DNA of 61,465 nucleotides from a virus, in IMG/VR virus record IMGVR_UViG_3300019889_000016, positions 1-61,465 of that record; one strand, written 5' to 3'. Below, piece after piece: positions 1-61,465 of the stretch. Numbering within the stretch: the first letter of the stretch is position 1; every line of letters begins with the position of its first letter. The notes below the pieces were generated by a model. It was not told where the DNA came from. It did not search any database and worked only from the letters and a program-made list of their open reading frames with translations. The translations under genes and the position numbers were made by a program.

Positions 1-61
1 AGTTGAACAGCCCGAAGATCGGGACGGTCTCACCGCGGGGCTCGGGCTGCTGCTTGGCCAT
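1..61 (-). CDS. N-terminus of a truncated small protein
   Basis: The first 20 codons of a minus-strand gene run off the left edge, beginning MAKQQPEPRGE and ending FGLFN. The ATG lies directly after the stop of the 50-residue gene at 62-214. No function can be assigned. If the genome is circular, its other end is probably the nine-residue C-terminus at the right edge (61435-61464); a direct join is out of frame, so a base or more would have to be missing. Confidence 0.6.
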   Translation of the reverse strand, partial: MAKQQPEPRGETVPIFGLFN

Positions 62-214
62 CTACTTGCCCCCCTGGTCGTCGCGGCCGGTGACCTTGCC
101 GTCGAACGCGTGGCCCAACGGGTCGGGGCGCACGATGATCGGCACCATCGCCCAGCCCCGGGCCGACTGCGGGTTGTCTCGGCTGATCGGCTGGTCGTCG
201 TTGTTCTTGCTCAT
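62..214 (-). CDS. Hypothetical 50-aa protein
   Basis: A small hydrophilic protein, starting MSKNNDDQPISRDN and containing a central MVPIIVRPDPLGHAFDG stretch. Its ATG overlaps the TGA of the 183-residue gene upstream (ATGA), and its stop touches the ATG of the truncated gene at the window edge, so it fits the operon well. I do not recognise a family. It is downstream of terminase in the transcript that would lead to the portal if the genome is circular, and may be a small head or packaging accessory; that is inference from position only. Confidence 0.65.
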   Translation of the reverse strand: MSKNNDDQPISRDNPQSARGWAMVPIIVRPDPLGHAFDGKVTGRDDQGGK

Positions 215-762
215 GCGGGCACCTCCGTGCCTGGTTGTGGCAGCCGCTCGCGCAGCTGCTGGATGCGGTCGTAGTGGGCTTCGATGCGGGACTCCGGGTT
301 GGTGCCGGCGGTGCCCAACTGCAAGGCGTCGGCCATCAGCACCAGCTCGGAGAGCAGCTCAGCGACGATGCGGTCGGCCACCTGGTCACGGCAGTTGAGC
401 AGCAGCCCGGCGGCGTCGGCGATGTGATGCCCGACGTGCCGGGACAGGGCCAGCTCGGCCAACTCGGCGGTGTCGGGCTCTCCGTCGTCGCGCACCTCGC
501 GCAGCTCGGCGGCCAGCTCCCGCACCCGGGCGCGTTGGGCGTCGAGATCGGGGTGCACCGGGTAGTAGCCGATGCTCGCGGCGAGGGCGTCGACCAGGTA
601 GCGGGCCTCGGCGTGCTCCATGCTGACATCGGCGCCGGAGCCGTTCGGGGCCACGCTGGCGGTGGTGCCTTTGATCACCCGGACGCGGTTGCTGCCGGCG
701 GCGTACACCCGCAGCTGCCGGCGCTCGGTGCCCAACGTGAGGTGGACCAGGCGCTCAGGCAC
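211..762 (-). CDS. Hypothetical 183-aa helical protein
   Basis: Starts at GTG (VPERLVHLTLG) inside the tail of the upstream gene (8-base overlap). The N-terminal third looks beta-rich (RRQLRVYAAGSNRVRVIKG); the rest is predicted long helices rich in Ala, Leu, Arg and Glu (residues about 50-175), including a likely coiled coil around DAQRARVRELAAELREV. No catalytic motif or membrane segment is visible. Family unknown. It sits between terminase and, on a circular map, the portal. Confidence 0.7.
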   Translation of the reverse strand: MPERLVHLTLGTERRQLRVYAAGSNRVRVIKGTTASVAPNGSGADVSMEHAEARYLVDALAASIGYYPVHPDLDAQRARVRELAAELREVRDDGEPDTAELAELALSRHVGHHIADAAGLLLNCRDQVADRIVAELLSELVLMADALQLGTAGTNPESRIEAHYDRIQQLRERLPQPGTEVPA

Positions 763-976
763 CGTTCGGCCCGTCGACGTAGACGACCCACTGCACCTCG
801 GCGGCCGTCATGGGCTCGCCGGGGCCGTCCATACCCGAGCCGACGTGCCACCAGCCGTGACGTTCGACGTCGGGAATCCAGTCGTCCAGCATGCGCCGGG
901 TCACGGCGGCGGCGGCCATCAAGGCCGTCATCAAACCGTCCCGGGGGTAGTCGGTCGTGGTGGGGGTGGGGGGCAT
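755..976 (-). CDS. Hypothetical 73-aa protein, first gene after the 1009 promoter
   Basis: Starts at the ATG at 976 (MPPTPTTTDYPRDG), preceded by an ACGGAGCGA ribosome binding site. A longer upstream start would lie in or before the promoter at 1009-1038 and is rejected. The protein has a short helix (LMTALMAAAAVTRRML) and ends with two Trp-rich strands (HGWWHVGSG, VQWVVYVDGP). Function unknown. It opens the short operon 976-1 that leads out of the window. Confidence 0.65.
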   Translation of the reverse strand: MPPTPTTTDYPRDGLMTALMAAAAVTRRMLDDWIPDVERHGWWHVGSGMDGPGEPMTAAEVQWVVYVDGPNGA

Positions 977-1008
977 GTGGGTCGCTCCGTGGTGATCGGG
1001 GTACCGGT

Positions 1009-1045
1009 ACGTTACCGCGGTCACGGGTGGTCGCACAAGCGCGCT
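1009..1045 (-). promoter_or_regulatory. Promoter/operator repeat, site 1
   Basis: On the minus strand, -35 TTGTGC (1033-1038), an 18-bp spacer and -10 TAACGT (1009-1014). The -35 is preceded by CGTAGCGCGC and the -10 by ACCGCGG, giving the inverted CGTTACCGCG/CGCGGTAACG layout shared by the other sites. It lies between the terL stop (1044) and the 73-aa gene. Confidence 0.75.
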
Positions 1046-2459
1046 ACGAAGCGATGCGACGATCGGCCAGACCCTTCGAGTGGTCGCCCGGCGGGAGCGA
1101 CAGATCCGGGATGAGCCAGCTCACACCCCACACCAGCGCGTCCATACGGTCGGGCGACGTCGGGTCCAGCGGCGTCCAGAAACACATCTGCTCCTCCAAC
1201 TGAGGGAACACGCCGACGTGGTGGCAGCGGGCCTGCCCGCGGTCGTAGAGGATCGCCACCGGCTCGGCGCGGACCCGCTTCGCTCGGGTGGCCCGGACTT
1301 CGTCCACGGGGATCTCGGGGGCCTGGATCTTGATGACGTCGACGACCAGCGCCGCACCAAAGTTGGTTTCGGCGACGACCGAGTCGGCCGCCCAGTCGCG
1401 GTACGCCTGGATCACGATCCGCGACCACACCTCGGGGCGGTTCTGGCACGACAGATCGTCGAGGACGTAGACGTGCTGGCGGCCCCACTGGTCGCGGGTC
1501 GCGGCCACGCCGACGACGACGATCCCGCACTCGTCGCCACCATCGGAACCGGACGGGTCGACCGCCACACAGATCCGGGTGAGCGCCGGCATCTCGCCGA
1601 GGCGGATGCGGGAGTTCTGGATCAGGTCGGCGTTCCACAGGGCGCCCTCGACGCTGTCGACGACCTTGCCGTGGATCTCCTGGTCGGCCAGGCGGGTGCC
1701 TTGGTAGCGGCCGAGGACGGCGGCCATGAACGCCACCGGCAGGTTGGTGCGGTTGTCGAGCATCGACCCGCGGGTGATCTGGGTGGGGCCGTGCTTGCTG
1801 GCCAGCAGGTCGCGGATGACGGGGACGGGCTTGGGGGTGGTGGTGACGCACCCCTGGGGGACCATGCCGTCGGGGCACGTGCCGCGCAGCGCCAGCTCGG
1901 CGTTCGTGAACACGGTGTTGCCGACGGCGTCGACCTTGTGCTTGTACGCGGCCAACTCGTCGATCCACAGGGTGTGGAAGTTCCGGCCGCGGGGGCCTTC
2001 GGGCTCGATGGCGGTGTGGACCTCGAACTCGGAGATGTGCTCGGTGCCGTCGTCGCGCATGATCCCGACCTTGGGTTCCAGCGTGGTGTCGGCGCCGATC
2101 CAGCGGTGACCCCGGCGGCGTACCGCCTCGCGGATTCCGGACACGCCACCGATCTGGAGGGCTTTCACGTCGTCGTTGTTCTGGCCGATCAGGCCGACCA
2201 GGTGCGCCATGCCGGCATCGGCGAACGCTTCGCAGCGGTCCAGGACCCACTCGGCGCCGGTGCGGTTCTTGCCCCAGCCGCGGCCGGTGACGATCACCCA
2301 CCACCGCCACAGCCACAGCGGGGCGAGCTGTTCGGGGCGGGCGTGGAACTGCCACGATCGCCACAGGGCGTCCAGCTCGTCCTCGTCGTACGCGGCGAGC
2401 ACGGCGTCCAGCTCGTCGCTGGTCAGGTCGGACCACTGCTCAACGAGGCTGGCGGCCAC
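1044..2459 (-). CDS. terL: Terminase large subunit
   Basis: The motor and nuclease that packages phage DNA into proheads. 471 residues, normal for the family. The ATPase domain has a Walker A-type loop TGRGWGKNRTG (58-68) and Walker B TLWIDELA (161-168). The RNase H-like nuclease domain has VAVDPSGSDGGDECG (296-310), an acidic VVAETNFG (359-366) and DRMDAL (435-440), supplying the usual three acidic metal ligands. The GTG start follows GGGAGGTGACC and overlaps the upstream RHH-like gene by 20 bases. Unusually, the small subunit is about 4.8 kb upstream rather than adjacent. Identification is secure. Confidence 0.95.
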   Translation of the reverse strand: MAASLVEQWSDLTSDELDAVLAAYDEDELDALWRSWQFHARPEQLAPLWLWRWWVIVTGRGWGKNRTGAEWVLDRCEAFADAGMAHLVGLIGQNNDDVKALQIGGVSGIREAVRRRGHRWIGADTTLEPKVGIMRDDGTEHISEFEVHTAIEPEGPRGRNFHTLWIDELAAYKHKVDAVGNTVFTNAELALRGTCPDGMVPQGCVTTTPKPVPVIRDLLASKHGPTQITRGSMLDNRTNLPVAFMAAVLGRYQGTRLADQEIHGKVVDSVEGALWNADLIQNSRIRLGEMPALTRICVAVDPSGSDGGDECGIVVVGVAATRDQWGRQHVYVLDDLSCQNRPEVWSRIVIQAYRDWAADSVVAETNFGAALVVDVIKIQAPEIPVDEVRATRAKRVRAEPVAILYDRGQARCHHVGVFPQLEEQMCFWTPLDPTSPDRMDALVWGVSWLIPDLSLPPGDHSKGLADRRIAS

Positions 2460-2700
2460 CGGTCACCTCCCATTCGACGATCTCGTCGCGGCCCGGCGGG
2501 CGGGGCAACCCGACGTGTATGCCGGGCTCCATTGTGAACCCCAGGTCGAGCAGGTGGGCCTCGATCACTCGGCGGATGTAGTCGGCCACCGAGTCGGCGT
2601 CGGTGGTCAACACCAGGTAGTCGAGGATGCGGCGCACCTCCTCGGGGAGGCGGGTGGCCACCGGCGCCGTGGGGCGGTCGTACCGCGGCGCCTGGGCCAT
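2440..2700 (-). CDS. Small RHH-like protein upstream of terL
   Basis: 86 residues beginning MAQAPRYDRP. The segment VATRLPEEVRRILDYLVL followed by DADSVADYIRRVIEAHL resembles a ribbon-helix-helix DNA-binding fold: a short strand, then two helices. The ATG overlaps the stop of the preceding gene. Position next to terL suggests a packaging accessory or local regulator, but the recognisable small terminase subunit is at 7299-8000, so I do not call it TerS. A longer ORF start upstream is rejected because it would overlap two genes. Confidence 0.65.
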   Translation of the reverse strand: MAQAPRYDRPTAPVATRLPEEVRRILDYLVLTTDADSVADYIRRVIEAHLLDLGFTMEPGIHVGLPRPPGRDEIVEWEVTGGRQPR

Positions 2701-2927
2701 CAGCGTCTCGGTGGCGCGAGGGAGGCCGACGGCGGCAGACCGGGCGGCGGGTACTGCGGCGGCGGAAGCCAGTAGACGCCGGGCACGTTGGGCTCGGGGC
2801 GGCGTAGCTCGCGCATCATGGCGTTGTGCCGGCGGCGGGCGGTGGCCTGCCGGGACCGGTACCAGCCCAGCGGCGGGAACACGACCCACAGCAGCCCACG
2901 CCACGCGGCTCCCGCTAGGCGCATCAT
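2700..2927 (-). CDS. Small protein with one hydrophobic segment
   Basis: 75 residues. A hydrophobic, possibly membrane-associated stretch (AWRGLLWVVFPPLGWY, residues 8-23) is followed by a very basic segment (RSRQATARRRHNAMMREL) and a proline-rich tail (WLPPPQYPPPGLPP). The ATG overlaps the previous TGA. A single-span membrane peptide with a cytoplasmic basic region is the simplest reading; function unknown. Confidence 0.6.
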   Translation of the reverse strand: MMRLAGAAWRGLLWVVFPPLGWYRSRQATARRRHNAMMRELRRPEPNVPGVYWLPPPQYPPPGLPPSASLAPPRR

Positions 2928-3205
2928 GTCAGGTCGTCCGGGATCGTGTCGGGCCAGCCAGCGGGCTCGTCGCGGCCAGCGGGGTGCTGGTCCTCGGCGA
3001 CCTGGCGGGACCGGTCGATCGCCACTTGGATGCGGGACCACCGGTCGACGCTGCGAAGCGTGATCGTCAACCGGCGTTGCGGGGTGCCGTCGTTGTCCTC
3101 CGGGTCGGCCCACCATTCCAGCTCAACCTCGGGGACGCCGTTGGCGACGTGCTCCGCTGCGGCGGACATCAACGTGAACGGGTCCTGATCAGCCGGTAGC
3201 GGCAT
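2924..3205 (-). CDS. Hypothetical 93-aa protein
   Basis: Begins MPLPADQDPFTLMS and overlaps the upstream gene by 17 bases. The middle (EVELEWWADPEDNDG, then RRLTITLRSVDRWSRIQVAI) looks like a small alpha/beta or beta-hairpin fold. The C-terminal tail is acidic and proline-rich. No known family recognised. Confidence 0.6.
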   Translation of the reverse strand: MPLPADQDPFTLMSAAAEHVANGVPEVELEWWADPEDNDGTPQRRLTITLRSVDRWSRIQVAIDRSRQVAEDQHPAGRDEPAGWPDTIPDDLT

Positions 3206-3566
3206 CGCGGGCCTTCCTCTCGAACTCACGGTGGACATCGGCGAACGCGTCGGCGGCCTGGTTCTGCCACGACGCGGTGTCTCGGCGGCGTTCGGCGGCC
3301 AGCTCGGCCTCGCGGTCGAACCGGCCAGTGAGATAGTCGTGCTCGGCGTGGCGGACGGCGGTGGCCATATCGGCCATGGGGTCCGCCGCCGGGGATGTCC
3401 AGCCGGTCGGCCCGGAGCTGTCAGCACCGTCATCCCCGGTCGGGCATGGCGCACCGGCCGAGTCGGATGCCGACAGCTCCGGGCCGGGGCCGCCGTCGTC
3501 CGCGGCGCGGCGGCCGGTCCATGTCGGGAACATCGCCGTCACGATGCGACGCCAGATGTCACGCAT
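3189..3566 (-). CDS. Hypothetical 125-aa protein
   Basis: Starts MRDIWRRIVTAMFPTW. An amphipathic or hydrophobic N-terminal helix is followed by a Gly/Pro/Ser-rich linker (residues about 20-60) and a long charged helix (MADMATAVRHAEHDYL onward, then EAELAAERRRDTASW) likely to form a coiled coil. Its ATG lies inside the last codons of the AAA+ ATPase gene, suggesting coupled translation and possibly a partner of that ATPase (inference). Confidence 0.6.
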   Translation of the reverse strand: MRDIWRRIVTAMFPTWTGRRAADDGGPGPELSASDSAGAPCPTGDDGADSSGPTGWTSPAADPMADMATAVRHAEHDYLTGRFDREAELAAERRRDTASWQNQAADAFADVHREFERKARDAATG

Positions 3567-4908
3567 GATCGGAGGGTACCCCCGGGACCTGGTTGGCCTG
3601 CTCCCACCGGACCATGAGCAGGTCGTGTGCGGCCCAGCGGGCGGCGGCCATGTCGCCCACGTTGGCGGTGATGGTGCCGACGACCTCGGCCGGGGAGATG
3701 GTGGGCCACACCCCATGGTTGGGCATCTCGGCGGTGAGCCCGGTCATGCGGGTGACCAGCCGCTGGAACTGCTCGTCGGTCAGGTAGGACATCTCCAGCT
3801 CGATGTCGACGCGCCCGGGCCGCAGCAGGGCGTCGTCGAGCACCGCACGGTTGTTGGTCGACATCGCGGTGATAAGCCCGTGCGGGGTCGACATGCCGTC
3901 CAAGGCGTTGAGCAGGCCGCCCAACGTGATGCCGGCGCGTTCGGCGTCGTCGCGGGCCTTGGCGGCGTGGACCACGTCGATGTCCTCCAGCAGCAGCATG
4001 CACCGCTCGGGGACGTTGCCGACCAGCTCGATCAGGTTGGCGTCGGCCTCCAGGTCGGACAGCGCCACGGCGTACACGTCGAGTCCCAGAGCGGCGGCGA
4101 TGGCCCGGAACGCGGACGTCTTCCCGGTGCCGGGGGGGCCGTGGAACAGGTAGCCGCGGTGCCACGGGACACCCATCAGGGCGTACTTTTCTTCGGCGTC
4201 GAGGAACGTGCGCAGGTCGGCGAGGACCCCGTCGAGGTGGCCGGCGGGCAACACGACGCTGTCGAGTGGGCGGGCCGGCAGCAGGCGACGCGGCCCCCAG
4301 TGACCCCATCGTGACGCGGTCACCAGCCGGGGGGTGCGCTTGCCTTCCACCAGGGTGTCGGCGATGCCCTGCAGGAACCGGACCACGGCCTGTCGTCCGT
4401 CGGCCGAGTCCGACGTGAACACGATCTTGCGGGGCTTGAACAGGTACGACGACCGGCTCTCCGAGTCGGTGCCGGGCCGCTGGGAGTTCTCGTCCTGCTC
4501 GACGCGCACCGCGACCCGGTGGCCGTCCAGGTCGACGTCGTGGGATCGGGTGCCGTCGTAGCTCAACCGCACCCGGCGGATGACGGCGGACTTGGAGCTG
4601 GTGTCGTCCATCGGCGCGAGCTGGTCGCCGCGGACGGCGTGGGTTCTGGCGGTGAGCGCCCGCTGGTCGATGTCGGGCAGCATCTGTAGCAGCCAGTCCT
4701 GGACCAGGTCGTAGACCTCGTCGCCTTCGGGGACGGTGACGCTGTAGGACCGGTTCTGCTGGTGGTTCCGGTAGAGCGTGAGTCCCTGCTGGCCCAGGTG
4801 GTAGAGCGCGGTCGCTGTCGCGAGGCGGGTGCCCCACTTCCCCTTGGACGGGCCGACGGCCGTACGGGCCGCGGCGACGTGGTCGGTGGTCGGCGGGGAC
4901 GCGGTCAC
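3559..4908 (-). CDS. BCS1-like AAA+ ATPase
   Basis: 449 residues from a GTG start (VTASPPTTDHV) overlapping the previous TGA. The N-terminal half has the BCS1-type layout: a domain around SYSVTVPEGDEVYDLVQDW, a KPRKIVFTSDSADGRQ segment, then RPLDSVVLPAGHLDGVLADL leading into the AAA+ core. Walker A is GPPGTGKTS (257-265), Walker B LLLEDID (305-311), and an arginine-finger region LLRPGRVD follows (361-368). Such ATPases remodel or translocate folded proteins; the mitochondrial BCS1 N-terminal transmembrane helix is not obvious here. Role in the phage unknown. It sits among membrane micro-proteins between the terminase subunits. Confidence 0.85.
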   Translation of the reverse strand: MTASPPTTDHVAAARTAVGPSKGKWGTRLATATALYHLGQQGLTLYRNHQQNRSYSVTVPEGDEVYDLVQDWLLQMLPDIDQRALTARTHAVRGDQLAPMDDTSSKSAVIRRVRLSYDGTRSHDVDLDGHRVAVRVEQDENSQRPGTDSESRSSYLFKPRKIVFTSDSADGRQAVVRFLQGIADTLVEGKRTPRLVTASRWGHWGPRRLLPARPLDSVVLPAGHLDGVLADLRTFLDAEEKYALMGVPWHRGYLFHGPPGTGKTSAFRAIAAALGLDVYAVALSDLEADANLIELVGNVPERCMLLLEDIDVVHAAKARDDAERAGITLGGLLNALDGMSTPHGLITAMSTNNRAVLDDALLRPGRVDIELEMSYLTDEQFQRLVTRMTGLTAEMPNHGVWPTISPAEVVGTITANVGDMAAARWAAHDLLMVRWEQANQVPGVPSDHA

Positions 4909-5045
4909 TCTTCGACCCACTCGGCTCCGACCATGTCGAAGTCGTAGGCGTCCTGTTCCTCGTCGAGGACGTAGGCGGCGACGTCGTCGGGGTCGTTGAG
5001 GGTGGGGTCGGTCTCGGGCATGTCGATGGTGATGCGAAGCTTCAC
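4905..5045 (-). CDS. Acidic 46-aa micro-protein
   Basis: GTG start (VKLRITIDMPETDP) within the previous stop (GTGA), and its own TGA overlaps the GTG of the AAA+ gene. The strand-like N-terminus is followed by a strongly acidic tail (DDVAAYVLDEEQDAYDFDMV). Tight coupling to the ATPase suggests a regulator or adaptor, but this is inference. Confidence 0.6.
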   Translation of the reverse strand: MKLRITIDMPETDPTLNDPDDVAAYVLDEEQDAYDFDMVGAEWVEE

Positions 5046-5227
5046 GGGGTGGGGTCCTCGGTGTCGGGGTCGGGTGGGGTGAGCTGGGTGAGCATGGCGG
5101 TGGCGTCGATGACGCCCTCGCCTCCGCGCTCGCGGAGGATGTCGATCGCCGAGCGGCCGGAGCACAGCGAGCAGCCGCCCGGCGTGAACGAACACGCATC
5201 GCAGCCGTCGTCGGCGGGGTCGGTCAT
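5042..5227 (-). CDS. Small Cys4 zinc-binding-like protein
   Basis: 61 residues. Four cysteines in two CxxC pairs (C9, C12, C19, C22: GCDACSF, then GCSLC) make a compact zinc ribbon likely. The rest is a short helix (SAIDILRERGG) and an acidic, proline-rich tail. Overlaps both neighbours by four bases. Function unknown. Confidence 0.65.
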   Translation of the reverse strand: MTDPADDGCDACSFTPGGCSLCSGRSAIDILRERGGEGVIDATAMLTQLTPPDPDTEDPTP

Positions 5228-5307
5228 CCCGCCACGCACCCGGCGACCAGCGCGATGCCGGTGCCGATGGTCAGGCCGATGCCGATAGCGATCATGGTGA
5301 TCGTCAC
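5224..5307 (-). CDS. 27-aa single-span membrane peptide
   Basis: Starts at GTG in the previous TGA (GTGA) and its TGA overlaps the next ATG. Almost the whole peptide is one hydrophobic, glycine-rich helix (MIAIGIGLTIGTGIALVAG). The exact fit between two overlapping stop/start pairs is the main evidence that it is translated. Confidence 0.55.
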   Translation of the reverse strand: MTITMIAIGIGLTIGTGIALVAGCVAG

Positions 5308-5465
5308 AGCACGTTCCCGAGGTGGAGCAGCCAGGAGCTGGCCGCCACGCAGGCGGACACGAACACCATCCCGGCGCCGACGATGACGAACAGGATGCCG
5401 GTCTTCGCTGACGTGGGCAGCTCCGACCACGGGACATCCCGGCGGGGTGTGCGGCCGTTACCCAC
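5304..5465 (-). CDS. 53-aa single-span membrane protein
   Basis: GTG start (VGNGRTPRRDVPW) overlaps the stop of the SGNH lipoprotein gene, and its TGA overlaps the next GTG. Residues 23-44 (GILFVIVGAGMVFVSACV) form one transmembrane helix after a basic N-terminus. It may work at the membrane with the lipoprotein and the 27-aa peptide; that is inferred from linkage only. Confidence 0.6.
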   Translation of the reverse strand: MGNGRTPRRDVPWSELPTSAKTGILFVIVGAGMVFVSACVAASSWLLHLGNVL

Positions 5466-6078
5466 AGGACGCCACCGCCTGCTGGACCAGCGCCCCGTAG
5501 GCCAGCTTGCCGGCGTGGGTCAGGTGTAGGCCGTCGGCGTCGATGTGCTCGGGGCGTGCGACGTCGACCCACTCGAACACCCGCTCCCCGCGGGAGGCGG
5601 CGAACCCGTCGAGCCACTGGGAGTGCGCGGCCAGGCCGGCGATGTAGCCGGGGTCGGTGCCGAAGTAGGCCGACTTCACCCACACGACGCAGGCGTCCGG
5701 GTGCGGGGTGTTGGCCAGTTGGGTCATCTGGGTGATGTCGGTGGTGGTCCACCCGTCGCGGGGCGTCGGGCATGCGGCGGCGTCGAGGCACGAGTCGTTC
5801 GCTCCGAGCGCGACCGCTACGCGGGCCGGGCTGCGGGTGGGGTCGTCGACGCGGTCGGTCAGGCCGGGCTGGGCGTTCTCGGCCTGCCACCCGAGCATGC
5901 TGTGGACGTCGTAGTCGGCGGGGAATCCGCCCTCGAACAGGGCGGTCATGGTGAGGCTGTCGCCGACCACGGTGGTGATGTTGGCGGGGGCCGGCGGGTA
6001 CTGGCAGCCGGACACTAGGACCGCTGCGACGGCCAGGAGGCCGGAGGCCAGGAGCCAGAGGTAGGGGCGGCGGTTCAT
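5458..6078 (-). CDS. SGNH/GDSL-family hydrolase lipoprotein
   Basis: 206 residues. A lipoprotein signal peptide (MNRRPYLWLLASGLLAV) ends in the lipobox LVSGC with C25 as the lipidated residue, so the enzyme should be anchored outside the membrane. SGNH blocks are visible: VVGDSLTM (serine block, S41), ALGANDSC (GxND block, 92-95) and DADGLHLTHAG (Asp/His block, 180-190). The family cleaves esters, including acyl groups on sugars or lipids. In a phage, a surface-anchored esterase could alter cell-wall acylation or block superinfection (inference). Confidence 0.85.
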   Translation of the reverse strand: MNRRPYLWLLASGLLAVAAVLVSGCQYPPAPANITTVVGDSLTMTALFEGGFPADYDVHSMLGWQAENAQPGLTDRVDDPTRSPARVAVALGANDSCLDAAACPTPRDGWTTTDITQMTQLANTPHPDACVVWVKSAYFGTDPGYIAGLAAHSQWLDGFAASRGERVFEWVDVARPEHIDADGLHLTHAGKLAYGALVQQAVASCG

Positions 6079-6797
6079 GACTCGGCCGGCATCTCGTGGA
6101 ATGGGTGGTTCTCGGGCCAGCCACACCCGGCGCAGCCGTTCGGGTCGGTGGCGTTCTCGTCGGGGTGCCTGAACACGTGGTAGTCGCCGTCGACCGTCGT
6201 GGTGGGCTCCGGCATGGGGACGGTGGTGATTCCGGATGTCTCGGGGCCGCCGTAGGTGGCCGGGGCGACCATGGCGAAGATCGTCCGGTTGACGCGGGCG
6301 GCGGCCTCGGTGGTGCACAGGCTGGCCATGGACGTCAGCCAGTCCCGGGTGCGGCTGTCGACGTAGGCGCCGTTGATGACCTCGCCCAGCATCGGGAGGA
6401 TGCGGCACAGCAGCACCTCCATGCGGATGTCCTCGGGCAGGGCCGACACGTCCATGGGGCCGGGGTCTCGGGCCGGTGGGGCGTCGATGGTCTGGCCGGG
6501 GAGCACGGCGAACGTCAGGCCGCGTTCGGCGACCTTGGTGGTGGCGGTGACCCACTCGTCGGTGAAGTCGGTGCCGTCGTTCGGTGGGATCGGGAACGTG
6601 GTCAGCTCGGGGATGTGGCCGCCTCGGACGGTGAGCTGGAACCCGGTGTGGGTGTCGTCGTCGACCCCGAACGCCTGGCACAGGCGGGCGCACAGGTCGC
6701 CGATCTCCATCGCGTGGGCGACGCGGTCGGGCTGGGGGGCGGCGGGCCGCTGGTCGTCGACGTCGGTCGTCGACGTGTCGGGGTTGGGTTCGGTCAC
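6075..6797 (-). CDS. Hypothetical 240-aa protein with C-terminal CxxC/H motif
   Basis: The GTG start (VTEPNPDTSTTD) follows CGGAGGACCAC; a longer reading would begin inside the -10 box at 6832 and is rejected. The mostly helical body (residues about 30-180) has no catalytic motif I recognise. The last 20 residues contain CAGCGWPENHPFHE, a C-x2-C-x5-H-x3-H mini-motif also seen at the ends of other proteins in this window. First gene of the block running through the SGNH and AAA+ genes. Confidence 0.7.
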   Translation of the reverse strand: MTEPNPDTSTTDVDDQRPAAPQPDRVAHAMEIGDLCARLCQAFGVDDDTHTGFQLTVRGGHIPELTTFPIPPNDGTDFTDEWVTATTKVAERGLTFAVLPGQTIDAPPARDPGPMDVSALPEDIRMEVLLCRILPMLGEVINGAYVDSRTRDWLTSMASLCTTEAAARVNRTIFAMVAPATYGGPETSGITTVPMPEPTTTVDGDYHVFRHPDENATDPNGCAGCGWPENHPFHEMPAES

Positions 6798-6831
6798 GTG
6801 GTCCTCCGGTGTGGGGTCGGGCAGAACGGAC

Positions 6832-6861
6832 ACGTTACCGCGGTAGCGGTGCGGATGCGAA
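6832..6861 (-). promoter_or_regulatory. Promoter/operator repeat, site 2
   Basis: Minus strand: -35 TTCGCA (6856-6861), 18-bp spacer, -10 TAACGT (6832-6837), with CTACCGCGGTAACG over the -10. It overlaps the 3' end of the MerR-like gene (stop at 6835) and reads into the 240-aa gene starting at 6797. Confidence 0.7.
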
Positions 6862-7263
6862 CATGGCCGACAGGTCGACGTCGGAGCCGACCAGCTCGGC
6901 CAGGTCGTAGCGCACGACGACGGCGGCGCCGACGTCGTCGATGGCGCGGCGCAGGTCCGCCCACGACCCCGCCCACATCATCGTCATGGGCTCGGGGGCC
7001 AGCACGGCGTAGCCGCGGCGGGGCGGGTCTTCGGTGGGGTCCATGGCGGCGCGGGCGACGTCGGGGAACGCTGTGGCGTCCCCGTTGGCGGGGATCACTC
7101 CGGTCATGTGGTTGGCGAGCGCCAGGCGGATGACGGTGCGGGTGGGCCACCGGCGACGGGACCCGCTGCCCTGGTTCATGCCGGCGACGGCGCCGGACCG
7201 CGTGAGGTAGTCGAGCTGCCGGTAGGTGCACCCGATGGTGCTGCACGCCTGACGCGACGACAT
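6835..7263 (-). CDS. MerR-like helix-turn-helix protein
   Basis: 142 residues. The N-terminus MSSRQACSTIGCTYRQLDYL then LTRSGAV is a typical winged-helix/MerR-type recognition segment, followed by a basic stretch (GSGSRRRWPTRTVIRLALA). The C-terminal half has strands around GYAVLAPEPMTMMW and AAVVVRYDLAEL. A TAACGT box at 7274-7279 ends 10 bases before the ATG (7 before an alternative in-frame GTG at 7266), so the mRNA may be leaderless. It could regulate the repeated operator sites, but nothing here proves that. Confidence 0.75.
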   Translation of the reverse strand: MSSRQACSTIGCTYRQLDYLTRSGAVAGMNQGSGSRRRWPTRTVIRLALANHMTGVIPANGDATAFPDVARAAMDPTEDPPRRGYAVLAPEPMTMMWAGSWADLRRAIDDVGAAVVVRYDLAELVGSDVDLSAMFASAPLPR

Positions 7264-7298
7264 CACGCCGTCAACGTTACCGCGATGCTGACGGGAGG

Positions 7299-8000
7299 CT
7301 ACGGATGGTGCCCGTTGCCGTTCGGTGTTGCGGGCTCGGCCATCAGCGTTTCCAGCGCGGCCGGGTCGGTCTCGGCGCGGGCCGCTTGGATGTCGGCCAG
7401 GTGCCGGCGCACCTTCTCGATGATCGGTGTGGCGTCGACCTGGACCGCGCCGCCGTCGGCGCCGGTGATCTCCAGCCGGGACCGGTTGAAATCGCCGGGC
7501 CACCGGTGCTGCAGCAGCCACGCCACCATGTGCCCGTCGGGGCCGACTTCGATCTCGCGGGTGATCGTCTCGACCACGACCGCGCCGGCGGGGGCGTTGA
7601 CCGACTTGGTGGTGGTCTCCTTGCGGGTGATCCCACCGCGGGCCAGCTGACCCGCCACCATCATCAGGCCGGTGCGGGCCTCGGCCTCGGCCAGGTCGAT
7701 CTTCGCGGCGAGCGTCGCACAGTTCCGTTCGTGGCGGGACATGTCGCTGCGGCGGCGCTTCCCGGCGGTGACCTCCCCCAGGCACCGGTTCCCGACCGTG
7801 CGCCACGTGCGCAACGTCTCGACGGCCACCCCTACCCGGGCGGCGGCGTCGTGGAGGAACCCGCCCAGCCGCATGGTCTCCTCGACGACGTCGATGACGT
7901 TGAGCGCCTGCTGGGTGCCATCGGCACGGGGCCGGTAGTTGACGACGGCACGCAGGTTCGTCGGCGGGTGACCGGCACCTGGTCGTCGTCCTCCGGGCAT
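7299..8000 (-). CDS. terS: Terminase small subunit-like DNA-binding protein
   Basis: 233 residues. An N-terminal helical DNA-binding region (ALNVIDVVEETMRLGG, then DAAARVGVAVETLRTWRTVG) has the helix-turn-helix seen in phage small terminase subunits. The characteristic C-terminal block follows: WLLQHRWPGDFNRSRLEITG and GADGGAVQVD, resembling the end of many actinophage TerS proteins. A central basic helix region lies at about 85-120. TerS recognises the packaging site and recruits TerL. The highly structured DNA just upstream (8022-8221) is a candidate packaging site. Confidence 0.75.
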   Translation of the reverse strand: MPGGRRPGAGHPPTNLRAVVNYRPRADGTQQALNVIDVVEETMRLGGFLHDAAARVGVAVETLRTWRTVGNRCLGEVTAGKRRRSDMSRHERNCATLAAKIDLAEAEARTGLMMVAGQLARGGITRKETTTKSVNAPAGAVVVETITREIEVGPDGHMVAWLLQHRWPGDFNRSRLEITGADGGAVQVDATPIIEKVRRHLADIQAARAETDPAALETLMAEPATPNGNGHHP

Positions 8001-8021
8001 GGCCGGAGCGTAGCGCGCAAC

Positions 8022-8057
8022 GGCCCCAGGCCAGCGGGGGAAGCTGGACCTGGGGCC
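8022..8057. terminator. Strong hairpin upstream of terS
   Basis: GGCCCCAGGCCAGC (8022-8035) pairs with GCTGGACCTGGGGCC (8043-8057) with one bulged base and a seven-base loop. No T tract follows on either strand, so it could be a factor-assisted terminator, an mRNA leader structure or part of a packaging site. Confidence 0.55.
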
Positions 8058-8083
8058 GGCGGCAGGGGGTGCAGGCTCCTCCC

Positions 8084-8194
8084 TGCGTGGGATGCACGAC
8101 GGCTGCCGGGCTCACCAGCACCCAATGCCCCAGGCGCCCCGGGGGCGGTGCAGCCCCATCACCCCGGTGGACCCTACGTCGTGCGTCCCACGCA
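8084..8194. repeat. 18-bp inverted repeat around a 75-base loop
   Basis: The arms 8084-8101 (TGCGTGGGATGCACGACG) and 8177-8194 match with one base difference. On the minus-strand RNA the 3' arm runs straight into a GCAGG-GAGGAG-CCTGC hairpin. The same arrangement of terminator-like hairpin, long stem and small purine-loop hairpin recurs at 8735-8840. No tRNA-like or ORF explanation fits. Confidence 0.65.
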
Positions 8195-8197
8195 AGG

Positions 8198-8221
8198 CCC
8201 GGGCCGGCGGTGTGGCCCGGG
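8198..8221. terminator. Hairpin after the lipoprotein gene
   Basis: CCCGGGCC (8198-8205) pairs with GGCCCGGG (8214-8221) across eight bases, about 15 bases beyond the stop of the minus-strand gene 8236-8580. Likely a terminator without a clear U tract, common in high-G+C actinophages. Confidence 0.55.
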
Positions 8222-8235
8222 ACCTGCGTGGCGGT

Positions 8236-8580
8236 CTAGTCCTGTTGCTGCTGCTCCTCCGTCCAGGTGGCGTCCTCCTCCGACACCACGTCGGCACCTT
8301 CGCCGGGCCACGGGATGTGCCGTGCCGGGCAGCCGCCCGCCTTGGCCTCTTCCCACAGCTCGCCGGGGTCGCAGCGCACGTAGTGGATGCGGGGCACCTC
8401 CACCCAGAAGTGGGCGTCGGTGTCGTGGGGCACGGCGTGCTCGACGCGGAGCATGTAGTGCGTCTCGTAGCGGGTCGTGTCGATGCGGTGGTTGCGGACG
8501 ATGCCGGAGCTGACGGCGTTGCAGCCCGACAGCACGGCCACCAGGCCGGCGGCGGCCACGGCAGCGGCGGCACGGCGCAC
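8236..8580 (-). CDS. Small lipoprotein
   Basis: 114 residues from a GTG overlapping the previous TAG. The signal peptide VRRAAAAVAAAGLVAVLSGC ends in lipobox VLSGC (C20). The mature part has no recognised domain; it contains WVEVPRIHYVRCDPGELW and ends in a run of glutamines (EEQQQQD). An exported, membrane-anchored phage lipoprotein suggests a role in superinfection exclusion or envelope modification, which is inference. Confidence 0.7.
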   Translation of the reverse strand: MRRAAAAVAAAGLVAVLSGCNAVSSGIVRNHRIDTTRYETHYMLRVEHAVPHDTDAHFWVEVPRIHYVRCDPGELWEEAKAGGCPARHIPWPGEGADVVSEEDATWTEEQQQQD

Positions 8581-8717
8581 TACTTGTTGTCCTCCAGGTT
8601 CTTGTCGATCCGGGCCAGTGTGGCCTTGATCTCCTCGGCCGACTGGCGCTTCGCGTTCTCCAGGGACTTGACGTCCTTGGCCAGCGCGGCGTCGGCCTTC
8701 GTGGTGTTCTTGCCCAT
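8580..8717 (-). CDS. 45-aa charged helical micro-protein
   Basis: MGKNTTKADAALAKDVKSLE begins one continuous charged helix, probably a coiled coil, ending NLEDNK. A strong ribosome binding site (AAGGGAGG) precedes the ATG but lies where CGGGCCT at 8718-8724 can pair with AGGCCCG at 8811-8817, so translation may be controlled by RNA folding. Its TAG overlaps the GTG of the lipoprotein gene. Confidence 0.65.
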   Translation of the reverse strand: MGKNTTKADAALAKDVKSLENAKRQSAEEIKATLARIDKNLEDNK

Positions 8718-8817
8718 CGGGCCTCCCTTGGGTTGCGGGGTTTCCTCCCCGTGTGGGTGGCACGCACTACCAGGGGCCAAACGGTCCCCCGGATGCGCGC
8801 CACCCACACGAGGCCCG
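8718..8817 (-). promoter_or_regulatory. Structured leader of the 45-aa gene
   Basis: In the minus-strand transcript, an outer stem pairs 8811-8817 with 8718-8724, the latter overlapping the ribosome binding site and the base before the ATG. Inside it, the arms 8799-8810 and 8750-8761 form a perfect 12-bp stem (extended by four more pairs after one mismatch), followed by a CGGGG-AGGAAA-CCCCG hairpin. This could sequester the start signal; no ligand-binding class is recognised. Confidence 0.55.
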
Positions 8818-8840
8818 GACGTCTCGGCGGACGCCCGGGC
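8813..8840. terminator. Hairpin after the DUF932 gene
   Basis: GCCCGGACGTC (8813-8823) pairs with GACGCCCGGGC (8830-8840) with one mismatch and a six-base loop, 15 bases downstream of the stop of 8855-9847. Likely its terminator. Confidence 0.6.
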
Positions 8841-8854
8841 ACCCATGCCGGCGG

Positions 8855-9847
8855 TCATGCGGCGACGGCGGCGACCTCCCGGATCAGGCCCAGCGCCTTG
8901 GCCTTGAGCGCCTCGGGCCGCAGGATGGTGCGACCGACGTAGCTGTCCCGGTTGCGGAAACCCCGCACGTGGTCCAGGTATTCGGTCGACGCCTGCAGCA
9001 GCCCGTAGGCGGTGCCCCGGATGCCGTCGGTGGTCAGCGACCGCTCGTACAGGCCGGCGAACGTGGCCCGGGCCTTGTCGACGTTGGCGGCGACCCGGTC
9101 GGAGCAATGCTCGCCCCGGTCGGCCGGGGACGGCAGGAACAGCTGGGTGAAGTCCTTCACCTGGCTGTCGTTGACCGGGACCTTGGCCAGCTCCTCGAAC
9201 ATGGCCCGGGTGCGGGCGGATTCGGTGCGCAGGTTGGTCAGGGCGTCCTTGGCGGCGGCGATGCGTTCCTGGACGTTGCCGGTGTGGCGGAACACGTGCC
9301 GGGCACCGGAGCGTTCGCCCTGGTCGTCGGCGGCCTGCCAGGTGTTCCAGCACACCACCCGGATGTCGGTCATGGTCAGCGAGCACGACGCGGACCCGTC
9401 GTGAGCGTTGAGCATGGCCATGAACGGGTAGGTCGGGGAGTCGTCGCCGGGGACCTGGTAGGGCTCGTCCAGCCGGACCAGCGCCCACACCATCGCCCCG
9501 TCCTTCACCGAGCCGGCGGTCTCGAACCGGACGTTGGTGTCGGTGTCGAGCACGGCGTCAATGATGGTGCCCATGTCGGCGTGGGTGATGACGCTGTAGG
9601 CGTCGGAGGCGACGTGGAGCAGGTCACCGGTGTCGTCGCGGACGATGGCCTGGCGGCCGGCGACCTGGACGTTGCCGATCCCGGAGTTGGGGCCGGCGAT
9701 GAAGATCGGGGCCGTGGTCGGCTCCCACATCAGGCCGGCGGCGCGACGGGCGTCATCCCAGTTCTCGGGGTAGTCCTCCAGCAGCGTCTCCTGGCCGTGC
9801 CAGGACGGCTCTCGGACTGCGAAACCGGTGTCGAAGTAGGCGGGCAT
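8855..9847 (-). CDS. DUF932 phage/plasmid-like protein
   Basis: 330 residues, the usual length of this family (annotated in many phages and plasmids as DUF932 or TIGR03299). Typical features are the opening AYFDTGFAVREPSWHG, the central MVWALVRLDEPYQ, TDIRVVCWNTWQAA and RHTGNVQERI. The biochemical role is not established. A CGGAGGACCC ribosome binding site precedes the ATG; promoter site 4 (9888-9917) drives it and a hairpin at 8813-8840 ends it, so it is probably a single-gene transcript. Confidence 0.85.
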   Translation of the reverse strand: MPAYFDTGFAVREPSWHGQETLLEDYPENWDDARRAAGLMWEPTTAPIFIAGPNSGIGNVQVAGRQAIVRDDTGDLLHVASDAYSVITHADMGTIIDAVLDTDTNVRFETAGSVKDGAMVWALVRLDEPYQVPGDDSPTYPFMAMLNAHDGSASCSLTMTDIRVVCWNTWQAADDQGERSGARHVFRHTGNVQERIAAAKDALTNLRTESARTRAMFEELAKVPVNDSQVKDFTQLFLPSPADRGEHCSDRVAANVDKARATFAGLYERSLTTDGIRGTAYGLLQASTEYLDHVRGFRNRDSYVGRTILRPEALKAKALGLIREVAAVAA

Positions 9848-9887
9848 TTGGGTCCTCCGTGTGTCGGGGGTTGTTGGTGATGTGGAG

Positions 9888-9928
9888 ACCGTACCGCGGT
9901 CACGCCCCGGTGCGCAAGCGCGGTAACG
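9888..9928 (-). promoter_or_regulatory. Promoter/operator repeat, site 4
   Basis: Minus strand: upstream CGTTACCGCGC, -35 TTGCGC (9912-9917), 18-bp spacer, -10 TACGGT (9888-9893). It lies between a terminator (9950-9982) and the DUF932 start, so it clearly begins a new transcript. Confidence 0.8.
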
Positions 9929-9949
9929 GGATTCGTGGTGGGGCGCGCA

Positions 9950-9982
9950 ACGACCCCCGGGGGTCAGGGTCCCGGGGGTCGT
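9950..9982. terminator. Terminator after the Zn-ribbon gene
   Basis: ACGACCCCCGGG (9950-9961) and CCCGGGGGTCGT (9971-9982) form a perfect 12-bp stem with a nine-base loop, 16 bases downstream of the stop of 9998-10666 and just before promoter site 4. Confidence 0.75.
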
Positions 9983-9997
9983 GCAGGGTGGGGGAGG

Positions 9998-10666
9998 TTA
10001 GACGGTGGCCGAGATGGTCACGTCGTTGGCCAGCGTGTGCGACCAGGCCGTGTTCTCCGGGTCGGAGATCCCCGCGGCGGCCAGCAGCGCCACCAACGCC
10101 GTCGTGTTGACCCGGCCGCCGTCGTCGCCCAGGCCCTTCGTGGCCTGCCATGCGACCGACGACAGCTTGTTCTGCGAGTCGGGCATCGCCCGGTCGCCGA
10201 CGTGGAAGCGGAGCCCGGCGGCCTTGGTGCGCTTCGGGGTGGTGGCCTTCCGGGTGGCGGCCTTCCGGCCGGTGCGGGGCTTGCCCGCGGCATGTGCGCC
10301 GTTCATGGCGTCCAGGTTGGCGGTCGACGGGCGGTCGCCCACTTGGCCGGCCTCGTTCCAGGCCTTGAGCGCCTTCCACTCGTCGCGGGCGACCATCAGG
10401 TCGTAGCCCTCGGGGGCGAACGGCTCCGGGGTCTCGGCGGGGGCTTCGACGACGGGGGTCTCGACGTTGGTGGTCTCGATGGCCTTGATCCGGCGGGAGG
10501 GCTGGCCGCCCGTCTTCCGGGCGGGGCACTTCGGGCAGTCCAGCGTCGCGCCGGGGGCGCAGCGCTCCGGGGACATCGGGAAGTCGTCGCCCTTCGCCCG
10601 GGCCAGCGTGTGGTTGCAGGACAGGCGGACGACGGTGGTGATGGCGTGGGTGGTCGTGGTGGGCAT
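9998..10666 (-). CDS. Zn-ribbon protein with basic linker
   Basis: 222 residues. The N-terminus has cysteine/histidine pairs fitting a zinc ribbon (LSCNHTL, RCAPG, LDCPKCP, residues about 15-48). A lysine/arginine/alanine-rich linker (GRKAATRKATTPKRTKA) resembles histone-like or DNA-compacting tails. The C-terminal 70 residues (RFHVGDRAMPDSQNKL and following helices) form a small domain I do not recognise. DNA binding is plausible. AGGGAGATC precedes the ATG. Confidence 0.7.
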   Translation of the reverse strand: MPTTTTHAITTVVRLSCNHTLARAKGDDFPMSPERCAPGATLDCPKCPARKTGGQPSRRIKAIETTNVETPVVEAPAETPEPFAPEGYDLMVARDEWKALKAWNEAGQVGDRPSTANLDAMNGAHAAGKPRTGRKAATRKATTPKRTKAAGLRFHVGDRAMPDSQNKLSSVAWQATKGLGDDGGRVNTTALVALLAAAGISDPENTAWSHTLANDVTISATV

Positions 10667-10708
10667 CGGGTGATCTCCCTGTGTGTCGGGGTGAGTGGTG
10701 ATAGGGAG

Positions 10709-10748
10709 ACGTTACCGCGGTACTCGGTGGAGTGCAAGCGCGGTAACG
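10709..10748 (-). promoter_or_regulatory. Promoter/operator repeat, site 5
   Basis: The cleanest copy. On the minus strand CCGTTACCGCGC, then -35 TTGCAC (10732-10737), 17-bp spacer, -10 TAACGT (10709-10714), with GTACCGCGGTAACG over the -10. It starts the transcript of the Zn-ribbon gene at 10666. Confidence 0.85.
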
Positions 10749-10758
10749 GGGCGATGCT

Positions 10759-11436
10759 CTACGAGCGGCCACCGGGAGTCGAACCCGGACCGTCACCACG
10801 GGATGGTGCCGGCTCACCTTCGAGCCCTTGGCCGCGGGGGAACGGTACCGCCATGCCAGCCACCACCCGGCGCATGCCCCGATCCAGCGGCATGACGTAG
10901 CGGTGCTTCGGGGGCATCGGGACCCGCTCGGCGTGCGGGTCGACGTGCTCGCGGAGCCACGGGATCGACTGGCCGCCGATGCCGTACGTGGAGTGCAACG
11001 TCTTGGGGTGGACCATGCGGCCGTTGACCCGGTACCACTGGTGGTCGACGGCGCCGGTGTAGGTCCAGTTCCCGGCCTGGTAGATCGTGCCCAGGTGCCC
11101 CTGGCCTTCGTCGGCGAACGACACGATCAGCCGGAGCCCGGGGTTGGTGCGGCGCAGCCAGGCGATGGCCCGGGCGACGACCTGGGTCGTGGGCGACTGA
11201 TGGGTGGTCAACGCCACCCGGACCAGCTCGCACACCTGCGTGGCCGAGCAGCCGAACGCCCGCCCCAGCGCTGGGGCGGCGCCGCGCCCGAACATCACCA
11301 CCCCGATGAACTCGCCGTCTTCCCACGCGCCGGCGCGGACCAGCTTCCCGGACGGCATGCGGCGGGAGTAGTGCCACCTGGTGACGGCGTAGACCGCGGC
11401 GCGGTGCTCGGCCGGTGCCACCACCAGGTCGACCAT
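10759..11436 (-). CDS. mom: Mu Mom-like DNA modification protein
   Basis: 225 residues. Strong resemblance to the phage Mu Mom family, a GNAT-like enzyme that converts adenine in phage DNA to a carbamoylmethyl derivative and protects it from restriction: WHYSRRMPSGKL (21-32), FIGVVMFGRG (43-52), CELVRVAL (69-76), LRLIVSFADEGQGHLGTIYQ (101-120), AGNWTYTG, and near the end KHRYVMPLDRGMR. The last 20 or so codons overlap the tRNA-Gly gene, so the natural end may have been nearer AVPFPRG. ATG overlaps the previous TGA. Family assignment is confident; activity here is untested. Confidence 0.85.
   Translation of the reverse strand: MVDLVVAPAEHRAAVYAVTRWHYSRRMPSGKLVRAGAWEDGEFIGVVMFGRGAAPALGRAFGCSATQVCELVRVALTTHQSPTTQVVARAIAWLRRTNPGLRLIVSFADEGQGHLGTIYQAGNWTYTGAVDHQWYRVNGRMVHPKTLHSTYGIGGQSIPWLREHVDPHAERVPMPPKHRYVMPLDRGMRRVVAGMAVPFPRGQGLEGEPAPSRGDGPGSTPGGRS
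10764..10835 (-). tRNA. tRNA-Gly (anticodon CCC)
   Basis: 72 bases folding as a complete cloverleaf: acceptor GCGGCCA/TGGCCGC (7 bp), D stem GGCT/AGCC, anticodon stem GCACC/GGTGA (last pair mismatched) around loop ATCCCGT giving anticodon CCC, T stem CCGGG/CCCGG around TTCGACT, discriminator T as in many bacterial tRNA-Gly. No encoded CCA. It lies wholly inside the 3' end of the mom-like reading frame on the same strand. It would read GGG codons. Confidence 0.9.
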
Positions 11437-11933
11437 CAGGGGGTGCCGGGGCCGAGCGCGGGCAGCATCGACGGCATCTCGCTGGTGGCGTACGCCCGCT
11501 CGATCTGCGGTGCCATGAAGTCGCTCACCGTGGACCCGTCGGGCAGCACGATGTTGGCCATGAACTCCTGCTCGAACGTGGCCAGGCCGATGTCGACGGC
11601 CTCCAGCTTGGCGGTGATGTTCAGCAGCAGGGCACGCCAGCGTTGGCGAGTGGCCTGTTCCCAGGCGGCCTCGGCGGCCGTCGCCGTCCTGGCGCGGCCG
11701 GTGTCGGTGACCGTGAACTCGTGGTCGTCGCGGTCGGGCATCGGGAGCACGAACCGGACGTAGCGCTCGTGGGCGCGAAACTGGATCACGGCGGTGCCGG
11801 CGGGGCCGACCATGCCCGCGCCGCCCCACCCGTACAGGTACTGGTCGGCGCCGTAGCGGGTGACGACCTTCTCGATCTGTTCGCGGGATCGGTTGGCGGG
11901 GACGTCGGTCCCGGCGGCGTAGCGGCGGGTCAC
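11436..11933 (-). CDS. Hypothetical protein between ParB-like and Mom-like genes
   Basis: 165 residues from a GTG (VTRRYAAGTDVPAN) overlapping the previous TGA. Conserved-looking parts are YLYGWGGAGMVGPAGTAVIQF near the N-terminus, an AHERYVRFVLPMP strand pair, and a helical C-terminus RQRWRALLLNITAKLEAV followed by FEQEFMANIVLPDG. I believe this is a widespread phage family of unknown function. Its place directly before mom suggests a link with DNA modification, unproven. Confidence 0.7.
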   Translation of the reverse strand: MTRRYAAGTDVPANRSREQIEKVVTRYGADQYLYGWGGAGMVGPAGTAVIQFRAHERYVRFVLPMPDRDDHEFTVTDTGRARTATAAEAAWEQATRQRWRALLLNITAKLEAVDIGLATFEQEFMANIVLPDGSTVSDFMAPQIERAYATSEMPSMLPALGPGTP

Positions 11934-12523
11934 TGCTCGACGCGTTGGGCCGCGGCAGGGTCAACGGCGGCCCCGCAGTTGTTGCACACCAGGTGGAACT
12001 TGCGGTCGAGGTGCGGCTGGTCGGCGCCGTCGGTCGGCGAGAAGTCCGGAGGCGCCAGCTCGGCGAGCAGGGCGTCGTAGGCCTCGGTCGTGAACCCGGG
12101 AGGCAGACCGGCGGGGGCCTGGGCCATCTCGGTCAGCTGCGCGGCCAGGTCGGGGAGCTTCCACCCGCCTGATTCGGTCAGCCGGTTGGTGGACACCATG
12201 TACGCCTGGGCCTCCTGGTCGTCGGTCGACGACCAGCCGCGCTGGACCGGTACCAGCCACACGCCGTCGCCGGTGAGGATGACCCCCTCGGGCGGGTGGG
12301 CGACGTCGCCGTGGTCGTGCCAGGCGGCGAGCTGGTCGACACGGCCGTGGCCGGCGACCAGTCGGCCGGTGCGTTCGTCGATCTCGGGTTGGGTCGTGAA
12401 CCCGAACCGGCGGATGGACTCGGCGATGCCGGCCTCGTCGTGGTCCTTGACGTTGGCCAGGTCGCGCCGGTCGAGCAGGTCGTCCAGCTCCATGTACTCG
12501 GTGCGGCGGGGCAGGTCAGTCAC
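11930..12523 (-). CDS. ParB-like domain protein
   Basis: 197 residues from a GTG preceded by GGAGGAACGC and overlapping the previous stop. The N-terminal half has the ParB/sulfiredoxin-like pattern: MELDDLLDRRDLANVKDH, IAESIRRFGFTTQPEID, and LVAGHGRVDQLAAW (the GHGR box). In phages such domains often accompany DNA modification enzymes or act as nucleases/NTPases. The C-terminus carries a CNNCGAAVDP knuckle that may bind zinc. Precise role unknown; operonic with the Mom-like gene. Confidence 0.8.
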   Translation of the reverse strand: MTDLPRRTEYMELDDLLDRRDLANVKDHDEAGIAESIRRFGFTTQPEIDERTGRLVAGHGRVDQLAAWHDHGDVAHPPEGVILTGDGVWLVPVQRGWSSTDDQEAQAYMVSTNRLTESGGWKLPDLAAQLTEMAQAPAGLPPGFTTEAYDALLAELAPPDFSPTDGADQPHLDRKFHLVCNNCGAAVDPAAAQRVEQ

Positions 12524-12744
12524 GCGTTCCTCCACATGGTGTCGATCATGGCATCGAGCCGTTCATCGTCGGCCTGCTCGGTCCACGCGGCCACGAAGCC
12601 GTTGATGCTGGCGGAGGCCCGGCGGGCCACGGCGGGCATGTCGGCCGCTCGGGCCAGGCGCTGCCGGGTCAGCAGGCGCCCGGCGTCGCGCCGGGCCAGC
12701 AGCCGGCGGCGCCGGACGGCGGCCAAGGTGCGGGCGTCATCCAT
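12520..12744 (-). CDS. Hypothetical 74-aa basic helical protein
   Basis: MDDARTLAAVRRRRLLARRD starts an arginine-rich helix; the rest is also helical (SINGFVAAWTEQADDER). Its ATG overlaps the end of the helicase gene and its TGA overlaps the GTG of the ParB-like gene. Might bind nucleic acid; no family recognised. Confidence 0.6.
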   Translation of the reverse strand: MDDARTLAAVRRRRLLARRDAGRLLTRQRLARAADMPAVARRASASINGFVAAWTEQADDERLDAMIDTMWRNA

Positions 12745-14368
12745 GGTCGTGGCCTTCCCGCAGCTGGTCGAGTTCGCCCGCCATGTCCGGCGGGTCGGCG
12801 GCGGTGCGGTCGGCGACGCCGTCCATGAGCGCCACCACGGCGCCGCGGTCGGGCCGGTCGACGCCACCGAGGATGCGGCGCATCGGTTCGCAGGCGGTGA
12901 CGTTCAGCGACTCCCGGGCACGGGTGCACGCCACATACAGCAGGCGCAGCTCGCCGGGCGCGATCTCACCGGACTCCGGGAGATCGAAGTCCGGGCCGAG
13001 GCGGACGGTGGGCCACTCGCGGCCCTTGGCGCGGTGCGCGGTCGAGATGATGACGTCGGCGCCGTCCTCGCCCACGAGCCCGGTGAGGGCGTCGATGACG
13101 ATCTGGGAGCCGTAGTCGTCGAGCAGCTTGACCATGGTGCGCAGGTCGCTGCCACCGGGGTCCTGGTCGACGTAGTCCTGGACCTCGCGCCACGTCTCGA
13201 AGCACGCCAGGTCGGCGTGGGACACCCGTTCGCCGGCCTGCAGTCGGATGGCGGCCTCGGCGAACCGGACGATGTCTTCGCTGCCACCGACCAGGTGTGG
13301 GGCCATGCCGCGTTCCTGGTAGCCGAGCAGCGCCTGGACGGCGGCGCCGTTGGTGCGGCACAGCAACGCCCGCGGGGTCGGAGCACCAATGGCGGTGAAT
13401 GCGTAGACGTCGCCGGGGTAGCCGGGGCGGCCGGTCAACCGCAGCGGCGCGTGGAGGCGGGCTAGCACCTGGTTGGCGACGTGGGCGATGGCCGGCCCGA
13501 ACCGCCACGACTGGGTCAGGAACGTGCGTGGCACGGTGTCGTCGACGGTGTCCATGGCGTTGACCGCGCCGCGCCACTCGTAGATCTGCTGTTGGGTGTC
13601 GCCCACGTAGATGACCTGCTTGCCCAGCTGGTCGGTCAGCCACGCCAGCATCACGGGGGAGGCGTCCTGGGCCTCGTCGAACAGGATGTACTCGCCGGGG
13701 ATCTCGAACCCGGCGAGCTGGGCCATCTTGAGGTAGACGTCGTGGGTGAACCGCAGCCCGCCGGTGGGTGACGTCAGGTCGTCCCATGCCCGCAGCAGGG
13801 CGGGCATCAGCTCCCGGGCCAGCTGGCGGTTGTTGACGTAGGTGCGTTCCCCGTGGTCGTTGCGGGGGTCGATGCCGTCGACGTAGGGGAAGTGCCGGGT
13901 CGCGGGAACGACGTCGGCGCTGTTGCAGAACACGCTGATGGCGCGCATGATGTGCGACGCCTGCCACGCCGGCTGCAGCACCTTCCGGCGGGGCATCCCC
14001 ATCGGGGTCGGGATGTCGACGGCGACGTAGCCGAGCCGGAGCGCTTTCGCTGCCTGCCACGGGGCGATGCGGTTGTGGCGGGTGCGGTCGAGTAGGGCGC
14101 GGCCGTCGGGGTGCTGGTTCTGTAGGGCTCGCCACGCCACCGAGTGCACGGTGCGGGCCTCCACGGACATGGGCATGGCCGCGCCGGCGTCGTTGGCGAT
14201 GGCCTTGTTGAACGCCAGGTAGGTGCCGTTCCGGGCGGTGGTGCCGGCCATCATGGCCAGCGTCGTCGTCTTCCCGGTACCGGCGCCGGCCTCGATGACG
14301 AGGGGGTCGCCGGTAGCGAACAGGTCGACGGCGGCCTGCTGTTCGTCGGTCGGGGTGCGGGTGGTCAT
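12737..14368 (-). CDS. UvrD/Rep-like superfamily 1 DNA helicase
   Basis: 543 residues. SF1A motifs in order: Q motif-like TPTDEQQAAV, Walker A EAGAGTGKTTT (26-36), motif Ia TYLAFNKAIANDA, Walker B YILFDEAQDA, motif III GDTQQQIYEWRGA, motif IV FLTQSWRFG, motif V ISTAHRAKGREW and motif VI LLYVACTRARESL. This ATP-driven 3'-5' helicase type unwinds DNA in replication or repair; the layout is like short F-box-type (FBH1-like) phage helicases without a fused nuclease. A nuclease gene lies nearby at 15120-15533. Confidence 0.92.
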   Translation of the reverse strand: MTTRTPTDEQQAAVDLFATGDPLVIEAGAGTGKTTTLAMMAGTTARNGTYLAFNKAIANDAGAAMPMSVEARTVHSVAWRALQNQHPDGRALLDRTRHNRIAPWQAAKALRLGYVAVDIPTPMGMPRRKVLQPAWQASHIMRAISVFCNSADVVPATRHFPYVDGIDPRNDHGERTYVNNRQLARELMPALLRAWDDLTSPTGGLRFTHDVYLKMAQLAGFEIPGEYILFDEAQDASPVMLAWLTDQLGKQVIYVGDTQQQIYEWRGAVNAMDTVDDTVPRTFLTQSWRFGPAIAHVANQVLARLHAPLRLTGRPGYPGDVYAFTAIGAPTPRALLCRTNGAAVQALLGYQERGMAPHLVGGSEDIVRFAEAAIRLQAGERVSHADLACFETWREVQDYVDQDPGGSDLRTMVKLLDDYGSQIVIDALTGLVGEDGADVIISTAHRAKGREWPTVRLGPDFDLPESGEIAPGELRLLYVACTRARESLNVTACEPMRRILGGVDRPDRGAVVALMDGVADRTAADPPDMAGELDQLREGHDHG

Positions 14369-14387
14369 GTGGGGGTGTCTCCGTGGG

Positions 14388-14690
14388 TTACTGGCCGTCG
14401 CGTCCGCGGCGGGCCTTGAGTAGAGCCTGGCGGACCGACTCAGCGGTGACGCCGAGGTAGTCGGCGATCTCCTTGTTGGTGACCTCCAGCGGGCCGGCCA
14501 ACATCAGGTAGAGCCGGATGCGGCGCTTGTTCTTGGCGTCGACGGGCTTCATGTACTCGACGATGTCGAGCAGCTCGTCGAGCAGCTTGCGGCGCGCGGT
14601 CTCCCGGTCGACGTCGACCAGGAGCTGAGTCACCTCCTGCTCGGGGGTGGGTGTGTCCGCCGTCGGGGCGGCGGTGTCGACGTCGGCCAT
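14388..14690 (-). CDS. Sigma region 4-like HTH protein
   Basis: 100 residues. After an acidic, proline-rich N-terminus, a helical segment (LLDELLDIVEYMKPVDAKNK) leads to a clear helix-turn-helix, VTNKEIADYLGVTAESVRQA followed by LLKARRG, typical of sigma-70 region 4 or related regulators. No region 2 is present, so it is not a complete sigma factor. It could bind -35-like DNA and so act on the repeated promoter sites (inference). Confidence 0.75.
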   Translation of the reverse strand: MADVDTAAPTADTPTPEQEVTQLLVDVDRETARRKLLDELLDIVEYMKPVDAKNKRRIRLYLMLAGPLEVTNKEIADYLGVTAESVRQALLKARRGRDGQ

Positions 14691-14693
14691 GGC

Positions 14694-15080
14694 TCAGACC
14701 GGGGCCGGCTCGGCGGCGAAGTCGTCGGCCGGGTCGTCCACGTCGTCGGCCTCGTCGTCGTCGTAGGGGAGCGACTGCACGCCCTTGGCCTCTTCGACGC
14801 GGCGGCGCTGCTGCTCCAGCAGCTCCTCCACCAGGCCCGGGTCGATGATCGCGGCGTTGTCGACGCGCAGCACGTGGATGCGCTCCAACACGTCGGTGTC
14901 CTTCACCTTGTCGTGGCGGACCTTGACGACCTCGAACTCGATGACGACGGTGCCGCGTTCGCCGTGGTGCATCTCCAGGCTGTTGACGGCCAGCGCCTTG
15001 TTGAGGCCGCCGGACGCTCCGGGCATCTCGATGCCTGACGCGACCACGTCGCGGTCCTCGAACGGTGTGAGCGATCCCAT
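14694..15080 (-). CDS. Conserved phage protein of unknown function (128 aa)
   Basis: Starts MGSLTPFEDRDVVASGIEMP. The sequence has the look of a family common in actinophages beside recombination nucleases: a strand-rich core (GTVVIEFEVVKVRHDKV), a short VLERIHVLRVDNAAII segment and an acidic tail (YDDDEADDVDDPADDF). It could associate with the nuclease at 15120-15533. Confidence 0.7.
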   Translation of the reverse strand: MGSLTPFEDRDVVASGIEMPGASGGLNKALAVNSLEMHHGERGTVVIEFEVVKVRHDKVKDTDVLERIHVLRVDNAAIIDPGLVEELLEQQRRRVEEAKGVQSLPYDDDEADDVDDPADDFAAEPAPV

Positions 15081-15105
15081 GTGTGGGGTGTCCTTCCTGT
15101 TGGGG

Positions 15106-15129
15106 GTTACCGCGCTACGTTAGCGCGGT
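15106..15129. promoter_or_regulatory. Operator-like repeat, double half-sites
   Basis: GTTACCGCGCTAC followed immediately by GTTAGCGCGGT: two copies of the operator half-site in a 24-bp stretch between 15080 and 15120. Minus-strand TAACGT is present (15117-15122), but no good -35 at the right spacing, so it may be an operator or weak promoter for the 128-aa gene. Confidence 0.55.
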
Positions 15130-15533
15130 CCGCGCTGTCGGGCGGTGGCCAGCTCCCGGTAGGCGATCAACCGGTCGACCGGATCGAACCCGTAGACCCG
15201 GGGCGCCGACTTCGGGTCACGCATCCACGCTTGAATGTCGGGCCATGGGTCCCGGGGTCGCAGCACCCACGCCCGGGCGTTGGGCACCTCGGCGTAGAGC
15301 GACAGCACCGCCCGCTGGGCGCCCTCCAGGCGGCCACGGTCGGCCTTGACTTCGATGGCCAGGAGCCGGGGCGGACGGAGCGCGATCAGGTCCGGCTGGC
15401 CTTTCAGCGTGCAACCGGTGCGCCAGAACCCCTGCTTGGTGAGCAGCGGGTAGGTGTGCGCGACGACGTAGCCGAACACCTCCAGCGCCGCCACCAGGGT
15501 GGCCTGCCACTCCTTCTCCGTCGGCCCCGGCAC
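15120..15533 (-). CDS. VRR-NUC-type nuclease
   Basis: 137 residues from a GTG (VPGPTEKEWQ). PD-(D/E)XK layout: an N-terminal helix with catalytic Glu (EKEWQATLVAALEVFGY), then GQPDLIALRPPRLLAIEVKA, giving the D...ExK core (PDLI, IEVKAD), and a following Gln helix (RLEGAQRAVLSLY). These single-domain VRR-NUC proteins cut branched or flapped DNA, like Holliday junction resolvases. Likely serves recombination or resolution of replication intermediates with the helicase. Confidence 0.85.
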   Translation of the reverse strand: MPGPTEKEWQATLVAALEVFGYVVAHTYPLLTKQGFWRTGCTLKGQPDLIALRPPRLLAIEVKADRGRLEGAQRAVLSLYAEVPNARAWVLRPRDPWPDIQAWMRDPKSAPRVYGFDPVDRLIAYRELATARQRGPR

Positions 15534-15536
15534 CGG

Positions 15537-16010
15537 TCAGTCGACTACCACGACGTCGGGCTCGTCGGACTCCCCGGGCTCCCCGTCCAGGTCGGCCATC
15601 ATCAGCGTCGGGGTCCCGTCGGTGAACGTGATGTAGGCGCCGTCGACCCGCACCCGGATGGTGCCGTCGTCGAGCACGTCCCACAGCGGCAGTTCCTCGT
15701 CGCCGTGGTCGTCGGCCCACGACTCGACGGCGTCGCGGACCGCGTCCACGACCCGAGTCCACGCCGCCGACGCGGTCGCCACGTCGGGCTGCAAGCGCAC
15801 GACGTCGGCGGCGGCGAACCGGACGCGGCGGCGCTGCTTGGAATCCTCCGGGGCGTCGGGCCGGCGGCCGTAGGCGTCGACCACCTCACCGGTGCCGTTC
15901 CATGTCTTGCGCACCTCGTCGATGACGAGCGGCCCGTACCGGTCGGTGTCGATCACCATGTTGGGCGCCAACCTGGCGGCCTCGGCGGCGCTGTAGATCT
16001 CGATCTTCAC
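15537..16010 (-). CDS. Hypothetical 157-aa protein
   Basis: GTG start (VKIEIYSAAEAARLAP) after GGAGGACAGCAC. Contains RYGPLVIDEVRKTW, an RRRVRFAAADVVRLQPD segment and DDGTIRVRVDGAYITFTDG, suggesting a small mixed alpha/beta protein with an SH3-like beta hairpin. C-terminus is acidic (GEPGESDEPDVVVVD). No family recognised. Confidence 0.65.
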   Translation of the reverse strand: MKIEIYSAAEAARLAPNMVIDTDRYGPLVIDEVRKTWNGTGEVVDAYGRRPDAPEDSKQRRRVRFAAADVVRLQPDVATASAAWTRVVDAVRDAVESWADDHGDEELPLWDVLDDGTIRVRVDGAYITFTDGTPTLMMADLDGEPGESDEPDVVVVD

Positions 16011-16219
16011 GTGCTGTCCTCCGTGGGTATCTCGGGTGTGTCGAGGGTGGCGGGGTAGCGGCATCGGATGGTGCCGGGCTGGCCCAGGTCGCCGCTGATG
16101 GCGTGGTCCTTGCGGCGCCACGGCCGGGCGGGGGTACCGCCGCGGTGGCGTTCGGCCCGGGGTCGGAGCAACGGGACGTCGCGCTGGCAGCCCGGGCAGC
16201 GGCCGGTCAGCGGCGCCAT
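16007..16219 (-). CDS. Small CxxC protein
   Basis: 70 residues, MAPLTGRCPGCQRDVPLLRP. A CPGC pair near the start and a later HR/C region could bind zinc, but only three cysteines are present. ATG lies inside the 3' end of the HNH gene upstream (13-base overlap); TGA overlaps the next GTG. Confidence 0.55.
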   Translation of the reverse strand: MAPLTGRCPGCQRDVPLLRPRAERHRGGTPARPWRRKDHAISGDLGQPGTIRCRYPATLDTPEIPTEDST

Positions 16220-16644
16220 ACCGTGCCTGCCCGCACTTTGCGGATGAGGGTGCGCGACACGCCGTGGCGGGCGGCCAGCTCGCGCTGGGAGTCGGACGAC
16301 GCCCGGATGTCGGCGACATCGGCCGCGGTCAGCTTGGCGTTGGGATGGGCTTCGCCCAGCAGGCGCCGGCCACGGCCCTTCCGTTCGGCGTCGCGGACGT
16401 TGACGAGCTGCGTGGCGCGGACCAGGTGGTCGTAGCGGAAGCACGGCGGGTTGTCGCACGTGTGCATCACCACCTCGCCCGGCGACAGTGGCCCCTCGAC
16501 CTGCTCCACCACCCACCGGTGCAGCTGGACCAGTTGGCGGCCACGACGGCGGCCCCGAGCGTCGACGCGTGGTGGTCCGAACGACACGCGGCCGTACCCG
16601 TGGCCGTTGTCGGGGCCGCGGTAGACGAGGCAGTCAGTGGCCAC
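16207..16644 (-). CDS. HNH endonuclease with C-terminal HTH
   Basis: 145 residues from a GTG with GGAGGGACC upstream. N-terminal strands GYGRVSFGPPRV and LVQLHRWVVEQVEG precede the nuclease core VVMHTCDNPPCFRYDHL (His-Cys...Cys...His) and QLVNVRDAERKGRG. The C-terminal ANAKLT-type region (HPNAKLTAADVADIRA, then LAARHGVSRTLIRKV) is a DNA-binding HTH as in free-standing homing endonucleases. Probably mobile or a DNA-processing factor. Confidence 0.85.
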   Translation of the reverse strand: MATDCLVYRGPDNGHGYGRVSFGPPRVDARGRRRGRQLVQLHRWVVEQVEGPLSPGEVVMHTCDNPPCFRYDHLVRATQLVNVRDAERKGRGRRLLGEAHPNAKLTAADVADIRASSDSQRELAARHGVSRTLIRKVRAGTVWRR

Positions 16645-16870
16645 GGTCCCTCCACTCGTCAGCGTTGGGGCAGGTCTGGAAATGCGTCGTGTGGACGGGG
16701 TGCTCGGCCATCAGCGGGGACTGGCCGTGGACGATCGCCCTCGGGCCGGCGGGCGTGGGGATGAGTTCGACGTTGCCGGCGGGGTTGGGTTCGGCGTCGA
16801 TGGGCATCGCCTTGCCCTTGTTGGTGGTGGCCCAGATGATCTCGGCGTTGCAGCTGCGGCAGGTGCTCAT
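16634..16870 (-). CDS. Small zinc-ribbon protein
   Basis: 78 residues. MSTCRSCNAEIIWATTNKGK has one CxxC pair; a second ligand region is H...C near the end (HTTHFQTCPNADEW). Known in many actinophages as a small zinc-finger-like protein of unknown function. ATG overlaps the previous TGA. Confidence 0.65.
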   Translation of the reverse strand: MSTCRSCNAEIIWATTNKGKAMPIDAEPNPAGNVELIPTPAGPRAIVHGQSPLMAEHPVHTTHFQTCPNADEWRDRGH

Positions 16871-17100
16871 GTCGTTCGCCCACGGAACCAGGCGACACAG
16901 CGGTGGCACGCCCGGGGGTGGTCGGGGTCGAACGGCACGGGCTTGCCGTTCTCGCGCAGCGAGTAGGGCGTGATGCTGGTCCCGCAGGCGGCCCGATGGT
17001 TGCGGCCCCACCGGCTGGCCTGCACGTGCGTGTGGATGTGCCGGAGGGGGCCGCGCTCGTTGTACTGGTTCCGGCAGGTGATGCCGACGACGTAGCTCAT
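16867..17100 (-). CDS. Hypothetical 77-aa protein with four Cys
   Basis: MSYVVGITCRNQYNERGPLR begins a basic, His-rich protein (HIHTHVQASRWGRNHRAACG) ending with CHRCVAWF. Cys and His spacing would allow metal binding. Overlaps both neighbours by four bases. Function unknown. Confidence 0.6.
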   Translation of the reverse strand: MSYVVGITCRNQYNERGPLRHIHTHVQASRWGRNHRAACGTSITPYSLRENGKPVPFDPDHPRACHRCVAWFRGRTT

Positions 17101-17498
17101 GGCCGTGTGATGTCGTCGGGCCGCGGCCGGTGCATCGGAGTGCCGTCCCACCACCACTCAACGATCCCGGCCAGGATCAGGCGGTGCCACGCGGTCCCGT
17201 AGTCGCCGACCAGAGCGCGGGGGATGACCAGACCCAACGCCTCACCGTCGGCGCGGCGCATCGTCTCCACGCCGTCGTTGTGGCCGCCGCACAACGTCAG
17301 CAGGTTGCGCATCACGTACAGGCCGCCCTGCCCCTCCTTGTGGAGATGGTGGGGCGTGAACGGCACACCGATGCACCGACCCAACAGCGACCCGGCGAGC
17401 CGGCACCGGCCGTCGCGCTCGAACACCGCGGTCCGGGTGGCGACCTCGGCCGGCGTGCGGCGCGCCCGGCCGCTGCGGAGACCGCGGCTACGTTGCAT
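17097..17498 (-). CDS. HNH endonuclease
   Basis: 133 residues. Basic N-terminus, then the HNH pattern VFERDGRCRLAGS, FTPHHLHKEGQGG and MRNLLTLCGGHNDGVE, with paired Cys (C32, C42, C71 by eye) and the His-His-Asn/His nuclease residues. Compact HNH proteins in phages nick DNA in packaging or act as homing nucleases; this one is far from terminase, so a homing or replication role is likelier. Confidence 0.8.
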   Translation of the reverse strand: MQRSRGLRSGRARRTPAEVATRTAVFERDGRCRLAGSLLGRCIGVPFTPHHLHKEGQGGLYVMRNLLTLCGGHNDGVETMRRADGEALGLVIPRALVGDYGTAWHRLILAGIVEWWWDGTPMHRPRPDDITRP

Positions 17499-17658
17499 CG
17501 GTCAGCACCTCCCACGTGACCACGTTGCCCAGCGACAGCCGCTCGGTGTACCCGTTGGCCTGGGACAGCACCAGCTCGTGGCCGTGGCGGTCCCACCTGA
17601 TCCGGTGGGCGTGGTAGCGCTGGTCGATCCCGCCCGCGTAGATGACGTCCAAGATCAC
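17488..17658 (-). CDS. Hypothetical 56-aa protein
   Basis: GTG start (VILDVIYAGGIDQRYHAHRI) with GGAGG upstream, overlapping the previous TGA; ends LGNVVTWEVLTDAT, overlapping the HNH start by 11 bases. The pattern of short strands and a WDRHGHELVLSQ segment suggests a small beta barrel. Family unknown. Confidence 0.6.
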   Translation of the reverse strand: MILDVIYAGGIDQRYHAHRIRWDRHGHELVLSQANGYTERLSLGNVVTWEVLTDAT

Positions 17659-17897
17659 GACCCACCTCCGACCGCGGCCCGCCGCTGTCTGGGCGACTTG
17701 CCCCGTAGGGGGATGGGAGCGGCGCTGGTTGGGTCGGCGCCCGACCCGACGTCGGGCAACGCCGACGGGTCGAACCCGACGACGTCAGGGGTGTCGGCGG
17801 TGCGGTGCCAGTCGCGGCGGCGCTTCTTGCCCTTGCCGTGCTGGGTGCCGGACGTGCCGTTGCGGTCCCACCGGATGTTGCGGTTCTTGCGGGCCAT
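17655..17897 (-). CDS. Basic 80-aa protein
   Basis: MARKNRNIRWDRNGTSGTQH followed by GKGKKRRRDWHR: a very basic, probably disordered N-terminus likely to contact nucleic acid. The second half is Pro/Ala/Ser-rich and ends QRRAAVGGGS. The TGA overlaps the next GTG. Confidence 0.6.
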   Translation of the reverse strand: MARKNRNIRWDRNGTSGTQHGKGKKRRRDWHRTADTPDVVGFDPSALPDVGSGADPTSAAPIPLRGKSPRQRRAAVGGGS

Positions 17898-17899
17898 GA

Positions 17900-18610
17900 T
17901 CAGGCCTCCTCGGGTCGTCGGAGTCGCAGGATGGTCTCGAACTCGGCGCGGGCCGCGGTCGCTTCGGTGCCGTGGCCGTTCAGGCGGTCGGTGGCGATCC
18001 GGTTGTCGCGGCCGGCGTGCACGAACCCGGCGCCCATCGCCGCGCCCCGGTGCCACTCGGTCGCCGGGATCAGCGCTTTCGCCTTGTAGAAGTCGGAGAC
18101 GTTCAGCAGCAGCAGGCCACCCGGTCGGAGCACGGCCAGCATCAGCCGGTAGGCGGCGGCGTGGAACGCCCAGTAGCGGGGACCCCACGGGATGTTCGCG
18201 CTGGTGCCCGATGTGAGTGGGCGCCCCAAGTCGTGTGTGTAGCTCCGGCGTGTGGACTCGTCCTTGGCCACGTGGTTGTCGGCGAACCGGTTCCCGTAGG
18301 TCGGGCTGGTCGCGATGGCGTCGGCCAGATCGGCGTTGCGGACCATGCGCGGTACCCACTCGAACATGTCGCCGCAGTAGGTGCGCTTGTGTAGGGCGGC
18401 CCACTCGGGCTCGATCTCGATGCCAGCGGTGCGGATGCGACGGGACGTCAGCTGGTGGACGCGCCCGACTCCGGCGAAGGGGTCGAGCACGTACAGCGGG
18501 CCGTCGTGCACCCGGCCGATGACCCGGCGGGCTTCGGCCGTGAGCAGCACCCGCATCCGGTCCAGGATGGGATCGGAGAACTTGGCGGGGTGCAGGGGTG
18601 CGGACGTCAC
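17900..18610 (-). CDS. DNA methyltransferase-like protein
   Basis: 236 residues from a GTG (VTSAPLHPAKFSDPIL) in the previous TGA. The SAM-binding motif I is LDPFAGVGRVHQL, followed by an acidic strand end GIEIEP. The catalytic motif IV appears as IATSPTYGNRFAD, a variant of (S/N)PPY in which the first proline pair is PT. Later AVLRPGGLLLLNVSDF matches the common methyltransferase strand. Likely an adenine-N6 or cytosine-N4 DNA methyltransferase protecting phage DNA, though the PT variant makes activity uncertain. Confidence 0.75.
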   Translation of the reverse strand: MTSAPLHPAKFSDPILDRMRVLLTAEARRVIGRVHDGPLYVLDPFAGVGRVHQLTSRRIRTAGIEIEPEWAALHKRTYCGDMFEWVPRMVRNADLADAIATSPTYGNRFADNHVAKDESTRRSYTHDLGRPLTSGTSANIPWGPRYWAFHAAAYRLMLAVLRPGGLLLLNVSDFYKAKALIPATEWHRGAAMGAGFVHAGRDNRIATDRLNGHGTEATAARAEFETILRLRRPEEA

Positions 18611-19116
18611 CGGAGTGAAGCCAGGGCGTCGGTCGCCCACGCCGTGGCGGCGTCGGGCTCGTCACGCCACCAATCGAGGACCGCCTGGGACAGCTCGGCG
18701 AACACGCCCGGCATGTCGGGGGTGCGGCGCGGCAGCGGGGGCCGACGTGACGGGCCGGGATCGGCCGGCAGCGGGGCGGCAGGGACGGGGTCGGCGAGTG
18801 ACGCGGTGCGCATGCGTTGGGCGGCAACGAACCCGGGCTCGGGGACGTCGACGTCGGCGTCCATCATGAACAGCACGTGGCGGCGGCCGATCACCTCGCG
18901 GATCGCGTAGCCATCCCCCTCCAGGGCGATCATGCTGCGCATGACGTGTTCCTGGGTGGTGCGGAACCCGGCGTCGCGCAGCGCCTTGTGGATGGTGGCG
19001 GTGACGTTGGCGGTCTGGAACCCGCCGTGCTGCTTCGTGATCCACGCCACGGCGATGTCACGGTGCTTGCGCTGAGTCGTCGTCTTGGGTGGGAACGTCA
19101 GCGGTCGAGTGGCCAT
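18607..19116 (-). CDS. Winged-helix-like hypothetical protein
   Basis: 169 residues, first gene after promoter site 8, with GGAGG before the ATG. Residues 15-90 (HRDIAVAWITKQHGGFQTAN, EHVMRSMIALEGDGYAIREV) resemble a winged-helix fold. A proline-rich linker follows, then a C-terminal helix (ELSQAVLDWWRDEP). Possibly a DNA-binding regulator. Confidence 0.65.
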   Translation of the reverse strand: MATRPLTFPPKTTTQRKHRDIAVAWITKQHGGFQTANVTATIHKALRDAGFRTTQEHVMRSMIALEGDGYAIREVIGRRHVLFMMDADVDVPEPGFVAAQRMRTASLADPVPAAPLPADPGPSRRPPLPRRTPDMPGVFAELSQAVLDWWRDEPDAATAWATDALASLR

Positions 19117-19151
19117 GTCGGCCTCCTGGTCGGGGTGTAGGTGATGCCGGG

Positions 19152-19191
19152 ACGTTACCGCGCTACAGGTCGGGTTGCAAGCGCGGTAACG
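19152..19191 (-). promoter_or_regulatory. Promoter/operator repeat, site 8
   Basis: Minus strand: GCGTTACCGCGC, -35 TTGCAA (19175-19180), 17-bp spacer, -10 TAACGT (19152-19157), with GTAGCGCGGTAACG over the -10. The stop of the small ORF 19163-19291 lies inside the site. Confidence 0.8.
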
Positions 19192-19291
19192 CCGGGTGTT
19201 CGTTCACGGGCCACCCGCAGTAGGAACAGATGCGCCCCAGCTCGGGTCGGGTGGCGTCCAGCCAGCTGATGGACGCCGTGCAAGCGCCCAC
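19163..19291 (-). CDS. Overlapping small ORF with CSYCGWPVNEHP motif
   Basis: A 42-residue reading frame from a GTG (VGACTASISWLDATRPELG) ending in ICSYCGWPVNEHPALP, the same C-x2-C knuckle found at the C-terminus of the 240-aa protein at 6075-6797. It overlaps the 77-aa ORF at 19204-19437 in another frame over 88 bases. Either it is a separate gene or the real C-terminus of that ORF reached by a -1 frameshift, or a sequencing error separates them. Confidence 0.5.
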   Translation of the reverse strand: MGACTASISWLDATRPELGRICSYCGWPVNEHPALPRLQPDL

Positions 19292-19437
19292 CGGCCGCCG
19301 GGGGCGACCCGAGCCGCCCACGTCGCCGGGTCCTGCACCTGGCCGTCCTCCAACGGCGGTAGCGGCAGCGGATGCCACAGCAGACCCGGCACCCCGTCCG
19401 GCACCACCAGCACCCCGTCGCGGTCGTCGAGCGGCAC
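19204..19437 (-). CDS. Hypothetical 77-aa protein, possibly frameshifted
   Basis: GTG start (VPLDDRDGVLVVPDGVPG) sharing a base with the previous TAG. The first 50 residues (through DGQVQDPATWAARVAPGG) look like real protein; after that this frame becomes Trp/Pro-rich and less convincing while the alternative frame improves (see 19163-19291). Confidence 0.5.
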   Translation of the reverse strand: MPLDDRDGVLVVPDGVPGLLWHPLPLPPLEDGQVQDPATWAARVAPGGRWALARRPSAGWTPPDPSWGASVPTAGGP

Positions 19438-19970
19438 TAGAACGCCCCGAGGCGGCCATCGTGCTCCCCGATCATCCGAGCCGTCTCCGCTACCGCCCGC
19501 TCCAGCGTCGTGTCCGACACCAGCGCCAGCTGCGTGCTCTCTCCGGGCGCTTTCCGGCGACCTCGGTGGGTGCGGTGGTGGGCGCGGTGCGCCACCGGCG
19601 GCAGGCAGCCCTGCGGGCACGGTCGCACCCACCAGCTGCCGGCGTCGTCGGTGCGACCGTGCCCGCAGTCCAGGCACGTCAGGCAGGCGACCGTGCCTCT
19701 GCCGTCCGGGGACGCCGCCGCGGCCTGGTGTCGGCCCTGCGATGCCTGGATCACCCGTGCCCGCATGTCCGCGATCGTCGGGAAGAACTTCACGCTGGGG
19801 TCGGCCAGTAGGCCGGCGACGGCCTGGTCCAGGTCGTCGGGGAGCACCGCCGACAGCTGGGAGTTCCACATGTCGAAGACGGCGTAGACGGCGTCCTGAT
19901 CCTCGAACGCCCGGTTGTAGTTGAGGGCCAGCTTCGCGATCACACCCGCCAGATGGTCGGCCGCGATCAC
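19437..19970 (-). CDS. Possible helicase loader-like protein
   Basis: 177 residues from GTG (VIAADHLAGVIAKLALNY) overlapping the previous TGA. The N-terminal half (VFDMWNSQLSAVLPDDLDQA, then KFFPTIADMRARVIQAS) resembles loader proteins of the phage helicase-loader type. A zinc-binding-like segment follows: CLTCLDCGHG...CPQGC. Adjacent to the replication initiator operon. The assignment rests on pattern and context, so moderate. Confidence 0.55.
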   Translation of the reverse strand: MIAADHLAGVIAKLALNYNRAFEDQDAVYAVFDMWNSQLSAVLPDDLDQAVAGLLADPSVKFFPTIADMRARVIQASQGRHQAAAASPDGRGTVACLTCLDCGHGRTDDAGSWWVRPCPQGCLPPVAHRAHHRTHRGRRKAPGESTQLALVSDTTLERAVAETARMIGEHDGRLGAF

Positions 19971-20383
19971 GCGGCCCGGGCTTCTGCCAGGATCTCTGCC
20001 ACAGTCGCGCCGGCATCGGGATTCTCATCGACCCACTCCTGGATCAACCCCTCCAGCGAGGCCACGTCGGCGTCGATGCGCTGGAGCTGCGGGCGCACGA
20101 AGTCCTCGATCAGCTCCAGCCGGTTGAGGCGGACCACGTAGGCGTAGACCGCTGAGCCGTCGGCGGTGCGGCCCACGTGGCGCATGCCCTCGGTGCGGCA
20201 GATCCCCACGAACAGCGATCGGAGCCAGCTTCGGCGGGCCTGGTCCTGGAAGCGGACGGGCAGGTCTGGGAGCGCTGCGTCGGTGACCTGGTCGACGGGG
20301 ACGCGGTCGAGTCGGGCGTATTCAGGGCGGGCGGCCAGCCAGCGGCGCCCCCAGTCGTCGGCGGTCTCTCGGGTGGTCATCAT
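19967..20383 (-). CDS. Hypothetical 138-aa protein
   Basis: MMTTRETADDWGRRWLAARP start with ATGATG overlapping the previous TGA. Mostly helical (SWLRSLFVGICRTEGM, LIEDFVRPQLQRIDADVASL). Second half resembles a coiled coil. In the replication block; no family recognised. Confidence 0.65.
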   Translation of the reverse strand: MMTTRETADDWGRRWLAARPEYARLDRVPVDQVTDAALPDLPVRFQDQARRSWLRSLFVGICRTEGMRHVGRTADGSAVYAYVVRLNRLELIEDFVRPQLQRIDADVASLEGLIQEWVDENPDAGATVAEILAEARAA

Positions 20384-21141
20384 CGGGTCCCTTCGGTCAG
20401 AACGGTGCGGGCTTCGGTGAGCGCGGCGATCGCCTGGTCGATGTCGACCAGGACGGATTCGGCTACTCGCGGGGCCTGGTTGGCGGGGAGGTTGGCGTGG
20501 CCCCCTGGGTAGATACCGAACCGCATCGCGGCGATGGGCTGCTCCGAGGTGCGGGCCAGCTTCCGGGCAGCGACGACCCAGCGATCGGCTTCGGCCCACT
20601 GGCCGGCGGTGGACGGTGGAGCCGGCGGGTCGACCTTTCGAAGCACGTTCGCCCGCGACACCGTGTTCGACCGGCCCTCGATGGCGTCGCGCTCGGCCCC
20701 CTCGACGGCCGCGTCGAACGTCTCCTCATCGGCCTCCGCGAGCTTGCCGTACGCCGCTGCCTGGTCGTAGCTGATCCCATGATCGGCCAGGGTCGGCGGC
20801 GGCGCATCGGAAACCCCTCGGTCTGCACTAGGGGTTTCTGGCACGGCCCGAAGCCTCGGGCGTCCGCCCTTGTTCTTGCCTCTCTCGGCGAGGAGTTGCC
20901 CGATGCGCCGTTCGGCCCGGACGCGCATCGCCCCAGCGGCCGCGACCATCTCGGCGTTCAGGTCACGGGCACGGGTCGCGTGCTCCAACGTCGAGATCGC
21001 GGCCAGGATGTGGCGGGCCTCATCCAGGTCGCTGGTCTCGCGGACCGCCACCGCAGCCTGTCCGAGGAAGGCGAGCACCACGCCCACGGGGTCGTCGTGG
21101 GCATCGAGCGCACCGGCGCTCACCGGTACCAGATCCGTCAT
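20380..21141 (-). CDS. ParB/KorB-like helical protein
   Basis: 253 residues. An EMVAAAGAMRVRAERRIGQL helix followed by LLAERGKNKGGRPRLR and an HTH-like TLADHGISYDQAAAYGKLAE is a pattern I associate with phage and integrative element proteins that resemble the DNA-binding part of ParB/KorB. The C-terminal third is another helical region (RWVVAARKLARTSEQP). Probably DNA-binding. GGAGG precedes the ATG, and a TAACGT/operator half-site lies at 21181-21194 upstream. Confidence 0.65.
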   Translation of the reverse strand: MTDLVPVSAGALDAHDDPVGVVLAFLGQAAVAVRETSDLDEARHILAAISTLEHATRARDLNAEMVAAAGAMRVRAERRIGQLLAERGKNKGGRPRLRAVPETPSADRGVSDAPPPTLADHGISYDQAAAYGKLAEADEETFDAAVEGAERDAIEGRSNTVSRANVLRKVDPPAPPSTAGQWAEADRWVVAARKLARTSEQPIAAMRFGIYPGGHANLPANQAPRVAESVLVDIDQAIAALTEARTVLTEGTR

Positions 21142-22094
21142 CGGGGTGCCTCCAGGGCATTCGTCGGGGATGTACGCGCTGACGTTACCGCGATACCACG
21201 CAGGTGGCCCATCGTCCGTCCCATCGCCGTCCGCGGAGCCTCCACCGCCGCCACCCGCCGGTCGGGCAACGCGTCGTCACCCCAGCACTCCCCGTTCAGC
21301 CACGTGGCCGGATGCTTCGTGTAGGCGTCCTCCCGGTTCGGGTCCGCCGCGTAGGCCATCGCGCCCCGAACCATCACCTCCGGAGGAACATGCCGACGCC
21401 GCGCCGCCGCCCACGCCTTCCGCGCCTGCCCCTTCCCGGCCTTCCGCGGGTAGACGTCCCAGAACGCCACGAACGCGAGGTCCCGATCACTTCCCAGAAC
21501 GGGGCCGTCTGCGCGCTGGGTGCCGAGGGATTGGCGGATGGCCATCGGAGACGCAGCAGCAGGTGGCACGTCAGGGCCGGGAAGTGGCGCAGGCCGAACT
21601 GGATCGTTGCCCAGATCCAACCGGCCAGCCGGCGCGGCTCGCCCATCGTTTTCTCGTTCCTCATGGCTCTCCTTCACCTGGCTTTCCTTAGGCGCGTTGT
21701 CCAGCGTGGAGGGTCCGCGCTGGACAACGGGGACCCCTCCCCCCTGGCTGGCGTGGACCCCGCGTTGTGGAACGCGCTCCTCGGGCTGTCGGGGGATCAT
21801 CAGCACCCGGTAGCCGTTGGAGTCTGGGGAGCCATCCGGGCGCAGTCGGGCGACGCGTTCCACCCAGCCGGCGGTTTCCAGTTCGCTGATCCACGTGGCG
21901 ATGGAGCGCTTCGACCGACCGATCAGGCCGCCGATGCGGGCGTGGGAGGGGTAGCAATTCTCCGGATCGGAGCCGTGGCGAACTAGGACGCCGTAGACGC
22001 GGACAGCGTCCGGGCTGATGGCGTCGTCGTACAGCAACGTTTCCGGGATCATCGCGAACCGGTGCTCGACTTCGACGTGGGCCGGAGCGTTCAT
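21138..22094 (-). CDS. Replication initiator-like winged-helix protein
   Basis: 318 residues. The N-terminal winged helix AISPDAVRVYGVLVRHGS, SHARIGGLIGRSKRSIATWI, SELETAGWVERVARL is typical of phage replication initiators. A variable linker follows, then FWDVYPRKAGKGQARKAW and YTKHPATWLNGECWGDD, the C-terminal signature of many replication O-like proteins. It probably binds the origin and recruits the loader and host helicase. ATG overlaps the stop of a 17-aa leader ORF. Confidence 0.8.
   Translation of the reverse strand: MNAPAHVEVEHRFAMIPETLLYDDAISPDAVRVYGVLVRHGSDPENCYPSHARIGGLIGRSKRSIATWISELETAGWVERVARLRPDGSPDSNGYRVLMIPRQPEERVPQRGVHASQGGGVPVVQRGPSTLDNAPKESQVKESHEERENDGRAAPAGRLDLGNDPVRPAPLPGPDVPPAAASPMAIRQSLGTQRADGPVLGSDRDLAFVAFWDVYPRKAGKGQARKAWAAARRRHVPPEVMVRGAMAYAADPNREDAYTKHPATWLNGECWGDDALPDRRVAAVEAPRTAMGRTMGHLRGIAVTSARTSPTNALEAPR
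21181..21194 (-). promoter_or_regulatory. Operator half-site with TAACGT box
   Basis: GACGTTACCGCGAT, inside the 3' end of the initiator gene and 40 bases before the start of 20380-21141. On the minus strand it gives TAACGT, but no good -35 is seen. Confidence 0.45.
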
Positions 22095-22144
22095 GCGGTG
22101 GCCGCCGTTGTGGTGACCGCGCTACGGTGTCCCTTGTTGGGCAT
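22091..22144 (-). CDS. 17-aa leader peptide of the replication operon
   Basis: MPNKGHRSAVTTTAATA, with an excellent AGGAGG nine bases before the ATG and a TGA overlapping the ATG of the initiator gene. The initiator itself has no own strong ribosome binding site, so its translation probably depends on this ORF. An operator-like TGACCGCGCTACG (22116-22128) falls within it, and a GACGGG/CCCGTC hairpin lies at 22165-22193 in the leader. Confidence 0.55.
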   Translation of the reverse strand: MPNKGHRSAVTTTAATA

Positions 22145-22257
22145 GGAGTCGTACCTCCTGTCTGGACGGGTCGGCCGTGGGGGTCGGCCCGTCTCGCGTG
22201 GTGGCGGGTGTCGGACCCCGCCGTGTGGCTGGGCACACTACGCCGTCCCGACGGGGG

Positions 22258-22288
22258 TTGCACACACCACCCCGAACCGCGGTAACGT
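22258..22288 (+). promoter_or_regulatory. Plus-strand promoter/operator repeat
   Basis: The only plus-strand copy: -35 TTGCAC (22258-22263), 19-bp spacer, -10 TAACGT (22283-22288) with AACCGCGGTAACG over the -10. It reads into the Gam/RecT operon; AGGAGG at 22312-22317 precedes the GTG at 22326. Confidence 0.75.
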
Positions 22289-22325
22289 GTGGCGGTACAC
22301 CCCACGTGAGCAGGAGGAATGCCCC

Positions 22326-22985
22326 GTGCCCGACACCCGGGAATTGACCGCCGACGAACAACTCGACGAGTGGCTGGAGTCGTCGCTGGATGAGATCGGC
22401 GATGAGCCCGCCGACCAGGAACAGGCCGACCGGCTGCTGTGGGCGTTGCGTGGCGTCCGCCGTCGCCGGGCCGAGGTGACCGACGTCGGGAAGGCCCGCG
22501 TGCAGATGATCAGCGTGTGGGCCGGTCAGCAGACCGACCAGCTCGATGCCCGGGCGGCGCACCTGGAGCGGCTGCTGGAAGGGTGGACCCGCGCCGAACA
22601 TGACCGGTCGGGCCGCAAGTCGTGGCCGCTGCCGGCGGGCCAGCTCAAGCTCCAGGCGCGGCGGACGCGATCCGAAGTCGACGCCCGCATGGAAGCGGCG
22701 GACGCGGCCCACCACGTCGGGGCGTTGGTCGGCACGGGGATGCTGCCGTCGGACGCGGTCAAAGTCGAGCGCACCGTGCGCGCCGGCACCGTGAAGGACA
22801 ACACGGTGCCGGGGGACGTGATCCCCGACTACCCGAACACGCCGGAGGGCTACGAGGCCCGGACCGCGGTGGGCACGTTCGATTTCGGAGGCGCGGAGCC
22901 GGTCGTCCGGGTGGTGCCCGGCGTGGTGCTGCTCGTGCCGAAGCCCGGCCGTGAAGGCCAGACGTTCGCGGCGGTGACGTCGTGA
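22326..22985 (+). CDS. Gam-like nuclease inhibitor
   Basis: 219 residues from GTG (VPDTRELTADEQLDEW). The core matches Mu Gam-like proteins: helical VGKARVQMISVWAGQQTDQL, then HLERLLEGWTRAEHDRSG, KSWPLPAGQLKLQARRT and the beta-rich EVDARMEA region. Gam proteins bind DNA ends and block RecBCD/AddAB-type exonucleases. Being first in an operon with RecT fits a recombination function. The acidic N-terminus (first 50 residues) is extra. Confidence 0.8.
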   Translation: MPDTRELTADEQLDEWLESSLDEIGDEPADQEQADRLLWALRGVRRRRAEVTDVGKARVQMISVWAGQQTDQLDARAAHLERLLEGWTRAEHDRSGRKSWPLPAGQLKLQARRTRSEVDARMEAADAAHHVGALVGTGMLPSDAVKVERTVRAGTVKDNTVPGDVIPDYPNTPEGYEARTAVGTFDFGGAEPVVRVVPGVVLLVPKPGREGQTFAAVTS

Positions 22986-23338
22986 GCGCCGACGACACCG
23001 TGGTCAACGTCCCGGCATCTGCCACCGAGCAGGCACCGCTGCCCCCGACGAAGCACCTGCACCCGGCTGGCACGATCGGGCAGCTGCAAGAGGCGTTCTT
23101 TGGCCCGGCGTCTACCCGGCAGCGGGAGCGGGCCGAGAAGCTGGCCGACATCGCCGTGACCGATGCCGCCGAACGTTCGCGGCACCTAGCGCAGCTCGGT
23201 CACGAGGAACTCAAGCAGGCCAGAGCCCGCACGCTCGAACGGCGGGCCACGGCGTGGCTGATCATCCTGATCGGCGCCGAGCTGCTGTGCCTGGTGCCGC
23301 TGCTGGTGTGGGGCCTGTTCACCGGGGAGGTGTGGTGA
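22982..23338 (+). CDS. C-terminally membrane-anchored protein
   Basis: 118 residues, GTG within the previous TGA. A charged helical region (QRERAEKLADIAVTDAAERS, then HLAQLGHEELKQARA) leads to one transmembrane helix near the C-terminus (TAWLIILIGAELLCLVPL, continuing LLVWGLF) and a short tail. A tail-anchored helical protein between gam and recT is unusual. It may tether recombination or replication complexes to the membrane (inference). Confidence 0.7.
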   Translation: MSADDTVVNVPASATEQAPLPPTKHLHPAGTIGQLQEAFFGPASTRQRERAEKLADIAVTDAAERSRHLAQLGHEELKQARARTLERRATAWLIILIGAELLCLVPLLVWGLFTGEVW

Positions 23339-24810
23339 TGACCGACACCGGAGTCGTCTCCGGCGAGCTGGTGAACCGCGAGCCCGGCACCGACGTCGCC
23401 GTCCCCGACCAGCAGGTGATGCCATCGGCGATCGAACGGGCCGCCGAGGCCGCGCTGGCCATGCCCGGCGTCCCCGGCCGCGACGAGTTCCTGGGCCTCG
23501 CCATGCAGGCCCGCGTCCTGTCGCTGTCCGGGGCCGCACCCGAGGCGGTGCGCAACAACCCGCACGTGGCGTTCCACGTCGCGATGGTCGGCCGCGACCT
23601 GGGCATCTCGCCGTCGGCGGCGCTGCAGCTGATCGACGTCATCAAGACGAAGGGCGGGTACCAGCTGTCGCTGTCGCCGCAGCTGCTCAACGCCCAGATC
23701 CGTCGCCTCGGACTGGGGGCGATCCGTCCCGTGGTCCAGGAACGAAACCGGTGCATCGCCGAGGCCGTCGGCCCCGACGGGACCGTGCTCGGCCAGACCG
23801 AGTTCACGTGGGACGACGCCCGCGACGCCGGGCTGGTCGGCAAGGCGTGCGAGCCCGGCGACCACGTCATCAGCCGGGACGGCAAGTGCGGCTGCAACCA
23901 GGGTTACCGGACGTACCCGCGGCGCATGATGTGGTGGCGGGCGTCGGGATTCGCGGCGAACGACTGGTTCCCGGAGGCCGGCCTGGGCCTGTACTCGCCG
24001 GAGGAGTTGGGCGCCGTTGTCGACGACAACGGGCGGCCCGTCGACCCGTCGACCGTCGCGCTCCCCGAGGGCTACACCGACCCCAAGGAACAGCAGGCCG
24101 CCGCTCAGGCGGACGCCGACCGGCCCGCGGACGACGACAAGCTGTGGGACCTGCAGGTGTTGATCGCCGCGCTCCCCGAGGCGCTGCGCGGCGAACTCAA
24201 GGAGGCGTGGACCGCGGAGGAGTCCCGGGTCCGGAACTTCACGATCCGGGACTTGCCCCAACGGCTGATGGGCACGGCGCGGGCGATGGTCAACGCCAAG
24301 TGGGCCGCGGCCACCAAGGCCGGCGTCGACCAGGTCCAAGAGCTGGACGCGCTGCGGCTGGCGTTCGTCGACGGCGTCACCGCGGCGCTGCGGCTGACGT
24401 TCACCGGCACCACGTCGATGGCCAGCGACCCCGCATCGGCCGCCGTGGACGCCGTGGAGACGCCCGACCCGGCCCCGGCACCCGAAACCCCCGAACCGGC
24501 ACCCGAGGCCACCACGGACGACGTGGCGCCCGAATCCGACAACGTGGACTGGCTCCCAGCCATGCGGTCCATGTCGGACAACGTGCGGGCGTTGCTCGCC
24601 GCGACCCCCGAGGCGGTCGCGCAGCGCATCGTCAAGGACGTCGCCGACCTGCACCACACGAAGATCAACACCGAGATCGCCGAGGCCGGCGAAGGGCAGC
24701 ACTACCCGCCGACCGCGCCGATCGACCTGCGGCGCATGGTCGTCACCGCCATCCGGTTGGACGCGTTCGCCGCGGCCGGCGTCGTGCCCGGCGGGGCACC
24801 ATCGGAATGA
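23338..24810 (+). CDS. recT: RecT family single-strand annealing protein
   Basis: 490 residues; the ATG overlaps the previous TGA. The RecT-like core includes AFHVAMVGRDLGISPSAALQ, LSPQLLNAQIRRLGL, and the signature TYPRRMMWWRASGFAANDWF then PEAGLGLYSPEELG. An insert CEPGDHVISRDGKCGCNQG may bind metal. After about residue 260 there is a long helical region, a proline-rich linker (PAPAPETPEPAPEA) and a C-terminal domain (VRALLAATPEAVAQRI). It pairs complementary single strands in phage recombination. No RecE-like exonuclease is adjacent. Confidence 0.9.
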   Translation: MTDTGVVSGELVNREPGTDVAVPDQQVMPSAIERAAEAALAMPGVPGRDEFLGLAMQARVLSLSGAAPEAVRNNPHVAFHVAMVGRDLGISPSAALQLIDVIKTKGGYQLSLSPQLLNAQIRRLGLGAIRPVVQERNRCIAEAVGPDGTVLGQTEFTWDDARDAGLVGKACEPGDHVISRDGKCGCNQGYRTYPRRMMWWRASGFAANDWFPEAGLGLYSPEELGAVVDDNGRPVDPSTVALPEGYTDPKEQQAAAQADADRPADDDKLWDLQVLIAALPEALRGELKEAWTAEESRVRNFTIRDLPQRLMGTARAMVNAKWAAATKAGVDQVQELDALRLAFVDGVTAALRLTFTGTTSMASDPASAAVDAVETPDPAPAPETPEPAPEATTDDVAPESDNVDWLPAMRSMSDNVRALLAATPEAVAQRIVKDVADLHHTKINTEIAEAGEGQHYPPTAPIDLRRMVVTAIRLDAFAAAGVVPGGAPSE

Positions 24811-25145
24811 GCGGGCCGCCACCGGACGGGATGTTCGACGACCAGCTGTTCCCGCACCTGGTCGACGCCGTGAAGGCCCGCCTGCTCGTCGTCGAGCCGA
24901 CCCGGGAGTGGTACTGCCGGGTCCGGCCCGGCGACGCCGCGGCGACCCCGGCGGACATCTCCGGTGGCGGCCCGCTCCGCGAGTACGAGGTGTTCACGTG
25001 GTGCATGGTCGACGGCGGCACCTATGGGTTCACGTTCGCTCTACCAGAGGCCGCCACGCTCCACGACATCGACCCCGGGTGGGTCGAATCCATCGCCCAC
25101 CAGACCACCGTCAAGATGCTCGCGCTGGTGGCCCGCCTCAACTGA
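24807..25145 (+). CDS. Hypothetical 112-aa protein
   Basis: Last gene of the plus-strand operon; ATG overlaps the recT stop. Contains REWYCRVRPGDAAATPADIS, a strand-rich YEVFTWCMVDGGTYGFTFAL and a C-terminal helix. No family recognised. A strong terminator follows 10 bases after the stop. Confidence 0.65.
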   Translation: MSGPPPDGMFDDQLFPHLVDAVKARLLVVEPTREWYCRVRPGDAAATPADISGGGPLREYEVFTWCMVDGGTYGFTFALPEAATLHDIDPGWVESIAHQTTVKMLALVARLN

Positions 25146-25154
25146 CCCGGACGC

Positions 25155-25192
25155 GACACGGCCGCCTCACCCCGACGGTAGGCGGCCGTGTC
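25155..25192. terminator. Bidirectional terminator between convergent operons
   Basis: GACACGGCCGCCT (25155-25167) and AGGCGGCCGTGTC (25180-25192) form a perfect 13-bp stem with a 12-base loop. It lies between the plus-strand operon (ends 25145) and the minus-strand late operon (ends 25235), so it probably stops both. Confidence 0.85.
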
Positions 25193-25234
25193 ATCACCCG
25201 ACGGGTCACCCCCACATGGGCACCCGAGTCAGGA

Positions 25235-25576
25235 TCATACCCCGAGGCCGTCGCCCAGGGCCGGCTCCGCGGTCGACGTCGAGTTGTCGACCGCCGTGAC
25301 CGCCTTGTGGGCGAACCCGCCGACGGCGCCGATGGTGGTGGACACGAGCAGCAGTGACGCGACGTCGAGATCACCCAGCGGGGAGTCGATGCCGGGGAAC
25401 ACGATCCCGGCCGTGGCGTCCGCCTGGGCGCCGATCAGCAGGACACCGAACGCGGCCACCCACGGGATCACCGTGGTCAACGCGCGCTTGGGCTCGCCAC
25501 CGGTCAGGAACTTGAGCAGGGACGTGATCTGCGATGCCAGCGCCGCGAGTGCTGCCACCGTCGCGATGTCCTCCAT
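25235..25576 (-). CDS. Holin-like membrane protein
   Basis: 113 residues. Hydrophobic segments at about 5-25 (TVAALAALASQITSLLKFL), 37-51 (VIPWVAAFGVLLIG) and 72-92 (VASLLLVSTTIGAVGG), with a short N-terminus and a hydrophilic C-terminal tail, as in phage holins. Last gene of the lysis region; GGGAGGTTCC precedes the ATG. Holin function is inferred from topology and location. Confidence 0.7.
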   Translation of the reverse strand: MEDIATVAALAALASQITSLLKFLTGGEPKRALTTVIPWVAAFGVLLIGAQADATAGIVFPGIDSPLGDLDVASLLLVSTTIGAVGGFAHKAVTAVDNSTSTAEPALGDGLGV

Positions 25577-25621
25577 GGAACCTCCCAGGTCGTAGTGGTC
25601 ACCACGGAGCGTAGACCCGGG

Positions 25622-25891
25622 TCAGGTCGGGTCGCGATCCGCGTCTCGCGGGTGGCGCGCCCGGGCCTCGTCGCGCTGAGCCGTCACCGCGTCGAGCCGG
25701 TCCACCAGGTCGTGGTGGTTGCCGTTGACCAGATCCTTCACAGCCGCCACCTCGCCACGGGTCGCCAGCGCCGCCTCCCGCACCACGCGTAGCTCGCCGA
25801 ACATCTTCATCATCCCGGCCACGGCGGCGACCAGACCGGTGATGGCGGTGATGACCGCGGCGATGGCAAGGAGCTGACCGGCGGTGGGCAC
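25622..25891 (-). CDS. Second small membrane protein of the lysis region
   Basis: About 89 residues from a GTG (VPTAGQLLAIAAVITAITG). One strong transmembrane segment (residues 6-27) followed by a charged helix with a coiled-coil look (KDLVNGNHHDLVDRLDAVTA). This resembles holin partners or membrane regulators of lysis. The start is uncertain: a GTG at 25921 is also in frame but lies in the terminator-like hairpin. Confidence 0.6.
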   Translation of the reverse strand: MPTAGQLLAIAAVITAITGLVAAVAGMMKMFGELRVVREAALATRGEVAAVKDLVNGNHHDLVDRLDAVTAQRDEARARHPRDADRDPT

Positions 25892-25907
25892 GAACCCGAG
25901 CGTACGC

Positions 25908-25946
25908 GCACCGGCCCCCACTCCAGAGGGAGCCAGGGGCCGGTGC
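25908..25946. terminator. Hairpin in the lysis region
   Basis: GCACCGGCCCC (25908-25918) pairs perfectly with GGGGCCGGTGC (25936-25946). Between 26029 and 25891 on the minus strand; may attenuate transcription before the membrane-protein genes. Confidence 0.65.
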
Positions 25947-26028
25947 TTCGCATGGGTTGTAGAGGTGGCGCCCGCTATCGCGCCCGGTGAATGGATGGAC
26001 GCTGGGGCGTCGCGTGCTGCCGACCCTA

Positions 26029-26517
26029 CTACGGGGTGTCGGGGGTGACCTCGGTCGGGTCGCTGGCCTCGATGGTGAACCGCTCGGCCAGACCGGAGAC
26101 CACGACGATCTGCAGATCACCGGACACGGCCAGGCCACCACCGGTCGCCTCGGCGTGGACGTTGGCGGTGCCGAGCACCCCAACCGCGGCGGCCACGGCC
26201 GTGCCGTCGCCGTTGTCGGTGAGGTTGATGACCGTCGGGTCGTCGACGGTGTAGACGACCGCGGCGTCGACCGGAGCGGCGACGGGGTTGCCCATCTCGT
26301 CGGTCCACTGCCCGGAGAGCGTGACTTGCATGTCTGCGGCGAGATCCATGATCAGATCGACCTTCCCTGTGTGCTGGTGGTATGGCGGCCCGTTGACCAC
26401 CCGATCGGCTGGTGTGGTGGGCCTGGGCACGCTGGCATGGAGGACGAACCCCCGCCGCTGGTGCCCCTTGACGAGCAGCTCCAACGACAGCGTGACGTCA
26501 CCAAAGTCCAGCTTCAT
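26029..26517 (-). CDS. Protein with Ig-like (BIG2-type) domain
   Basis: 162 residues. N-terminal strands MKLDFGDVTLSLELLVKG; then a bacterial Ig-like domain from about residue 60: MQVTLSGQWTDEMGNPV, VVYTVDDPTVINLTDNGDGT, AVGVLGTANVHAEATGG. Such domains decorate phage virions and bind carbohydrate surfaces weakly. Location after the endolysin suggests a late structural or cell-surface role. No ribosome binding site is obvious. Confidence 0.65.
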   Translation of the reverse strand: MKLDFGDVTLSLELLVKGHQRRGFVLHASVPRPTTPADRVVNGPPYHQHTGKVDLIMDLAADMQVTLSGQWTDEMGNPVAAPVDAAVVYTVDDPTVINLTDNGDGTAVAAAVGVLGTANVHAEATGGGLAVSGDLQIVVVSGLAERFTIEASDPTEVTPDTP

Positions 26518-26540
26518 GCCCAGACCCTACCCGTGCCCGA

Positions 26541-27248
26541 TCAGGCGAACAGCACGCTGTGCCACGTCGCTGGGCCGGCCTTGCCGTCGACCCGGAGCGG
26601 CGGGTGCTTGCGCTGCCAGTCGACCACCACGTGGTTGGTGCCCGGCCCGAACCGACCGTCCACAGCGATGGCGTAGCCGCGAGCCTGCAGCGCCAACTGC
26701 CAGGTGCGCACCGCCTGCCCGGTGCTGCCCATACTCACGGCGCCGGGGTAGTCGAACGGCACGATCGGCCGACCGGCAGGAGCCGGCGGCGCCGGGGCCG
26801 CCCCGAGGAACGCACGCAGCCGGGCCGCGGTGGCACGGGCCTGGGCAGCGGTGCCCATGAACTCGAAGTGCATCGGGTCGGGCCACGAGAAGTCCCCGCC
26901 CCACCGGAACCCGTGCGCCTTCCACAGGTCGATCACCCGCCGGGGCAGGTTCGTGACCATCGGCAGCCCGCGCTTGCGGCGCGGGTTGACCGGGGCGTTG
27001 ACGTCGACGGCGGTGCCCCAGCTGTGGTTCGACGGGGTCGACGTATTGGCGATCGGGCGGCACGCGTAACCCCAAGTCCAATCGGGGCGGATGTCGTAGC
27101 CGGCCAGCTCGGTGAGATCCATGAGCATGGCCGTCAGGTCGGCCAGGTCGCGGTGGACCGGCAGCCGCAGGCCGTCGTGGCGCACCAGGGTGACGATGGG
27201 GCCGCGGTCGCAGTTGGGCCAGCCGGCACCGAACGAGCTATGCGCCAT
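26541..27248 (-). CDS. Endolysin: M15-type peptidase with peptidoglycan-binding domain
   Basis: 235 residues. The peptidase domain has the VanY/M15 zinc site: NHSWGTAVDVN (H75, D82) and PDPMHFEF (H127), with GYACRPIANT before. It cuts peptidoglycan peptide bonds. From about residue 165, a PG_binding_1 domain: GSTGQAVRTWQLALQARGYA, VDGRFGPGTNHVVVDWQRKH. No signal peptide, so release depends on holin. The host cell wall would be the substrate. Absence of a LysB-like mycolyl esterase suggests a host without a mycolic acid outer layer, tentatively. Confidence 0.9.
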   Translation of the reverse strand: MAHSSFGAGWPNCDRGPIVTLVRHDGLRLPVHRDLADLTAMLMDLTELAGYDIRPDWTWGYACRPIANTSTPSNHSWGTAVDVNAPVNPRRKRGLPMVTNLPRRVIDLWKAHGFRWGGDFSWPDPMHFEFMGTAAQARATAARLRAFLGAAPAPPAPAGRPIVPFDYPGAVSMGSTGQAVRTWQLALQARGYAIAVDGRFGPGTNHVVVDWQRKHPPLRVDGKAGPATWHSVLFA

Positions 27249-27477
27249 CGTCGTCGTCCTCCACTGCGGGCTCGGGCAGCCCGGCGAACGGGTCGTCGGC
27301 CTGCGGGAGGAACACATCGTCCGTCGATGACGTGTCAGACCGGGAGTCGCCACCGGTGCAGGTGGTGTCGCCCACCTCACCGTCAGGCATCGGGAACGCC
27401 GACGGCGCCGCGTCCTCCGGGTCGTACTCCTCGATGACCCACCGGGGCCGCTCGGTTGTGGGGGTGGAAGTGTCCAT
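27238..27477 (-). CDS. Acidic 79-aa protein
   Basis: MDTSTPTTERPRWVIEEYDP followed by mostly Asp, Glu, Ser, Thr and Pro, ending AVEDDDDGA. Probably disordered. Overlaps the endolysin start. Sits after the palindrome at 27487-27502. Function unknown. Confidence 0.6.
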   Translation of the reverse strand: MDTSTPTTERPRWVIEEYDPEDAAPSAFPMPDGEVGDTTCTGGDSRSDTSSTDDVFLPQADDPFAGLPEPAVEDDDDGA

Positions 27478-27486
27478 GTCCCCCGA

Positions 27487-27502
27487 CCGTAGCGCGCTAC
27501 GG
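27487..27502. promoter_or_regulatory. 16-bp perfect palindrome of the operator family
   Basis: CCGTAGCGCGCTACGG between the stop of 27497-27961 and the ATG at 27477. On the minus strand it offers a TACGGT -10-like box, without a strong -35, so it may be an operator or weak promoter ahead of the endolysin. Confidence 0.55.
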
Positions 27503-27961
27503 GCTGTCGAGCACCGCCTGCGCCGTAGCCCGGTCGCACGTCGGCGGCGGGTAGGTGGCGATCAGGTCGGACACCTCCGCGTCGGAGAGATCGGCCGACG
27601 CTTCACCCAACCGGGAAAGCAGGTCGGTCAACACGCCGTAGACGACGTGGCTACGAACGCACGCACCGGCGTCTTCCTCCTCGTCCTCGCGTGCCTCGGC
27701 CGCGGCCAGATCCTCTAGACGCTGGGAGGTGCGCTCCAGGGCGCCGTCAGTGGCGGCCAGGTGCTCGTCGACGGCGTCCTGCCGGTCGTCTTTCCGGACG
27801 TCCTGGCAGGCGTCGTAGGTGAACACCAGCCCGAACGCCACCGCCATCAACACCAGCCACCGGACCCCGGCGTAGAGCTGTTCGATCGACCGGCGCGGCA
27901 CCTCGACCGTGCCGGACTCTCGTGGCGCGTCGACCACCTCGGATTCCCCGTCAGGGATCAC
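27497..27961 (-). CDS. Single-span membrane protein with ectodomain
   Basis: 154 residues, GTG in the previous TGA. N-terminal cytoplasmic region, one transmembrane helix (WLVLMAVAFGLVFTYDAC), then a charged helical region (DEHLAATDGALERTSQRLED) and a C-terminal part with two cysteines (GACVRSH, TCDRA). Resembles a spanin- or antiholin-like topology, but no family is recognised. Confidence 0.65.
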   Translation of the reverse strand: MIPDGESEVVDAPRESGTVEVPRRSIEQLYAGVRWLVLMAVAFGLVFTYDACQDVRKDDRQDAVDEHLAATDGALERTSQRLEDLAAAEAREDEEEDAGACVRSHVVYGVLTDLLSRLGEASADLSDAEVSDLIATYPPPTCDRATAQAVLDSP

Positions 27962-28053
27962 CACGGGCACCTCGTCAGCAGGCCGGTGATGAACCCGGCG
28001 ACCAGCAACAGCACTCCTACGGGGTATGCCCACCGCAGGTAGGCGTCACTCAT
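27958..28053 (-). CDS. 31-aa membrane peptide
   Basis: MSDAYLRWAYPVGVLLLVAG followed by FITGLLTRCPW: one transmembrane helix. Start and stop overlap neighbouring genes by four bases each. Confidence 0.55.
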   Translation of the reverse strand: MSDAYLRWAYPVGVLLLVAGFITGLLTRCPW

Positions 28054-28271
28054 CGGAGCAGGCCCTTGGCCTTGGCCGCCACATCGACCCCGACCGTGCC
28101 AAACAGCACCGCCAGGATGAACGCGAACGACGCCGCCCGCGCCCCCAACACGAACACCTCGGCCGATCCCCAGATGAGCGCCACGACGATGACCAGGTTC
28201 CGCAGCCATGGCGGCGGCGGGACGACCGAGTGCGGCACCGTGGGTGCCGGTGGAGTCTCCTGGTCTGTCAC
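28050..28271 (-). CDS. 73-aa two-span membrane protein
   Basis: GTG start (VTDQETPPAPTVPH) in the TGA of the glycosyltransferase gene. A proline-rich N-terminus precedes two hydrophobic helices (LRNLVIVVALIWGSAEVFVL and ASFAFILAVLFGTVGVDV). Holin-like topology; one of four consecutive small membrane proteins here. Confidence 0.65.
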   Translation of the reverse strand: MTDQETPPAPTVPHSVVPPPPWLRNLVIVVALIWGSAEVFVLGARAASFAFILAVLFGTVGVDVAAKAKGLLR

Positions 28272-29365
28272 GTCGCACCAGCCGGCACCTTCGCACGTTG
28301 CGCCGTGACTGCTGCTTCCCACGCCTCGGCCCACCGCCAGGCGTTGCCTTCGATCGTGTGAAGTGCGGCCGCACTTCGTCCCGCCTCAGACATCTCCAAC
28401 CGGCGCCCCTCGTCGGCCACCAGAGCCCGCAGGATGGCCGCCCACTTCCGGGGCCGGTCGGCGGTCACGGTCCCGGCGCACTCGGTGGCCCACGCCTGGT
28501 AGTCGGCCGTCGGCGACGCCACGCACGGCACCCCGACCGCCGCGTACTCCAACGGCTTGAGCCGGGACTTGGCCTGGTTGAACGCCGTGTCAGCCAGCGG
28601 CGCGATCCCGATCCCGAACTGGGCGATGGATCGGGGCCACTCGTCGAGCCCGACCGGCCCCGATGACGGCGGGTCCTCGGCGAGCCCCAACGCGCGCCCG
28701 ACCCCGTCGGGTTGGCCGACGGTCTCGAACCGGCCACCCGCGGCGACCAGCTGCTGGACGGCGGCGCCGACCTGCTGCAGGTCATCCGGATGCGAGTGCA
28801 CGCTGCCACCCCACCCGACCAGGTCGCTGTCGACGTGTGGGACGTTCAGGTACCACTCGGGCACGTAGTTGGGGACCACCACCGCGTTGCCGTTCGACCC
28901 GTAGCGGGACGCCAGCTGCGGGGTCGTCACCGTGACCAGCCCGGCCGCGGCGCACGCCAGCGAAGCGTTGCGTGCGCTGTGCATGTTCTGCATCGGCATC
29001 CGAGGGTTGGCCGGGTGGGGAACGAACTTGGCGAGCGTCCGGAACGCCGGGTTGGACGGATGGATGCGGGCCAAGTCGTCGTCCATGTCGACGATCACAG
29101 CGACGCCCCGGGCACGGAGCATCGGCAGCGCCTGGTAGAGGAACCGGGTGGTGGGCCGCTGCAGCAGCACGGCGTCGGCGTCGGCGGGGAACGACTCGCC
29201 GTACACCCGCCCGCTGAAATCCATCTTCACCGACACCGACCGCGACTGCGGGTCGACCACGACCACATCCCACTCGGGGAACTGGGCGCCGACAGCTTCG
29301 GCGGGCCAGATCATCCGGTACGAGCCGCAGCCCCACTGGTCCCCCGGGTAGACGTAGATCTTCAC
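28268..29365 (-). CDS. Glycosyltransferase (GT4-like)
   Basis: 365 residues from GTG (VKIYVYPGDQWGCGSYRMI). Two Rossmann halves: an N-terminal part with VVVVDPQSR, AVLLQRP and VAVIVDMDDDL, and a C-terminal donor-binding part with the glycosyltransferase motif GIGIAPLADTAFNQAKSR, LKPLEYAAVGVPCVASPTAD. It likely transfers a sugar from a nucleotide sugar. Companion genes are a methyltransferase, a P-loop kinase and a dioxygenase, so target could be virion protein, phage DNA or a surface glycan. Confidence 0.85.
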   Translation of the reverse strand: MKIYVYPGDQWGCGSYRMIWPAEAVGAQFPEWDVVVVDPQSRSVSVKMDFSGRVYGESFPADADAVLLQRPTTRFLYQALPMLRARGVAVIVDMDDDLARIHPSNPAFRTLAKFVPHPANPRMPMQNMHSARNASLACAAAGLVTVTTPQLASRYGSNGNAVVVPNYVPEWYLNVPHVDSDLVGWGGSVHSHPDDLQQVGAAVQQLVAAGGRFETVGQPDGVGRALGLAEDPPSSGPVGLDEWPRSIAQFGIGIAPLADTAFNQAKSRLKPLEYAAVGVPCVASPTADYQAWATECAGTVTADRPRKWAAILRALVADEGRRLEMSEAGRSAAALHTIEGNAWRWAEAWEAAVTAQRAKVPAGAT

Positions 29366-29571
29366 GCAGCAGCCCGCAACGTCGCGAGCCGGGCCTGGGG
29401 CAGCACCGCCCAGCGGGCCTCGAACTCGTCGACCGACATCACCGCCGACGGCTGCGACGTGTCGGCGTACGAGAAGTCCACCGTGCCACCGACGATGACC
29501 CCGTGACCCACCACGTTGCCGTTCTCGTCGACGACCTCGAACATGCCGTCATCGTTGGTCGGGATCGTCAC
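29362..29571 (-). CDS. Hypothetical 69-aa protein
   Basis: GTG start (VTIPTNDDGMFEVVDENGNV) in the stop of the methyltransferase gene. A beta-hairpin-rich first half followed by a helix (SVDEFEARWAVLPQARLATL). Family unknown; overlaps the glycosyltransferase start. Confidence 0.6.
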   Translation of the reverse strand: MTIPTNDDGMFEVVDENGNVVGHGVIVGGTVDFSYADTSQPSAVMSVDEFEARWAVLPQARLATLRAAA

Positions 29572-30176
29572 GGTGCCTCCTGGGGCTTGCGGGCCAGGGC
29601 CTCGACGTTCAGCCACGCCTCCGCTGCAGGATTCCACCTGGTGACCTCGGCGGGCGGGATGATCTTCGCCGGGTACATGTAGCCGACGTGCAGCACGTCG
29701 AGCCCGGCGTCTTCCATGATCACCCGCAGCGCCCCAGTGGAGAACCGAAAGAAGTCGCTGGGGTAGCCGTGGATCGGGAACGTCTGGTGGGTCTGCACGT
29801 ACACCAGGCCCCCAGGCCGGACGACGGCGGCGGCGGCCTGCATGGCCACCCACGGGCGTTCCAGGTGCTCGAACAGGGAGCAGGCCACGTAGGCGTCGAA
29901 CAGGGTGCCCAGCCCATCGGTGTCGGGCCGGATCATGGTCAGGTGGTGGGCGTCGTCCACGATGTCGACGTCCTGGCCTGGGTAGGCGTCGACCTTGGTC
30001 CACTCGCCATGGGGCGCCCACGCCGTGTGGTGCGTCGGGTTGGCCGGCTCCTGACGCAGGGTGCCCACCTCGATGATCTTCGGCTCGAACAGGGTGGCCA
30101 GCCACGACACCAGGCGGCTGGCGCCGTCGGCCTGACCCCGCCCGATGTGGGCGGGGTCCAGGTCGGGGTCGGTCAT
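29568..30176 (-). CDS. SAM-dependent methyltransferase-like protein
   Basis: 202 residues. Class I methyltransferase traces: KIIEVGTLR (motif I replaced by a short variant), VDIVDDAHHL (acidic strand), CSLFEHLERPWVAMQAAAAV and RPGGLVYVQTHQTFP (post motifs), then FRFSTGALRVIMEDAGLDVL. Similar to methyltransferases of glycan biosynthesis (methyltransferase type 11). Motif I lacks the usual GxGxG, so cofactor binding is not certain. Confidence 0.7.
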   Translation of the reverse strand: MTDPDLDPAHIGRGQADGASRLVSWLATLFEPKIIEVGTLRQEPANPTHHTAWAPHGEWTKVDAYPGQDVDIVDDAHHLTMIRPDTDGLGTLFDAYVACSLFEHLERPWVAMQAAAAVVRPGGLVYVQTHQTFPIHGYPSDFFRFSTGALRVIMEDAGLDVLHVGYMYPAKIIPPAEVTRWNPAAEAWLNVEALARKPQEAP

Positions 30177-30694
30177 CCCCAGTTGGCGCCGGGGCGGGCA
30201 GCCTCGGCCACCTCGAACAGGTCGCCCTGCGGGACCACCAGGCCGCCGCGCACGGCCTCCACCTGGGTGCGCAGCGCCCTCTGGAGCCGACGGTTGTTGT
30301 CGAGCTGCTCGGCGGCCTCATCGGCATCAGGCCAGTCGGCGTACCGCTCCGACAGCGTCGCGACGATGTCTTCCCACGGCCGGTCGATGAGCACGAACCG
30401 CACCTCGACCCCGGCGTCGAGCGCCGGGCGCCACATGTTCGACTGGATCAGCGCGAACGGCCACACGATGCCGGTGACCACGTGGTGCTCGGCGAGGCCA
30501 TCGCTGGCCAGGTTGGTGACGTGGTGCAGGAACTCGGCGGCCCGCCACTGGAGCCACGACACGTCAGCGGCCGGCGGCGGCCCATCGGCCACGTCGTCCA
30601 GCTCCGCGACGAACGCCTGCCCGCCTTCGATCAGCTGGTCGTGGAGGGTCGTCTTGCCGGAGCCCGAGGCCCCGGTCACGTAGGTGATGCGCAT
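30173..30694 (-). CDS. P-loop kinase-like NTPase
   Basis: 173 residues from the ATG (MRITYVTGASGSGKTT); a GTG nine bases upstream (30703) is an alternative. Walker A GASGSGKTT lies at the N-terminus. HVVTGIVWPFALIQSNMW and VEVRFVLIDRPWEDIVATL give the core strand and the phosphate-sensing region of small-molecule or nucleotide kinases. Substrate unknown; in some phages such kinases act on hydroxylated DNA bases. Ends ANWG, overlapping the methyltransferase start. Confidence 0.75.
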   Translation of the reverse strand: MRITYVTGASGSGKTTLHDQLIEGGQAFVAELDDVADGPPPAADVSWLQWRAAEFLHHVTNLASDGLAEHHVVTGIVWPFALIQSNMWRPALDAGVEVRFVLIDRPWEDIVATLSERYADWPDADEAAEQLDNNRRLQRALRTQVEAVRGGLVVPQGDLFEVAEAARPGANWG

Positions 30695-30704
30695 CGCGGT
30701 CACG

Positions 30705-30776
30705 CTACCTGCCGGGGCCTCGGGGCGGGAACCGATCAGCCGTCTCGCTGGCCTCCAGCGTTACCTCGGCCCTCAT
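30705..30776 (-). CDS. Possible 23-aa micro-ORF
   Basis: MRAEVTLEASETADRFPPRG begins a short frame whose ATG shares a base with the stop of the dioxygenase gene (TGATG) and whose TAG lies two bases before an in-frame start of the kinase gene. Fit between neighbours is the only evidence. Confidence 0.35.
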   Translation of the reverse strand: MRAEVTLEASETADRFPPRGPGR

Positions 30777-31654
30777 CAGCGGACCGGCTGGTCGGTGATG
30801 ATCGGCCAGTACCAGCCGCCCGCCGGGTGCTGCACCGGCGGCATCGGGAAGTCCGGCCGGTGGTCGATCCCGGAGAAATGCGCGATCAGCGACGGCCGGT
30901 AGGCGTTCGGCACCAGCGGCGTCGAACCCCGGTGGTACAGCCGCGGGTGCCAGATCAACACGTCACCGGCGGCTGCCGCGTAGTCGACCACCGGCGCGTT
31001 GCGGGCGTCGATCTCGGCCTCGACCAGGTCCGTCAGGATGGCCTCCGTGTGGGCGGGCCACGCCGGGTCGTTGACGTCGACATAGCGGCGCACCTTCTCG
31101 AACGTGAGCCGGTGCCACAGGTGCGACCCGGGCACGTACTGGAACACCCCCGACGACGGGTGCACGTCCCCCAGAGCGATCCACACGGCGGCGTAGTGGT
31201 CACCGGTGATCGCCGGGTTGAGGTAGCCGTCCTGGTGCCAGTTCCGCCGGGTCGACGTCCACCCGGTCAGGTTCAGGTGCAGTCCCATCGCCTCGCCTAC
31301 GAGCTTCTCCAGCTCGGTGGCCAGCTCCCCGGACATGCACAGCTCCAACAGCGCCGGAGTCCGCATGTAGGGGCAGGCGTCGGGCCAGCCGCCCGGCTGG
31401 TCGGCGTCGACGACGTAGAGGCCTTCGGGGTTGCCGCGGCCCGTGATCCACGTGCCATCGCCACCTTCGGGGGCCATGTCGTCGGTGGCCGGGTGGAACT
31501 GCCGGAACCCGTTGCCGGCGGTCCACGCGTCCTCGTAGGCGGCGATCAGGTCGCCGGGGATCAGCTCGGGGAGATGGACGATGCCTTCGTCGTTCCAGTC
31601 GGCTGGCGACCGGTCGGGGGGCGGGTCAGATAGGTCCGTCAGGGTGATTGCCAT
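30776..31654 (-). CDS. Phytanoyl-CoA dioxygenase-like Fe(II)/2-oxoglutarate oxygenase
   Basis: 292 residues. PhyH-type jelly roll with the iron ligands H140 and D142 in WHQDGYLNP, a following GDHYAAVWIALGDV and SSGVFQYVPGSHLW, and the distal His/Arg region IWHPRLYHRGS (H236/H241). These enzymes hydroxylate small molecules, lipids, sugars or sometimes nucleobases. First gene of the cassette; a -10 box (31661-31666) ends six bases before the ATG, implying a leaderless mRNA. Substrate unknown. Confidence 0.85.
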   Translation of the reverse strand: MAITLTDLSDPPPDRSPADWNDEGIVHLPELIPGDLIAAYEDAWTAGNGFRQFHPATDDMAPEGGDGTWITGRGNPEGLYVVDADQPGGWPDACPYMRTPALLELCMSGELATELEKLVGEAMGLHLNLTGWTSTRRNWHQDGYLNPAITGDHYAAVWIALGDVHPSSGVFQYVPGSHLWHRLTFEKVRRYVDVNDPAWPAHTEAILTDLVEAEIDARNAPVVDYAAAAGDVLIWHPRLYHRGSTPLVPNAYRPSLIAHFSGIDHRPDFPMPPVQHPAGGWYWPIITDQPVR

Positions 31655-31660
31655 GAGCGG

Positions 31661-31688
31661 ACGTTAGCGCGCTACCGGAACCGCGCTA
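31661..31688 (-). promoter_or_regulatory. Operator repeat with TAACGT box before the dioxygenase
   Basis: Two half-sites, GTTAGCGCGCTAC and CCGCGCTAC. Minus-strand -10 TAACGT at 31661-31666. The -35 region is poor, but the box is placed so that the A of the ATG would be near the transcription start. Confidence 0.6.
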
Positions 31689-33383
31689 CAGCTCGTCGAT
31701 GGTGAGGGGGCCGAGCTGCATGCGCGCCGTCTGCCCTGGCGTGTTGATCCCGACGTGAGCGAACAGGACGCCGCCGTACCCGTAGCCGGTGTGCCCCCAC
31801 CCGCCGGTATCGGTCCACGTGAAACCCCAGTCGGGGTCCCCCATCGGCGGCGGGTCCATGCCGATCGGGTAGAACCGGCCGCGCATGGTGTCGCCCACGA
31901 TGTCGGTGTCGGCGTTGTGCGGGAAGCAACTAGCGAAGTCGGCCCACGATCCGGGGCCACCGGAAGTGACGTCGGCGCCGGCCTGGGTGTACTGCAGGTG
32001 GTTGGCGTCGATGCGGGCCACCAACCCGGTGAAGTCCCCGAGGGGACCGGCCATCTCGATGTCGATGAGCGCCGATCGGTAGGCACGGTCGGCGTCGTCC
32101 TGCAGCACGGTGAGGGTGACCACGTTGCCGGACCGTTCGGACGCCAGCACCTGTCCCCCGGCCGACAGCCGCAGCCCAGGAATCACGCTGTTCGTCAGGC
32201 CGAGCAGGGCCGGTGGGCCGACCTCGCCGAGGGTGCCAGCCCACACAGCCCGGTTGATGATCCACGGGATCGCGAAGAAGATGTTCGACCACGCCATGTA
32301 CGCCAGGTAGGCGCCGGTGTCGGGGTCCACGAACGCTCGCAGCGGGTTGCCGTGCTGGCCGACCAGCAGCCCGCCGTCGCCGTTGTGCCACACGTTCTTG
32401 ACCGACATGTCGGGGGCCTGGACTTCGGGCAGCAGGTACATGAACCGCTCGTTGGACTCCGAGCCGGACAGGCGCACGAACTCGCCGCGGCGGCCACCGG
32501 GGGCGACGACGGTGCGGCGGGTGTTGACGTTGCGGGCCGTGGGGTCGGCGGGCACCGTCAAGGTCAGCGACTGGAACCGGTCCCAGTCGCGTTCGTCCCA
32601 CCCGACGTAGGCGCGGTCCTTGTCCCGGATCGTGGCCAGCGTGAACACCGCCACCTGGTCGGCCGGCACGAGATGGCGGTCGGCCTGGGTGCCGGTGAAC
32701 TCGACGGCGGTCGCTCCGACCAACTCGGCGAACGCCTGGACGTCGGCGGCGGCGATCTGCGTGTCGGCGTCGCCGTACCACAGCTTGATCTTGTGCCCGA
32801 ACGGGCGGATGGCGTCGAGGTTCTGCATCGGGTCGATGTCGGGCAGCGCCGCGGTCCACGCCGCGCCTGACCCCCAGTCGGCGTTGATGGCGGCCTGGAG
32901 CCCCGGGTTGGAATCGTAGAACGCTTCGGCGTCGACGATGGGACCGACCAACGCCACGGACGCCACCTTGCCCGGGTTGCGCCACGCCCAGTTCAGAGCG
33001 TTGAGGTGCCCATCCCGAAACGCCAGGATGGCGACCTTGTCGGCGCGGGTGTCGATCCACACCTGGCCGGCAGCCCAGTCCAGGGCATCGTCGACGTGCC
33101 CCCCGGCGTCCACGACGTCGGGGGTGGCCCACTGGCTCATGCCACCGAGCGACGGTGCCAGCAGCGGGTAGCCGGGGCTGGTCGCTGCGGAGAACACGCC
33201 ATCGAACGCGCCGTCCAAGTCGGTGACCGCGTCGTGCAGGTAGTCGTGGAAGAACAGGATCGGCAGCCGACCCTGGGGGCGTTGCAGACGTTCGACGTGC
33301 AGGGCGAGCTGCTCGCCCACGACGAAGCTGTCGCCGGTGTAGCGGGTCCACCGGGTGAACCCCAGCGGCGGGACGACGTTCAC
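31686..33383 (-). CDS. Tail protein with alpha/beta-hydrolase fold
   Basis: 565 residues from GTG (VNVVPPLGFTRWTRYTG). Residues 25-270 resemble an alpha/beta hydrolase: LPILFFHDYLHDAV, SPGYPLLAPSLGGM, KVAILAFRDGHLNALNW (nucleophile elbow, but with D124 where Ser is usual), ASVALVGPIV, HKIKLWYGDADTQI and a final His region (ADRHLVPADQV). The C-terminal half is beta-rich and ends with GWGHTGYGYGG. Likely a tail-tip or receptor protein acting on the cell surface. The changed nucleophile suggests either a dehalogenase-like mechanism or a non-catalytic binding module. Confidence 0.7.
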   Translation of the reverse strand: MNVVPPLGFTRWTRYTGDSFVVGEQLALHVERLQRPQGRLPILFFHDYLHDAVTDLDGAFDGVFSAATSPGYPLLAPSLGGMSQWATPDVVDAGGHVDDALDWAAGQVWIDTRADKVAILAFRDGHLNALNWAWRNPGKVASVALVGPIVDAEAFYDSNPGLQAAINADWGSGAAWTAALPDIDPMQNLDAIRPFGHKIKLWYGDADTQIAAADVQAFAELVGATAVEFTGTQADRHLVPADQVAVFTLATIRDKDRAYVGWDERDWDRFQSLTLTVPADPTARNVNTRRTVVAPGGRRGEFVRLSGSESNERFMYLLPEVQAPDMSVKNVWHNGDGGLLVGQHGNPLRAFVDPDTGAYLAYMAWSNIFFAIPWIINRAVWAGTLGEVGPPALLGLTNSVIPGLRLSAGGQVLASERSGNVVTLTVLQDDADRAYRSALIDIEMAGPLGDFTGLVARIDANHLQYTQAGADVTSGGPGSWADFASCFPHNADTDIVGDTMRGRFYPIGMDPPPMGDPDWGFTWTDTGGWGHTGYGYGGVLFAHVGINTPGQTARMQLGPLTIDEL

Positions 33384-34189
33384 GCCGCGACGGCCCGGAT
33401 CGACGCCAGGCCCAGCACGCTGGCCGACACCCGCGCGGTGAAGTTGCCACCCACCCCGGTGCCGGCGATCACGTAGTCGCCGGGACTGTGCGCGGCCAGC
33501 CGGGCGAACGGGTCGACGGTGCGGGCCGTGGTGGTGTCCATGTCCGGCACCGGGACGCCGTCGAGCGCCGCGAAGATGCCGAGCTGGGCCTGGGGGTAGA
33601 TGCCGAACGACGCCTCCGCTGGACCACCCGGCGGCTGGATCGCGGGGACGTGGCCGTGCAGGTAGATGGGCCGCGCCAGGTCCGGAACGGTGATCAGCAG
33701 CCCGGGCACGGCGGCGGTGACGAACCCACCGCTGGTGCCGGTGACGGTGACGGTGCTGCTGATCGACGCGAACGCCACCTCGATCCCGCCGCCGTGTAGG
33801 GCCAGGTCGCTGGCGTGGGCGCTGAGCGCCGAGGGAGTGATGGTGCCCAACGGGTCGTCCTCCACGGTGAAAGCCTCGAACGGGCCGCCGGTGACCGGCA
33901 CGGTGACGAAGCTGACGAACAGGCCGCACTCGGGGACGCGGCGCTCGATGCGGTAGGTGGTGTTCTCCGGGAAGATGTCGCTGTTGGGGACCAGGTCCAA
34001 CGACCACACCCCGGCGTTGCTGATGCCGTTCCCGGTGCTGAGCAACGTCTCACCGACGATGGCCCGGCCGGTCGACACAGTCTTGCCCAGCACGGGACGG
34101 CCCTGGGCGCCGGCCAGCCGGACACGCACCTCGGCGGGCCACGGCGTCGACGTGTCGGGCAGGTCCAGATCCTCGTAGATGACCGTCAC
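33380..34189 (-). CDS. Minor tail protein
   Basis: 269 residues from GTG (VTVIYEDLDLPDTSTPW). All-beta sequence with strand repeats (AGVWSLDLVPNSDIFPENT, TTYRIERRVPECGLFVSFV, ISSTVTVTGTSGGFVTAAV). Lies in the tail-tip operon; overlaps the hydrolase-like gene. Likely a tail fibre or receptor-binding component. Confidence 0.65.
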   Translation of the reverse strand: MTVIYEDLDLPDTSTPWPAEVRVRLAGAQGRPVLGKTVSTGRAIVGETLLSTGNGISNAGVWSLDLVPNSDIFPENTTYRIERRVPECGLFVSFVTVPVTGGPFEAFTVEDDPLGTITPSALSAHASDLALHGGGIEVAFASISSTVTVTGTSGGFVTAAVPGLLITVPDLARPIYLHGHVPAIQPPGGPAEASFGIYPQAQLGIFAALDGVPVPDMDTTTARTVDPFARLAAHSPGDYVIAGTGVGGNFTARVSASVLGLASIRAVAA

Positions 34190-34198
34190 CGCGTGCTC

Positions 34199-34849
34199 CT
34201 AGTCGGTCTGCTGGATGCGGGCAAGGTAGCTGACCCCGTCGAGGATGATGTCGGCCCCACCGGAGCTAGCCAGTACCCCGGTGGCCCGGTCGATGGTGAA
34301 GACGGTGACCGCGCCGAACGCCCCAACGCAGGGGATCGTCAGATCGTTGTCAGGCCAGTAGGGCTCCGGCAGCGTGAAGATCGGGTTGAGCGCACCCGAT
34401 GCCCGATGCGCCCACCCCCGCAGCTCCACCCGCCCGGACCGCATCGTGAACATGACCTGGGCGTTGCCGTTCTGACCGGGGGGCACGGTGCCAGCGGTGT
34501 GCCCCCACGTGCCGGTGAACTGGGGTTCGGCGTCATTGCCGACGATGTGCCAGTCCTCGCAGTCCCCCGACCGGCGCCCCAACACGAAGCACCCCGGGCT
34601 GGACCCGGCGTACATCAGCAGCACCCGGTCACCGGGCCGCAGCGTCACCGGCGCGGCGATGGACGCTCCGTGGGTGTCGCCCAGGGGACCCTCGGGGCCG
34701 TCGGGCCGCACCAGCGCGGTGGTGTTCGTCGGGTCGACCGACACCACGACACCGGGCACCGCCACCAGGCCGGCCTCGATGGCGGCGTCGCGGCCGGCCT
34801 GCGTCGCGGCGTTGACCGCTTCGAGCAGCAGGTCACGTTCGACGCTCAT
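34199..34849 (-). CDS. Minor tail protein with OB-like N-terminus
   Basis: 216 residues, ATG overlapping the previous TGA. N-terminal helix (ERDLLLEAVNAATQAGRDAA), then VVSVDPTNTTALVRPDGPEG and PVTLRPGDRVLLMYAGSSPG, reminiscent of the OB-fold of tail spike or baseplate accessory proteins. The C-terminal half is beta-rich (VMFTMRSGRVELRGWAHRAS). Part of the tail-tip set. Confidence 0.65.
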   Translation of the reverse strand: MSVERDLLLEAVNAATQAGRDAAIEAGLVAVPGVVVSVDPTNTTALVRPDGPEGPLGDTHGASIAAPVTLRPGDRVLLMYAGSSPGCFVLGRRSGDCEDWHIVGNDAEPQFTGTWGHTAGTVPPGQNGNAQVMFTMRSGRVELRGWAHRASGALNPIFTLPEPYWPDNDLTIPCVGAFGAVTVFTIDRATGVLASSGGADIILDGVSYLARIQQTD

Positions 34850-35955
34850 CCCTCTTCCTCCAGCAGATCGGCGAGCGACTCGGACCACACCCGGCGCAGC
34901 TCGTTCGGCATCGACGCCGTGTCGTCGAGCGGCAACGTCCACGACTGCGCGCGGTACTTGTCACCGCGCCACTGCACCACGTCGAACGTGTCGCGCCGGG
35001 GGTCGATCGCCGTCGAGAAGTTCGCCCACCGGTACGCCGAGAAATCAGCCTGGCCGGCGGCCTTCGCAGCCTGGCGGGCCTGGGCGTTCGACTCGACGCC
35101 CTGCTGGTCGATCTCCTTCACGACGTAGAACCCGCTCTTGGCGTAACTGTTCGGCGCCTCCGCGGGCACCAGCCACTCGCCCCACACCGGCGCTGCGGTG
35201 AACCCCGAGTTGATCACCACGTAGCTGTTCGGGGCCTTGAGCTGGTCGTCGGCCTCGGTGATGCTGTCGGCGATCACGTTGGTGCCGGCCTCATAGATGA
35301 ACGTCGGTTCGACCGCTTCCATGGACGGCACATTGCGGATCACCGCGGTGCCCACATTGTCGAAATACAGGCTGTAGAACCCCGCCATCGCTGCCAGCTC
35401 ATTGATCACTTTGAGCCGGTTCGTATTGGGCTTCCACACCACCCATTCCGAGAACGCCGCGTCGGTCGATTCGACCGACCGCTCGATGACCCCGGCGGCG
35501 TCGAGCTGCTGGTGCAGGGCGTCATAGATGCTCGCGCCGGGGCCGTAGAAGTTGATGCCCCGGCTGCCCTGGTTGATGGTGCACGCCTGGTCCAACATGG
35601 TGCCGTTGGTCCACCACTGCTCCCCGACGGCGGCGTACTGCACCGACCCCGACAGCACCAGCTCGCGCACGGCGTCGGCGAACAGGAACACCCCCAGCGG
35701 CCATTCGGTGCCGTCTTGGAACACCATCCACGGCCGCACCCGCATCGCGAGCGTGTCGATATCGGCGGTCACCGACGGGGGCAGCAGCAGCCCGTCCATC
35801 GACCGTTTCACGGCCCGGTTGATGTTGTTGGTGATCGACGGCGGCGACTGCATGTCGACGTCCAGGGCGCCCAGCAGGCTGTTCTGCTTGTCGAGCAGAT
35901 CGAACCGGAACGACGCTGCCCGCTGGCCGAGCCCGTCGAGCGTCAACAAGCTCAC
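34846..35955 (-). CDS. Tail-associated baseplate hub-like protein
   Basis: 369 residues from GTG overlapping the previous TGA. Pattern typical of actinophage tail tip hub proteins: DKQNSLLGALDVDMQSPPSI, VFQDGTEWPLGVFLFADAV, VGEQWWTNGTMLDQACTI, then NELAAMAGFYSLYFDNVGT. The C-terminal domain includes FSTAIDPRRDTFDVVQW, common in hub proteins. Probably forms the tail tip with the 825-aa protein. Confidence 0.75.
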   Translation of the reverse strand: MSLLTLDGLGQRAASFRFDLLDKQNSLLGALDVDMQSPPSITNNINRAVKRSMDGLLLPPSVTADIDTLAMRVRPWMVFQDGTEWPLGVFLFADAVRELVLSGSVQYAAVGEQWWTNGTMLDQACTINQGSRGINFYGPGASIYDALHQQLDAAGVIERSVESTDAAFSEWVVWKPNTNRLKVINELAAMAGFYSLYFDNVGTAVIRNVPSMEAVEPTFIYEAGTNVIADSITEADDQLKAPNSYVVINSGFTAAPVWGEWLVPAEAPNSYAKSGFYVVKEIDQQGVESNAQARQAAKAAGQADFSAYRWANFSTAIDPRRDTFDVVQWRGDKYRAQSWTLPLDDTASMPNELRRVWSESLADLLEEEG

Positions 35956-38429
35956 AGGCCCGGCACCCCGGCGACCTGCGCCACCGACGTGTCATGCACG
36001 CTGGGGGTGTCGGCCACCTCAACGATGCCGATCTCGGACAGCCACATCTCGGTTCCCCGGTCGTCGGCCCGTCGGTTGCGGCCCTCGGGGACCGTGAGGC
36101 TGGCCAGCCACCGGTTGCCTTCGCCGTCGCGGACGCACACGTACGGCACCGGCGCCCACCCCAGGTCGCGCAGCGGCGAGAACAGGTCCATCGTCGGCAA
36201 CGCCACCGTGCACCCGAACGACAGCAGCACCGTGCGAGAGAACCCGTCGCCCCGGCGTTCCAGCGGCCGGAACGCCACCTGCCGGTTGCGGCCGTAGATG
36301 CGGCGCAGCTCGACGTCGGCGGCCTCCAGGAACGACCAGTCGCGGTTCACCTCGCCGGTCCATACCTCGGGGTACACGCAGCCCATGCCGGTCGCGGCGT
36401 TGCTGGAGAACGCCAGCGCCACCTGGCCGCCCGGCACCGTTTCGCTGATCGGGTCCGACCAGTCGCCCGTCACCAAGTCCTCCCGCACCACCCGGACCCG
36501 GTAGGACGACCGCACCCCGATGCGGGCCTCGTGGTCGTTCCACACGGTGTTGAGGCGGCCGTGCACCAGCGCCACCCGCTCCCAGTCGGGGGACAGGTCG
36601 TCCATGCGGTCGACGTGGTAGGCGGCGACGTCGGGGGTGCCTGACGGGGCCGCAGACCAGGTGAGCTGCACGTACGGCATGGTGTCCTCGGCGCAGCCCT
36701 CACACCCGGATTCGCCGGAGCAGATCTCGACGTGGTGTGCGGTCAACGACCCGTTGCTGGTGCCCACCCCGGTGACCGCCGCGGGCACCTCGACCAGCTG
36801 GGCGAGGATGTCGCTGCTCAGTTCGGCGTCGGTCAACGCGTGGAGCGTGGTCCCGGACGGGAAGAACCCGTCGGCGTAGTCGATGTCGGTGCCGAACGTC
36901 TGGTCGTCGGTGTGTACGTCGGCCATCAGCGCGGCGATGCGCCACGGCCGGTCCTCGGTCGATGCCGGCGACGAGAACCGCAGCTCGTACTGGGCGGCCA
37001 GCAGCTGCTCGCTGTTCGGGAACCGGAACTGCACCGTCTTGTAGACGGCGTTCGTGTCGTCGGTGTTGCTGACCGGCGCCGACACGGGGAGCCGGTCGAC
37101 GTCGGCGGCGGTGACTTCGACGGCGTCGAGCACCTTGACGCCACCCGAGTCGTACACCTCGGCCCGCAGCGGTGCGACCGGGCGCCCCAGGGTGGGGACC
37201 CAGCCGGCGACGGCGAACGCCTGCCCGTAGATCGTCGGGCCACCGGCCATCGTCAGGAACTGGGACACGGTATTGGTGCCCCAGCACACGGCACCCCGGG
37301 ACAGGTTGTAGGGCATGGTGTCGTCGATCACCGTGGCGCCGTCGAGCATGCGCGCCGCGGGGATGCCGTCGACCTGGGGGCCGGCGGGATCCATCAGGAT
37401 CGACCCGGTGCCCGGCAGCCCGGACGTGAACGCGGGCCGGAACGTCTGCTGGTGGTTGCGCCAGTCGCCGGTCGTGCTGCGGCCCCGCATGTTCCGCCAC
37501 GGCAGCACGGCGTTGGCGACGGCGTCCACGGAGTAGTCGGTGATCCGGCGGGCCATCAGCGTCATGTCTTCCCCGGCGACCACGGCGGGCGACCCAGTGG
37601 CGTTGGGAGTCGCCATGTCGAACGGCACCCACAGCAACGGGGCCGTGGGGGAGCCGATGCCGACACCGCGACGCCGTTCGGGGATCGACCACACCCGCAG
37701 GTACAAGCGGTCCAGGCGCCACGACCCGGGGCCGGCCCGGCACGTGATCCGAATCTTCCGGGTGCCACCGGAGGCGAAGTCGCGGACCATCTGCGGCGTC
37801 CAGTGTGACCACGCCGACGCGCCCTGCTGGACGATGGCCTCACCCCACCGCACCGAGCCGCCCACGAACCCCGACGACCAGAACGGGAAGTCCCGCGCCC
37901 ACAGCGCACCGCCCGGGTCGTAGCGGGTCACCCGCAGCGTGATGTTGCCTCGGAAGAACGGTTCCACCGCCAGGACGTGCCGGTCCAACCCGAACGCGCC
38001 GGTGGTGAACTGGGCGTCGAAGAAGGCGTTGAGCGTCGACGACGCGATGAACAGGCCGTCGTCGAAGGCGTTGAGCCGGCTCGGTGTGATCGGCGTCGAC
38101 AGGTTCTCATTGAACATGCCCGTACCGCCGGTGACGGCGGACACGGAGAAGTCGTTGTGGGTGATTGGCCCCCACGCCTCGTCGCCCTGCTCGACCAGGT
38201 CCACCAGCATGGGGCGGGGCAGGGTGCCGTAGCCGCCGCCCAACACGGGAGCCGACGCGCCGAGCCCGGCGTACAGCTCGATGGTGTCCAGGTCCCCGGT
38301 GCGGGCGACCTCCCACTGGAGTTCCCCGACATCGGACGCGGCGTCGATCACGGTGTGGCCGTAGCCAACGTCCAGGTGCTCGATGCCCCGCTTGCCGGGG
38401 GAGTTGGGGTTCCAGTCGGGCAGGCCCAT
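35952..38429 (-). CDS. Large minor tail protein
   Basis: 825 residues; ATG shares a base with the tape measure stop (TGATG). Beta-rich throughout. The N-terminal part (ELQWEVARTGDLDTIELYAG) and a carbohydrate-binding-like region around 170-260 are followed by a fibronectin-like segment near residue 610 (MPYVQLTWSAAPSGTPDVAA, DDLSPDWERVALVHGRLNTV). Directly after the tape measure, where distal tail proteins are encoded. Contains a CSGESGCEGC cluster that may be structural. Confidence 0.75.
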   Translation of the reverse strand: MGLPDWNPNSPGKRGIEHLDVGYGHTVIDAASDVGELQWEVARTGDLDTIELYAGLGASAPVLGGGYGTLPRPMLVDLVEQGDEAWGPITHNDFSVSAVTGGTGMFNENLSTPITPSRLNAFDDGLFIASSTLNAFFDAQFTTGAFGLDRHVLAVEPFFRGNITLRVTRYDPGGALWARDFPFWSSGFVGGSVRWGEAIVQQGASAWSHWTPQMVRDFASGGTRKIRITCRAGPGSWRLDRLYLRVWSIPERRRGVGIGSPTAPLLWVPFDMATPNATGSPAVVAGEDMTLMARRITDYSVDAVANAVLPWRNMRGRSTTGDWRNHQQTFRPAFTSGLPGTGSILMDPAGPQVDGIPAARMLDGATVIDDTMPYNLSRGAVCWGTNTVSQFLTMAGGPTIYGQAFAVAGWVPTLGRPVAPLRAEVYDSGGVKVLDAVEVTAADVDRLPVSAPVSNTDDTNAVYKTVQFRFPNSEQLLAAQYELRFSSPASTEDRPWRIAALMADVHTDDQTFGTDIDYADGFFPSGTTLHALTDAELSSDILAQLVEVPAAVTGVGTSNGSLTAHHVEICSGESGCEGCAEDTMPYVQLTWSAAPSGTPDVAAYHVDRMDDLSPDWERVALVHGRLNTVWNDHEARIGVRSSYRVRVVREDLVTGDWSDPISETVPGGQVALAFSSNAATGMGCVYPEVWTGEVNRDWSFLEAADVELRRIYGRNRQVAFRPLERRGDGFSRTVLLSFGCTVALPTMDLFSPLRDLGWAPVPYVCVRDGEGNRWLASLTVPEGRNRRADDRGTEMWLSEIGIVEVADTPSVHDTSVAQVAGVPGL

Positions 38430-41400
38430 CAGCTAGCGATCCTTGCTTCGACTCGTGCCCGGCGCTTGTCCAGCACCTCGGATGCGCCCTTGCCGATCTC
38501 GCGTCCGACGGCCCGCGCTTCGGTGGGGGTGACGGACCCGTTGATGTGGGCCTCGATGTTGATGACCGTAGCCCCAGCCCCGCCGTCGCCCGATCCCGAC
38601 ACGCCCAGCGCCCTGGTGGTGGCGGTGCGTTCCGACAGGTTCAGGAGCCCGGTCTGGGCGAGCAGCTCCAGTGCCCGGTTGGGGTTGTCGAGCGGGATCA
38701 CGACCTCGGGGGCGTGCAGCGCGCCGATCTGGTCGTGGGTGATGACGCCGCCGTGGGCAAACGGGTTGAGGTTCCCGACCGCGCCGGCGATGTCGCCGAT
38801 GACGCCGCCGCCGGGGATGTTGCCGATGGCGTCGACCAGGTCGCCGACGGCGCCGACGGCGTCCTCGATGATCCCCAGGAGCGACTCCACGATGTTGATG
38901 ACGGTGTCGATCGCGCCCCGGAACAGGCCCCAGGCGCTCGCGGCGATCCCGATGGCCCGGGTGAACGCCCCGGCGAGGAAGTCGCCGATGGGGCGCAGGG
39001 CGTTGTCGAGCAGGATGCGGGCGGCGCCCATCACCGTGTCGAAGACGCCGCGCAACAGGTTCCAGGCGCCGACCGCGACCTGTACGTGGGCGGCGAACAC
39101 GCCCTGGAGGAAGTTCCCGAGCGGGACCAGCACGTTCTGCCACAGCCACAGAGCGATGGTGCTGACGACCTGGAACGACGTCTGGAGGCCGGCGAGCACG
39201 AACCCGGACAGGTAGGCCAGGATCGGCCCGAACGTGTTGATCAGGAACGCGGCCATCGGGGCGAGGACGGCCTGCCACGTGAACGTCGCCACGATCGACA
39301 CCGCGGTGATCGCCGCGGCCAGCGGCCCCAACGCCACGACCGCGAACGCGACCACCACTGGCGTCAGGACGGTCTGCAGGAAGTTCCCGACGGGGACCAG
39401 GACCGTCTGCCACAGCCACACGGCGGCGTCGATGACGGCGTGGACGGCGGTCAGGAACGGGCCGGTGAAGAAGTCGCCGACGGCCTGCACCGCGACGAGG
39501 AACGTGTCCCGGAGGAACCCGGCGAACGGGACCAGGATCTCGAACCACAGGTGCTGCAGGGCGGGGCCGGCGTTGTCGGCCACGAACCCGACGAAGTTGG
39601 CGACCGCCGTGACCACCTCGGCGACCGCGATCGCCAGGATCGCGAACGCCTGGGCGATCGCCACCAGCACGGGGGCGCCCAGCTCGGTGATGAGCAGCGT
39701 GACCAGCGCCGCGAGCGGTGGGATCAGCGGCACCAACGCCACCAGGATCTCGGCCATCGCCAACGAGATGGCCACGAACGCTTCGGTCAGCTCCGGTACC
39801 ACTGGGGCCAGCTCGGTGAGCACGTCGAGCAGGGCGTCGCCGAGCGCCGCGACGACCTCGCCGAGCACGGGGAGCAGGGGGGCGAACGCTTCGGCCAGCC
39901 GGGTGACCAGGTCGGCGAACCCGGCCATGCGGTCGGCGATCATCTGCCCGATGATCTCGGCCAGCTGGATCAGGATGGGGGCCAGTGCCCCGGTCAGGGT
40001 GGTGGCCAGCTCAACGAACGGGGGCAGGATCACCGCGAGGGCGTCGCCGATCGCGACGAACGCTTCGGCGAGCACTGGCAGGACCGGCACCAGCACCGCG
40101 GTGAGGACGTCGGCGAAGGCGCCGGCCATCAGTTCGACCAGCACCGCCAGGGGCGGCCCGACGGCCTCCAGCACGGTGATCAGTGCACCGCCGAGGGCGT
40201 CGACCACCGGCCCCACGGCGTCGGCCACGGTCTGGAACGCGTCGGCCAGCAGGTCGACGATCCCCGAGTCGAACAGGCCCTGGAAGAACCCGGCCACGAT
40301 CTCGGCCACCTGGCCCAGCTGGTCGGCGACCAACTGGAGCACCGGCCCGAACGCCGAGGCGAACTGCTGGACGACTTCCCCGACGATCTGCAAGATCGGG
40401 GTCAGCGCGACGACCACCGCGGTGAGCGCCGTAATCACCGGGGGCAGCACCGCCGAGGCGAGCTGAGCGAAGGTCGACAGGATCGGTTGCAGCGCGGCGG
40501 CGACGGCGGGCAGCAACTCGGCCAGCGGCGCGAACGCCAGCGACGCCTGCTCGGCCACGAACCCGAGTGATGGCCCGAGGATCTCCAGGCCGGCGCCCAG
40601 GCCCTCGAACAGGGCGGCCAGGCCGGGGCCGAGTCCTTGGATGACCTCCAGCACGGTGTCGATGACGGCCGCCGCTGTGGTCGACAAGGCGGGGGCCAGT
40701 AGCGCCAGCGACTGCTGCGCGATCAGGGTGGCCTCGGCGAGCGACTCCTTGATCTGCGGCCCCACCGGCTGGAACGCGTCGGTCAGGGCGAGCTGGACCG
40801 TGTCCTTGAACGTCGAGAACAGCCCGGTCAGGGTCTGGGCCTGCGCGGCCATGGCACCCGCCGCGCCCGGGAACTCGCGCATCCCGACCAGCAGGGCGTC
40901 GATGCCTTCCTTGGCGGGGATCAGTCCGGCGGTGATCTGCTCCTGCAGCTCGGCGCTGGTCAACCCGAGCCCGTCGGCCATGGCCTGGAACGGGGCGAAC
41001 CCCGGCAGCGCCTCGGCCAACTGCAGCATCTCCTCCGACGTGACCTTGCCGCGCGACGCCATCTGCCCGAGGGCACGGATCACGGAGTCGATGGCCTCCG
41101 GGGGGGCGGCCAGGACGGCGGTCAGGTCGCCGATGGTGGTGACGACGGGGATGATCTCGTCGCGTGCGATGCCGGCGGCGTCACCAACAGCCAGGAGCCG
41201 GCGGGCGTTGTCGGCGAGCCCCTGGAACTCGAACGGGGTGTTGGCCGCGAACAGCTGCATCTCGCGGATGAACGCATCGGCTTCTTCGGCCGAACCGAGC
41301 AGCGCCGTGAACCCGATCTGGGTCTGTTCCAGCGACGCCGCCCCCACGACCCCGAACCCGACGGCGGCAGCCGACATGATGCCGAGCCCTGCAGCGACCG

Positions 41401-42310
41401 CCAACGCACCGGTCGACAGCAGCGAGAAGCTCGCCCCGCTGGGGCCGATGCGGGCCAAGGCCCGGACGCTGTCGTTGGACGAGTCGCGGAACGACCGCTC
41501 GACCGATTCGGCGGCCAGCTCGGCCTGCGCGACGACCGGCCCGAACGCGTCGATCCCGCCGATCTCGCGCAGCTCGTCGTCGACCTCTTGGCCGACCCCG
41601 GAGAACGTGTCGGTGAACGCGTTCTCGACGGCCTGGGCGGCGACCTCGGCGTCGCGCACCACGTTGCCGAACGCGTCGACGCCGCCGATGTCCCGCAGGT
41701 CCGCCTGGACGCCGCGGACGGCCTCGGCGAACGCCTGCTCCATCGTCTCGGCGACCTGCTCGGCGCGGACCGACGCCGTGCCGAAGTCCTCGGCGTTGCC
41801 GATCTCCTTGAGTGACCGCTTCGCCGCGGCCTGCGCCTCCCGGAACGCATCCTCGATCGCTTCGGCTGCCCGCTCCGCGCCGCCGGGGATGTCGGCGAAC
41901 GCGTCGGCGCCACCGATTTCCTCCAGTGCCAGGCCCGCAAGGCGGCCGGCATCCTGGAAGGCGTCCTTGATGACGGCCCCGGTGGCCTTGGCGTCGTTCT
42001 GCGGGTCGCGCAACGACTCGGCGATCTGGCGGGCCGCAGCGTCGAACGCTTCACCGATCTGGTCGCCTGCCAGCCGTGCATCGCGGGCGGTGGCCTCCAG
42101 GCTGTCGTCGACCGACCGGCTTGCCTCTTTGAACGCCCGCTCGATCTCCTCCCCGGCCTCCTCGAACGCGTTCTCGATGCCTTCGCCGACCTCGCGGGCG
42201 ACCCGCTCGACCGACTCCAGCTCGTCGCCGACACGGTCGATCTCCCGGTCCGCCCCCTTGGGGTCGGCGTTGATCTCGACTACAGCCTCACCCAAGGGGC
42301 CGGAAACCAT
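38429..42310 (-). CDS. Tape measure protein
   Basis: 1293 residues, by far the longest gene, directly after the tail chaperones. N-terminal 300 residues are charged helices with four related units of about 40 residues beginning near EIGGADAFAD (131), EIGNAEDFG (169), DIGGVDAFG (207) and EIGGIDAFG (249). The rest is a long run of hydrophobic helices (LAPALSTTAAAVIDTVLEVI and many similar), including a duplicated WLWQTVLVPVGNFLQ / WLWQNVLVPLGNFLQ. It sets tail length; at about 1.5 angstrom per residue the tail would be near 190 nm. Identification is secure. Confidence 0.93.
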   Translation of the reverse strand: MVSGPLGEAVVEINADPKGADREIDRVGDELESVERVAREVGEGIENAFEEAGEEIERAFKEASRSVDDSLEATARDARLAGDQIGEAFDAAARQIAESLRDPQNDAKATGAVIKDAFQDAGRLAGLALEEIGGADAFADIPGGAERAAEAIEDAFREAQAAAKRSLKEIGNAEDFGTASVRAEQVAETMEQAFAEAVRGVQADLRDIGGVDAFGNVVRDAEVAAQAVENAFTDTFSGVGQEVDDELREIGGIDAFGPVVAQAELAAESVERSFRDSSNDSVRALARIGPSGASFSLLSTGALAVAAGLGIMSAAAVGFGVVGAASLEQTQIGFTALLGSAEEADAFIREMQLFAANTPFEFQGLADNARRLLAVGDAAGIARDEIIPVVTTIGDLTAVLAAPPEAIDSVIRALGQMASRGKVTSEEMLQLAEALPGFAPFQAMADGLGLTSAELQEQITAGLIPAKEGIDALLVGMREFPGAAGAMAAQAQTLTGLFSTFKDTVQLALTDAFQPVGPQIKESLAEATLIAQQSLALLAPALSTTAAAVIDTVLEVIQGLGPGLAALFEGLGAGLEILGPSLGFVAEQASLAFAPLAELLPAVAAALQPILSTFAQLASAVLPPVITALTAVVVALTPILQIVGEVVQQFASAFGPVLQLVADQLGQVAEIVAGFFQGLFDSGIVDLLADAFQTVADAVGPVVDALGGALITVLEAVGPPLAVLVELMAGAFADVLTAVLVPVLPVLAEAFVAIGDALAVILPPFVELATTLTGALAPILIQLAEIIGQMIADRMAGFADLVTRLAEAFAPLLPVLGEVVAALGDALLDVLTELAPVVPELTEAFVAISLAMAEILVALVPLIPPLAALVTLLITELGAPVLVAIAQAFAILAIAVAEVVTAVANFVGFVADNAGPALQHLWFEILVPFAGFLRDTFLVAVQAVGDFFTGPFLTAVHAVIDAAVWLWQTVLVPVGNFLQTVLTPVVVAFAVVALGPLAAAITAVSIVATFTWQAVLAPMAAFLINTFGPILAYLSGFVLAGLQTSFQVVSTIALWLWQNVLVPLGNFLQGVFAAHVQVAVGAWNLLRGVFDTVMGAARILLDNALRPIGDFLAGAFTRAIGIAASAWGLFRGAIDTVINIVESLLGIIEDAVGAVGDLVDAIGNIPGGGVIGDIAGAVGNLNPFAHGGVITHDQIGALHAPEVVIPLDNPNRALELLAQTGLLNLSERTATTRALGVSGSGDGGAGATVINIEAHINGSVTPTEARAVGREIGKGASEVLDKRRARVEARIAS

Positions 42311-42313
42311 GCC

Positions 42314-42820
42314 CTACGTCACCCCCCGCCGACCTGCGGTACCGACCGTCGGCAGCCCCGCACGGGGCCGCTCCCGGGTGGCGGCGGGCTCGCCGAGCTG
42401 CTGGCCGGCAGCCACCGACGACGAGAACGCCGCACGGTCGCCCCGCCACCAATCCGGCGGCGGGATACTGGCCGGCGCCAGACCCGGCACGTGACGGCCG
42501 TCGGGCCGGGACGCGGTGCGAACCACCGGACCGTCAGCTGTGATGTCGACGCCCGACGGGTTGTCGCTGAGCGCGTCGTCGACCACCGAACGGGATTCGG
42601 GCGTCAGCCCATCGACCCACCGGTGGTACATCGTGTTCAGCAGACGGCGCGGCGGCATCGACATGGGGTCTACGCCGTGGCCGGCGCACCATCCGTCGAA
42701 GTCCCACCAGTTCCGCCGACCCCATTCTGCGAGGGCGCCGACGGCGTGGTAGGGCGGCCGGTGTAGTGCTTGAGCAGCGCCTTGAACACGGCCAGCATCT
42801 GCGGGAGCGTGATCATGCGC
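42314..42820 (-). CDS. Tail assembly chaperone frameshift extension (gpT-like)
   Basis: Open in the -1 frame relative to the gpG-like gene from about 42820 to the TGA at 42314, with no good start of its own. The frame reads HAVGALAEWGRRNWWDFDGW, then CAGHGVDPMSMPPRRLLNTM, like the T part of lambda-type gpGT fusions. It would be made by slippage in the last third of gpG; CGC-CCT-ACC around 42749-42757 is a candidate, since tRNA-Pro on CCT can re-pair with CCC. The exact site is not settled. Confidence 0.7.
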   Translation of the reverse strand, partial: AHDHAPADAGRVQGAAQALHRPPYHAVGALAEWGRRNWWDFDGWCAGHGVDPMSMPPRRLLNTMYHRWVDGLTPESRSVVDDALSDNPSGVDITADGPVVRTASRPDGRHVPGLAPASIPPPDWWRGDRAAFSSSVAAGQQLGEPAATRERPRAGLPTVGTAGRRGVT

Positions 42821-43179
42821 TCAAGGTGGGCCTTGCGCTTGGCCGGCGTCAGCCCCTTTTCGGGGCGCTTCATGTTGGCCTGCCACTGCTCCCACGAGTC
42901 GGGCTCCATGACCGTCTCGATGAAATCGAGCGCCTTCATCAGGCTGGAGCCACCGGCCTTCGATAGGCGGGCAGCGGCACCCGGGTTGGATTCGGCCAGC
43001 TGCTCCATCGTCATGCCCTCGGGGATTTCCGGCATGTCCGTGCTCGACGCCACCGTCGAGCCCAAGGCCACGTCGGCGGCCACGTCGGCGGCGGCGTGGT
43101 AGTTCACCCCGTTCAGCGGGATGGTGACCTTCTCGTCAACCGGCGCTCGAAGGTTGCTGTAGTCCTCTAGTTGAACCAT
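42670..43179 (-). CDS. Tail assembly chaperone (gpG-like)
   Basis: 169 residues, ATG after GGGAGGACACG. MVQLEDYSNLRAPVDEKVTI, then a helical middle (LMKALDFIETVMEPDSWEQW) and LPQMLAVFKALLKHYTG leading into a short Gly/Thr/Ser-rich tail. Length and position before the tape measure match lambda gpG-type chaperones that coat the tape measure protein. The C-terminal tail overlaps the gpT-like frame. Confidence 0.8.
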   Translation of the reverse strand: MVQLEDYSNLRAPVDEKVTIPLNGVNYHAAADVAADVALGSTVASSTDMPEIPEGMTMEQLAESNPGAAARLSKAGGSSLMKALDFIETVMEPDSWEQWQANMKRPEKGLTPAKRKAHLERMITLPQMLAVFKALLKHYTGRPTTPSAPSQNGVGGTGGTSTDGAPATA

Positions 43180-43193
43180 CGTGTCCTCCCGTG

Positions 43194-43538
43194 TCAGCCC
43201 CGCCCGGCGGGCAGGGCGTTGGTGAGGAATCTACGGGCTGGGACCGTGTGGCCACGAGAATGAGCTACTCGCCACGACCGGGGCGCCCAGATCGACCCGG
43301 ACCCTTCGTGGACCGGCAGGCTGTAGACGATGTTCGACCCGACCTGGATCATGAGCCCCTCGGCGACCGGGATCGGGTCGGTGTGCGTCTGAGCGGCCCG
43401 GAGCCGGTCCTTGTCGACCGGGCACAGAACCTTGGACATGTTCTCGACCCGGATAGCCCGACGGGTCAAGTCGAGCCCGACGGGGCCGCGTGGGTCCCGT
43501 AGCAGGAAGTCGCGGGCCGCCCGGTTGATCGTGGCCAT
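43194..43538 (-). CDS. Neck or tail-completion protein
   Basis: 114 residues, ATG sharing a base with the previous TGA. Contains GSNIVYSLPVHEGSGSIWAP, resembling HK97 gp10-like or minor neck proteins (the Y...HEG pattern). Its position just before the tail chaperones supports a tail completion or head-tail joining role. Confidence 0.65.
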   Translation of the reverse strand: MATINRAARDFLLRDPRGPVGLDLTRRAIRVENMSKVLCPVDKDRLRAAQTHTDPIPVAEGLMIQVGSNIVYSLPVHEGSGSIWAPRSWRVAHSRGHTVPARRFLTNALPAGRG

Positions 43539-44065
43539 CAGCAGTCCTCGCAGTTCCGCAACGCCACCAGGACGTGCAGCTCCGAGCCCATGCACTGGCC
43601 CTCGACCCCGACGGCGAGCTGTTCCTGCTGCAGCCGTGGCGTGCGCAGGGCGGCGTTCTCGCCTTCGAAGCAACAGGTGACGCCGCGCCGCACGGCGTGG
43701 CGGTCCAGCAGGTCGCGTTCGGCGGCGGTGCGCAGCGCGTCCGGGGCGGGAGGGTTGCCCCGGTTGTCTTGCACCGGCACACACCGCAGGACCGTGATCA
43801 CGTACTCGACGACCAGCCACGTGGCCGGGCACTTGTCGAACGACCCGGTGAGCTTCTGGGCGGGGAAGTTGTCGCTGGGGTAGGCGGTGCGGGTGTGGAC
43901 GGTCAGCTGCCCGCACTGGCATTGGTCCCACGCCACTTGGGCGCCGGGGATCACCATCGCCCGTGCCGGGGAACCGGACGGGGTCGCGGCCAGGCGTTCG
44001 CTGACACACAGCAGCAGCCGGTTGGCCATGTCCCACACGGCGGACGCCGGGGTCGTGGCGCCCAT
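43538..44065 (-). CDS. Neck/tail terminator-like protein
   Basis: 175 residues. N-terminal helix (ASAVWDMANRLLLCVSERL), then PGAQVAWDQCQCGQLTVHTR, TWLVVEYVITVLRCVPV and a C-terminal ELHVLVALRNCEDC. Several cysteines (QCQC, TCC, CEDC). Located between the adaptor and the gp10-like gene, where tail terminator or stopper proteins lie. Assignment is from position and general pattern. Confidence 0.6.
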   Translation of the reverse strand: MGATTPASAVWDMANRLLLCVSERLAATPSGSPARAMVIPGAQVAWDQCQCGQLTVHTRTAYPSDNFPAQKLTGSFDKCPATWLVVEYVITVLRCVPVQDNRGNPPAPDALRTAAERDLLDRHAVRRGVTCCFEGENAALRTPRLQQEQLAVGVEGQCMGSELHVLVALRNCEDC

Positions 44066-46719
44066 CACACACCGCCCGGCCGGCGCCACGACATGGCGTA
44101 GTCGTCCGGGTTGATGATGCGCGGCCGGTCCTGCAGCCCCGATGGGTTCTCGGTCCGCAGGAACAGGTCGACCATCGGCAGCCCCACCCCGATGACGCCG
44201 GCGCGCATAACCTCGATCCACGACGGGAACGTCTGCGTCACCCCCTGCCGCGACACGCTGGTGGTGAACGCCGGCAGCTTGCATTCGCCCTGGTCGCAGC
44301 CCGCCGCTATCTCGGTAGCCAACTCCGCTGCGGCGAACTGGCCCATTGACGGGACCGGCCACCCGTAGACCGCGGTCACCGACCACGCCCCGGTGCCGGA
44401 CACGGGCACGGTCCAGTCCTGGCACATCGGCCACCGCTCGCCGTCGGTGCGGACCAGCAGCGTCCCGTCGTAGAGCGTCCACCCGGAACCCTCCGGGAGC
44501 ACGACACCGTCGATCAACACCTGGGTGATCGACTGGGCGGGGGCCGGTAGCCGCAACGTGTCCGCGTTCCCGCAGTCGCACCCACCGGAGCATCGGCCGC
44601 ACACCGCGTCGAGCCAGCCGCCTTCACCGGGCCGCCAGCGTTGAGGCCACGCACCGGGCTCCCATCCTTCCCACCACCCGGACGTCACAGCGGGGGCGCA
44701 CGACTTGCGGCACGGCCGCAGCAGCACCTCGCACGACCCGAACTGGTGACCGGACATCGCCCACAGCACCTCCGACGCCGCCATCAACGGCGCGCCGGTG
44801 ACCGGCTCCAAGCAGTTGTCCGGCAGCGGCCAGGATTCGCATAGCGGCACGTACATGTCAGCTCCCGAGTACCCGTCGAACGCCGCGGTGAGCGCCGGCA
44901 GCTCTACTGCCAGCGCCCCTGATGATGCCCCTTCGCCACTCAACGCGCCCACCATGGGCGGCAACACGATGTCGAGTACCCCGCCGGATGTCTCGGATTC
45001 ACCCGCCAGCGCGGCGTCCAACGCGGGCAGGGTCGCGTCGACTGTGCCGGCGGCGGCCTCGGATTGGCCCGCCAGGGCCGCCGTGAGCGCCGGCAACACG
45101 ATCTGGGCCGTACCGGACCCCAGGGCGGCACCGGTAGCCGCCACGGCGATCTGAGGCAGCGTCGCAGCCAACGTGGCGTCCGCTGTGGCCGTGGCGGTGG
45201 CCGACGCGGCGATGGCGGGCAGCGTGGCGCCGACGGTTCCGGTGGTCGATGCGGCCGCGTCAAGGTCCGCAGCCAGCGCCGGCAACGTCACCGCGACGGC
45301 ACCGTCCGTTGACGCCTGGCCGTCCAACTCGGCGGTGAGCGCCGGCAGCACCGCAGCGATCGTGCCCGCGGCTCCGGCGTCGACCGCGCGCAGCCGCACG
45401 AACGCGACCGGGCCGCACTGCTGTGTGGTCGACGTGAACGCCAGCGACGGGGCCACCGTCCCGGTACCGGCCGTGACCGCGGCGTCGAACACCTCGACGT
45501 TGCCGTCGTTGCCGGTGCCGGCACCCGCCCCGGTGGTGCGCCGGGTCGTGGTGCCGAACGTGATCCCGGATGCCGTGATCGCCGGAGTCGCGAACCCAGC
45601 GAGGTTCAGGTCCGTGTCGACCGCCGCGACCGCGACCACCACATCGCCCGGTTGGAGATCGACCGCAGCCGACGCTGTCGCTGCCCGGTTCACGCCGTGG
45701 AGGGCGTCGTCGCCGGTGACGATCGCCGTGTCCCACGCCGCGGTCGGGCTCTTGGCGTAGAGCACCATCAGGCCGATGACGCCACCGTTGGTGCCGGGCA
45801 CCTGGTCGAAGGTGACCGACCCCGACTCGGAGCCGTCCAGCTCGCGCAGATCGACCGCGACCCGGCCCTGGTGACTGTCGGCGATGTTGGTGCCGACCAG
45901 GCCGCCGAGTAGGTCGGTGTGGTCCGTCCACCCGGACTCGGCGGCGATGGTGGCCAGGTTCATCCAGGCGTTCCGGCAGGCGATCGCCAGCACACCAGCG
46001 GCGACCCCCGCCGGGTAGGCGACGTTCTGTGTCGTCGTGCCCGTGGTCGCCTTCGCTCCGGTCGCGAGATGCCCGACCGGCAGCGCGGGCCGGATCGCCA
46101 GCGTGACGGTGCAATAGAACTGCGACGCGTCGAGGGTGAACGCGCCCGGGTCCTCCGACGCCACCGCGTTGTCGCGCAGCGCCCACGCCAGGGAGACGCC
46201 GTCGGTGGCGTCCCCGGCGTTGACCAGGCCGGTGCGGTCGTAGCTGGCCGGGTAGGCCGAGATCGTGGTGGTGCCGTTGTCGATGCCCACCAACGTCAGC
46301 CACAGCGTGTCCTCGACATCCCACCCGGCAGGGTTCAGCGCCGCCGGGTCGCAGGTGGCCGACGCCCCGCCCGGCTCCGTGCCGATCGACGCCATGAACG
46401 CCGCCGCCGCGGCGCCGGTGACCCGCCACACGTGATGCGCCGACGTCTGCCCGACGTCAGTGAGGATCGTCTGAGTGGCGCCCTCGGTACCGTTGGCCAC
46501 CTTGGTGAACACGCGCAGGAACTGGTGGTCCCCACCGTCGGCCTGCGAGATCTGGTGGGTCCAGTCGTCAACGATCTGCCCGGACGAGATCGGGCGGGCG
46601 TCGAACAGGATCGCCGCGACCAGGACACCGCCCGACCCGGCCGGCATGTCGACCGTGTGCGTCGTCGTGTTGACGGGCTCGCTGCTGTCCGCCTCGAAGG
46701 CAGGGACGGGGAACGTCAC
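44065..46719 (-). CDS. Fusion of fibre-like repeat region and head-tail adaptor
   Basis: 884 residues in one frame from a GTG (VTFPVPAFEADSSEP). Residues 1-450 contain two beta-rich domains; residues 452-618 are eight units of 20-22 residues with LPAL cores (VLPALTAELDG, TLPALAADLDA, VLPALTAALAG and so on). Residues 622-884 match actinophage head-to-tail adaptors: PLCESWPLPDNC, SEVLWAMSGHQFGSCEVLLR, CDCGNADTLRLP, SVSRQGVTQTFP. An internal ATG at 44856 with GGGAG upstream could make a free adaptor as well. Adaptors normally lack such an N-terminal extension. Confidence 0.8.
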   Translation of the reverse strand: MTFPVPAFEADSSEPVNTTTHTVDMPAGSGGVLVAAILFDARPISSGQIVDDWTHQISQADGGDHQFLRVFTKVANGTEGATQTILTDVGQTSAHHVWRVTGAAAAAFMASIGTEPGGASATCDPAALNPAGWDVEDTLWLTLVGIDNGTTTISAYPASYDRTGLVNAGDATDGVSLAWALRDNAVASEDPGAFTLDASQFYCTVTLAIRPALPVGHLATGAKATTGTTTQNVAYPAGVAAGVLAIACRNAWMNLATIAAESGWTDHTDLLGGLVGTNIADSHQGRVAVDLRELDGSESGSVTFDQVPGTNGGVIGLMVLYAKSPTAAWDTAIVTGDDALHGVNRAATASAAVDLQPGDVVVAVAAVDTDLNLAGFATPAITASGITFGTTTRRTTGAGAGTGNDGNVEVFDAAVTAGTGTVAPSLAFTSTTQQCGPVAFVRLRAVDAGAAGTIAAVLPALTAELDGQASTDGAVAVTLPALAADLDAAASTTGTVGATLPAIAASATATATADATLAATLPQIAVAATGAALGSGTAQIVLPALTAALAGQSEAAAGTVDATLPALDAALAGESETSGGVLDIVLPPMVGALSGEGASSGALAVELPALTAAFDGYSGADMYVPLCESWPLPDNCLEPVTGAPLMAASEVLWAMSGHQFGSCEVLLRPCRKSCAPAVTSGWWEGWEPGAWPQRWRPGEGGWLDAVCGRCSGGCDCGNADTLRLPAPAQSITQVLIDGVVLPEGSGWTLYDGTLLVRTDGERWPMCQDWTVPVSGTGAWSVTAVYGWPVPSMGQFAAAELATEIAAGCDQGECKLPAFTTSVSRQGVTQTFPSWIEVMRAGVIGVGLPMVDLFLRTENPSGLQDRPRIINPDDYAMSWRRPGGV

Positions 46720-46730
46720 GTCCCCGCCAC

Positions 46731-47147
46731 CTACCCAGCAGGCATCGTCAGGGTGCCACCGGTGATCTCTACGTCGAGGCCAGTCGAGATCGCCACGGTG
46801 TTCAGCTCCAACTGACCGCCGCCACCCGTGGCCGTCACCGACCCGTCGAACACGGTCGCCCCGTCGCTGTCCTTCGCCCGGAACCATCCGGCGTCGGCGT
46901 CGGCCAACCCGACCGTGGCCAACACCGGTGCGGCGTCGAGGGTCTTGACGCCGTTCACCGCGGCGGCCCACGCCGGGTCAGCGGCCGTGAACGTCGCCAG
47001 CAACGTGCCCGACGCGGCGTCGTTCGCCGACGCCGGCTGGACACCGGAGCGGACATCGAACGTGCCCGCTCCGGCCCCGGCGTTCATCAGGTCGCCGACC
47101 GCGTCCGCCGCAGCAGACCGGCTGGCGTTCGGGATCCGGGTGGCCAT
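46731..47147 (-). CDS. Conserved virion-associated protein (138 aa)
   Basis: MATRIPNASRSAAADAVGDL, then GTFDVRSGVQPASANDAASG, LATFTAADPAWAAAVNGV and VFDGSVTATGGGGQLELNTV. This is a widespread phage family of small beta-rich proteins, function not defined, often near head or tail structural genes; decoration is possible. Confidence 0.7.
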   Translation of the reverse strand: MATRIPNASRSAAADAVGDLMNAGAGAGTFDVRSGVQPASANDAASGTLLATFTAADPAWAAAVNGVKTLDAAPVLATVGLADADAGWFRAKDSDGATVFDGSVTATGGGGQLELNTVAISTGLDVEITGGTLTMPAG

Positions 47148-47150
47148 GGC

Positions 47151-47810
47151 CTACGCCGCGGGCAGCGTGACGGCGCCGCAGCCGGTGACGTCCGGGAGCG
47201 GCAGCCGCGTGATGTTGAACCCGCGGTGCGCGTCGGCCGGCACCTGGTTGATGAACTTGATCGCGCCCGGCCCCGAGCCCCACAGGCTGTTGGCCTTCTC
47301 CGACCGTGCGGTGATGCGCCACTCGATCACGTCGTTGGTGACCGTGAAGTCGTTCAGGCGCCCGGACGCCAGGTGCGGCCACGCCCAGTACGCGGTGCGG
47401 GGGTCGTCGCCGGTGCACGTGTCGGCGTCGGCCTGCCACAGCTCGAACCCCCACCGCGAGTCGACCGACCCCTCCTTGACCCAGAACCCGGTCCCGGTGG
47501 CGGGGTCGCCGGTGACGATGATCTCCTGCCCGGTGGTGATCACCACGGCGTCCGGGTCGATCGTGCAGAACCGGATGTTCAGCTCGTCACGAAGGAACTC
47601 GTCGTTGCCGCGCCGGTTCACACAGAACCGGCCGTTGGCCTTCCGGAGCTGGTAGTTGACGCCGTCCTCGTACTGGGGCGACACCTGCACCTCGACGAAC
47701 CCATCGAACACGATGAGCGAGCCGGTGCCGGTGACCGGCGCGCCGCACTCGTCGAGGCGGATGATGCGGGCACGGGTGCCCTGGATGGGGGAGATGCACT
47801 CGGCGGTCAT
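47151..47810 (-). CDS. Major tail protein
   Basis: 219 residues. Resembles actinophage major tail proteins: GTRARIIRLDECGAPVTGTG, VFDGFVEVQVSPQYEDGVNY, a CVNRRGNDEFLRDELNIRFC segment and TIDPDAVVITTGQ. It would polymerise into the tail tube. Overlaps the upstream stop. Confidence 0.8.
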   Translation of the reverse strand: MTAECISPIQGTRARIIRLDECGAPVTGTGSLIVFDGFVEVQVSPQYEDGVNYQLRKANGRFCVNRRGNDEFLRDELNIRFCTIDPDAVVITTGQEIIVTGDPATGTGFWVKEGSVDSRWGFELWQADADTCTGDDPRTAYWAWPHLASGRLNDFTVTNDVIEWRITARSEKANSLWGSGPGAIKFINQVPADAHRGFNITRLPLPDVTGCGAVTLPAA

Positions 47811-48178
47811 GACTGGACGGCCTCCACAGCCTTGATGATCTGGTCGCGGGACATGTCAGCGGTCACCGGGATGTTGTTGGCCTCGGCGAACACCGCCCAG
47901 GCCTCCCGGGTCGCGCCCTGGCCGGTCCTGGGCGGCGCCTCGCCCACCAACACGACCGCGTTGCTGGTGTCGTCGACCGCCACGGGAGTAACGGCCTCCG
48001 AGCCTGGCAGCGGGTCCCTGACGAGCTTGGCCAGCTCGCCCCGCTGCTCGTCGTCGAACTCGTCCAGGTCGGGGATCTCGACCTCGTTGGCGCCCAACGG
48101 GCGGAACGGCACGGCGGCCTCGACGAACACGCCGAGCCCCACCATGAACGCATCGTGGCCACGGAACCGGAGGATCAC
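47807..48178 (-). CDS. Small structural protein with LEM/HeH-like C-terminus
   Basis: 123 residues from GTG (VILRFRGHDAFMVGLG). The last 35 residues (AVFAEANNIPVTADMSRDQI) resemble a helix-extended-helix motif found in head-joining proteins. Acidic middle. Lies between the capsid-region protein and the major tail protein. Confidence 0.65.
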   Translation of the reverse strand: MILRFRGHDAFMVGLGVFVEAAVPFRPLGANEVEIPDLDEFDDEQRGELAKLVRDPLPGSEAVTPVAVDDTSNAVVLVGEAPPRTGQGATREAWAVFAEANNIPVTADMSRDQIIKAVEAVQS

Positions 48179-49107
48179 GCCGTGCTTCCCGCGCTATCGG
48201 GGGCGCCTGACACGGCGCCACCCAGGGTCACCTCGGCGGCGACCAGGCAGCAGTCGAACGAGATCGAGTAGTCGCGGTAGGCGACATACACGGTGGTGTT
48301 GTCGGTCCGGCCGATGATCTCCGATGCCGACACACCCAGGTTCCGGATCGGTGAGCGCAGCACCTGGACCATGCCGGTGCCGTAGAACCAGCCCTGCCCG
48401 GCGGCCGGCTCGGCGCCGGTCGGCCCGGGGTAGAGCCCACCCGAGTACGCCGCGATCCGGTTGCCGGCGAGCGTGCGGATCTGTTCGCCGGACTGGCGGG
48501 CGACGCCGTAGTGGTCCAGCAACGCCAGCGCGGTGCGCGGGACGTGGATGATGCCTTCCCCGCCGTAGCACTCGCCAAGGGCGCCTTCGACCAGGGCGAG
48601 CGCTTCGACGGCGTCGACCGTCCCGGACGTCTGGACGTCGGCGGCGAGCTGACGCACCACAGTGTGCGCACCTTGCGGGTCGGCGTCGAGCTGGGCGTCG
48701 TCGGCCAGGTGCGGGTAGACCAGCCCACCGTGGTGGGTCTGACCCGACCAGAACACCCGCTCGACCGCCCGGCCCTCGCCGTTCGTCAGCAGCGCCTCGG
48801 TGCGCCGCCGCAGATCGGCCAGGTCGTTGCCCCACCCCACAGGGGAACACGGCACCCACGCGTAGACCCGGAACACGTCCGCGGCCAACGACGCCACCTC
48901 GGTGGGTGACGGGGTCCCGGTGATCGGCGCGCCGGTGCACGGGATCATCACCGACGTCGACGCCGGCCCGCAGTCGGGCGACATCCGCTGCACGCCATGT
49001 GCCCAGCCCTCCGGCTGGACTGGCGGCAGCTCGCCTGCGGTCAGCAGACCGAACCGTTGGGGGGTGAACGACGGTCCAGCGTCGACGACTAGGTACTGGT
49101 CAACCAT
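48175..49107 (-). CDS. Structural protein downstream of capsid
   Basis: 310 residues after GGGAGGAGGGTGAGC. Contains GVQRMSPDCGPASTSVMIPC, VYAWVPCSPVGWGNDLADLR and YGGEGIIHVPRTALALLD. I associate it with actinophage head proteins encoded right after the capsid gene, without a confirmed role. Cys content is high for a phage protein. Its leader shares CCACTACGA with the holin-like gene. Confidence 0.65.
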   Translation of the reverse strand: MVDQYLVVDAGPSFTPQRFGLLTAGELPPVQPEGWAHGVQRMSPDCGPASTSVMIPCTGAPITGTPSPTEVASLAADVFRVYAWVPCSPVGWGNDLADLRRRTEALLTNGEGRAVERVFWSGQTHHGGLVYPHLADDAQLDADPQGAHTVVRQLAADVQTSGTVDAVEALALVEGALGECYGGEGIIHVPRTALALLDHYGVARQSGEQIRTLAGNRIAAYSGGLYPGPTGAEPAAGQGWFYGTGMVQVLRSPIRNLGVSASEIIGRTDNTTVYVAYRDYSISFDCCLVAAEVTLGGAVSGAPDSAGSTA

Positions 49108-49149
49108 CGCTCACCCTCCTCCCGATCTCGTAGTGGTCGTCACCAGGGC

Positions 49150-51084
49150 CTAGGCGCTGGCGGCGGCCTGGACCGTCTGGGCGCCGGTGGTGCCCTCGGC
49201 GAACATGTCGGTGAACACGATGCTGAGCGCCCGGTTGCCGCGGGCACCGATCAGCGACGCCTCCTCCGACCAGGCGGCCGTGTGGTCGTTGGCCTCGTTC
49301 AGCACCGAGTCCCGGACCACACCGAGGTTGAGCTGCATGCCCGCACCCCGGAAGAAGTGCCCGGGCGGGTACATGAGGCCGGTGAACGACGACGGCCACG
49401 CCACGGGGGCGGTGGTGCCACCGATGGTCCCGGCGGGGGCGGCCCAGCCGATGGCGGACTGCCAGTCCTCGACCCACTGGCCACGGATGTTGCGGGCGTC
49501 GAGCTGGGACATGAACCAGCTGTCGGCGACCGACAGGTCATCCCAGGCGTTGCGCTTCGCGATGTCCGACCGGAGCAGACCACGAGCCCACGCCGGGAGC
49601 ACCAGCTCCATGACAGCGTTCTGGGGCATGCCGACCCGGTACCGCTCGGATGTGGCCTCCAGCTCGACCGCACCCAGGAAGTGGGTGATGGCCGACGACG
49701 CCGCACCGTTGGTCGGGGTCACCGACACCACGGAGGCGTCGTCGGCCATCAGGGCGATGTGCCGGCGGTTCATGATCCGGGCGTGCGCGACCTGGACCAG
49801 CGACAGGAAGTGCCGGATCAGCTCCGGGTAGGCGTCCTCGGTCAGGTTCCCGGCGAGCACGCACAGGCCGAGCAGCCACAGGCGCTCCTCGTTGAAATCG
49901 GGGCACGGCGGCCGGAGGCACGCCTTCGTGGGCGACCCGGTCGCGGCGAGGATGTCGTCGGCCTCGGTCCACAGCCACGGCATCGACGCGTTGGTGCCGA
50001 CCCCTGACGCGGCGGCACCGGACAGGGCGAAGAACTGCGCCAGGTCCAGCGACTCGGGCCACCGGAGCCCGCCCCGGCGGATGCCGATGGTGGGCACGTC
50101 GACCATCCCCGACGGGGGGCCGGTCACATCGAAGAACGAGTAGTCGATCTCCGACGGGGCGCACCAGCCGCCAGCGGCGACCAGGCCTTCCATCCCGGTG
50201 CGGGACGTGGCCGGCGAGATCAGTGCCCGGAACGCGGCGTCGACCTCGGCCAGGGTCGAACCCTCGCCCAGCGTGTACTCGAACGTCCGCTGGATCGAGG
50301 CGACCGGCATGGGGGAGCCCTTGCCGGCGGTGATGCCCATCGACCGGGCGCGGGCGATGACGGCGTCGGTCAGCGCCTCGATGTTGCCCAGCTCGTCGCC
50401 GGGGACGACGCCGGGGATGTCGGCGGCGGCCGTCAGGAGCATCTGGGCGGTGCGCCGAGCGGGGGCCGACGGGGCCGGCGCGTTGCGGGCGATGTCCCGC
50501 AGCGACAGCGCGGGGTTCATCGTGCCGGGGGCGGCGGTGGCCGGGACGGTGACGGGCCGGCGGGCGGACGCGGCGACGGCCTCGGGGGCGGGCGCGTCGG
50601 CGGGCGGGTCGGCCGGGGCGTCTTCGACGGGGGCCGGGTCAGCCTCGGGGGCGGGCGCGTCGGTGGCGGCCGGAGCGTCGTCGCCGGGGTCGACCGCGGT
50701 CCGGACCGGGGTGAGCGCGTCGAGCACGCTGTTGACGGTGCCGGCGTGCTCCTCGGTCCGGCGGGTCACCTCGGTGTCGAGAGCAGCGAACGCCGCGGCC
50801 AGCTCGGTGGCCCGGGCGGCGTCGTCAGCGGAGATCGAATCCGGGTCCTGTTCGGCGCGGGCGGCCAGGTCGTCGATCGCGGCACGGACGCTGGTGTGCA
50901 TCGTGGCCAGCGACTCGTCGTCGACGTGGTCGGGCGACAGGTTCTCGGGGACGGTCAGGTCAGTGGGCAGGTCGGGGGCATCGCCATCACCACCGCCGAT
51001 CCACGGCAGGGTGCGACCGGAAGCGGCGTCGCGCCACTGGAGGCCGCGCTCGCCCATGATCAGCTGGAGATCGGAACCGTTCAT
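49150..51084 (-). CDS. Major capsid protein with N-terminal extension
   Basis: 644 residues. The first 250 are acidic, Pro/Ala-rich and partly coiled-coil (SVRAAIDDLAARAEQDPDSI; EADPAPVEDAPADPPADAP), consistent with a scaffold-like or cleaved prodomain. The rest has HK97-fold features: VDVPTIGIRRGGLRWPES, RRHIALMADDASVVSVTP, AVMELVLPAWARGLLRSD, GWAAPAGTIGG and LNLGVVRDSVLNEANDH. GAAGGACC precedes the ATG; promoter at 51197-51226 drives it. The upstream maturation protease would process the extension. Confidence 0.88.
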   Translation of the reverse strand: MNGSDLQLIMGERGLQWRDAASGRTLPWIGGGDGDAPDLPTDLTVPENLSPDHVDDESLATMHTSVRAAIDDLAARAEQDPDSISADDAARATELAAAFAALDTEVTRRTEEHAGTVNSVLDALTPVRTAVDPGDDAPAATDAPAPEADPAPVEDAPADPPADAPAPEAVAASARRPVTVPATAAPGTMNPALSLRDIARNAPAPSAPARRTAQMLLTAAADIPGVVPGDELGNIEALTDAVIARARSMGITAGKGSPMPVASIQRTFEYTLGEGSTLAEVDAAFRALISPATSRTGMEGLVAAGGWCAPSEIDYSFFDVTGPPSGMVDVPTIGIRRGGLRWPESLDLAQFFALSGAAASGVGTNASMPWLWTEADDILAATGSPTKACLRPPCPDFNEERLWLLGLCVLAGNLTEDAYPELIRHFLSLVQVAHARIMNRRHIALMADDASVVSVTPTNGAASSAITHFLGAVELEATSERYRVGMPQNAVMELVLPAWARGLLRSDIAKRNAWDDLSVADSWFMSQLDARNIRGQWVEDWQSAIGWAAPAGTIGGTTAPVAWPSSFTGLMYPPGHFFRGAGMQLNLGVVRDSVLNEANDHTAAWSEEASLIGARGNRALSIVFTDMFAEGTTGAQTVQAAASA

Positions 51085-51196
51085 CTCGGTGGTGGTCCTT
51101 CCTGGACGCGTTGTGCGTGTAGGAGAACTCGACCAGGCCGAGCGGCGATGCTCCGGGGGTGGGCCAGGCCCTACCCGAGCGGTGCGAACTGCGGTG

Positions 51197-51226
51197 AGTA
51201 TGCCTAGAGCGGCCCGCCGGTGTCAA
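51197..51226 (-). promoter_or_regulatory. Consensus-like promoter of the capsid gene
   Basis: Minus strand TTGACA (51221-51226), 18-bp spacer, CATACT (51197-51202). Unlike the operator repeats it carries no GTTACCGCG element, so capsid expression may be controlled separately. Lies in the 266-base intergenic region 51085-51350. Confidence 0.75.
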
Positions 51227-51261
51227 CGAGGGCGGCGATCACTGCAGGCCGACGTGATGCG

Positions 51262-51354
51262 AGGGTGCGCCCGGGCCGTCCCCCCGCGTGGCCTGCGCTG
51301 TGCCGTCGGCCGGCATGACTGGCTACCCCGGAGGCAGGTCCGATCGCACCCTAG
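51262..51354. repeat. Inverted repeat in the capsid leader region
   Basis: AGGGTGCG (51262-51269) and CGCACCCT (51347-51354) could pair across 77 bases, with smaller hairpins inside (GCCGACGGC region, GGCCCGGGC). May serve as a weak terminator for the gene ending at 51351. No ORF is convincing in this stretch. Confidence 0.4.
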
Positions 51355-51614
51355 ACGGTGCGGAGTTTCCCGCCGTTGTCGCGCTGCCACGCGAACGCCG
51401 ACCCGTGCCCATCGAAGTACGCCACCTCACCACCGGCGACCACACGGAACCGGGCACCCGCCGGGATCTCCTCCACCCCATCCGGCAGCACCGCCAACGG
51501 CTCGACCGGCGGCGCGGTCGGCGTCACGTACGACCCCACCGGAGCGTCGCCCGACGTCCGAACGACCGCCGACCGGCCACGGCCGCTACGACTCCCCGAA
51601 CACCCGCACGCCAT
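51351..51614 (-). CDS. Small protein with basic N-terminus and GSAF-type C-terminus
   Basis: 87 residues, MACGCSGSRSGRGRSAVVRT. The C-terminal VAGGEVAYFDGHGSAFAWQR looks like a small beta domain; the N-terminus is Gly/Ser/Arg-rich. Shares a base with the previous stop (TGATG). Between protease and capsid; could be a head accessory. Confidence 0.65.
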   Translation of the reverse strand: MACGCSGSRSGRGRSAVVRTSGDAPVGSYVTPTAPPVEPLAVLPDGVEEIPAGARFRVVAGGEVAYFDGHGSAFAWQRDNGGKLRTV

Positions 51615-54600
51615 CAGCGCGTCCCCTTGATCGCAGTTAGCACCCGAGCAGCCGGCGTCCGCCCCGACAGGCGGGCCACCGTCGCGATCCCGGCCGCCCG
51701 GCGGCGGGACGCTTCGATCTCGGCGGTCGGCACGTGCACGACCGGGACCGTCGACGCCACCAGCGTGTCGCCCCGGTAGCTGGTCGTCGGATGCGCCCGA
51801 GCGAACCCGGGCACCGGCACCAGCAGGCAGGCGACCAGCTCGGCCGTGTCGGCGACATCCGGGTGGGGCTGCCAATCCCCCGAGCATGAGCAGGCGAGCG
51901 CCCGGGCGATCTGGTCGGGCTTGGTGCCGGGCAGCACGGCGCCGGCCATCCACACGCCGCCCAGCCGATCGGATTCGCCGACGGCGACGGCGCCGATCAC
52001 GGAGCAGGCGTTGTCGTAGTGCTCGACGGCGACGTGGTGGTCGGCGCGGTGGATGGGGGCGTGCCCGCAGTCCATGGTGACGGGGCCGGCGTGGACGCGG
52101 CCTTCGGCGGTGAGCGCCCACTTGCCCATGAACCGGGTGTAGTCGACGTTCCCGCGCGGTGCTTCGCGGCGGCCACCCGATGCGGCCCATGCGCGGTGCC
52201 CGGTGCCGTAGGGGGCCAGGAGGCCGTAGATGCGGCCGTCGTCGGTGACGCAGAACGCGCCGTCCAAGTCGACGTCGACGGGCTCCTGGAACCAGGCGGC
52301 GGGCGGCAGGTCGGGGAGCGTGATCGTGTGCGCCGCGGCCGTCAGGGCGGCGGCCGTGTGGGACTCTTGCGCTCCGGCCATGAGATCGTCGATGGCACGG
52401 TCCTGCCCGCAGGTGGTGCACGACCCGCCACACCCACAGCCGGCATCCGGTGGGGCGACATGGCCGCCGGTGGCCAACGCCGCCGCGGCCAGGGCCGGCT
52501 CCATGGGCTCGTCGACCATCTCGGCCGGCGCCGGCCCCATCAACGCCACCAGCTCGTCGGTCGGCTCCAGCACGGCGTCGGCCTGCGCCGGGGTCGACAC
52601 CCCGGTCAGCTCGGCGACGTTGGCGCCGTCGATGATGACGCGCTCGGGCTGGATCACGACCTCCTCGATCGGCTCGTTGGGGTCGACCTCCTCCAGCACG
52701 GGGTCGTCGTCCATCTCACCGGGGGCCGGCCACACCAGCGTCGTGGTGGCCGCTGTCTCGTCAGCGCCGATCGACACCCACCGGTCGAACCCGGCCACCG
52801 CCCGGCGGCCGTGCTCCCAACCGTCAGGCGAATCCAGGTCCAGGCGGATGAACCCGTAGTGGGTGTCACCGTCTTCGACGACGCGGGTGACGACCCCGAC
52901 GGGGACCACCTTCGGGGTCCCGCCATGCGCCGAGCTGTGGACCTGCACGTGATAGGCGAACGGGGTGTCGCGGTAGGTCAGGTTCGTGAACACCCGGCCG
53001 GTGTTCCCCAACCCGGTGGCGGTGCCCTGCTGGTGCATCACCGCCCGCAGATGCTCACCGGCCTGCGCCGGGGGGCCGTTCCCCTCGGGGTCGTCGACGG
53101 GTCGCCCGCTGGGGGCGTCCGGATCGTCATCGTCGATCGCGGCGGTCAAGTTCAGGTTGATGACGATGGGCTCGATGGCCGCGCCGCCACGGGCCACCGC
53201 CGCAGCGACGGCGTCTTCGACGGCGGCGGTCAGCTCGGCACGGTTCATGGGCACATCATCCTCCTCCGGCGTGGCGCCGGCCAGCTCGAAGTCTTGAGCG
53301 TCCGCACCCCGGGTCACCCGGATGCGGTCGAACGTGATCGGCCCCTCGTCAGCGACCGCGACGGCCATGGGGTCCCAGACGTCGCCGTAGCCAACGCACA
53401 CGTGAGCGACCCACGGGGCGTGCTGATCGGGCATCGTCCACAACGCTCCCGGGCCACCGGCGACCGACGCGCGGCCCACCATCGTCGTCACCCAGTCGTG
53501 GATCGGCGCCAAGCGGGGTCCGCCGACCGACAGCACCAGCGACGGCGTGTCGCCCATCGTGTTCCACGCCGCGACCCCGAACACGTTGCCGACGACCGGG
53601 GGCTCGTCAGCGGCCCACGTCTCGATCTGCGCGACCAAGCTGTCGAACACCGGTTCGGGGATGTCGGCGCCGTCCCCCAAGTAGGCGAGCGTCAAGTGCA
53701 GGGCGTCGAGGGGTTCGCCGTCGGCGACCAGCAGCCGTTCGCCGTCGGCGGGGATGAGCGCCACCATCGACCCGGTGTGCGGCTCCCCCGTCGTCGAGTC
53801 GACCTGGTCGGGGCCGGCAGCGGCGACCATGCGGGCCACCTCGTCGACCACGCCACCTTGCTGGCGGCCCTCAGCGACCAACGCTTCCGGGGTGTCGATG
53901 AACAGCACCGTGCACCGGCAGTTGATCACCTCGGCGCCCGGGCCGGTCGGGTCACCCGGCACCCGCAGCCGCGCCGACCCGACCGTGAACTGCTCGTCAG
54001 CGGCGACGACCTGGCCGTCAGCGGCGACGTGGGTGGGCCGGGTGCGGTTGTCCATCGTCGACAGCCACTGCCGGTACGGCGGGGCGTCGGCGCCCATCAG
54101 ATCGACCCGGGCCTGGGCACCCATGTTCGACGCCGAGATCACTTCGGTGCGGGCCAGCAGTTCGGCCTCGCGGGCGGTCAGGTCGACGACGTCGGTGATC
54201 CGGCGTCGCAGCGCGTCGATCCCTTCGCCGGCACGGAACCCCACGACCAGTTCCTCGCGGGCCGCGGTCCACGCCGCCTCGCCCAGCGGGTAGAACCGGT
54301 TGCGGGTGTCGGCCAGGTACTGGGCCGCGGCGTGGTTCAACAGCTCGGGGTCCGCTGTCGGGATCACGACACCCACTCCACGGATCGCCTGGACCTGTTC
54401 CTCGGCGGCCTCCGCGCCGGCCTCGAACATGCCACCGAACCACGGCAGCACCGTCTGGTCGACGGCGTACCCCCACTGCGTTTGGATCGCGGCCAGGTCG
54501 TCGAGCGATGCGCGGGCCTCGGCGTCCCCGGCCGCGGCGGTCGTGGCGACCACCGCGAACCGGGCGGCGACCCCCGACAGGATCGGGGCCATCGCTCCCA

Positions 54601-54667
54601 GCAACATCGCGGTGGCATCGTTCTCCAGCTCGGCGACCCGGCGGCGGTGCGCTTCACGCCACCCCAT
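51614..54667 (-). CDS. MuF / 2H phosphoesterase / capsid maturation protease fusion
   Basis: 1017 residues; ATG shares a base with the portal stop. Residues 1-260 are MuF-like minor capsid protein: LLARTEVISASNMGAQAR (171-188), WLSTMDNRTRPTH and INCRCTVLFID (248-258). Residues about 300-460 form a 2H phosphoesterase/LigT-like domain with HLTLAYLG (H324) and HVCVGYG (H422, Cys where Thr/Ser is usual). From about 800, GRIYGLLAPYG, TMDCGHAPIH, VEHYDNACSV and GGVWMAGAVLPG match actinophage capsid maturation proteases. A CGCGGSCTTC cluster (744-753) lies between. Three head functions in one chain is unusual. Confidence 0.85.
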   Translation of the reverse strand: MGWREAHRRRVAELENDATAMLLGAMAPILSGVAARFAVVATTAAAGDAEARASLDDLAAIQTQWGYAVDQTVLPWFGGMFEAGAEAAEEQVQAIRGVGVVIPTADPELLNHAAAQYLADTRNRFYPLGEAAWTAAREELVVGFRAGEGIDALRRRITDVVDLTAREAELLARTEVISASNMGAQARVDLMGADAPPYRQWLSTMDNRTRPTHVAADGQVVAADEQFTVGSARLRVPGDPTGPGAEVINCRCTVLFIDTPEALVAEGRQQGGVVDEVARMVAAAGPDQVDSTTGEPHTGSMVALIPADGERLLVADGEPLDALHLTLAYLGDGADIPEPVFDSLVAQIETWAADEPPVVGNVFGVAAWNTMGDTPSLVLSVGGPRLAPIHDWVTTMVGRASVAGGPGALWTMPDQHAPWVAHVCVGYGDVWDPMAVAVADEGPITFDRIRVTRGADAQDFELAGATPEEDDVPMNRAELTAAVEDAVAAAVARGGAAIEPIVINLNLTAAIDDDDPDAPSGRPVDDPEGNGPPAQAGEHLRAVMHQQGTATGLGNTGRVFTNLTYRDTPFAYHVQVHSSAHGGTPKVVPVGVVTRVVEDGDTHYGFIRLDLDSPDGWEHGRRAVAGFDRWVSIGADETAATTTLVWPAPGEMDDDPVLEEVDPNEPIEEVVIQPERVIIDGANVAELTGVSTPAQADAVLEPTDELVALMGPAPAEMVDEPMEPALAAAALATGGHVAPPDAGCGCGGSCTTCGQDRAIDDLMAGAQESHTAAALTAAAHTITLPDLPPAAWFQEPVDVDLDGAFCVTDDGRIYGLLAPYGTGHRAWAASGGRREAPRGNVDYTRFMGKWALTAEGRVHAGPVTMDCGHAPIHRADHHVAVEHYDNACSVIGAVAVGESDRLGGVWMAGAVLPGTKPDQIARALACSCSGDWQPHPDVADTAELVACLLVPVPGFARAHPTTSYRGDTLVASTVPVVHVPTAEIEASRRRAAGIATVARLSGRTPAARVLTAIKGTR

Positions 54668-56640
54668 CAGGACGCCACCCGCAGCGCGGCCAGCACCTGT
54701 TCGGCCGGCGACATCGTCGGCGCCGCGGCCAGATAGGCCTCCAGGAGATCCCAGCTGTGGACTGTCCGGGACGTGATCAGGTGCCGGGTGTAGTCGTCGA
54801 GCGTGGCCTGCAACGTGGCCGGGCACACACCCACCCGGCCGGCGTACTCGGGGACCCGTTCCCACGCGCCGTCCAGGAGCGTGTCCAACGGCCGCACACG
54901 GGCCGCGTTGCAGGCGGTGTGCATCAGGTGCGGGGGCTGGTCCAACGTGGCGTCCGTGGCCCGCTGGCGGGCTGTGACGTTACGTAGCCGGTTCCCGGCG
55001 CGTTCGATGGCCCGGCACACCAGCGCGTCGGCGGCGACGACCAGCGCGACGTCGGCCGCCCGCACCGTTGTAGGGCGCACCGCGTCCGGGACGTCGCGCT
55101 CCGATGGGGCCGGGTCGTCCGGTGCGGTATCGGGGACAGGCCCCACCTCCGGGACGGGCTCCTCGGGGTCATCGCCCACCGGCACCTCGTCGACGACGGG
55201 GGCGACCGGTTCGGGGACCTCGTCCTCGGTGAACACGCCCAGCTTGATCAGCGCCGCCCGCTGCAGCGCCGCGTCACCACCAGGCTCGGCCACCTTGATC
55301 AGCAGCCGGCGTTCCACCTCGCCGTTGTCGGGGGGCTCGACCTCGGACAGGCCGGTCTCCGACCGCAGGGCGTCGCCAGTGGCCTCGTACCGGTCATAGG
55401 CCAGCACCGTGTCATCGGAACGGTCGGGCTTCGCGGTGAAGTCCGACAGGTCGTACCAGGCGATGATCTGCTGGCCGTCGCCGTCCACGATGTTCTCGGC
55501 CTGGATCGCCTCGGCGAGGATCCGGCCACCTTCGGGCAGGTCCAGGTCGACGCCACCGGAGCGGGCCTCGCCGACCAGCGCCGGCAGCAGGTAGCCCTTC
55601 GTGATCCCGTCGCACACCAGCTCCAGGTTCGGCTGGACGTGGATCTTGACGCCTTCCTCGGCGGTGATCGCCTTGCCCCAGTGGTTCTCCTGCTCGTTCG
55701 TCAGCGCCCGCGCCGGCATGTCCATCGCCGTCGCCAACCGCTCGATCAGCTCCTGGCGCAGCTCCACGGAGTGCTCGTCGAACGGCGTCGAGAACTGCAC
55801 CAGCTTGATCTTGTCGATCCACTCGCCTTTCATACGGAGCAGGAACGGCACCACCGCGGCGGCCGACCCCCGATCCGAGATCGGGCGCGTGATCGTCTCG
55901 ACGAACTCCTTCTCGAACTGCTCCCACCCTCGGGGTAGCTCCATCTCCTGCGGCAACGGCAACAGGCCGGCGCCGGCCAGGCGGGACACGGCGGTCGCTT
56001 CGATGGCGGCGGTGAGGGTGGTCAACTCCCGTAGGATCGACATCGCACCGCGCACCGGCGAGTCCGGGCGCCAGTGGCGTTGCGGGTCGGGGCGGTGGAC
56101 CTTCACAACCAGGCCGTCGTCGAGCGGCACCCAGTCGGTCGTCAGGTCGCCGTTCTGGACCTCGTAGACGGGGCGGCCGTCGGCGCCCAGCCGGGACGAC
56201 AAGCGCACCTCGTCAGCGGACCGCACCTGCCACGTCGCGCCGCCACCGTCACGGGGGTCGTAGCCGCACATGAACCCGACACCCGGCGTCATCAGGTACG
56301 TGCCCCACGCTCGCAGCAGCGCCGACTGGCCGCCCACGCCACCGGCGAGCTGCGCCATGTAGACCGACGCGGGGTGGTCCTCGGGCAACACCTCGGGCTC
56401 GGCGCCAGGGGCACGACGGCGAGCAGCGATCAGCCGGGCGCGGCCCATCGAGTTACCCAGCCACGTCTCGGCGTGGCGCAGCTCGCCGGTCGTGTTCCGG
56501 AAGAACCAAGCGTCCGGGTGCCACGCCTCAGGGGTGGGTTCGTCCGCTCGGGTGGGGGCGAGGATCTTGGCTGCGGCGGTCGTGGCGGCGAATCGTTGAC
56601 GGCGGGCTGGTCGACGTCGGACTCGCAACAGGTCAGCCAC
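54667..56640 (-). CDS. Portal protein
   Basis: 657 residues from GTG sharing a base with the previous TAG. Features of the portal family used by actinophages: GNSMGRARLIAARRR, GGQSALLRAWGTYLMTPGV, RPDSPVRGAMSILRELTTL, LATAMDMPARALTNEQENHW and KIHVQPNLELVCDGITKGYL. Forms the dodecameric DNA entry ring. The C-terminal 170 residues include an acidic/proline-rich linker and a helical tail. Confidence 0.9.
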   Translation of the reverse strand: MADLLRVRRRPARRQRFAATTAAAKILAPTRADEPTPEAWHPDAWFFRNTTGELRHAETWLGNSMGRARLIAARRRAPGAEPEVLPEDHPASVYMAQLAGGVGGQSALLRAWGTYLMTPGVGFMCGYDPRDGGGATWQVRSADEVRLSSRLGADGRPVYEVQNGDLTTDWVPLDDGLVVKVHRPDPQRHWRPDSPVRGAMSILRELTTLTAAIEATAVSRLAGAGLLPLPQEMELPRGWEQFEKEFVETITRPISDRGSAAAVVPFLLRMKGEWIDKIKLVQFSTPFDEHSVELRQELIERLATAMDMPARALTNEQENHWGKAITAEEGVKIHVQPNLELVCDGITKGYLLPALVGEARSGGVDLDLPEGGRILAEAIQAENIVDGDGQQIIAWYDLSDFTAKPDRSDDTVLAYDRYEATGDALRSETGLSEVEPPDNGEVERRLLIKVAEPGGDAALQRAALIKLGVFTEDEVPEPVAPVVDEVPVGDDPEEPVPEVGPVPDTAPDDPAPSERDVPDAVRPTTVRAADVALVVAADALVCRAIERAGNRLRNVTARQRATDATLDQPPHLMHTACNAARVRPLDTLLDGAWERVPEYAGRVGVCPATLQATLDDYTRHLITSRTVHSWDLLEAYLAAAPTMSPAEQVLAALRVAS

Positions 56641-56942
56641 TACACGGGCTCCTCATCGGCGTCGTGGGGCTCCAAGATGTTGATGAGCCCGGCAACATGT
56701 GCGCACATCCCCCACACCAGCACCGGCGCCGGTAGCCCGTACCACGCCGTCGTCACCGCGGTGAGTGCCCCGGCGACCCACACGCCCATGCACCACGGGC
56801 ACGACATCAGGTAGTCCTGCCAGTCGCCCCGGGCCGCGACCCATGATCGGGCTCGGGCGATCGGCGGGAACGCGTCGGCCACCAGCAGCCGCGTCACCCG
56901 GGCCGACGTGACGGCCAACAGCACGAGTAGCAGCACGACGCT
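56640..56942 (-). CDS. Membrane protein (DUF1360-like)
   Basis: About 100 residues; GTG (VSVVLLLVLLAVTSARVTRL) chosen because longer starts lie before a hairpin, though no good ribosome binding site exists. Transmembrane segments at the N-terminus and around MGVWVAGALTAVTTAWYG and VLVWGMCAHVAGLI, with TRLLVADAFPP and LMSCPWCMGVWV, the signature of DUF1360-type phage membrane proteins. Role unknown; directly upstream of portal. Confidence 0.7.
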   Translation of the reverse strand, partial: SVVLLLVLLAVTSARVTRLLVADAFPPIARARSWVAARGDWQDYLMSCPWCMGVWVAGALTAVTTAWYGLPAPVLVWGMCAHVAGLINILEPHDADEEPV

Positions 56943-56979
56943 CACGGCGGCGAGCGTACAACGCGGCCCGCCCACTCAG

Positions 56980-57032
56980 CGTGTACGCGCCACCGGCGCC
57001 CCACCCCATGGGGCAGAGCGCCGGCATACACG
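56980..57032. terminator. Large hairpin upstream of the membrane protein
   Basis: Outer arms CGTGTA (56980-56985) and TACACG (57027-57032) enclose an inner ACCGGCGCCCC / GGGGCAGAGCGCCGG stem. Lies between 57059 and 56942 on the minus strand, so it could terminate or process the small-gene transcript before the portal operon. Confidence 0.6.
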
Positions 57033-57058
57033 GACCCCGACGTAGCGGGACCCGCAGG

Positions 57059-57301
57059 TTACATCGTCGGCCGGCGGCCCGGGTCCAACCACCAGCCGCT
57101 GTTCCCCCGGATCGAGGCGGCCATCCGGCGGGCACGCCGCGCGACCGGCCGCTGCCACCATCGCCCCGCCTGGTCGGCGATGCGGTCGCATTGAGCTGCC
57201 AGACACCGCCACGACCCGCCGAACGTCTCGGGCGGCCACCCGTCGTGCGACGTCCCGCAGTCCGGGCACGGGCCGAACCAGCCGCCGTCGAGCAAGGCCA
57301 T
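57059..57301 (-). CDS. Small zinc-binding-like protein
   Basis: 80 residues. MALLDGGWFGPCPDCGTSHD has a CPDC pair, and WRCLAAQCDRIADQAG gives a second Cys pair; the C-terminal half is Arg/Trp-rich. A small zinc ribbon is likely. Function unknown. Confidence 0.6.
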   Translation of the reverse strand: MALLDGGWFGPCPDCGTSHDGWPPETFGGSWRCLAAQCDRIADQAGRWWQRPVARRARRMAASIRGNSGWWLDPGRRPTM

Positions 57302-57747
57302 CAGAACGGCAGGATGGCGTCGCGCATCCAGTACGCCACCACCGGCGGCATCGACTGCAACAGCGGCTCCGGGTCGGTCGGGTACCGGCCCACGGCGCCG
57401 TACTCGGTCAGCGTGGGGACACCGGCCCGCTCCGGGTCGGTCACGTCGAGGAACGTGCGCCACGCCATGTACCGACCGGCGGCGGCGCTGAACCACACCG
57501 CGTACCAGCCGGGCTCCCCCCGCTCGTAGAACACGTGCCACGACGTCGACCCGTCCATGTGCCGGCGTTCGGTGACCTCGACCATGGGGGGCACGGCGTG
57601 GTTCGGGGATCGGCCGCCGTCGCAGTTCCGGAACCAGCCGTTGTCGACGTGGGGGTGGACCCACATGTCGCCGACCAGCGCGACGTCGAGCCCGCAGTCG
57701 GGCTGCGAGCACAGCATGCCGGTGGCCTCAGGGGTGATCGGGGGCAT
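57301..57747 (-). CDS. Hypothetical 148-aa protein
   Basis: MPPITPEATGMLCSQPDCGL start, with AAGGAGACG upstream; overlaps the previous gene by 20 bases. Contains LCSQPDCGLDVALVGDMWVH, a Trp-rich strand WHVFYERGEPGWYAVWF and VVAYWMRDAILPF at the end. Probably a mixed alpha/beta protein; no family recognised. Confidence 0.65.
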   Translation of the reverse strand: MPPITPEATGMLCSQPDCGLDVALVGDMWVHPHVDNGWFRNCDGGRSPNHAVPPMVEVTERRHMDGSTSWHVFYERGEPGWYAVWFSAAAGRYMAWRTFLDVTDPERAGVPTLTEYGAVGRYPTDPEPLLQSMPPVVAYWMRDAILPF

Positions 57748-58042
57748 CGTCCGTCTCCTTGGGTGCGGGGTCGGGGTAGTAGCGGTCGGCGTCGGCGGCG
57801 TCACGGACCAGGTCATCGAGGTGCAGGTTCTGGAGCTGGACGGTGGTCGACACGACCATGGCCGCGGCCGACGCGTGCGGGGCCTCGCCGAACAACGGCG
57901 ACCCGAGCCGGGCGCCGCGCCGTTCGACTTCGTCGGCGAACTCCCGGAGGCGGGCGGCGATGCCGGCGACGTCGCGTTCGTAGCGCTTGTGGTGGTACTC
58001 GTAGAGCGCCTCGCGGGGGGCGCCGGGACCAGGTCGGGGCAT
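57728..58042 (-). CDS. Hypothetical 104-aa helical protein
   Basis: MPRPGPGAPREALYEYHHKR, then a long helix (YERDVAGIAARLREFADEVE) and a second (AAAMVVSTTVQLQNLHLDDL). GCAGGAGGAACC precedes the ATG. Unknown. Confidence 0.65.
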   Translation of the reverse strand: MPRPGPGAPREALYEYHHKRYERDVAGIAARLREFADEVERRGARLGSPLFGEAPHASAAAMVVSTTVQLQNLHLDDLVRDAADADRYYPDPAPKETDDAPDHP

Positions 58043-58056
58043 GGGGTTCCTCCTGC

Positions 58057-58275
58057 TTAGGGCCAGCCGAGCAGCTTCGCCAGGCGGGCCACGTTGTCGA
58101 ACGGACGATCCACCCGCAGCTGCGCCACCGTCATCAGCCGGTCACCATGGCGGACGGTCAGGGCGAACTCGGAGCGGGAGTAGCCGGCGTCCGCGCATGC
58201 GCCGGTGCGCCAGGCGATGCCGGCTCGGCGGTCGTAGTCGGCCCACCGGCCGGCCTCGATGGGCCACACGGTCAC
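58057..58275 (-). CDS. Hypothetical 72-aa protein
   Basis: GTG start (VTVWPIEAGRWADYDRRAG) in the previous TGA. Strand-rich middle (SEFALTVRHGDRLMTVAQL) and C-terminal FDNVARLAKLLGWP helix. Unknown. Confidence 0.6.
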   Translation of the reverse strand: MTVWPIEAGRWADYDRRAGIAWRTGACADAGYSRSEFALTVRHGDRLMTVAQLRVDRPFDNVARLAKLLGWP

Positions 58276-58574
58276 CACCGGATCAGCACCCGCTCGTCGG
58301 CCGAGAACACCACCGCGTCGGCCACCTCGGCGACGCCGTCGGGCAGGTTGCCCAACGCCTCGTGGACCATCGACGACCGGTCGATCAGCGTGACCGACAC
58401 CAGGTCGCCCAGTTGCTCGACGCGGACGGCGACCAGCGGCCGGTCCAAGTCGATGGGCACGTTGCGGCCGTCCGCTGGGGTGAGGCGGAACCCGTCGCCC
58501 TCGGCCAGCTCGGCGGCGACGCCCCAGAAGTAGTCGGCGTAGCGGTGATGGGCGGGGCGACCGGTGAGATCCAT
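58272..58574 (-). CDS. Hypothetical 100-aa protein, likely leaderless
   Basis: MDLTGRPAHHRYADYFWGVA, then alternating strands and helices (RPLVAVRVEQLGDLVSVTLI). The -10 box of promoter site 14 ends six bases before the ATG and no ribosome binding site is present, so the mRNA probably starts at the ATG. First gene of the block leading to the portal. Confidence 0.65.
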   Translation of the reverse strand: MDLTGRPAHHRYADYFWGVAAELAEGDGFRLTPADGRNVPIDLDRPLVAVRVEQLGDLVSVTLIDRSSMVHEALGNLPDGVAEVADAVVFSADERVLIRW

Positions 58575-58580
58575 GACCGT

Positions 58581-58620
58581 ACGTTACCGCGGTACGGACG
58601 GTGGGGCAAGCGCGGTAACG
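58581..58620 (-). promoter_or_regulatory. Promoter/operator repeat, site 14
   Basis: Minus strand: CCGTTACCGCGC, -35 TTGCCC (58604-58609), 17-bp spacer, -10 TAACGT (58581-58586) with GTACCGCGGTAACG over the -10. The stop codon (TAA) of the small gene 58584-58784 is part of the -10 box. Confidence 0.85.
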
Positions 58621-58784
58621 GACCATGCTGGGCAGTCGCAGCGCCGGCACCGGCGACGCCGCCCCGGCGAGTGCCACACCTTGGCGTGATGGCACCCACC
58701 ACACGCACCCGGGCCACCGGGCACCGCCTCACCGCGGGCCAGCGCGTCGGTCGCATCCCAGTAGGCGTCGGTGCCCCGATCCAT
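58584..58784 (-). CDS. Small Cys/His-rich protein
   Basis: 66 residues from an ATG with AGGTGG upstream; a GTG 12 bases earlier is possible. CGGCHHAKVWH and RRCRRCDCPAW give a compact zinc-binding pattern found in many small actinophage proteins. Confidence 0.6.
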   Translation of the reverse strand: MDRGTDAYWDATDALARGEAVPGGPGACGGCHHAKVWHSPGRRRRCRRCDCPAWSVTALAPPSVPR

Positions 58785-58801
58785 CAGATTGTCCACCTGG
58801 G

Positions 58802-59266
58802 TCAGGCTCCACCACCGGGCGCAGCGTCACCCGGCTGGTCATCCTGTCCAGCCGCGCCGCGCCGGTCGTGGTGCATCCTGACCAGAGCGTCCACGACGTC
58901 CTCCAGGCTGTCGCCCTTCGGGGGGAGGGCGAACCCGTACTCCCGGCACTGGCCGCCGAACTCCAGGCGCTTGAACTCCGGTGGCCCGGAGTCGCTGTAG
59001 ATCGGGCGCGCCCACAGGAACGCCGGGCGCTCCAGCACGAACCCGCCACGCTGACCGGTCTGCGGGTCCTCCTCCAGGACCACGAACACGGCCTCGGGTG
59101 TCGGCAGGGCCTGCCGATCCGGGTCACCGACCAGCAGATCAGGAGCGGTGTCGACCACGCGGGCGTCCGGGCGACGGCCGGCCAGCAGGTCACGGGCGAC
59201 CTGCACCATGTCGGTGCCGTCGTCCACGATGTCGACCACCAGGTGGATGCGTCGCACGTCAGGCAC
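58802..59266 (-). CDS. Hypothetical 154-aa protein
   Basis: GTG start (VPDVRRIHLVVDIVDDGTD), overlapping the previous gene by eight bases; a second GTG nine bases on is also possible. A strand/helix start resembling small nucleotide-sensing folds, then AVFVVLEEDPQTGQRGGFVL and EYGFALPPKGDSLEDVVDAL. C-terminus Asp/Gly-rich. Unknown. Confidence 0.6.
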   Translation of the reverse strand: MPDVRRIHLVVDIVDDGTDMVQVARDLLAGRRPDARVVDTAPDLLVGDPDRQALPTPEAVFVVLEEDPQTGQRGGFVLERPAFLWARPIYSDSGPPEFKRLEFGGQCREYGFALPPKGDSLEDVVDALVRMHHDRRGAAGQDDQPGDAAPGGGA

Positions 59267-59537
59267 GGTGGGCCACCACGACGTCGGCGGGCCACGTGTC
59301 GCCCGGGTAGACAGGCCAGCCATCGGTATCGACTCGCCGCAGGTCGCTGGCGGTGAACACCACGTTCCGGCCGGTGTCGGTGTGCACCCACACCTCATCT
59401 TTGTGGGCCACGTAGTGGATCTCCGCCACGACCCCGGCGCGCGATACCTCGGGCAGCTGGCCATCTGGGTCGAGCACGCGGACCTGCTGGCCGAGCAGGA
59501 TCGGCTGCCCGTCGGGGTAGCGCGGGTGTTCGATCAC
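59259..59537 (-). CDS. Small beta-rich protein
   Basis: 92 residues from GTG (VIEHPRYPDGQPILLGQQVR). RVLDPDGQLPEVSRAGVVAE and DEVWVHTDTGRNVVFTASDL resemble an SH3-like barrel or KOW-type domain. Unknown function. Confidence 0.6.
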   Translation of the reverse strand: MIEHPRYPDGQPILLGQQVRVLDPDGQLPEVSRAGVVAEIHYVAHKDEVWVHTDTGRNVVFTASDLRRVDTDGWPVYPGDTWPADVVVAHRA

Positions 59538-60004
59538 TTCGGCACCACGCCCAGGTCGCGCAGCAGGCGCAGGGCACGGCGGCCGTTCCGCCAGCTGCGG
59601 TAGGCGTCCCACGCCTCGCCCGCCATGGCCAGGCCGACAGCAGCGCCGATGATCGAGTAGGCGACCACCGGGGCGATCAGGCCACGGGGTTCCTGACCGG
59701 GCCGGAACAGCGGCGGCATCGGCGTCGGGACCGACCGGGGGCCGTCGTCGTCGGTCACTGTGCCCCACTGGGCGCTGACCAGCGTCCCGCCGGCGTCGGT
59801 CCGGTGCACGGTCCAACCCGCCGCGGCGGCAGCCGGAACGTGGTCGTTGCACACGGGCATGTCGTAGGTCACCGTCTGGTCGATCGGGCTGAGTGCCCGG
59901 TGGCCGCGCATCGGGAGCAGGCACTTGCGGCCGGTGTCGATGTGGTAGCGGCTGGGGGTGTGGCCGTCGGCGGGCCAGGCGCACAGGTGGACGTCATCGG
60001 GCAT
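59534..60004 (-). CDS. Hypothetical 156-aa protein with a hydrophobic segment
   Basis: MPDDVHLCAWPADGHTPSRY, an N-terminal beta region with Cys residues, then a proline-rich linker and one hydrophobic stretch (GLIAPVVAYSIIGAAVGLAM) that may be a transmembrane helix, ending in a basic tail (RSWRNGRRALRLLRD). Overlaps the upstream gene by 11 bases. Confidence 0.6.
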   Translation of the reverse strand: MPDDVHLCAWPADGHTPSRYHIDTGRKCLLPMRGHRALSPIDQTVTYDMPVCNDHVPAAAAAGWTVHRTDAGGTLVSAQWGTVTDDDGPRSVPTPMPPLFRPGQEPRGLIAPVVAYSIIGAAVGLAMAGEAWDAYRSWRNGRRALRLLRDLGVVPK

Positions 60005-60791
60005 CGGGGGTCGTCTCCGTGGTCGGGTCGACGTGGATGGCGTCGCTCTCCGGGTACTCGCAGGCCAGGCACTGTCCATCGACGCGGGAGGCCACGTAGA
60101 GGTGCTGTTCCTCCGGTGCCCGGCCGGCGTGGACCCTGGAGAACGGGCCGGTCGTGCAACCCTCGACCTGGCAGCCGGCGCGCCCTGCGTCGTGCCGGTA
60201 GGCGTGAGGTGACAGGCCGGACAGGGGCGGGCAGTCCCGGTCGTCTTCGTGGCCGGGGCACCATCGGTCCCCGCAGCCGCGCAGGATGCGGGGCTGCGGG
60301 TCAGGCGCTGGGGCCTGGACGATGTAGCCAGGGTCCCAGCTGTCGTCGTCCAAGTCCCCACCGTCGACCACCAGCGGCAACGGCGTGACGTCCATCTCCA
60401 GGGGGTGGTGGACCGGGTGGTCGTGGGGCTTCCGGCACGCCGTTCGGTTGCACAGGTCGTCCGGGCCGGTCTCGTAGTCGTGCCACATCGTGTCCACCAG
60501 CGGGGCAGCGGGGACACCGGCGCGGAGGCGTAGCGCCTCGCGGGACACCTGGCCGGCGGTGGGCCAGGGCCAGCGTTTCGCTAGTTCGATGCGCAGGGCC
60601 ATGTCCTCGTCGGCGGCGCGGGCGTAGGTGGCGATGGCGTCGACCATCAGCGGGAGGGAGCTGGCGAGCATGTCGATGGCGTGCTGGAAGGTGACGCTGG
60701 TGGCGTAGAGCTGGCGGTGTGGGCCGGGGGTGACGAGGGCGCCGCGTAGGCGTTCTACCTGGTAGGCGGGGTCGCCGGGTTGGGTGGTCAT
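59994..60791 (-). CDS. Hypothetical 265-aa protein with CxxC...H motifs
   Basis: ATG after CCGGAGACCAC. Helical N-terminal half (FQHAIDMLASSLPLMVDAIA). The second half has several possible zinc sites: LCNRTACRKPHDHPVHH, RGCGDRWCPGHEDDRDC and a final CLACEYPESDAIH, again the C-x2-C...H knuckle. Function unknown; first gene of the block after the 60813 operator. Confidence 0.65.
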   Translation of the reverse strand: MTTQPGDPAYQVERLRGALVTPGPHRQLYATSVTFQHAIDMLASSLPLMVDAIATYARAADEDMALRIELAKRWPWPTAGQVSREALRLRAGVPAAPLVDTMWHDYETGPDDLCNRTACRKPHDHPVHHPLEMDVTPLPLVVDGGDLDDDSWDPGYIVQAPAPDPQPRILRGCGDRWCPGHEDDRDCPPLSGLSPHAYRHDAGRAGCQVEGCTTGPFSRVHAGRAPEEQHLYVASRVDGQCLACEYPESDAIHVDPTTETTPDAR

Positions 60792-60812
60792 GTGGTCTCC
60801 GGGTGAGGGTTT

Positions 60813-60846
60813 CACGTACCGCGCTACATGTTAGCGCGGTAACGGG
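60813..60846 (-). promoter_or_regulatory. Promoter/operator repeat, site 15
   Basis: Minus strand CCGTTACCGCGCTAAC and GTAGCGCGGTAC form the palindromic operator pair. A TACGTG box at 60813-60818 with TTACCG 18 bases upstream is a weaker promoter than the other copies. It precedes the gene at 60791. Confidence 0.6.
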
Positions 60847-61087
60847 TGCAGGTGGGGCAGGGGGTGTCGGGGTTGGTGGGGACGGGGAGGTGTGGGGTGT
60901 CGTTGAGGATGCGGGTCATGGCGGTGAGGGCGGCTCCGACGATGCCGGCGGGGAGGATGGGGATGCGGAGGTGGCGGGGTGCCCAGCGGCGTGCGGTGTC
61001 GTAGGCGTGCTGGTAGTGGTGCCATCCTCGGGGTGCTCGGTGGCGACGGTTGATGTCGGCGAGCACCTGGTGGATGGGGTCAGGCAC
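60824..61087 (-). CDS. Hypothetical 87-aa protein
   Basis: GTG start (VPDPIHQVLADINRRHRAPR). Contains a hydrophobic stretch (IPILPAGIVGAALTAMTRIL), possibly a membrane or amphipathic helix, and ends CPTCTRYRANM with a CxxC. Eight-base overlap with the upstream gene; the stop lies in the operator at 60813-60846. Confidence 0.55.
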   Translation of the reverse strand: MPDPIHQVLADINRRHRAPRGWHHYQHAYDTARRWAPRHLRIPILPAGIVGAALTAMTRILNDTPHLPVPTNPDTPCPTCTRYRANM

Positions 61088-61274
61088 CGGGCCACCAACG
61101 GTGTCGGCGGGGTAGGGGGAGCGGGCGCATGGTGCCGGGCGACGGCGGGTGGTCGGGGGCCATGCGCCACTCGTGGGCCACCTCGGCCAGGATCGTGGCT
61201 ACCTGAGCGTCGAGGCGTCGCTGGCGGTCGGCGGTGGTGCGCCGTGTGAGCCCGGACGCGGTGCGGTCGGTCAC
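61080..61274 (-). CDS. Hypothetical 64-aa basic protein
   Basis: GTG start (VTDRTASGLTRRTTADRQRR) overlapping the previous TAG. An Arg-rich helix (LDAQVATILAEVAHEWRM) is followed by a Pro/Arg-rich tail. Unknown. Confidence 0.55.
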   Translation of the reverse strand: MTDRTASGLTRRTTADRQRRLDAQVATILAEVAHEWRMAPDHPPSPGTMRPLPLPRRHRWWPGA

Positions 61275-61438
61275 TACCGGGGCACCTGCTGCTGCGCGGC
61301 GATCTCGGGTCCCCAGATGATCGCCACCTGGGCGGGGGTCCAGTCCTGGGGACGGGTCGCGATCGGGGTGGCGAGGTGCAACGTCGGCTCGCCGTTGACG
61401 TGGACCACCAGGCCGCGGCGCTCGGCGGTCGCGGTCAT
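61274..61438 (-). CDS. Hypothetical 54-aa protein
   Basis: MTATAERRGLVVHVNGEPTL, then PQDWTPAQVAIIWGPEIAAQ. A strand pair and one helix. ATG overlaps the stop of the partial gene at the window edge. Unknown. Confidence 0.6.
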   Translation of the reverse strand: MTATAERRGLVVHVNGEPTLHLATPIATRPQDWTPAQVAIIWGPEIAAQQQVPR

Positions 61439-61464
61439 CGCTGCACCAGGTCCGTGCCCCATAG
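61435..61464 (-). CDS. C-terminus of a truncated gene (LWGTDLVQR)
   Basis: The last nine codons and TGA of a minus-strand gene entering from the right edge; the TGA overlaps the ATG at 61438. The ending looks like a natural C-terminus. It may be the end of the gene whose N-terminus lies at 1-61 if the genome is circular. Confidence 0.5.
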   Translation of the reverse strand, partial: LWGTDLVQR

Positions 61465-61465
61465 C

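Follow-up and report, generated by a model that had tools for sequence, protein, structure and literature searches.

Short repeats in intergenic DNA are common in actinophages, and in several published sets their function is unknown and no regulator has been named. The L5-like phages of cluster A carry 20-30 sites that are spread over the genome, follow the direction of transcription and are present both at the repressor promoter and behind the repressor gene; these sites are asymmetric, 13-14 bp long and bound by a monomer, their consensus drifts with the repressor, and the phages are temperate, with an integrase or parABS (PMC6550527). Other repeats have been reported in Vardy, a cluster DJ Gordonia phage with a 50-bp motif (5 copies, TATAAT -10, 51% G+C; PMC9671010), in Microbacterium phages (EC, 12 copies of 18 bp; EG, 8-10 inverted repeats; EI, 5 copies of 30 bp; PMC7302621) and in cluster O phages (Corndog), which have more than 30 copies of a 17-bp palindrome, mostly not at promoters (PMC4351075). 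Outside phages, CvkR is a dimeric MerR-type repressor of type V-K CRISPR-associated transposons, which is made from a leaderless mRNA and binds a 15-nt palindrome partly overlapping the -10 at one promoter (PMC9938897). In CvkR-like MerR repressors, a C-terminal alpha/beta dimerization domain replaces the coiled coil.

The window analyzed here, the whole 61,465-nucleotide stretch of IMG/VR record IMGVR_UViG_3300019889_000016, is the near-complete genome of an uncultivated phage. It has no nucleotide match among isolated phages, its terminase is at most 39% identical to those of isolated relatives, no tRNA or Rfam family was detected in it, and no relation to Vardy was seen in the searches made. 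We infer that the host is most likely an actinobacterium. The tyrosine and serine integrase families gave no match in the window, a record that may lack some sequence, and the phage is probably virulent; since no integrase was found, a switch within the lytic cycle is probable rather than immunity of the L5 type.

A preliminary description had proposed about fifteen copies of a combined promoter/operator, nearly all at gene boundaries, and the sequences it gave are present at all 15 of the 15 places listed. The half-site GTTACCGCG, counted as an exact 9-mer together with its complement, is present 14 times in the window versus 0-1 times in five Markov shuffles, and 11 of these 14 are located in the 4.75% of the window that lies outside gene calls. 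A 15-position matrix, trained on three related phages only with the window sequence excluded, detected 14 window sites at a cut-off of at least 15 bits and none in three shuffles. The comparison of hits inside and between genes had been set beforehand as a refutation test: equal frequency inside genes was not seen, 12 of the 14 sites touching intergenic DNA (binomial p ~1e-13) and the other two (21182 and 60828) lying at gene ends, as the boundary claim implied. The putative sites and the two candidate regulator genes are listed below, with positions of counterparts in related phages (G numbers).

1009-1045, minus strand: promoter/operator 3′ of the large terminase gene; -35 TTGTGC, 18 bp, -10 TAACGT, palindrome TGACCGCGGTAAC; same boundary in G005 (56070) and G002 (57411), and in G014 (13396) with a different palindrome
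6832-6861, minus strand: promoter/operator overlapping the MerR-like gene's stop codon; TTCGCA, 18 bp, TAACGT; counterparts G005 61870, G012 733, G002 54206
6835-7266, minus strand: MerR-like winged-helix protein, 143 aa from GTG; candidate repressor
7274-7288, minus strand: operator/-10 of the MerR-like gene; TAACGT, 7 nt, GTG, predicted leaderless; likewise in G005, G012 and G001
8007-8021, minus strand: operator/-10 GCGCGCTACGCT, 6 nt before the ATG of gene 7299-8000, predicted leaderless; counterpart not found in sister phages
9888-9928, minus strand: full promoter/operator, CGTTACCGCGC-TTGCGC-18 bp-TACGGT, before the DUF932 gene 8855-9847
10709-10748, minus strand: full promoter/operator, CGTTACCGCGC-TTGCAC-17 bp-TAACGT, before gene 9998-10666
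14388-14690, minus strand: small HTH protein with a likeness to sigma region 4; the rival regulator candidate
15104-15131, minus strand: palindromes in tandem at a distance of 13 bp (ACCGCGCTAACGTAGCGCGGTAAC), overlapping the stop codon of a VRR-NUC-like gene, before gene 14694-15080; counterparts G005 1187/1200, G012 6190/6203, and a single site in G001 (16873)
19152-19191, minus strand: full promoter/operator, CGTTACCGCGC-TTGCAA-17 bp-TAACGT; same boundary in G005 (4359) and G012 (10330)
21182-21196, minus strand: operator/-10 GTATCGCGGTAACGT, which lies 40 bp ahead of gene 20380-21141 and within the 3′ end of replication gene 21138-22094; counterpart not found in sister phages
22111-22128, plus strand: operator/-10 TGACCGCGCTACGGT in a divergent region; counterparts G005 6458, G012 12047
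22258-22288, plus strand: promoter/operator, TTGCAC-19 bp-TAACGT, leading into the Gam-like gene 22326-22985 and the plus-strand genes that follow; counterparts G005 6609, G012 12196, G001 6239
27486-27502, minus strand: palindrome CCGTAGCGCGCTACGG with -10 TACGGT, 8 nt before the ATG of gene 27238-27477; counterparts G005 11914, G012 16824
31661-31689, minus strand: tandem palindromes 14 bp apart, TAACGT, 6 nt before the ATG of the PhyH-like gene 30776-31654, predicted leaderless
58581-58620, minus strand: full promoter/operator, CGTTACCGCGC-TTGCCC-17 bp-TAACGT, upstream of structural genes and 6 nt before the ATG of gene 58272-58574, predicted leaderless
60813-60846, minus strand: palindromes in tandem at a distance of 15 bp (GTTACCGCGCTAACATGTAGCGCGGTAC), ahead of gene 59994-60791

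The preliminary description had not remarked that the copies at 58581, 31661, 8008, 7274 and probably 27487 sit 6-8 nt before a start codon.

Eight of the window boundaries that carry a site recur with one in G005, most of them in G012 too, so that the same sites, when sought in related phages, were found at orthologous boundaries of sister phages. The seven claimed -35/-10 pairs with spacers of 17-19 bp exist at their positions, on the minus strand at 1009, 6832, 9888, 10709, 19152 and 58581 and on the plus strand at 22258, where the single plus-strand promoter precedes the four plus-strand genes. The idea of one repeated combined element holds as a genome-wide promoter/operator array but not as a single design, since copies are of more than one type. 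The full form, consisting of a half-site, a TTG -35 and the palindrome/-10, is found in five copies (9888, 10709, 19152, 58581 and a degraded 1009), in which the second half-site GTTACCGCG abuts a TTGCA/TTGAC -35; at 7274, 8008, 27487, 31661, 15106 and 60813 there is no recognisable -35 and the palindrome is single or tightly paired. The promoter consensus comprises this -35, a spacer of 16-18 bp in most copies and a TAACGT or TACGGT -10, within which the palindrome GTTACCGCGGTAAC ends, its right arm forming part of the -10.

Like the repeated promoter motifs of actinophages, this promoter-like motif lies in numerous gaps between genes and keeps register with start codons. Among 54 sites in six related phages, an ATG stands exactly 6 nt past the -10 hexamer at 15 and 7 nt past it at 3 more, other distances being almost never seen, and three MerR-like genes begin with a GTG 7 nt past the -10. 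The fixed 6-nt register suggests leaderless mRNAs, and leaderless starts are common in actinobacteria. As judged from sequence, this points to the copies being promoters of leaderless transcripts.

The likeness to L5 drawn in the preliminary description extends to the arrangement (many sites, probable autoregulation, site drift) but neither to symmetry nor to repressor family, and probably not to a temperate life with an integrase: the L5-like site is asymmetric whereas those of the window are palindromic (GTTACCGCGGTAAC), and the L5-like repressor is different from the MerR-like candidate. Vardy, a lytic phage lacking an integrase, resembles the probably virulent window phage in lifestyle and in having a repeated intergenic promoter, which in Vardy comprises a -10 and an adenine, the latter probably the start of translation (leaderless), but no operator or regulator was proposed for it (PMC9671010). 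The Microbacterium repeats likewise are short and lie between genes, ahead of start codons, and for EI neither a repressor nor an integrase was identified, but they have other sequences, their function is unknown and no -10 register was described (PMC7302621). Cluster O phages likewise have a repeat with dyad symmetry and give no obvious sign of being temperate (PMC4351075).

Among the regulators considered, the MerR-like protein (6835-7266) is the best candidate and, to judge by the placement of its sites, is probably autoregulated. An own site lies upstream of the MerR-like gene in the window phage, G005, G012, G001, G013 and G016, the first four in the leaderless arrangement, and at the gene start in G014; a site at the stop codon is found in the window phage, G005, G012 and G002. 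In G002 the MerR-like gene has no clear upstream site, and the only one seen in G015 is downstream. By sequence the assignment to MerR is weak, the Pfam MerR_1 match (E 0.0066) being below cut-off. The structure model (pLDDT 85) has CvkR (7xn2) as its closest fold, with a moderate Z of 7.5 (rmsd 4.5, 123 residues, 11% identity), compared with Z 4 to 4.7 for other MerR structures; Foldseek gave no match better than E 0.4 and no usable match against viral models. The MerR-like protein of this phage group was not found in isolated phages, apart from one partial 51% match to the G016 version. As predicted here, the MerR-like protein would share with CvkR a whole-length fold, a leaderless mRNA and a palindromic promoter-overlapping site, repression by the MerR-like protein being putative, whereas CvkR controls a cyanobacterial transposon through two promoters rather than a phage genome (PMC9938897). 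A ribbon-helix-helix-looking protein (2440-2700), also considered as regulator, had no Pfam match.

We lean slightly towards a model in which the MerR-like protein binds promoter-fused operators and excludes RNA polymerase. The host housekeeping polymerase would transcribe early and accessory gene blocks from the repeated promoter, to which an operator would be fused, with palindrome GTTACCGCGGTAAC at the -10, joined in the full copies by another half-site GTTACCGCG at the -35. Binding, dimer formation, repression and its timing are what we infer here: a dimeric repressor encoded by the phage, the MerR-like protein being the likeliest, would occupy the sites and shut out RNA polymerase, limiting its own leaderless transcript through site 7274 and the genes behind its own through the stop-codon site, and, as it accumulates, would damp or switch off the whole set. 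The earlier notion of a combined promoter/operator stands as regards genome-wide use, at orthologous boundaries and in a leaderless register, with the MerR-like protein as the best-fitting regulator.

The protein at 14388-14690, which resembles sigma region 4, might instead bind the sites and redirect host polymerase as an activator or sigma-appropriation factor, which is unlikely, and it is the weaker candidate. Its sequence is highly conserved among the nearest phages (86% across 66 aa in G005), it is syntenic in more distant ones and in all five fuller genomes, and several sites lack a good -35. The missing -35, also at the MerR-like gene's own site, could mean activation. MerR-type activation uses long spacers; the 16-18 bp spacers of most copies fit direct use by sigma-A rather than activation of that type. 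With 100 aa and only a sub-threshold region 4 match, the sigma-like protein lacks the combination of regions 2 and 4 that defines a phage sigma factor, and confidence in its structure model is low. Its gene, the second behind the 15104 site, has no site immediately next to it, and recurrence of the palindrome at two positions points to a dimer rather than to a contact of sigma type. Presence alone failed to tell the two proteins apart, both being conserved; in G001, which keeps the same half-site, the sigma-like HTH is largely changed, whereas the MerR-like helix is nearly unchanged. It is quite improbable that the sites are merely strong or extended promoters for host sigma factors, or sites of a host regulator, with the palindrome a by-product and no phage regulator involved. 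Although the -35 and -10 match the housekeeping sigma and leaderless starts are ordinary in actinobacteria, the identical 9-mer occurs at the -10 and upstream of the -35, tandem palindromes exist without a -35, and the palindrome differs between related phages while its placement at the -10 stays. Unlike a host-recognised element, moreover, the full element (a pattern of ~20 fixed bases) was not matched anywhere in the 84,980 species genomes of bacteria and archaea searched, prophages included (257 Gb of bacterial genomes), and in IMG/VR it matched four phage contigs only. Looser patterns of 14-15 bases gave mostly chance matches in unrelated IMG/VR contigs, and a generic test for CG(C/T)G-centred palindromes across genomes was weak. 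The half-site is also absent from phiC31, a Streptomyces phage with repeated repressor sites.

The copies lacking a -35 (15104, 27486, 31661 and 60813) and the site at the MerR-like stop codon may mainly be stoperators that block read-through, a fairly improbable reading on our analysis. Most of them follow the direction of transcription in short gaps within long same-strand runs, and repressor sites of the L5 clade flank the repressor gene on both sides (PMC6550527), but those are asymmetric and monomer-bound rather than palindromic, and at least 31661 and 27486 are promoter-like, 6-8 nt before a start codon. A role of the repeats in DNA packaging, replication or partition, as considered for the more than 30 palindromes of cluster O, which mostly lie away from promoters (PMC4351075), is scarcely credible here, this reading being largely refuted by the coincidence of the window sites with -10 elements and start codons in a fixed register.

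Arrays of this general kind are known from the repeated promoter motifs of actinophages, and this type appears to be undescribed. The window motif lends itself to a reading as a promoter with a fused operator; a transcription start can be predicted for it, and a candidate regulator is encoded close by. If the MerR-like repressor model is true, it would add a MerR-type repressor to phage regulation and supply a naturally occurring set of promoters that are orthogonal, leaderless, repressible and very high in G+C. More tentatively, a clade of uncultivated phages that appear virulent may use a CvkR-like MerR-type repressor genome-wide, with operators on leaderless -10s, operator and repressor specificity having co-diverged (GTTACCGCGGTAAC, CAGCGCGCTAACAT, CTTAGCGCGCTAAG and GGTAGNNNNCTACC). 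The diverged versions in other phages represent natural specificity variants, and one protein with one palindrome is directly testable. In G016, G014 and G002 the intergenic palindromes have other sequences but keep their placement with respect to the -10, and more distant phages with a related MerR-like protein have different palindromes at the same place.

The repeated promoter/operator proposed in the preliminary description of this phage is real and was for the most part correctly read, with the described sequences present at all 15 coordinates, while the identity of its regulator is a prediction. The half-site GTTACCGCG (9 bases, both strands) occurs in 14 exact copies in the window versus 0-1 in Markov shuffles of the same sequence, and 11 of them lie outside gene calls, in 4.75% of the window. 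Genes were called with a simple in-house codon-usage script, and individual start sites are predictions. No nucleotide match to the window was detected among isolated phages, where the best terminase match reached 39% identity, and a close isolated relative appears to be absent. The relatives used here are uncultivated phages.

IMG/VR relatives of the window
G005: 3300021408_000004, full-size sister
G012: 3300027637_000001, full-size sister
G006: 3300021339_000010, partial sister
G011: 3300006876_000008, partial sister
G001: 3300036859_000312, more distant relative
G002: 3300043331_001086, more distant relative

G005 is circularly permuted and spans the junction between both window ends (the counterparts of 211-762 and 61080-61274 are neighbours there), and the window is therefore probably close to the whole genome. 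A 15-position matrix trained only on sites of G005, G012 and G006 and then applied to the window, which makes the test non-circular, found 14 sites of at least 15 bits versus 0 in three shuffles. Twelve of these touch intergenic DNA (expectation, 5.9% of positions) and the remaining two, 21182 and 60828, stand at gene ends, in agreement with the boundary placement claimed earlier. In a prior-free analysis of 8-mer enrichment between genes, the top 8-mers of the window, G005, G012 and G001 were pieces of the site, as were most of those in G006. The sites recur at orthologous boundaries in G005 (1009, 6832, 7274, 15104/15117, 19152, 22118, 22278 and 27486) and, except for 1009, in G012, whose contig gave no terminase match (the 1009 boundary adjoins the terminase gene). 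For sites 8008 and 21182, neither G005 nor G012 has a counterpart; in the 31661 gap relatives also carry sites, but these precede an additional plus-strand gene. Three phages share a nearly letter-identical 15104/15117 tandem, the proteins there being approximately 50-65% identical.

In its full form (9888, 10709, 19152 and 58581, with a degraded copy at 1009), the site reads CGTTACCGCGC-TTGCAC-N17/18-TAACGT on the minus strand, and the palindrome GTACCGCGGTAAC consists of the last spacer bases and the -10. In the window about 23 bp separate the two CGCG centres (22-23 bp in relatives), a distance that tracks that from -35 to -10. The best explanation of this arrangement, with the 9-mer present at both promoter elements and palindromic at the -10, would be a dimeric DNA-binding protein on two operators. 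Sites of a second type consist of a single palindrome or of a close pair 13-15 bp apart, with no clear -35 among the best matches listed. A full-promoter pattern of about 20 fixed bases matched only G005, G006, G011 and G012 in IMG/VR and nothing in 257 Gb of bacterial genomes.

To examine the promoter register, 54 copies of the core CG(C/T)G(G/C)TA(A/C)N(G/A)T, all near-intergenic and drawn from six genomes, were aligned by the final base of their -10 hexamers. The distance from there to an ATG is exactly 6 nt in 15 copies and 7 nt in three, other distances each accounting for 0-3; the MerR-like genes of the window, G005 and G012 have GTG, and that of G001 ATG, at 7 nt. With 6-7 nt, transcription start would fall on the start codon, and because of this spacing the TAACGT and TACGGT hexamers are very likely real -10 elements, which also points to leaderless mRNAs from in-register sites. 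Window sites in this register are 58581, 31661, 8008 and 7274, as well as 27486 with 8 nt, while 19152, 22258, 6832 and 1009 stand ahead of a normal leader. At 16 of 45 sites (window, G005, G012 and G006), TCACC starts 13-14 nt beyond the -10, against a background of 0.23% per base. Leaderless genes (with N-termini of the type MxxTxT) and normal leaders (with ATCACC at +7) share this conserved transcript start.

Two regulators had been proposed, a MerR-like protein (6835-7266, minus strand) and a sigma-region-4-like protein (14388-14690), and the evidence favours the former. Its gene is flanked by sites, one at its promoter (kept in the window, G005, G012 and G001) and one over its stop codon (kept in the window, G005, G012 and G002). 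Among more distant phages with a related MerR-like protein, found by profile search, G016 and G013 have a CGCG-centred palindrome and a -10 upstream of that gene, and G014 has a palindrome at its start and one again behind the terminase gene. The most enriched intergenic palindromes, CTTAGCGCGCTAAG in G016 (written CTTAGCGCGCTAAG-GT in its intergenic, -10-overlapping arrangement) and GGTAGNNNNCTACC in G014, differ in sequence and keep the -10 overlap. As the palindrome changes while the -10 overlap stays, the pattern is as expected of a regulator whose specificity may drift. The sigma-region-4-like protein is conserved too, yet its HTH is largely altered in G001, where the half-site is unchanged, and its gene has no site of its own, making it the weaker candidate. 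We predict that the MerR-like protein regulates the sites, which could be tested at little cost.

Sequence support for the MerR assignment is weak. An AlphaFold model (pLDDT 85) combines a winged helix at the N-terminus with an alpha/beta domain at the C-terminus; its best structural match is CvkR (7xn2; 123 residues, Z 7.5, where Z <8 can reflect a common arrangement), classical MerR proteins reaching at most 4.7, and Foldseek gave no significant match. CvkR, a dimeric repressor of the MerR type that has no recognisable effector site, is translated from a leaderless mRNA, and its target is a 15-nt palindrome partly overlapping the -10 at one promoter; BldC, HnoC and McdR are cited as further MerR-type repressors (PMC9938897). 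The MerR-like protein would resemble CvkR in its predicted fold, in a predicted leaderless mRNA and in a palindrome overlapping the -10.

Beside the architecture, register, conservation and linkage observed in the DNA, we infer binding by the MerR-like protein, a sign of regulation and a timing. The promoters would be read immediately upon infection by host polymerase carrying its housekeeping sigma factor; the MerR-like protein, made from one of them, would accumulate and occupy the palindromes, shutting polymerase out of -35 and -10, which would result in negative feedback on its own gene and on early and accessory blocks. Classical MerR activation fits poorly with spacers of 16-18 bp. Because the window yielded no tyrosine or serine integrase, a lysogenic role of the switch is less likely, although the record may lack some sequence.

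Among known systems, the repeated promoter motifs of actinophages come closest in kind, for example that of phage Vardy, with five copies of 50 bp and a start that is probably leaderless (PMC9671010), and the repeats in Microbacterium phage clusters EC, EG and EI (PMC7302621). phiC31, a control, has about 30 copies of CACGTGAGTA. The likeness to L5-like phages drawn in the preliminary description lies in the concept of many oriented repressor sites, autoregulation and drift, but does not extend to symmetry or repressor, nor probably to lifestyle, since those phages have asymmetric sites and another repressor and are temperate (PMC6550527). Unlike the window sites, cluster O palindromes lie mostly away from promoters (PMC4351075). 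The literature searched, whose coverage was incomplete, yielded no account of a MerR- or CvkR-type protein acting as a genome-wide regulator in a phage.

Several other genes were observed in the window. A Mom-like DNA modification protein (10759-11436; Pfam Mom, 1.8e-49) is encoded in a block with several full operators and a DUF932 gene nearby. Glycosyltransferase-, methyltransferase-, P-loop- and PhyH-like genes occupy 28268-31654, the PhyH-like one being leaderless behind the 31661 site, and 3559-4908 encodes an AAA ATPase whose N-terminus weakly resembles the BCS1 type, here in a phage genome.
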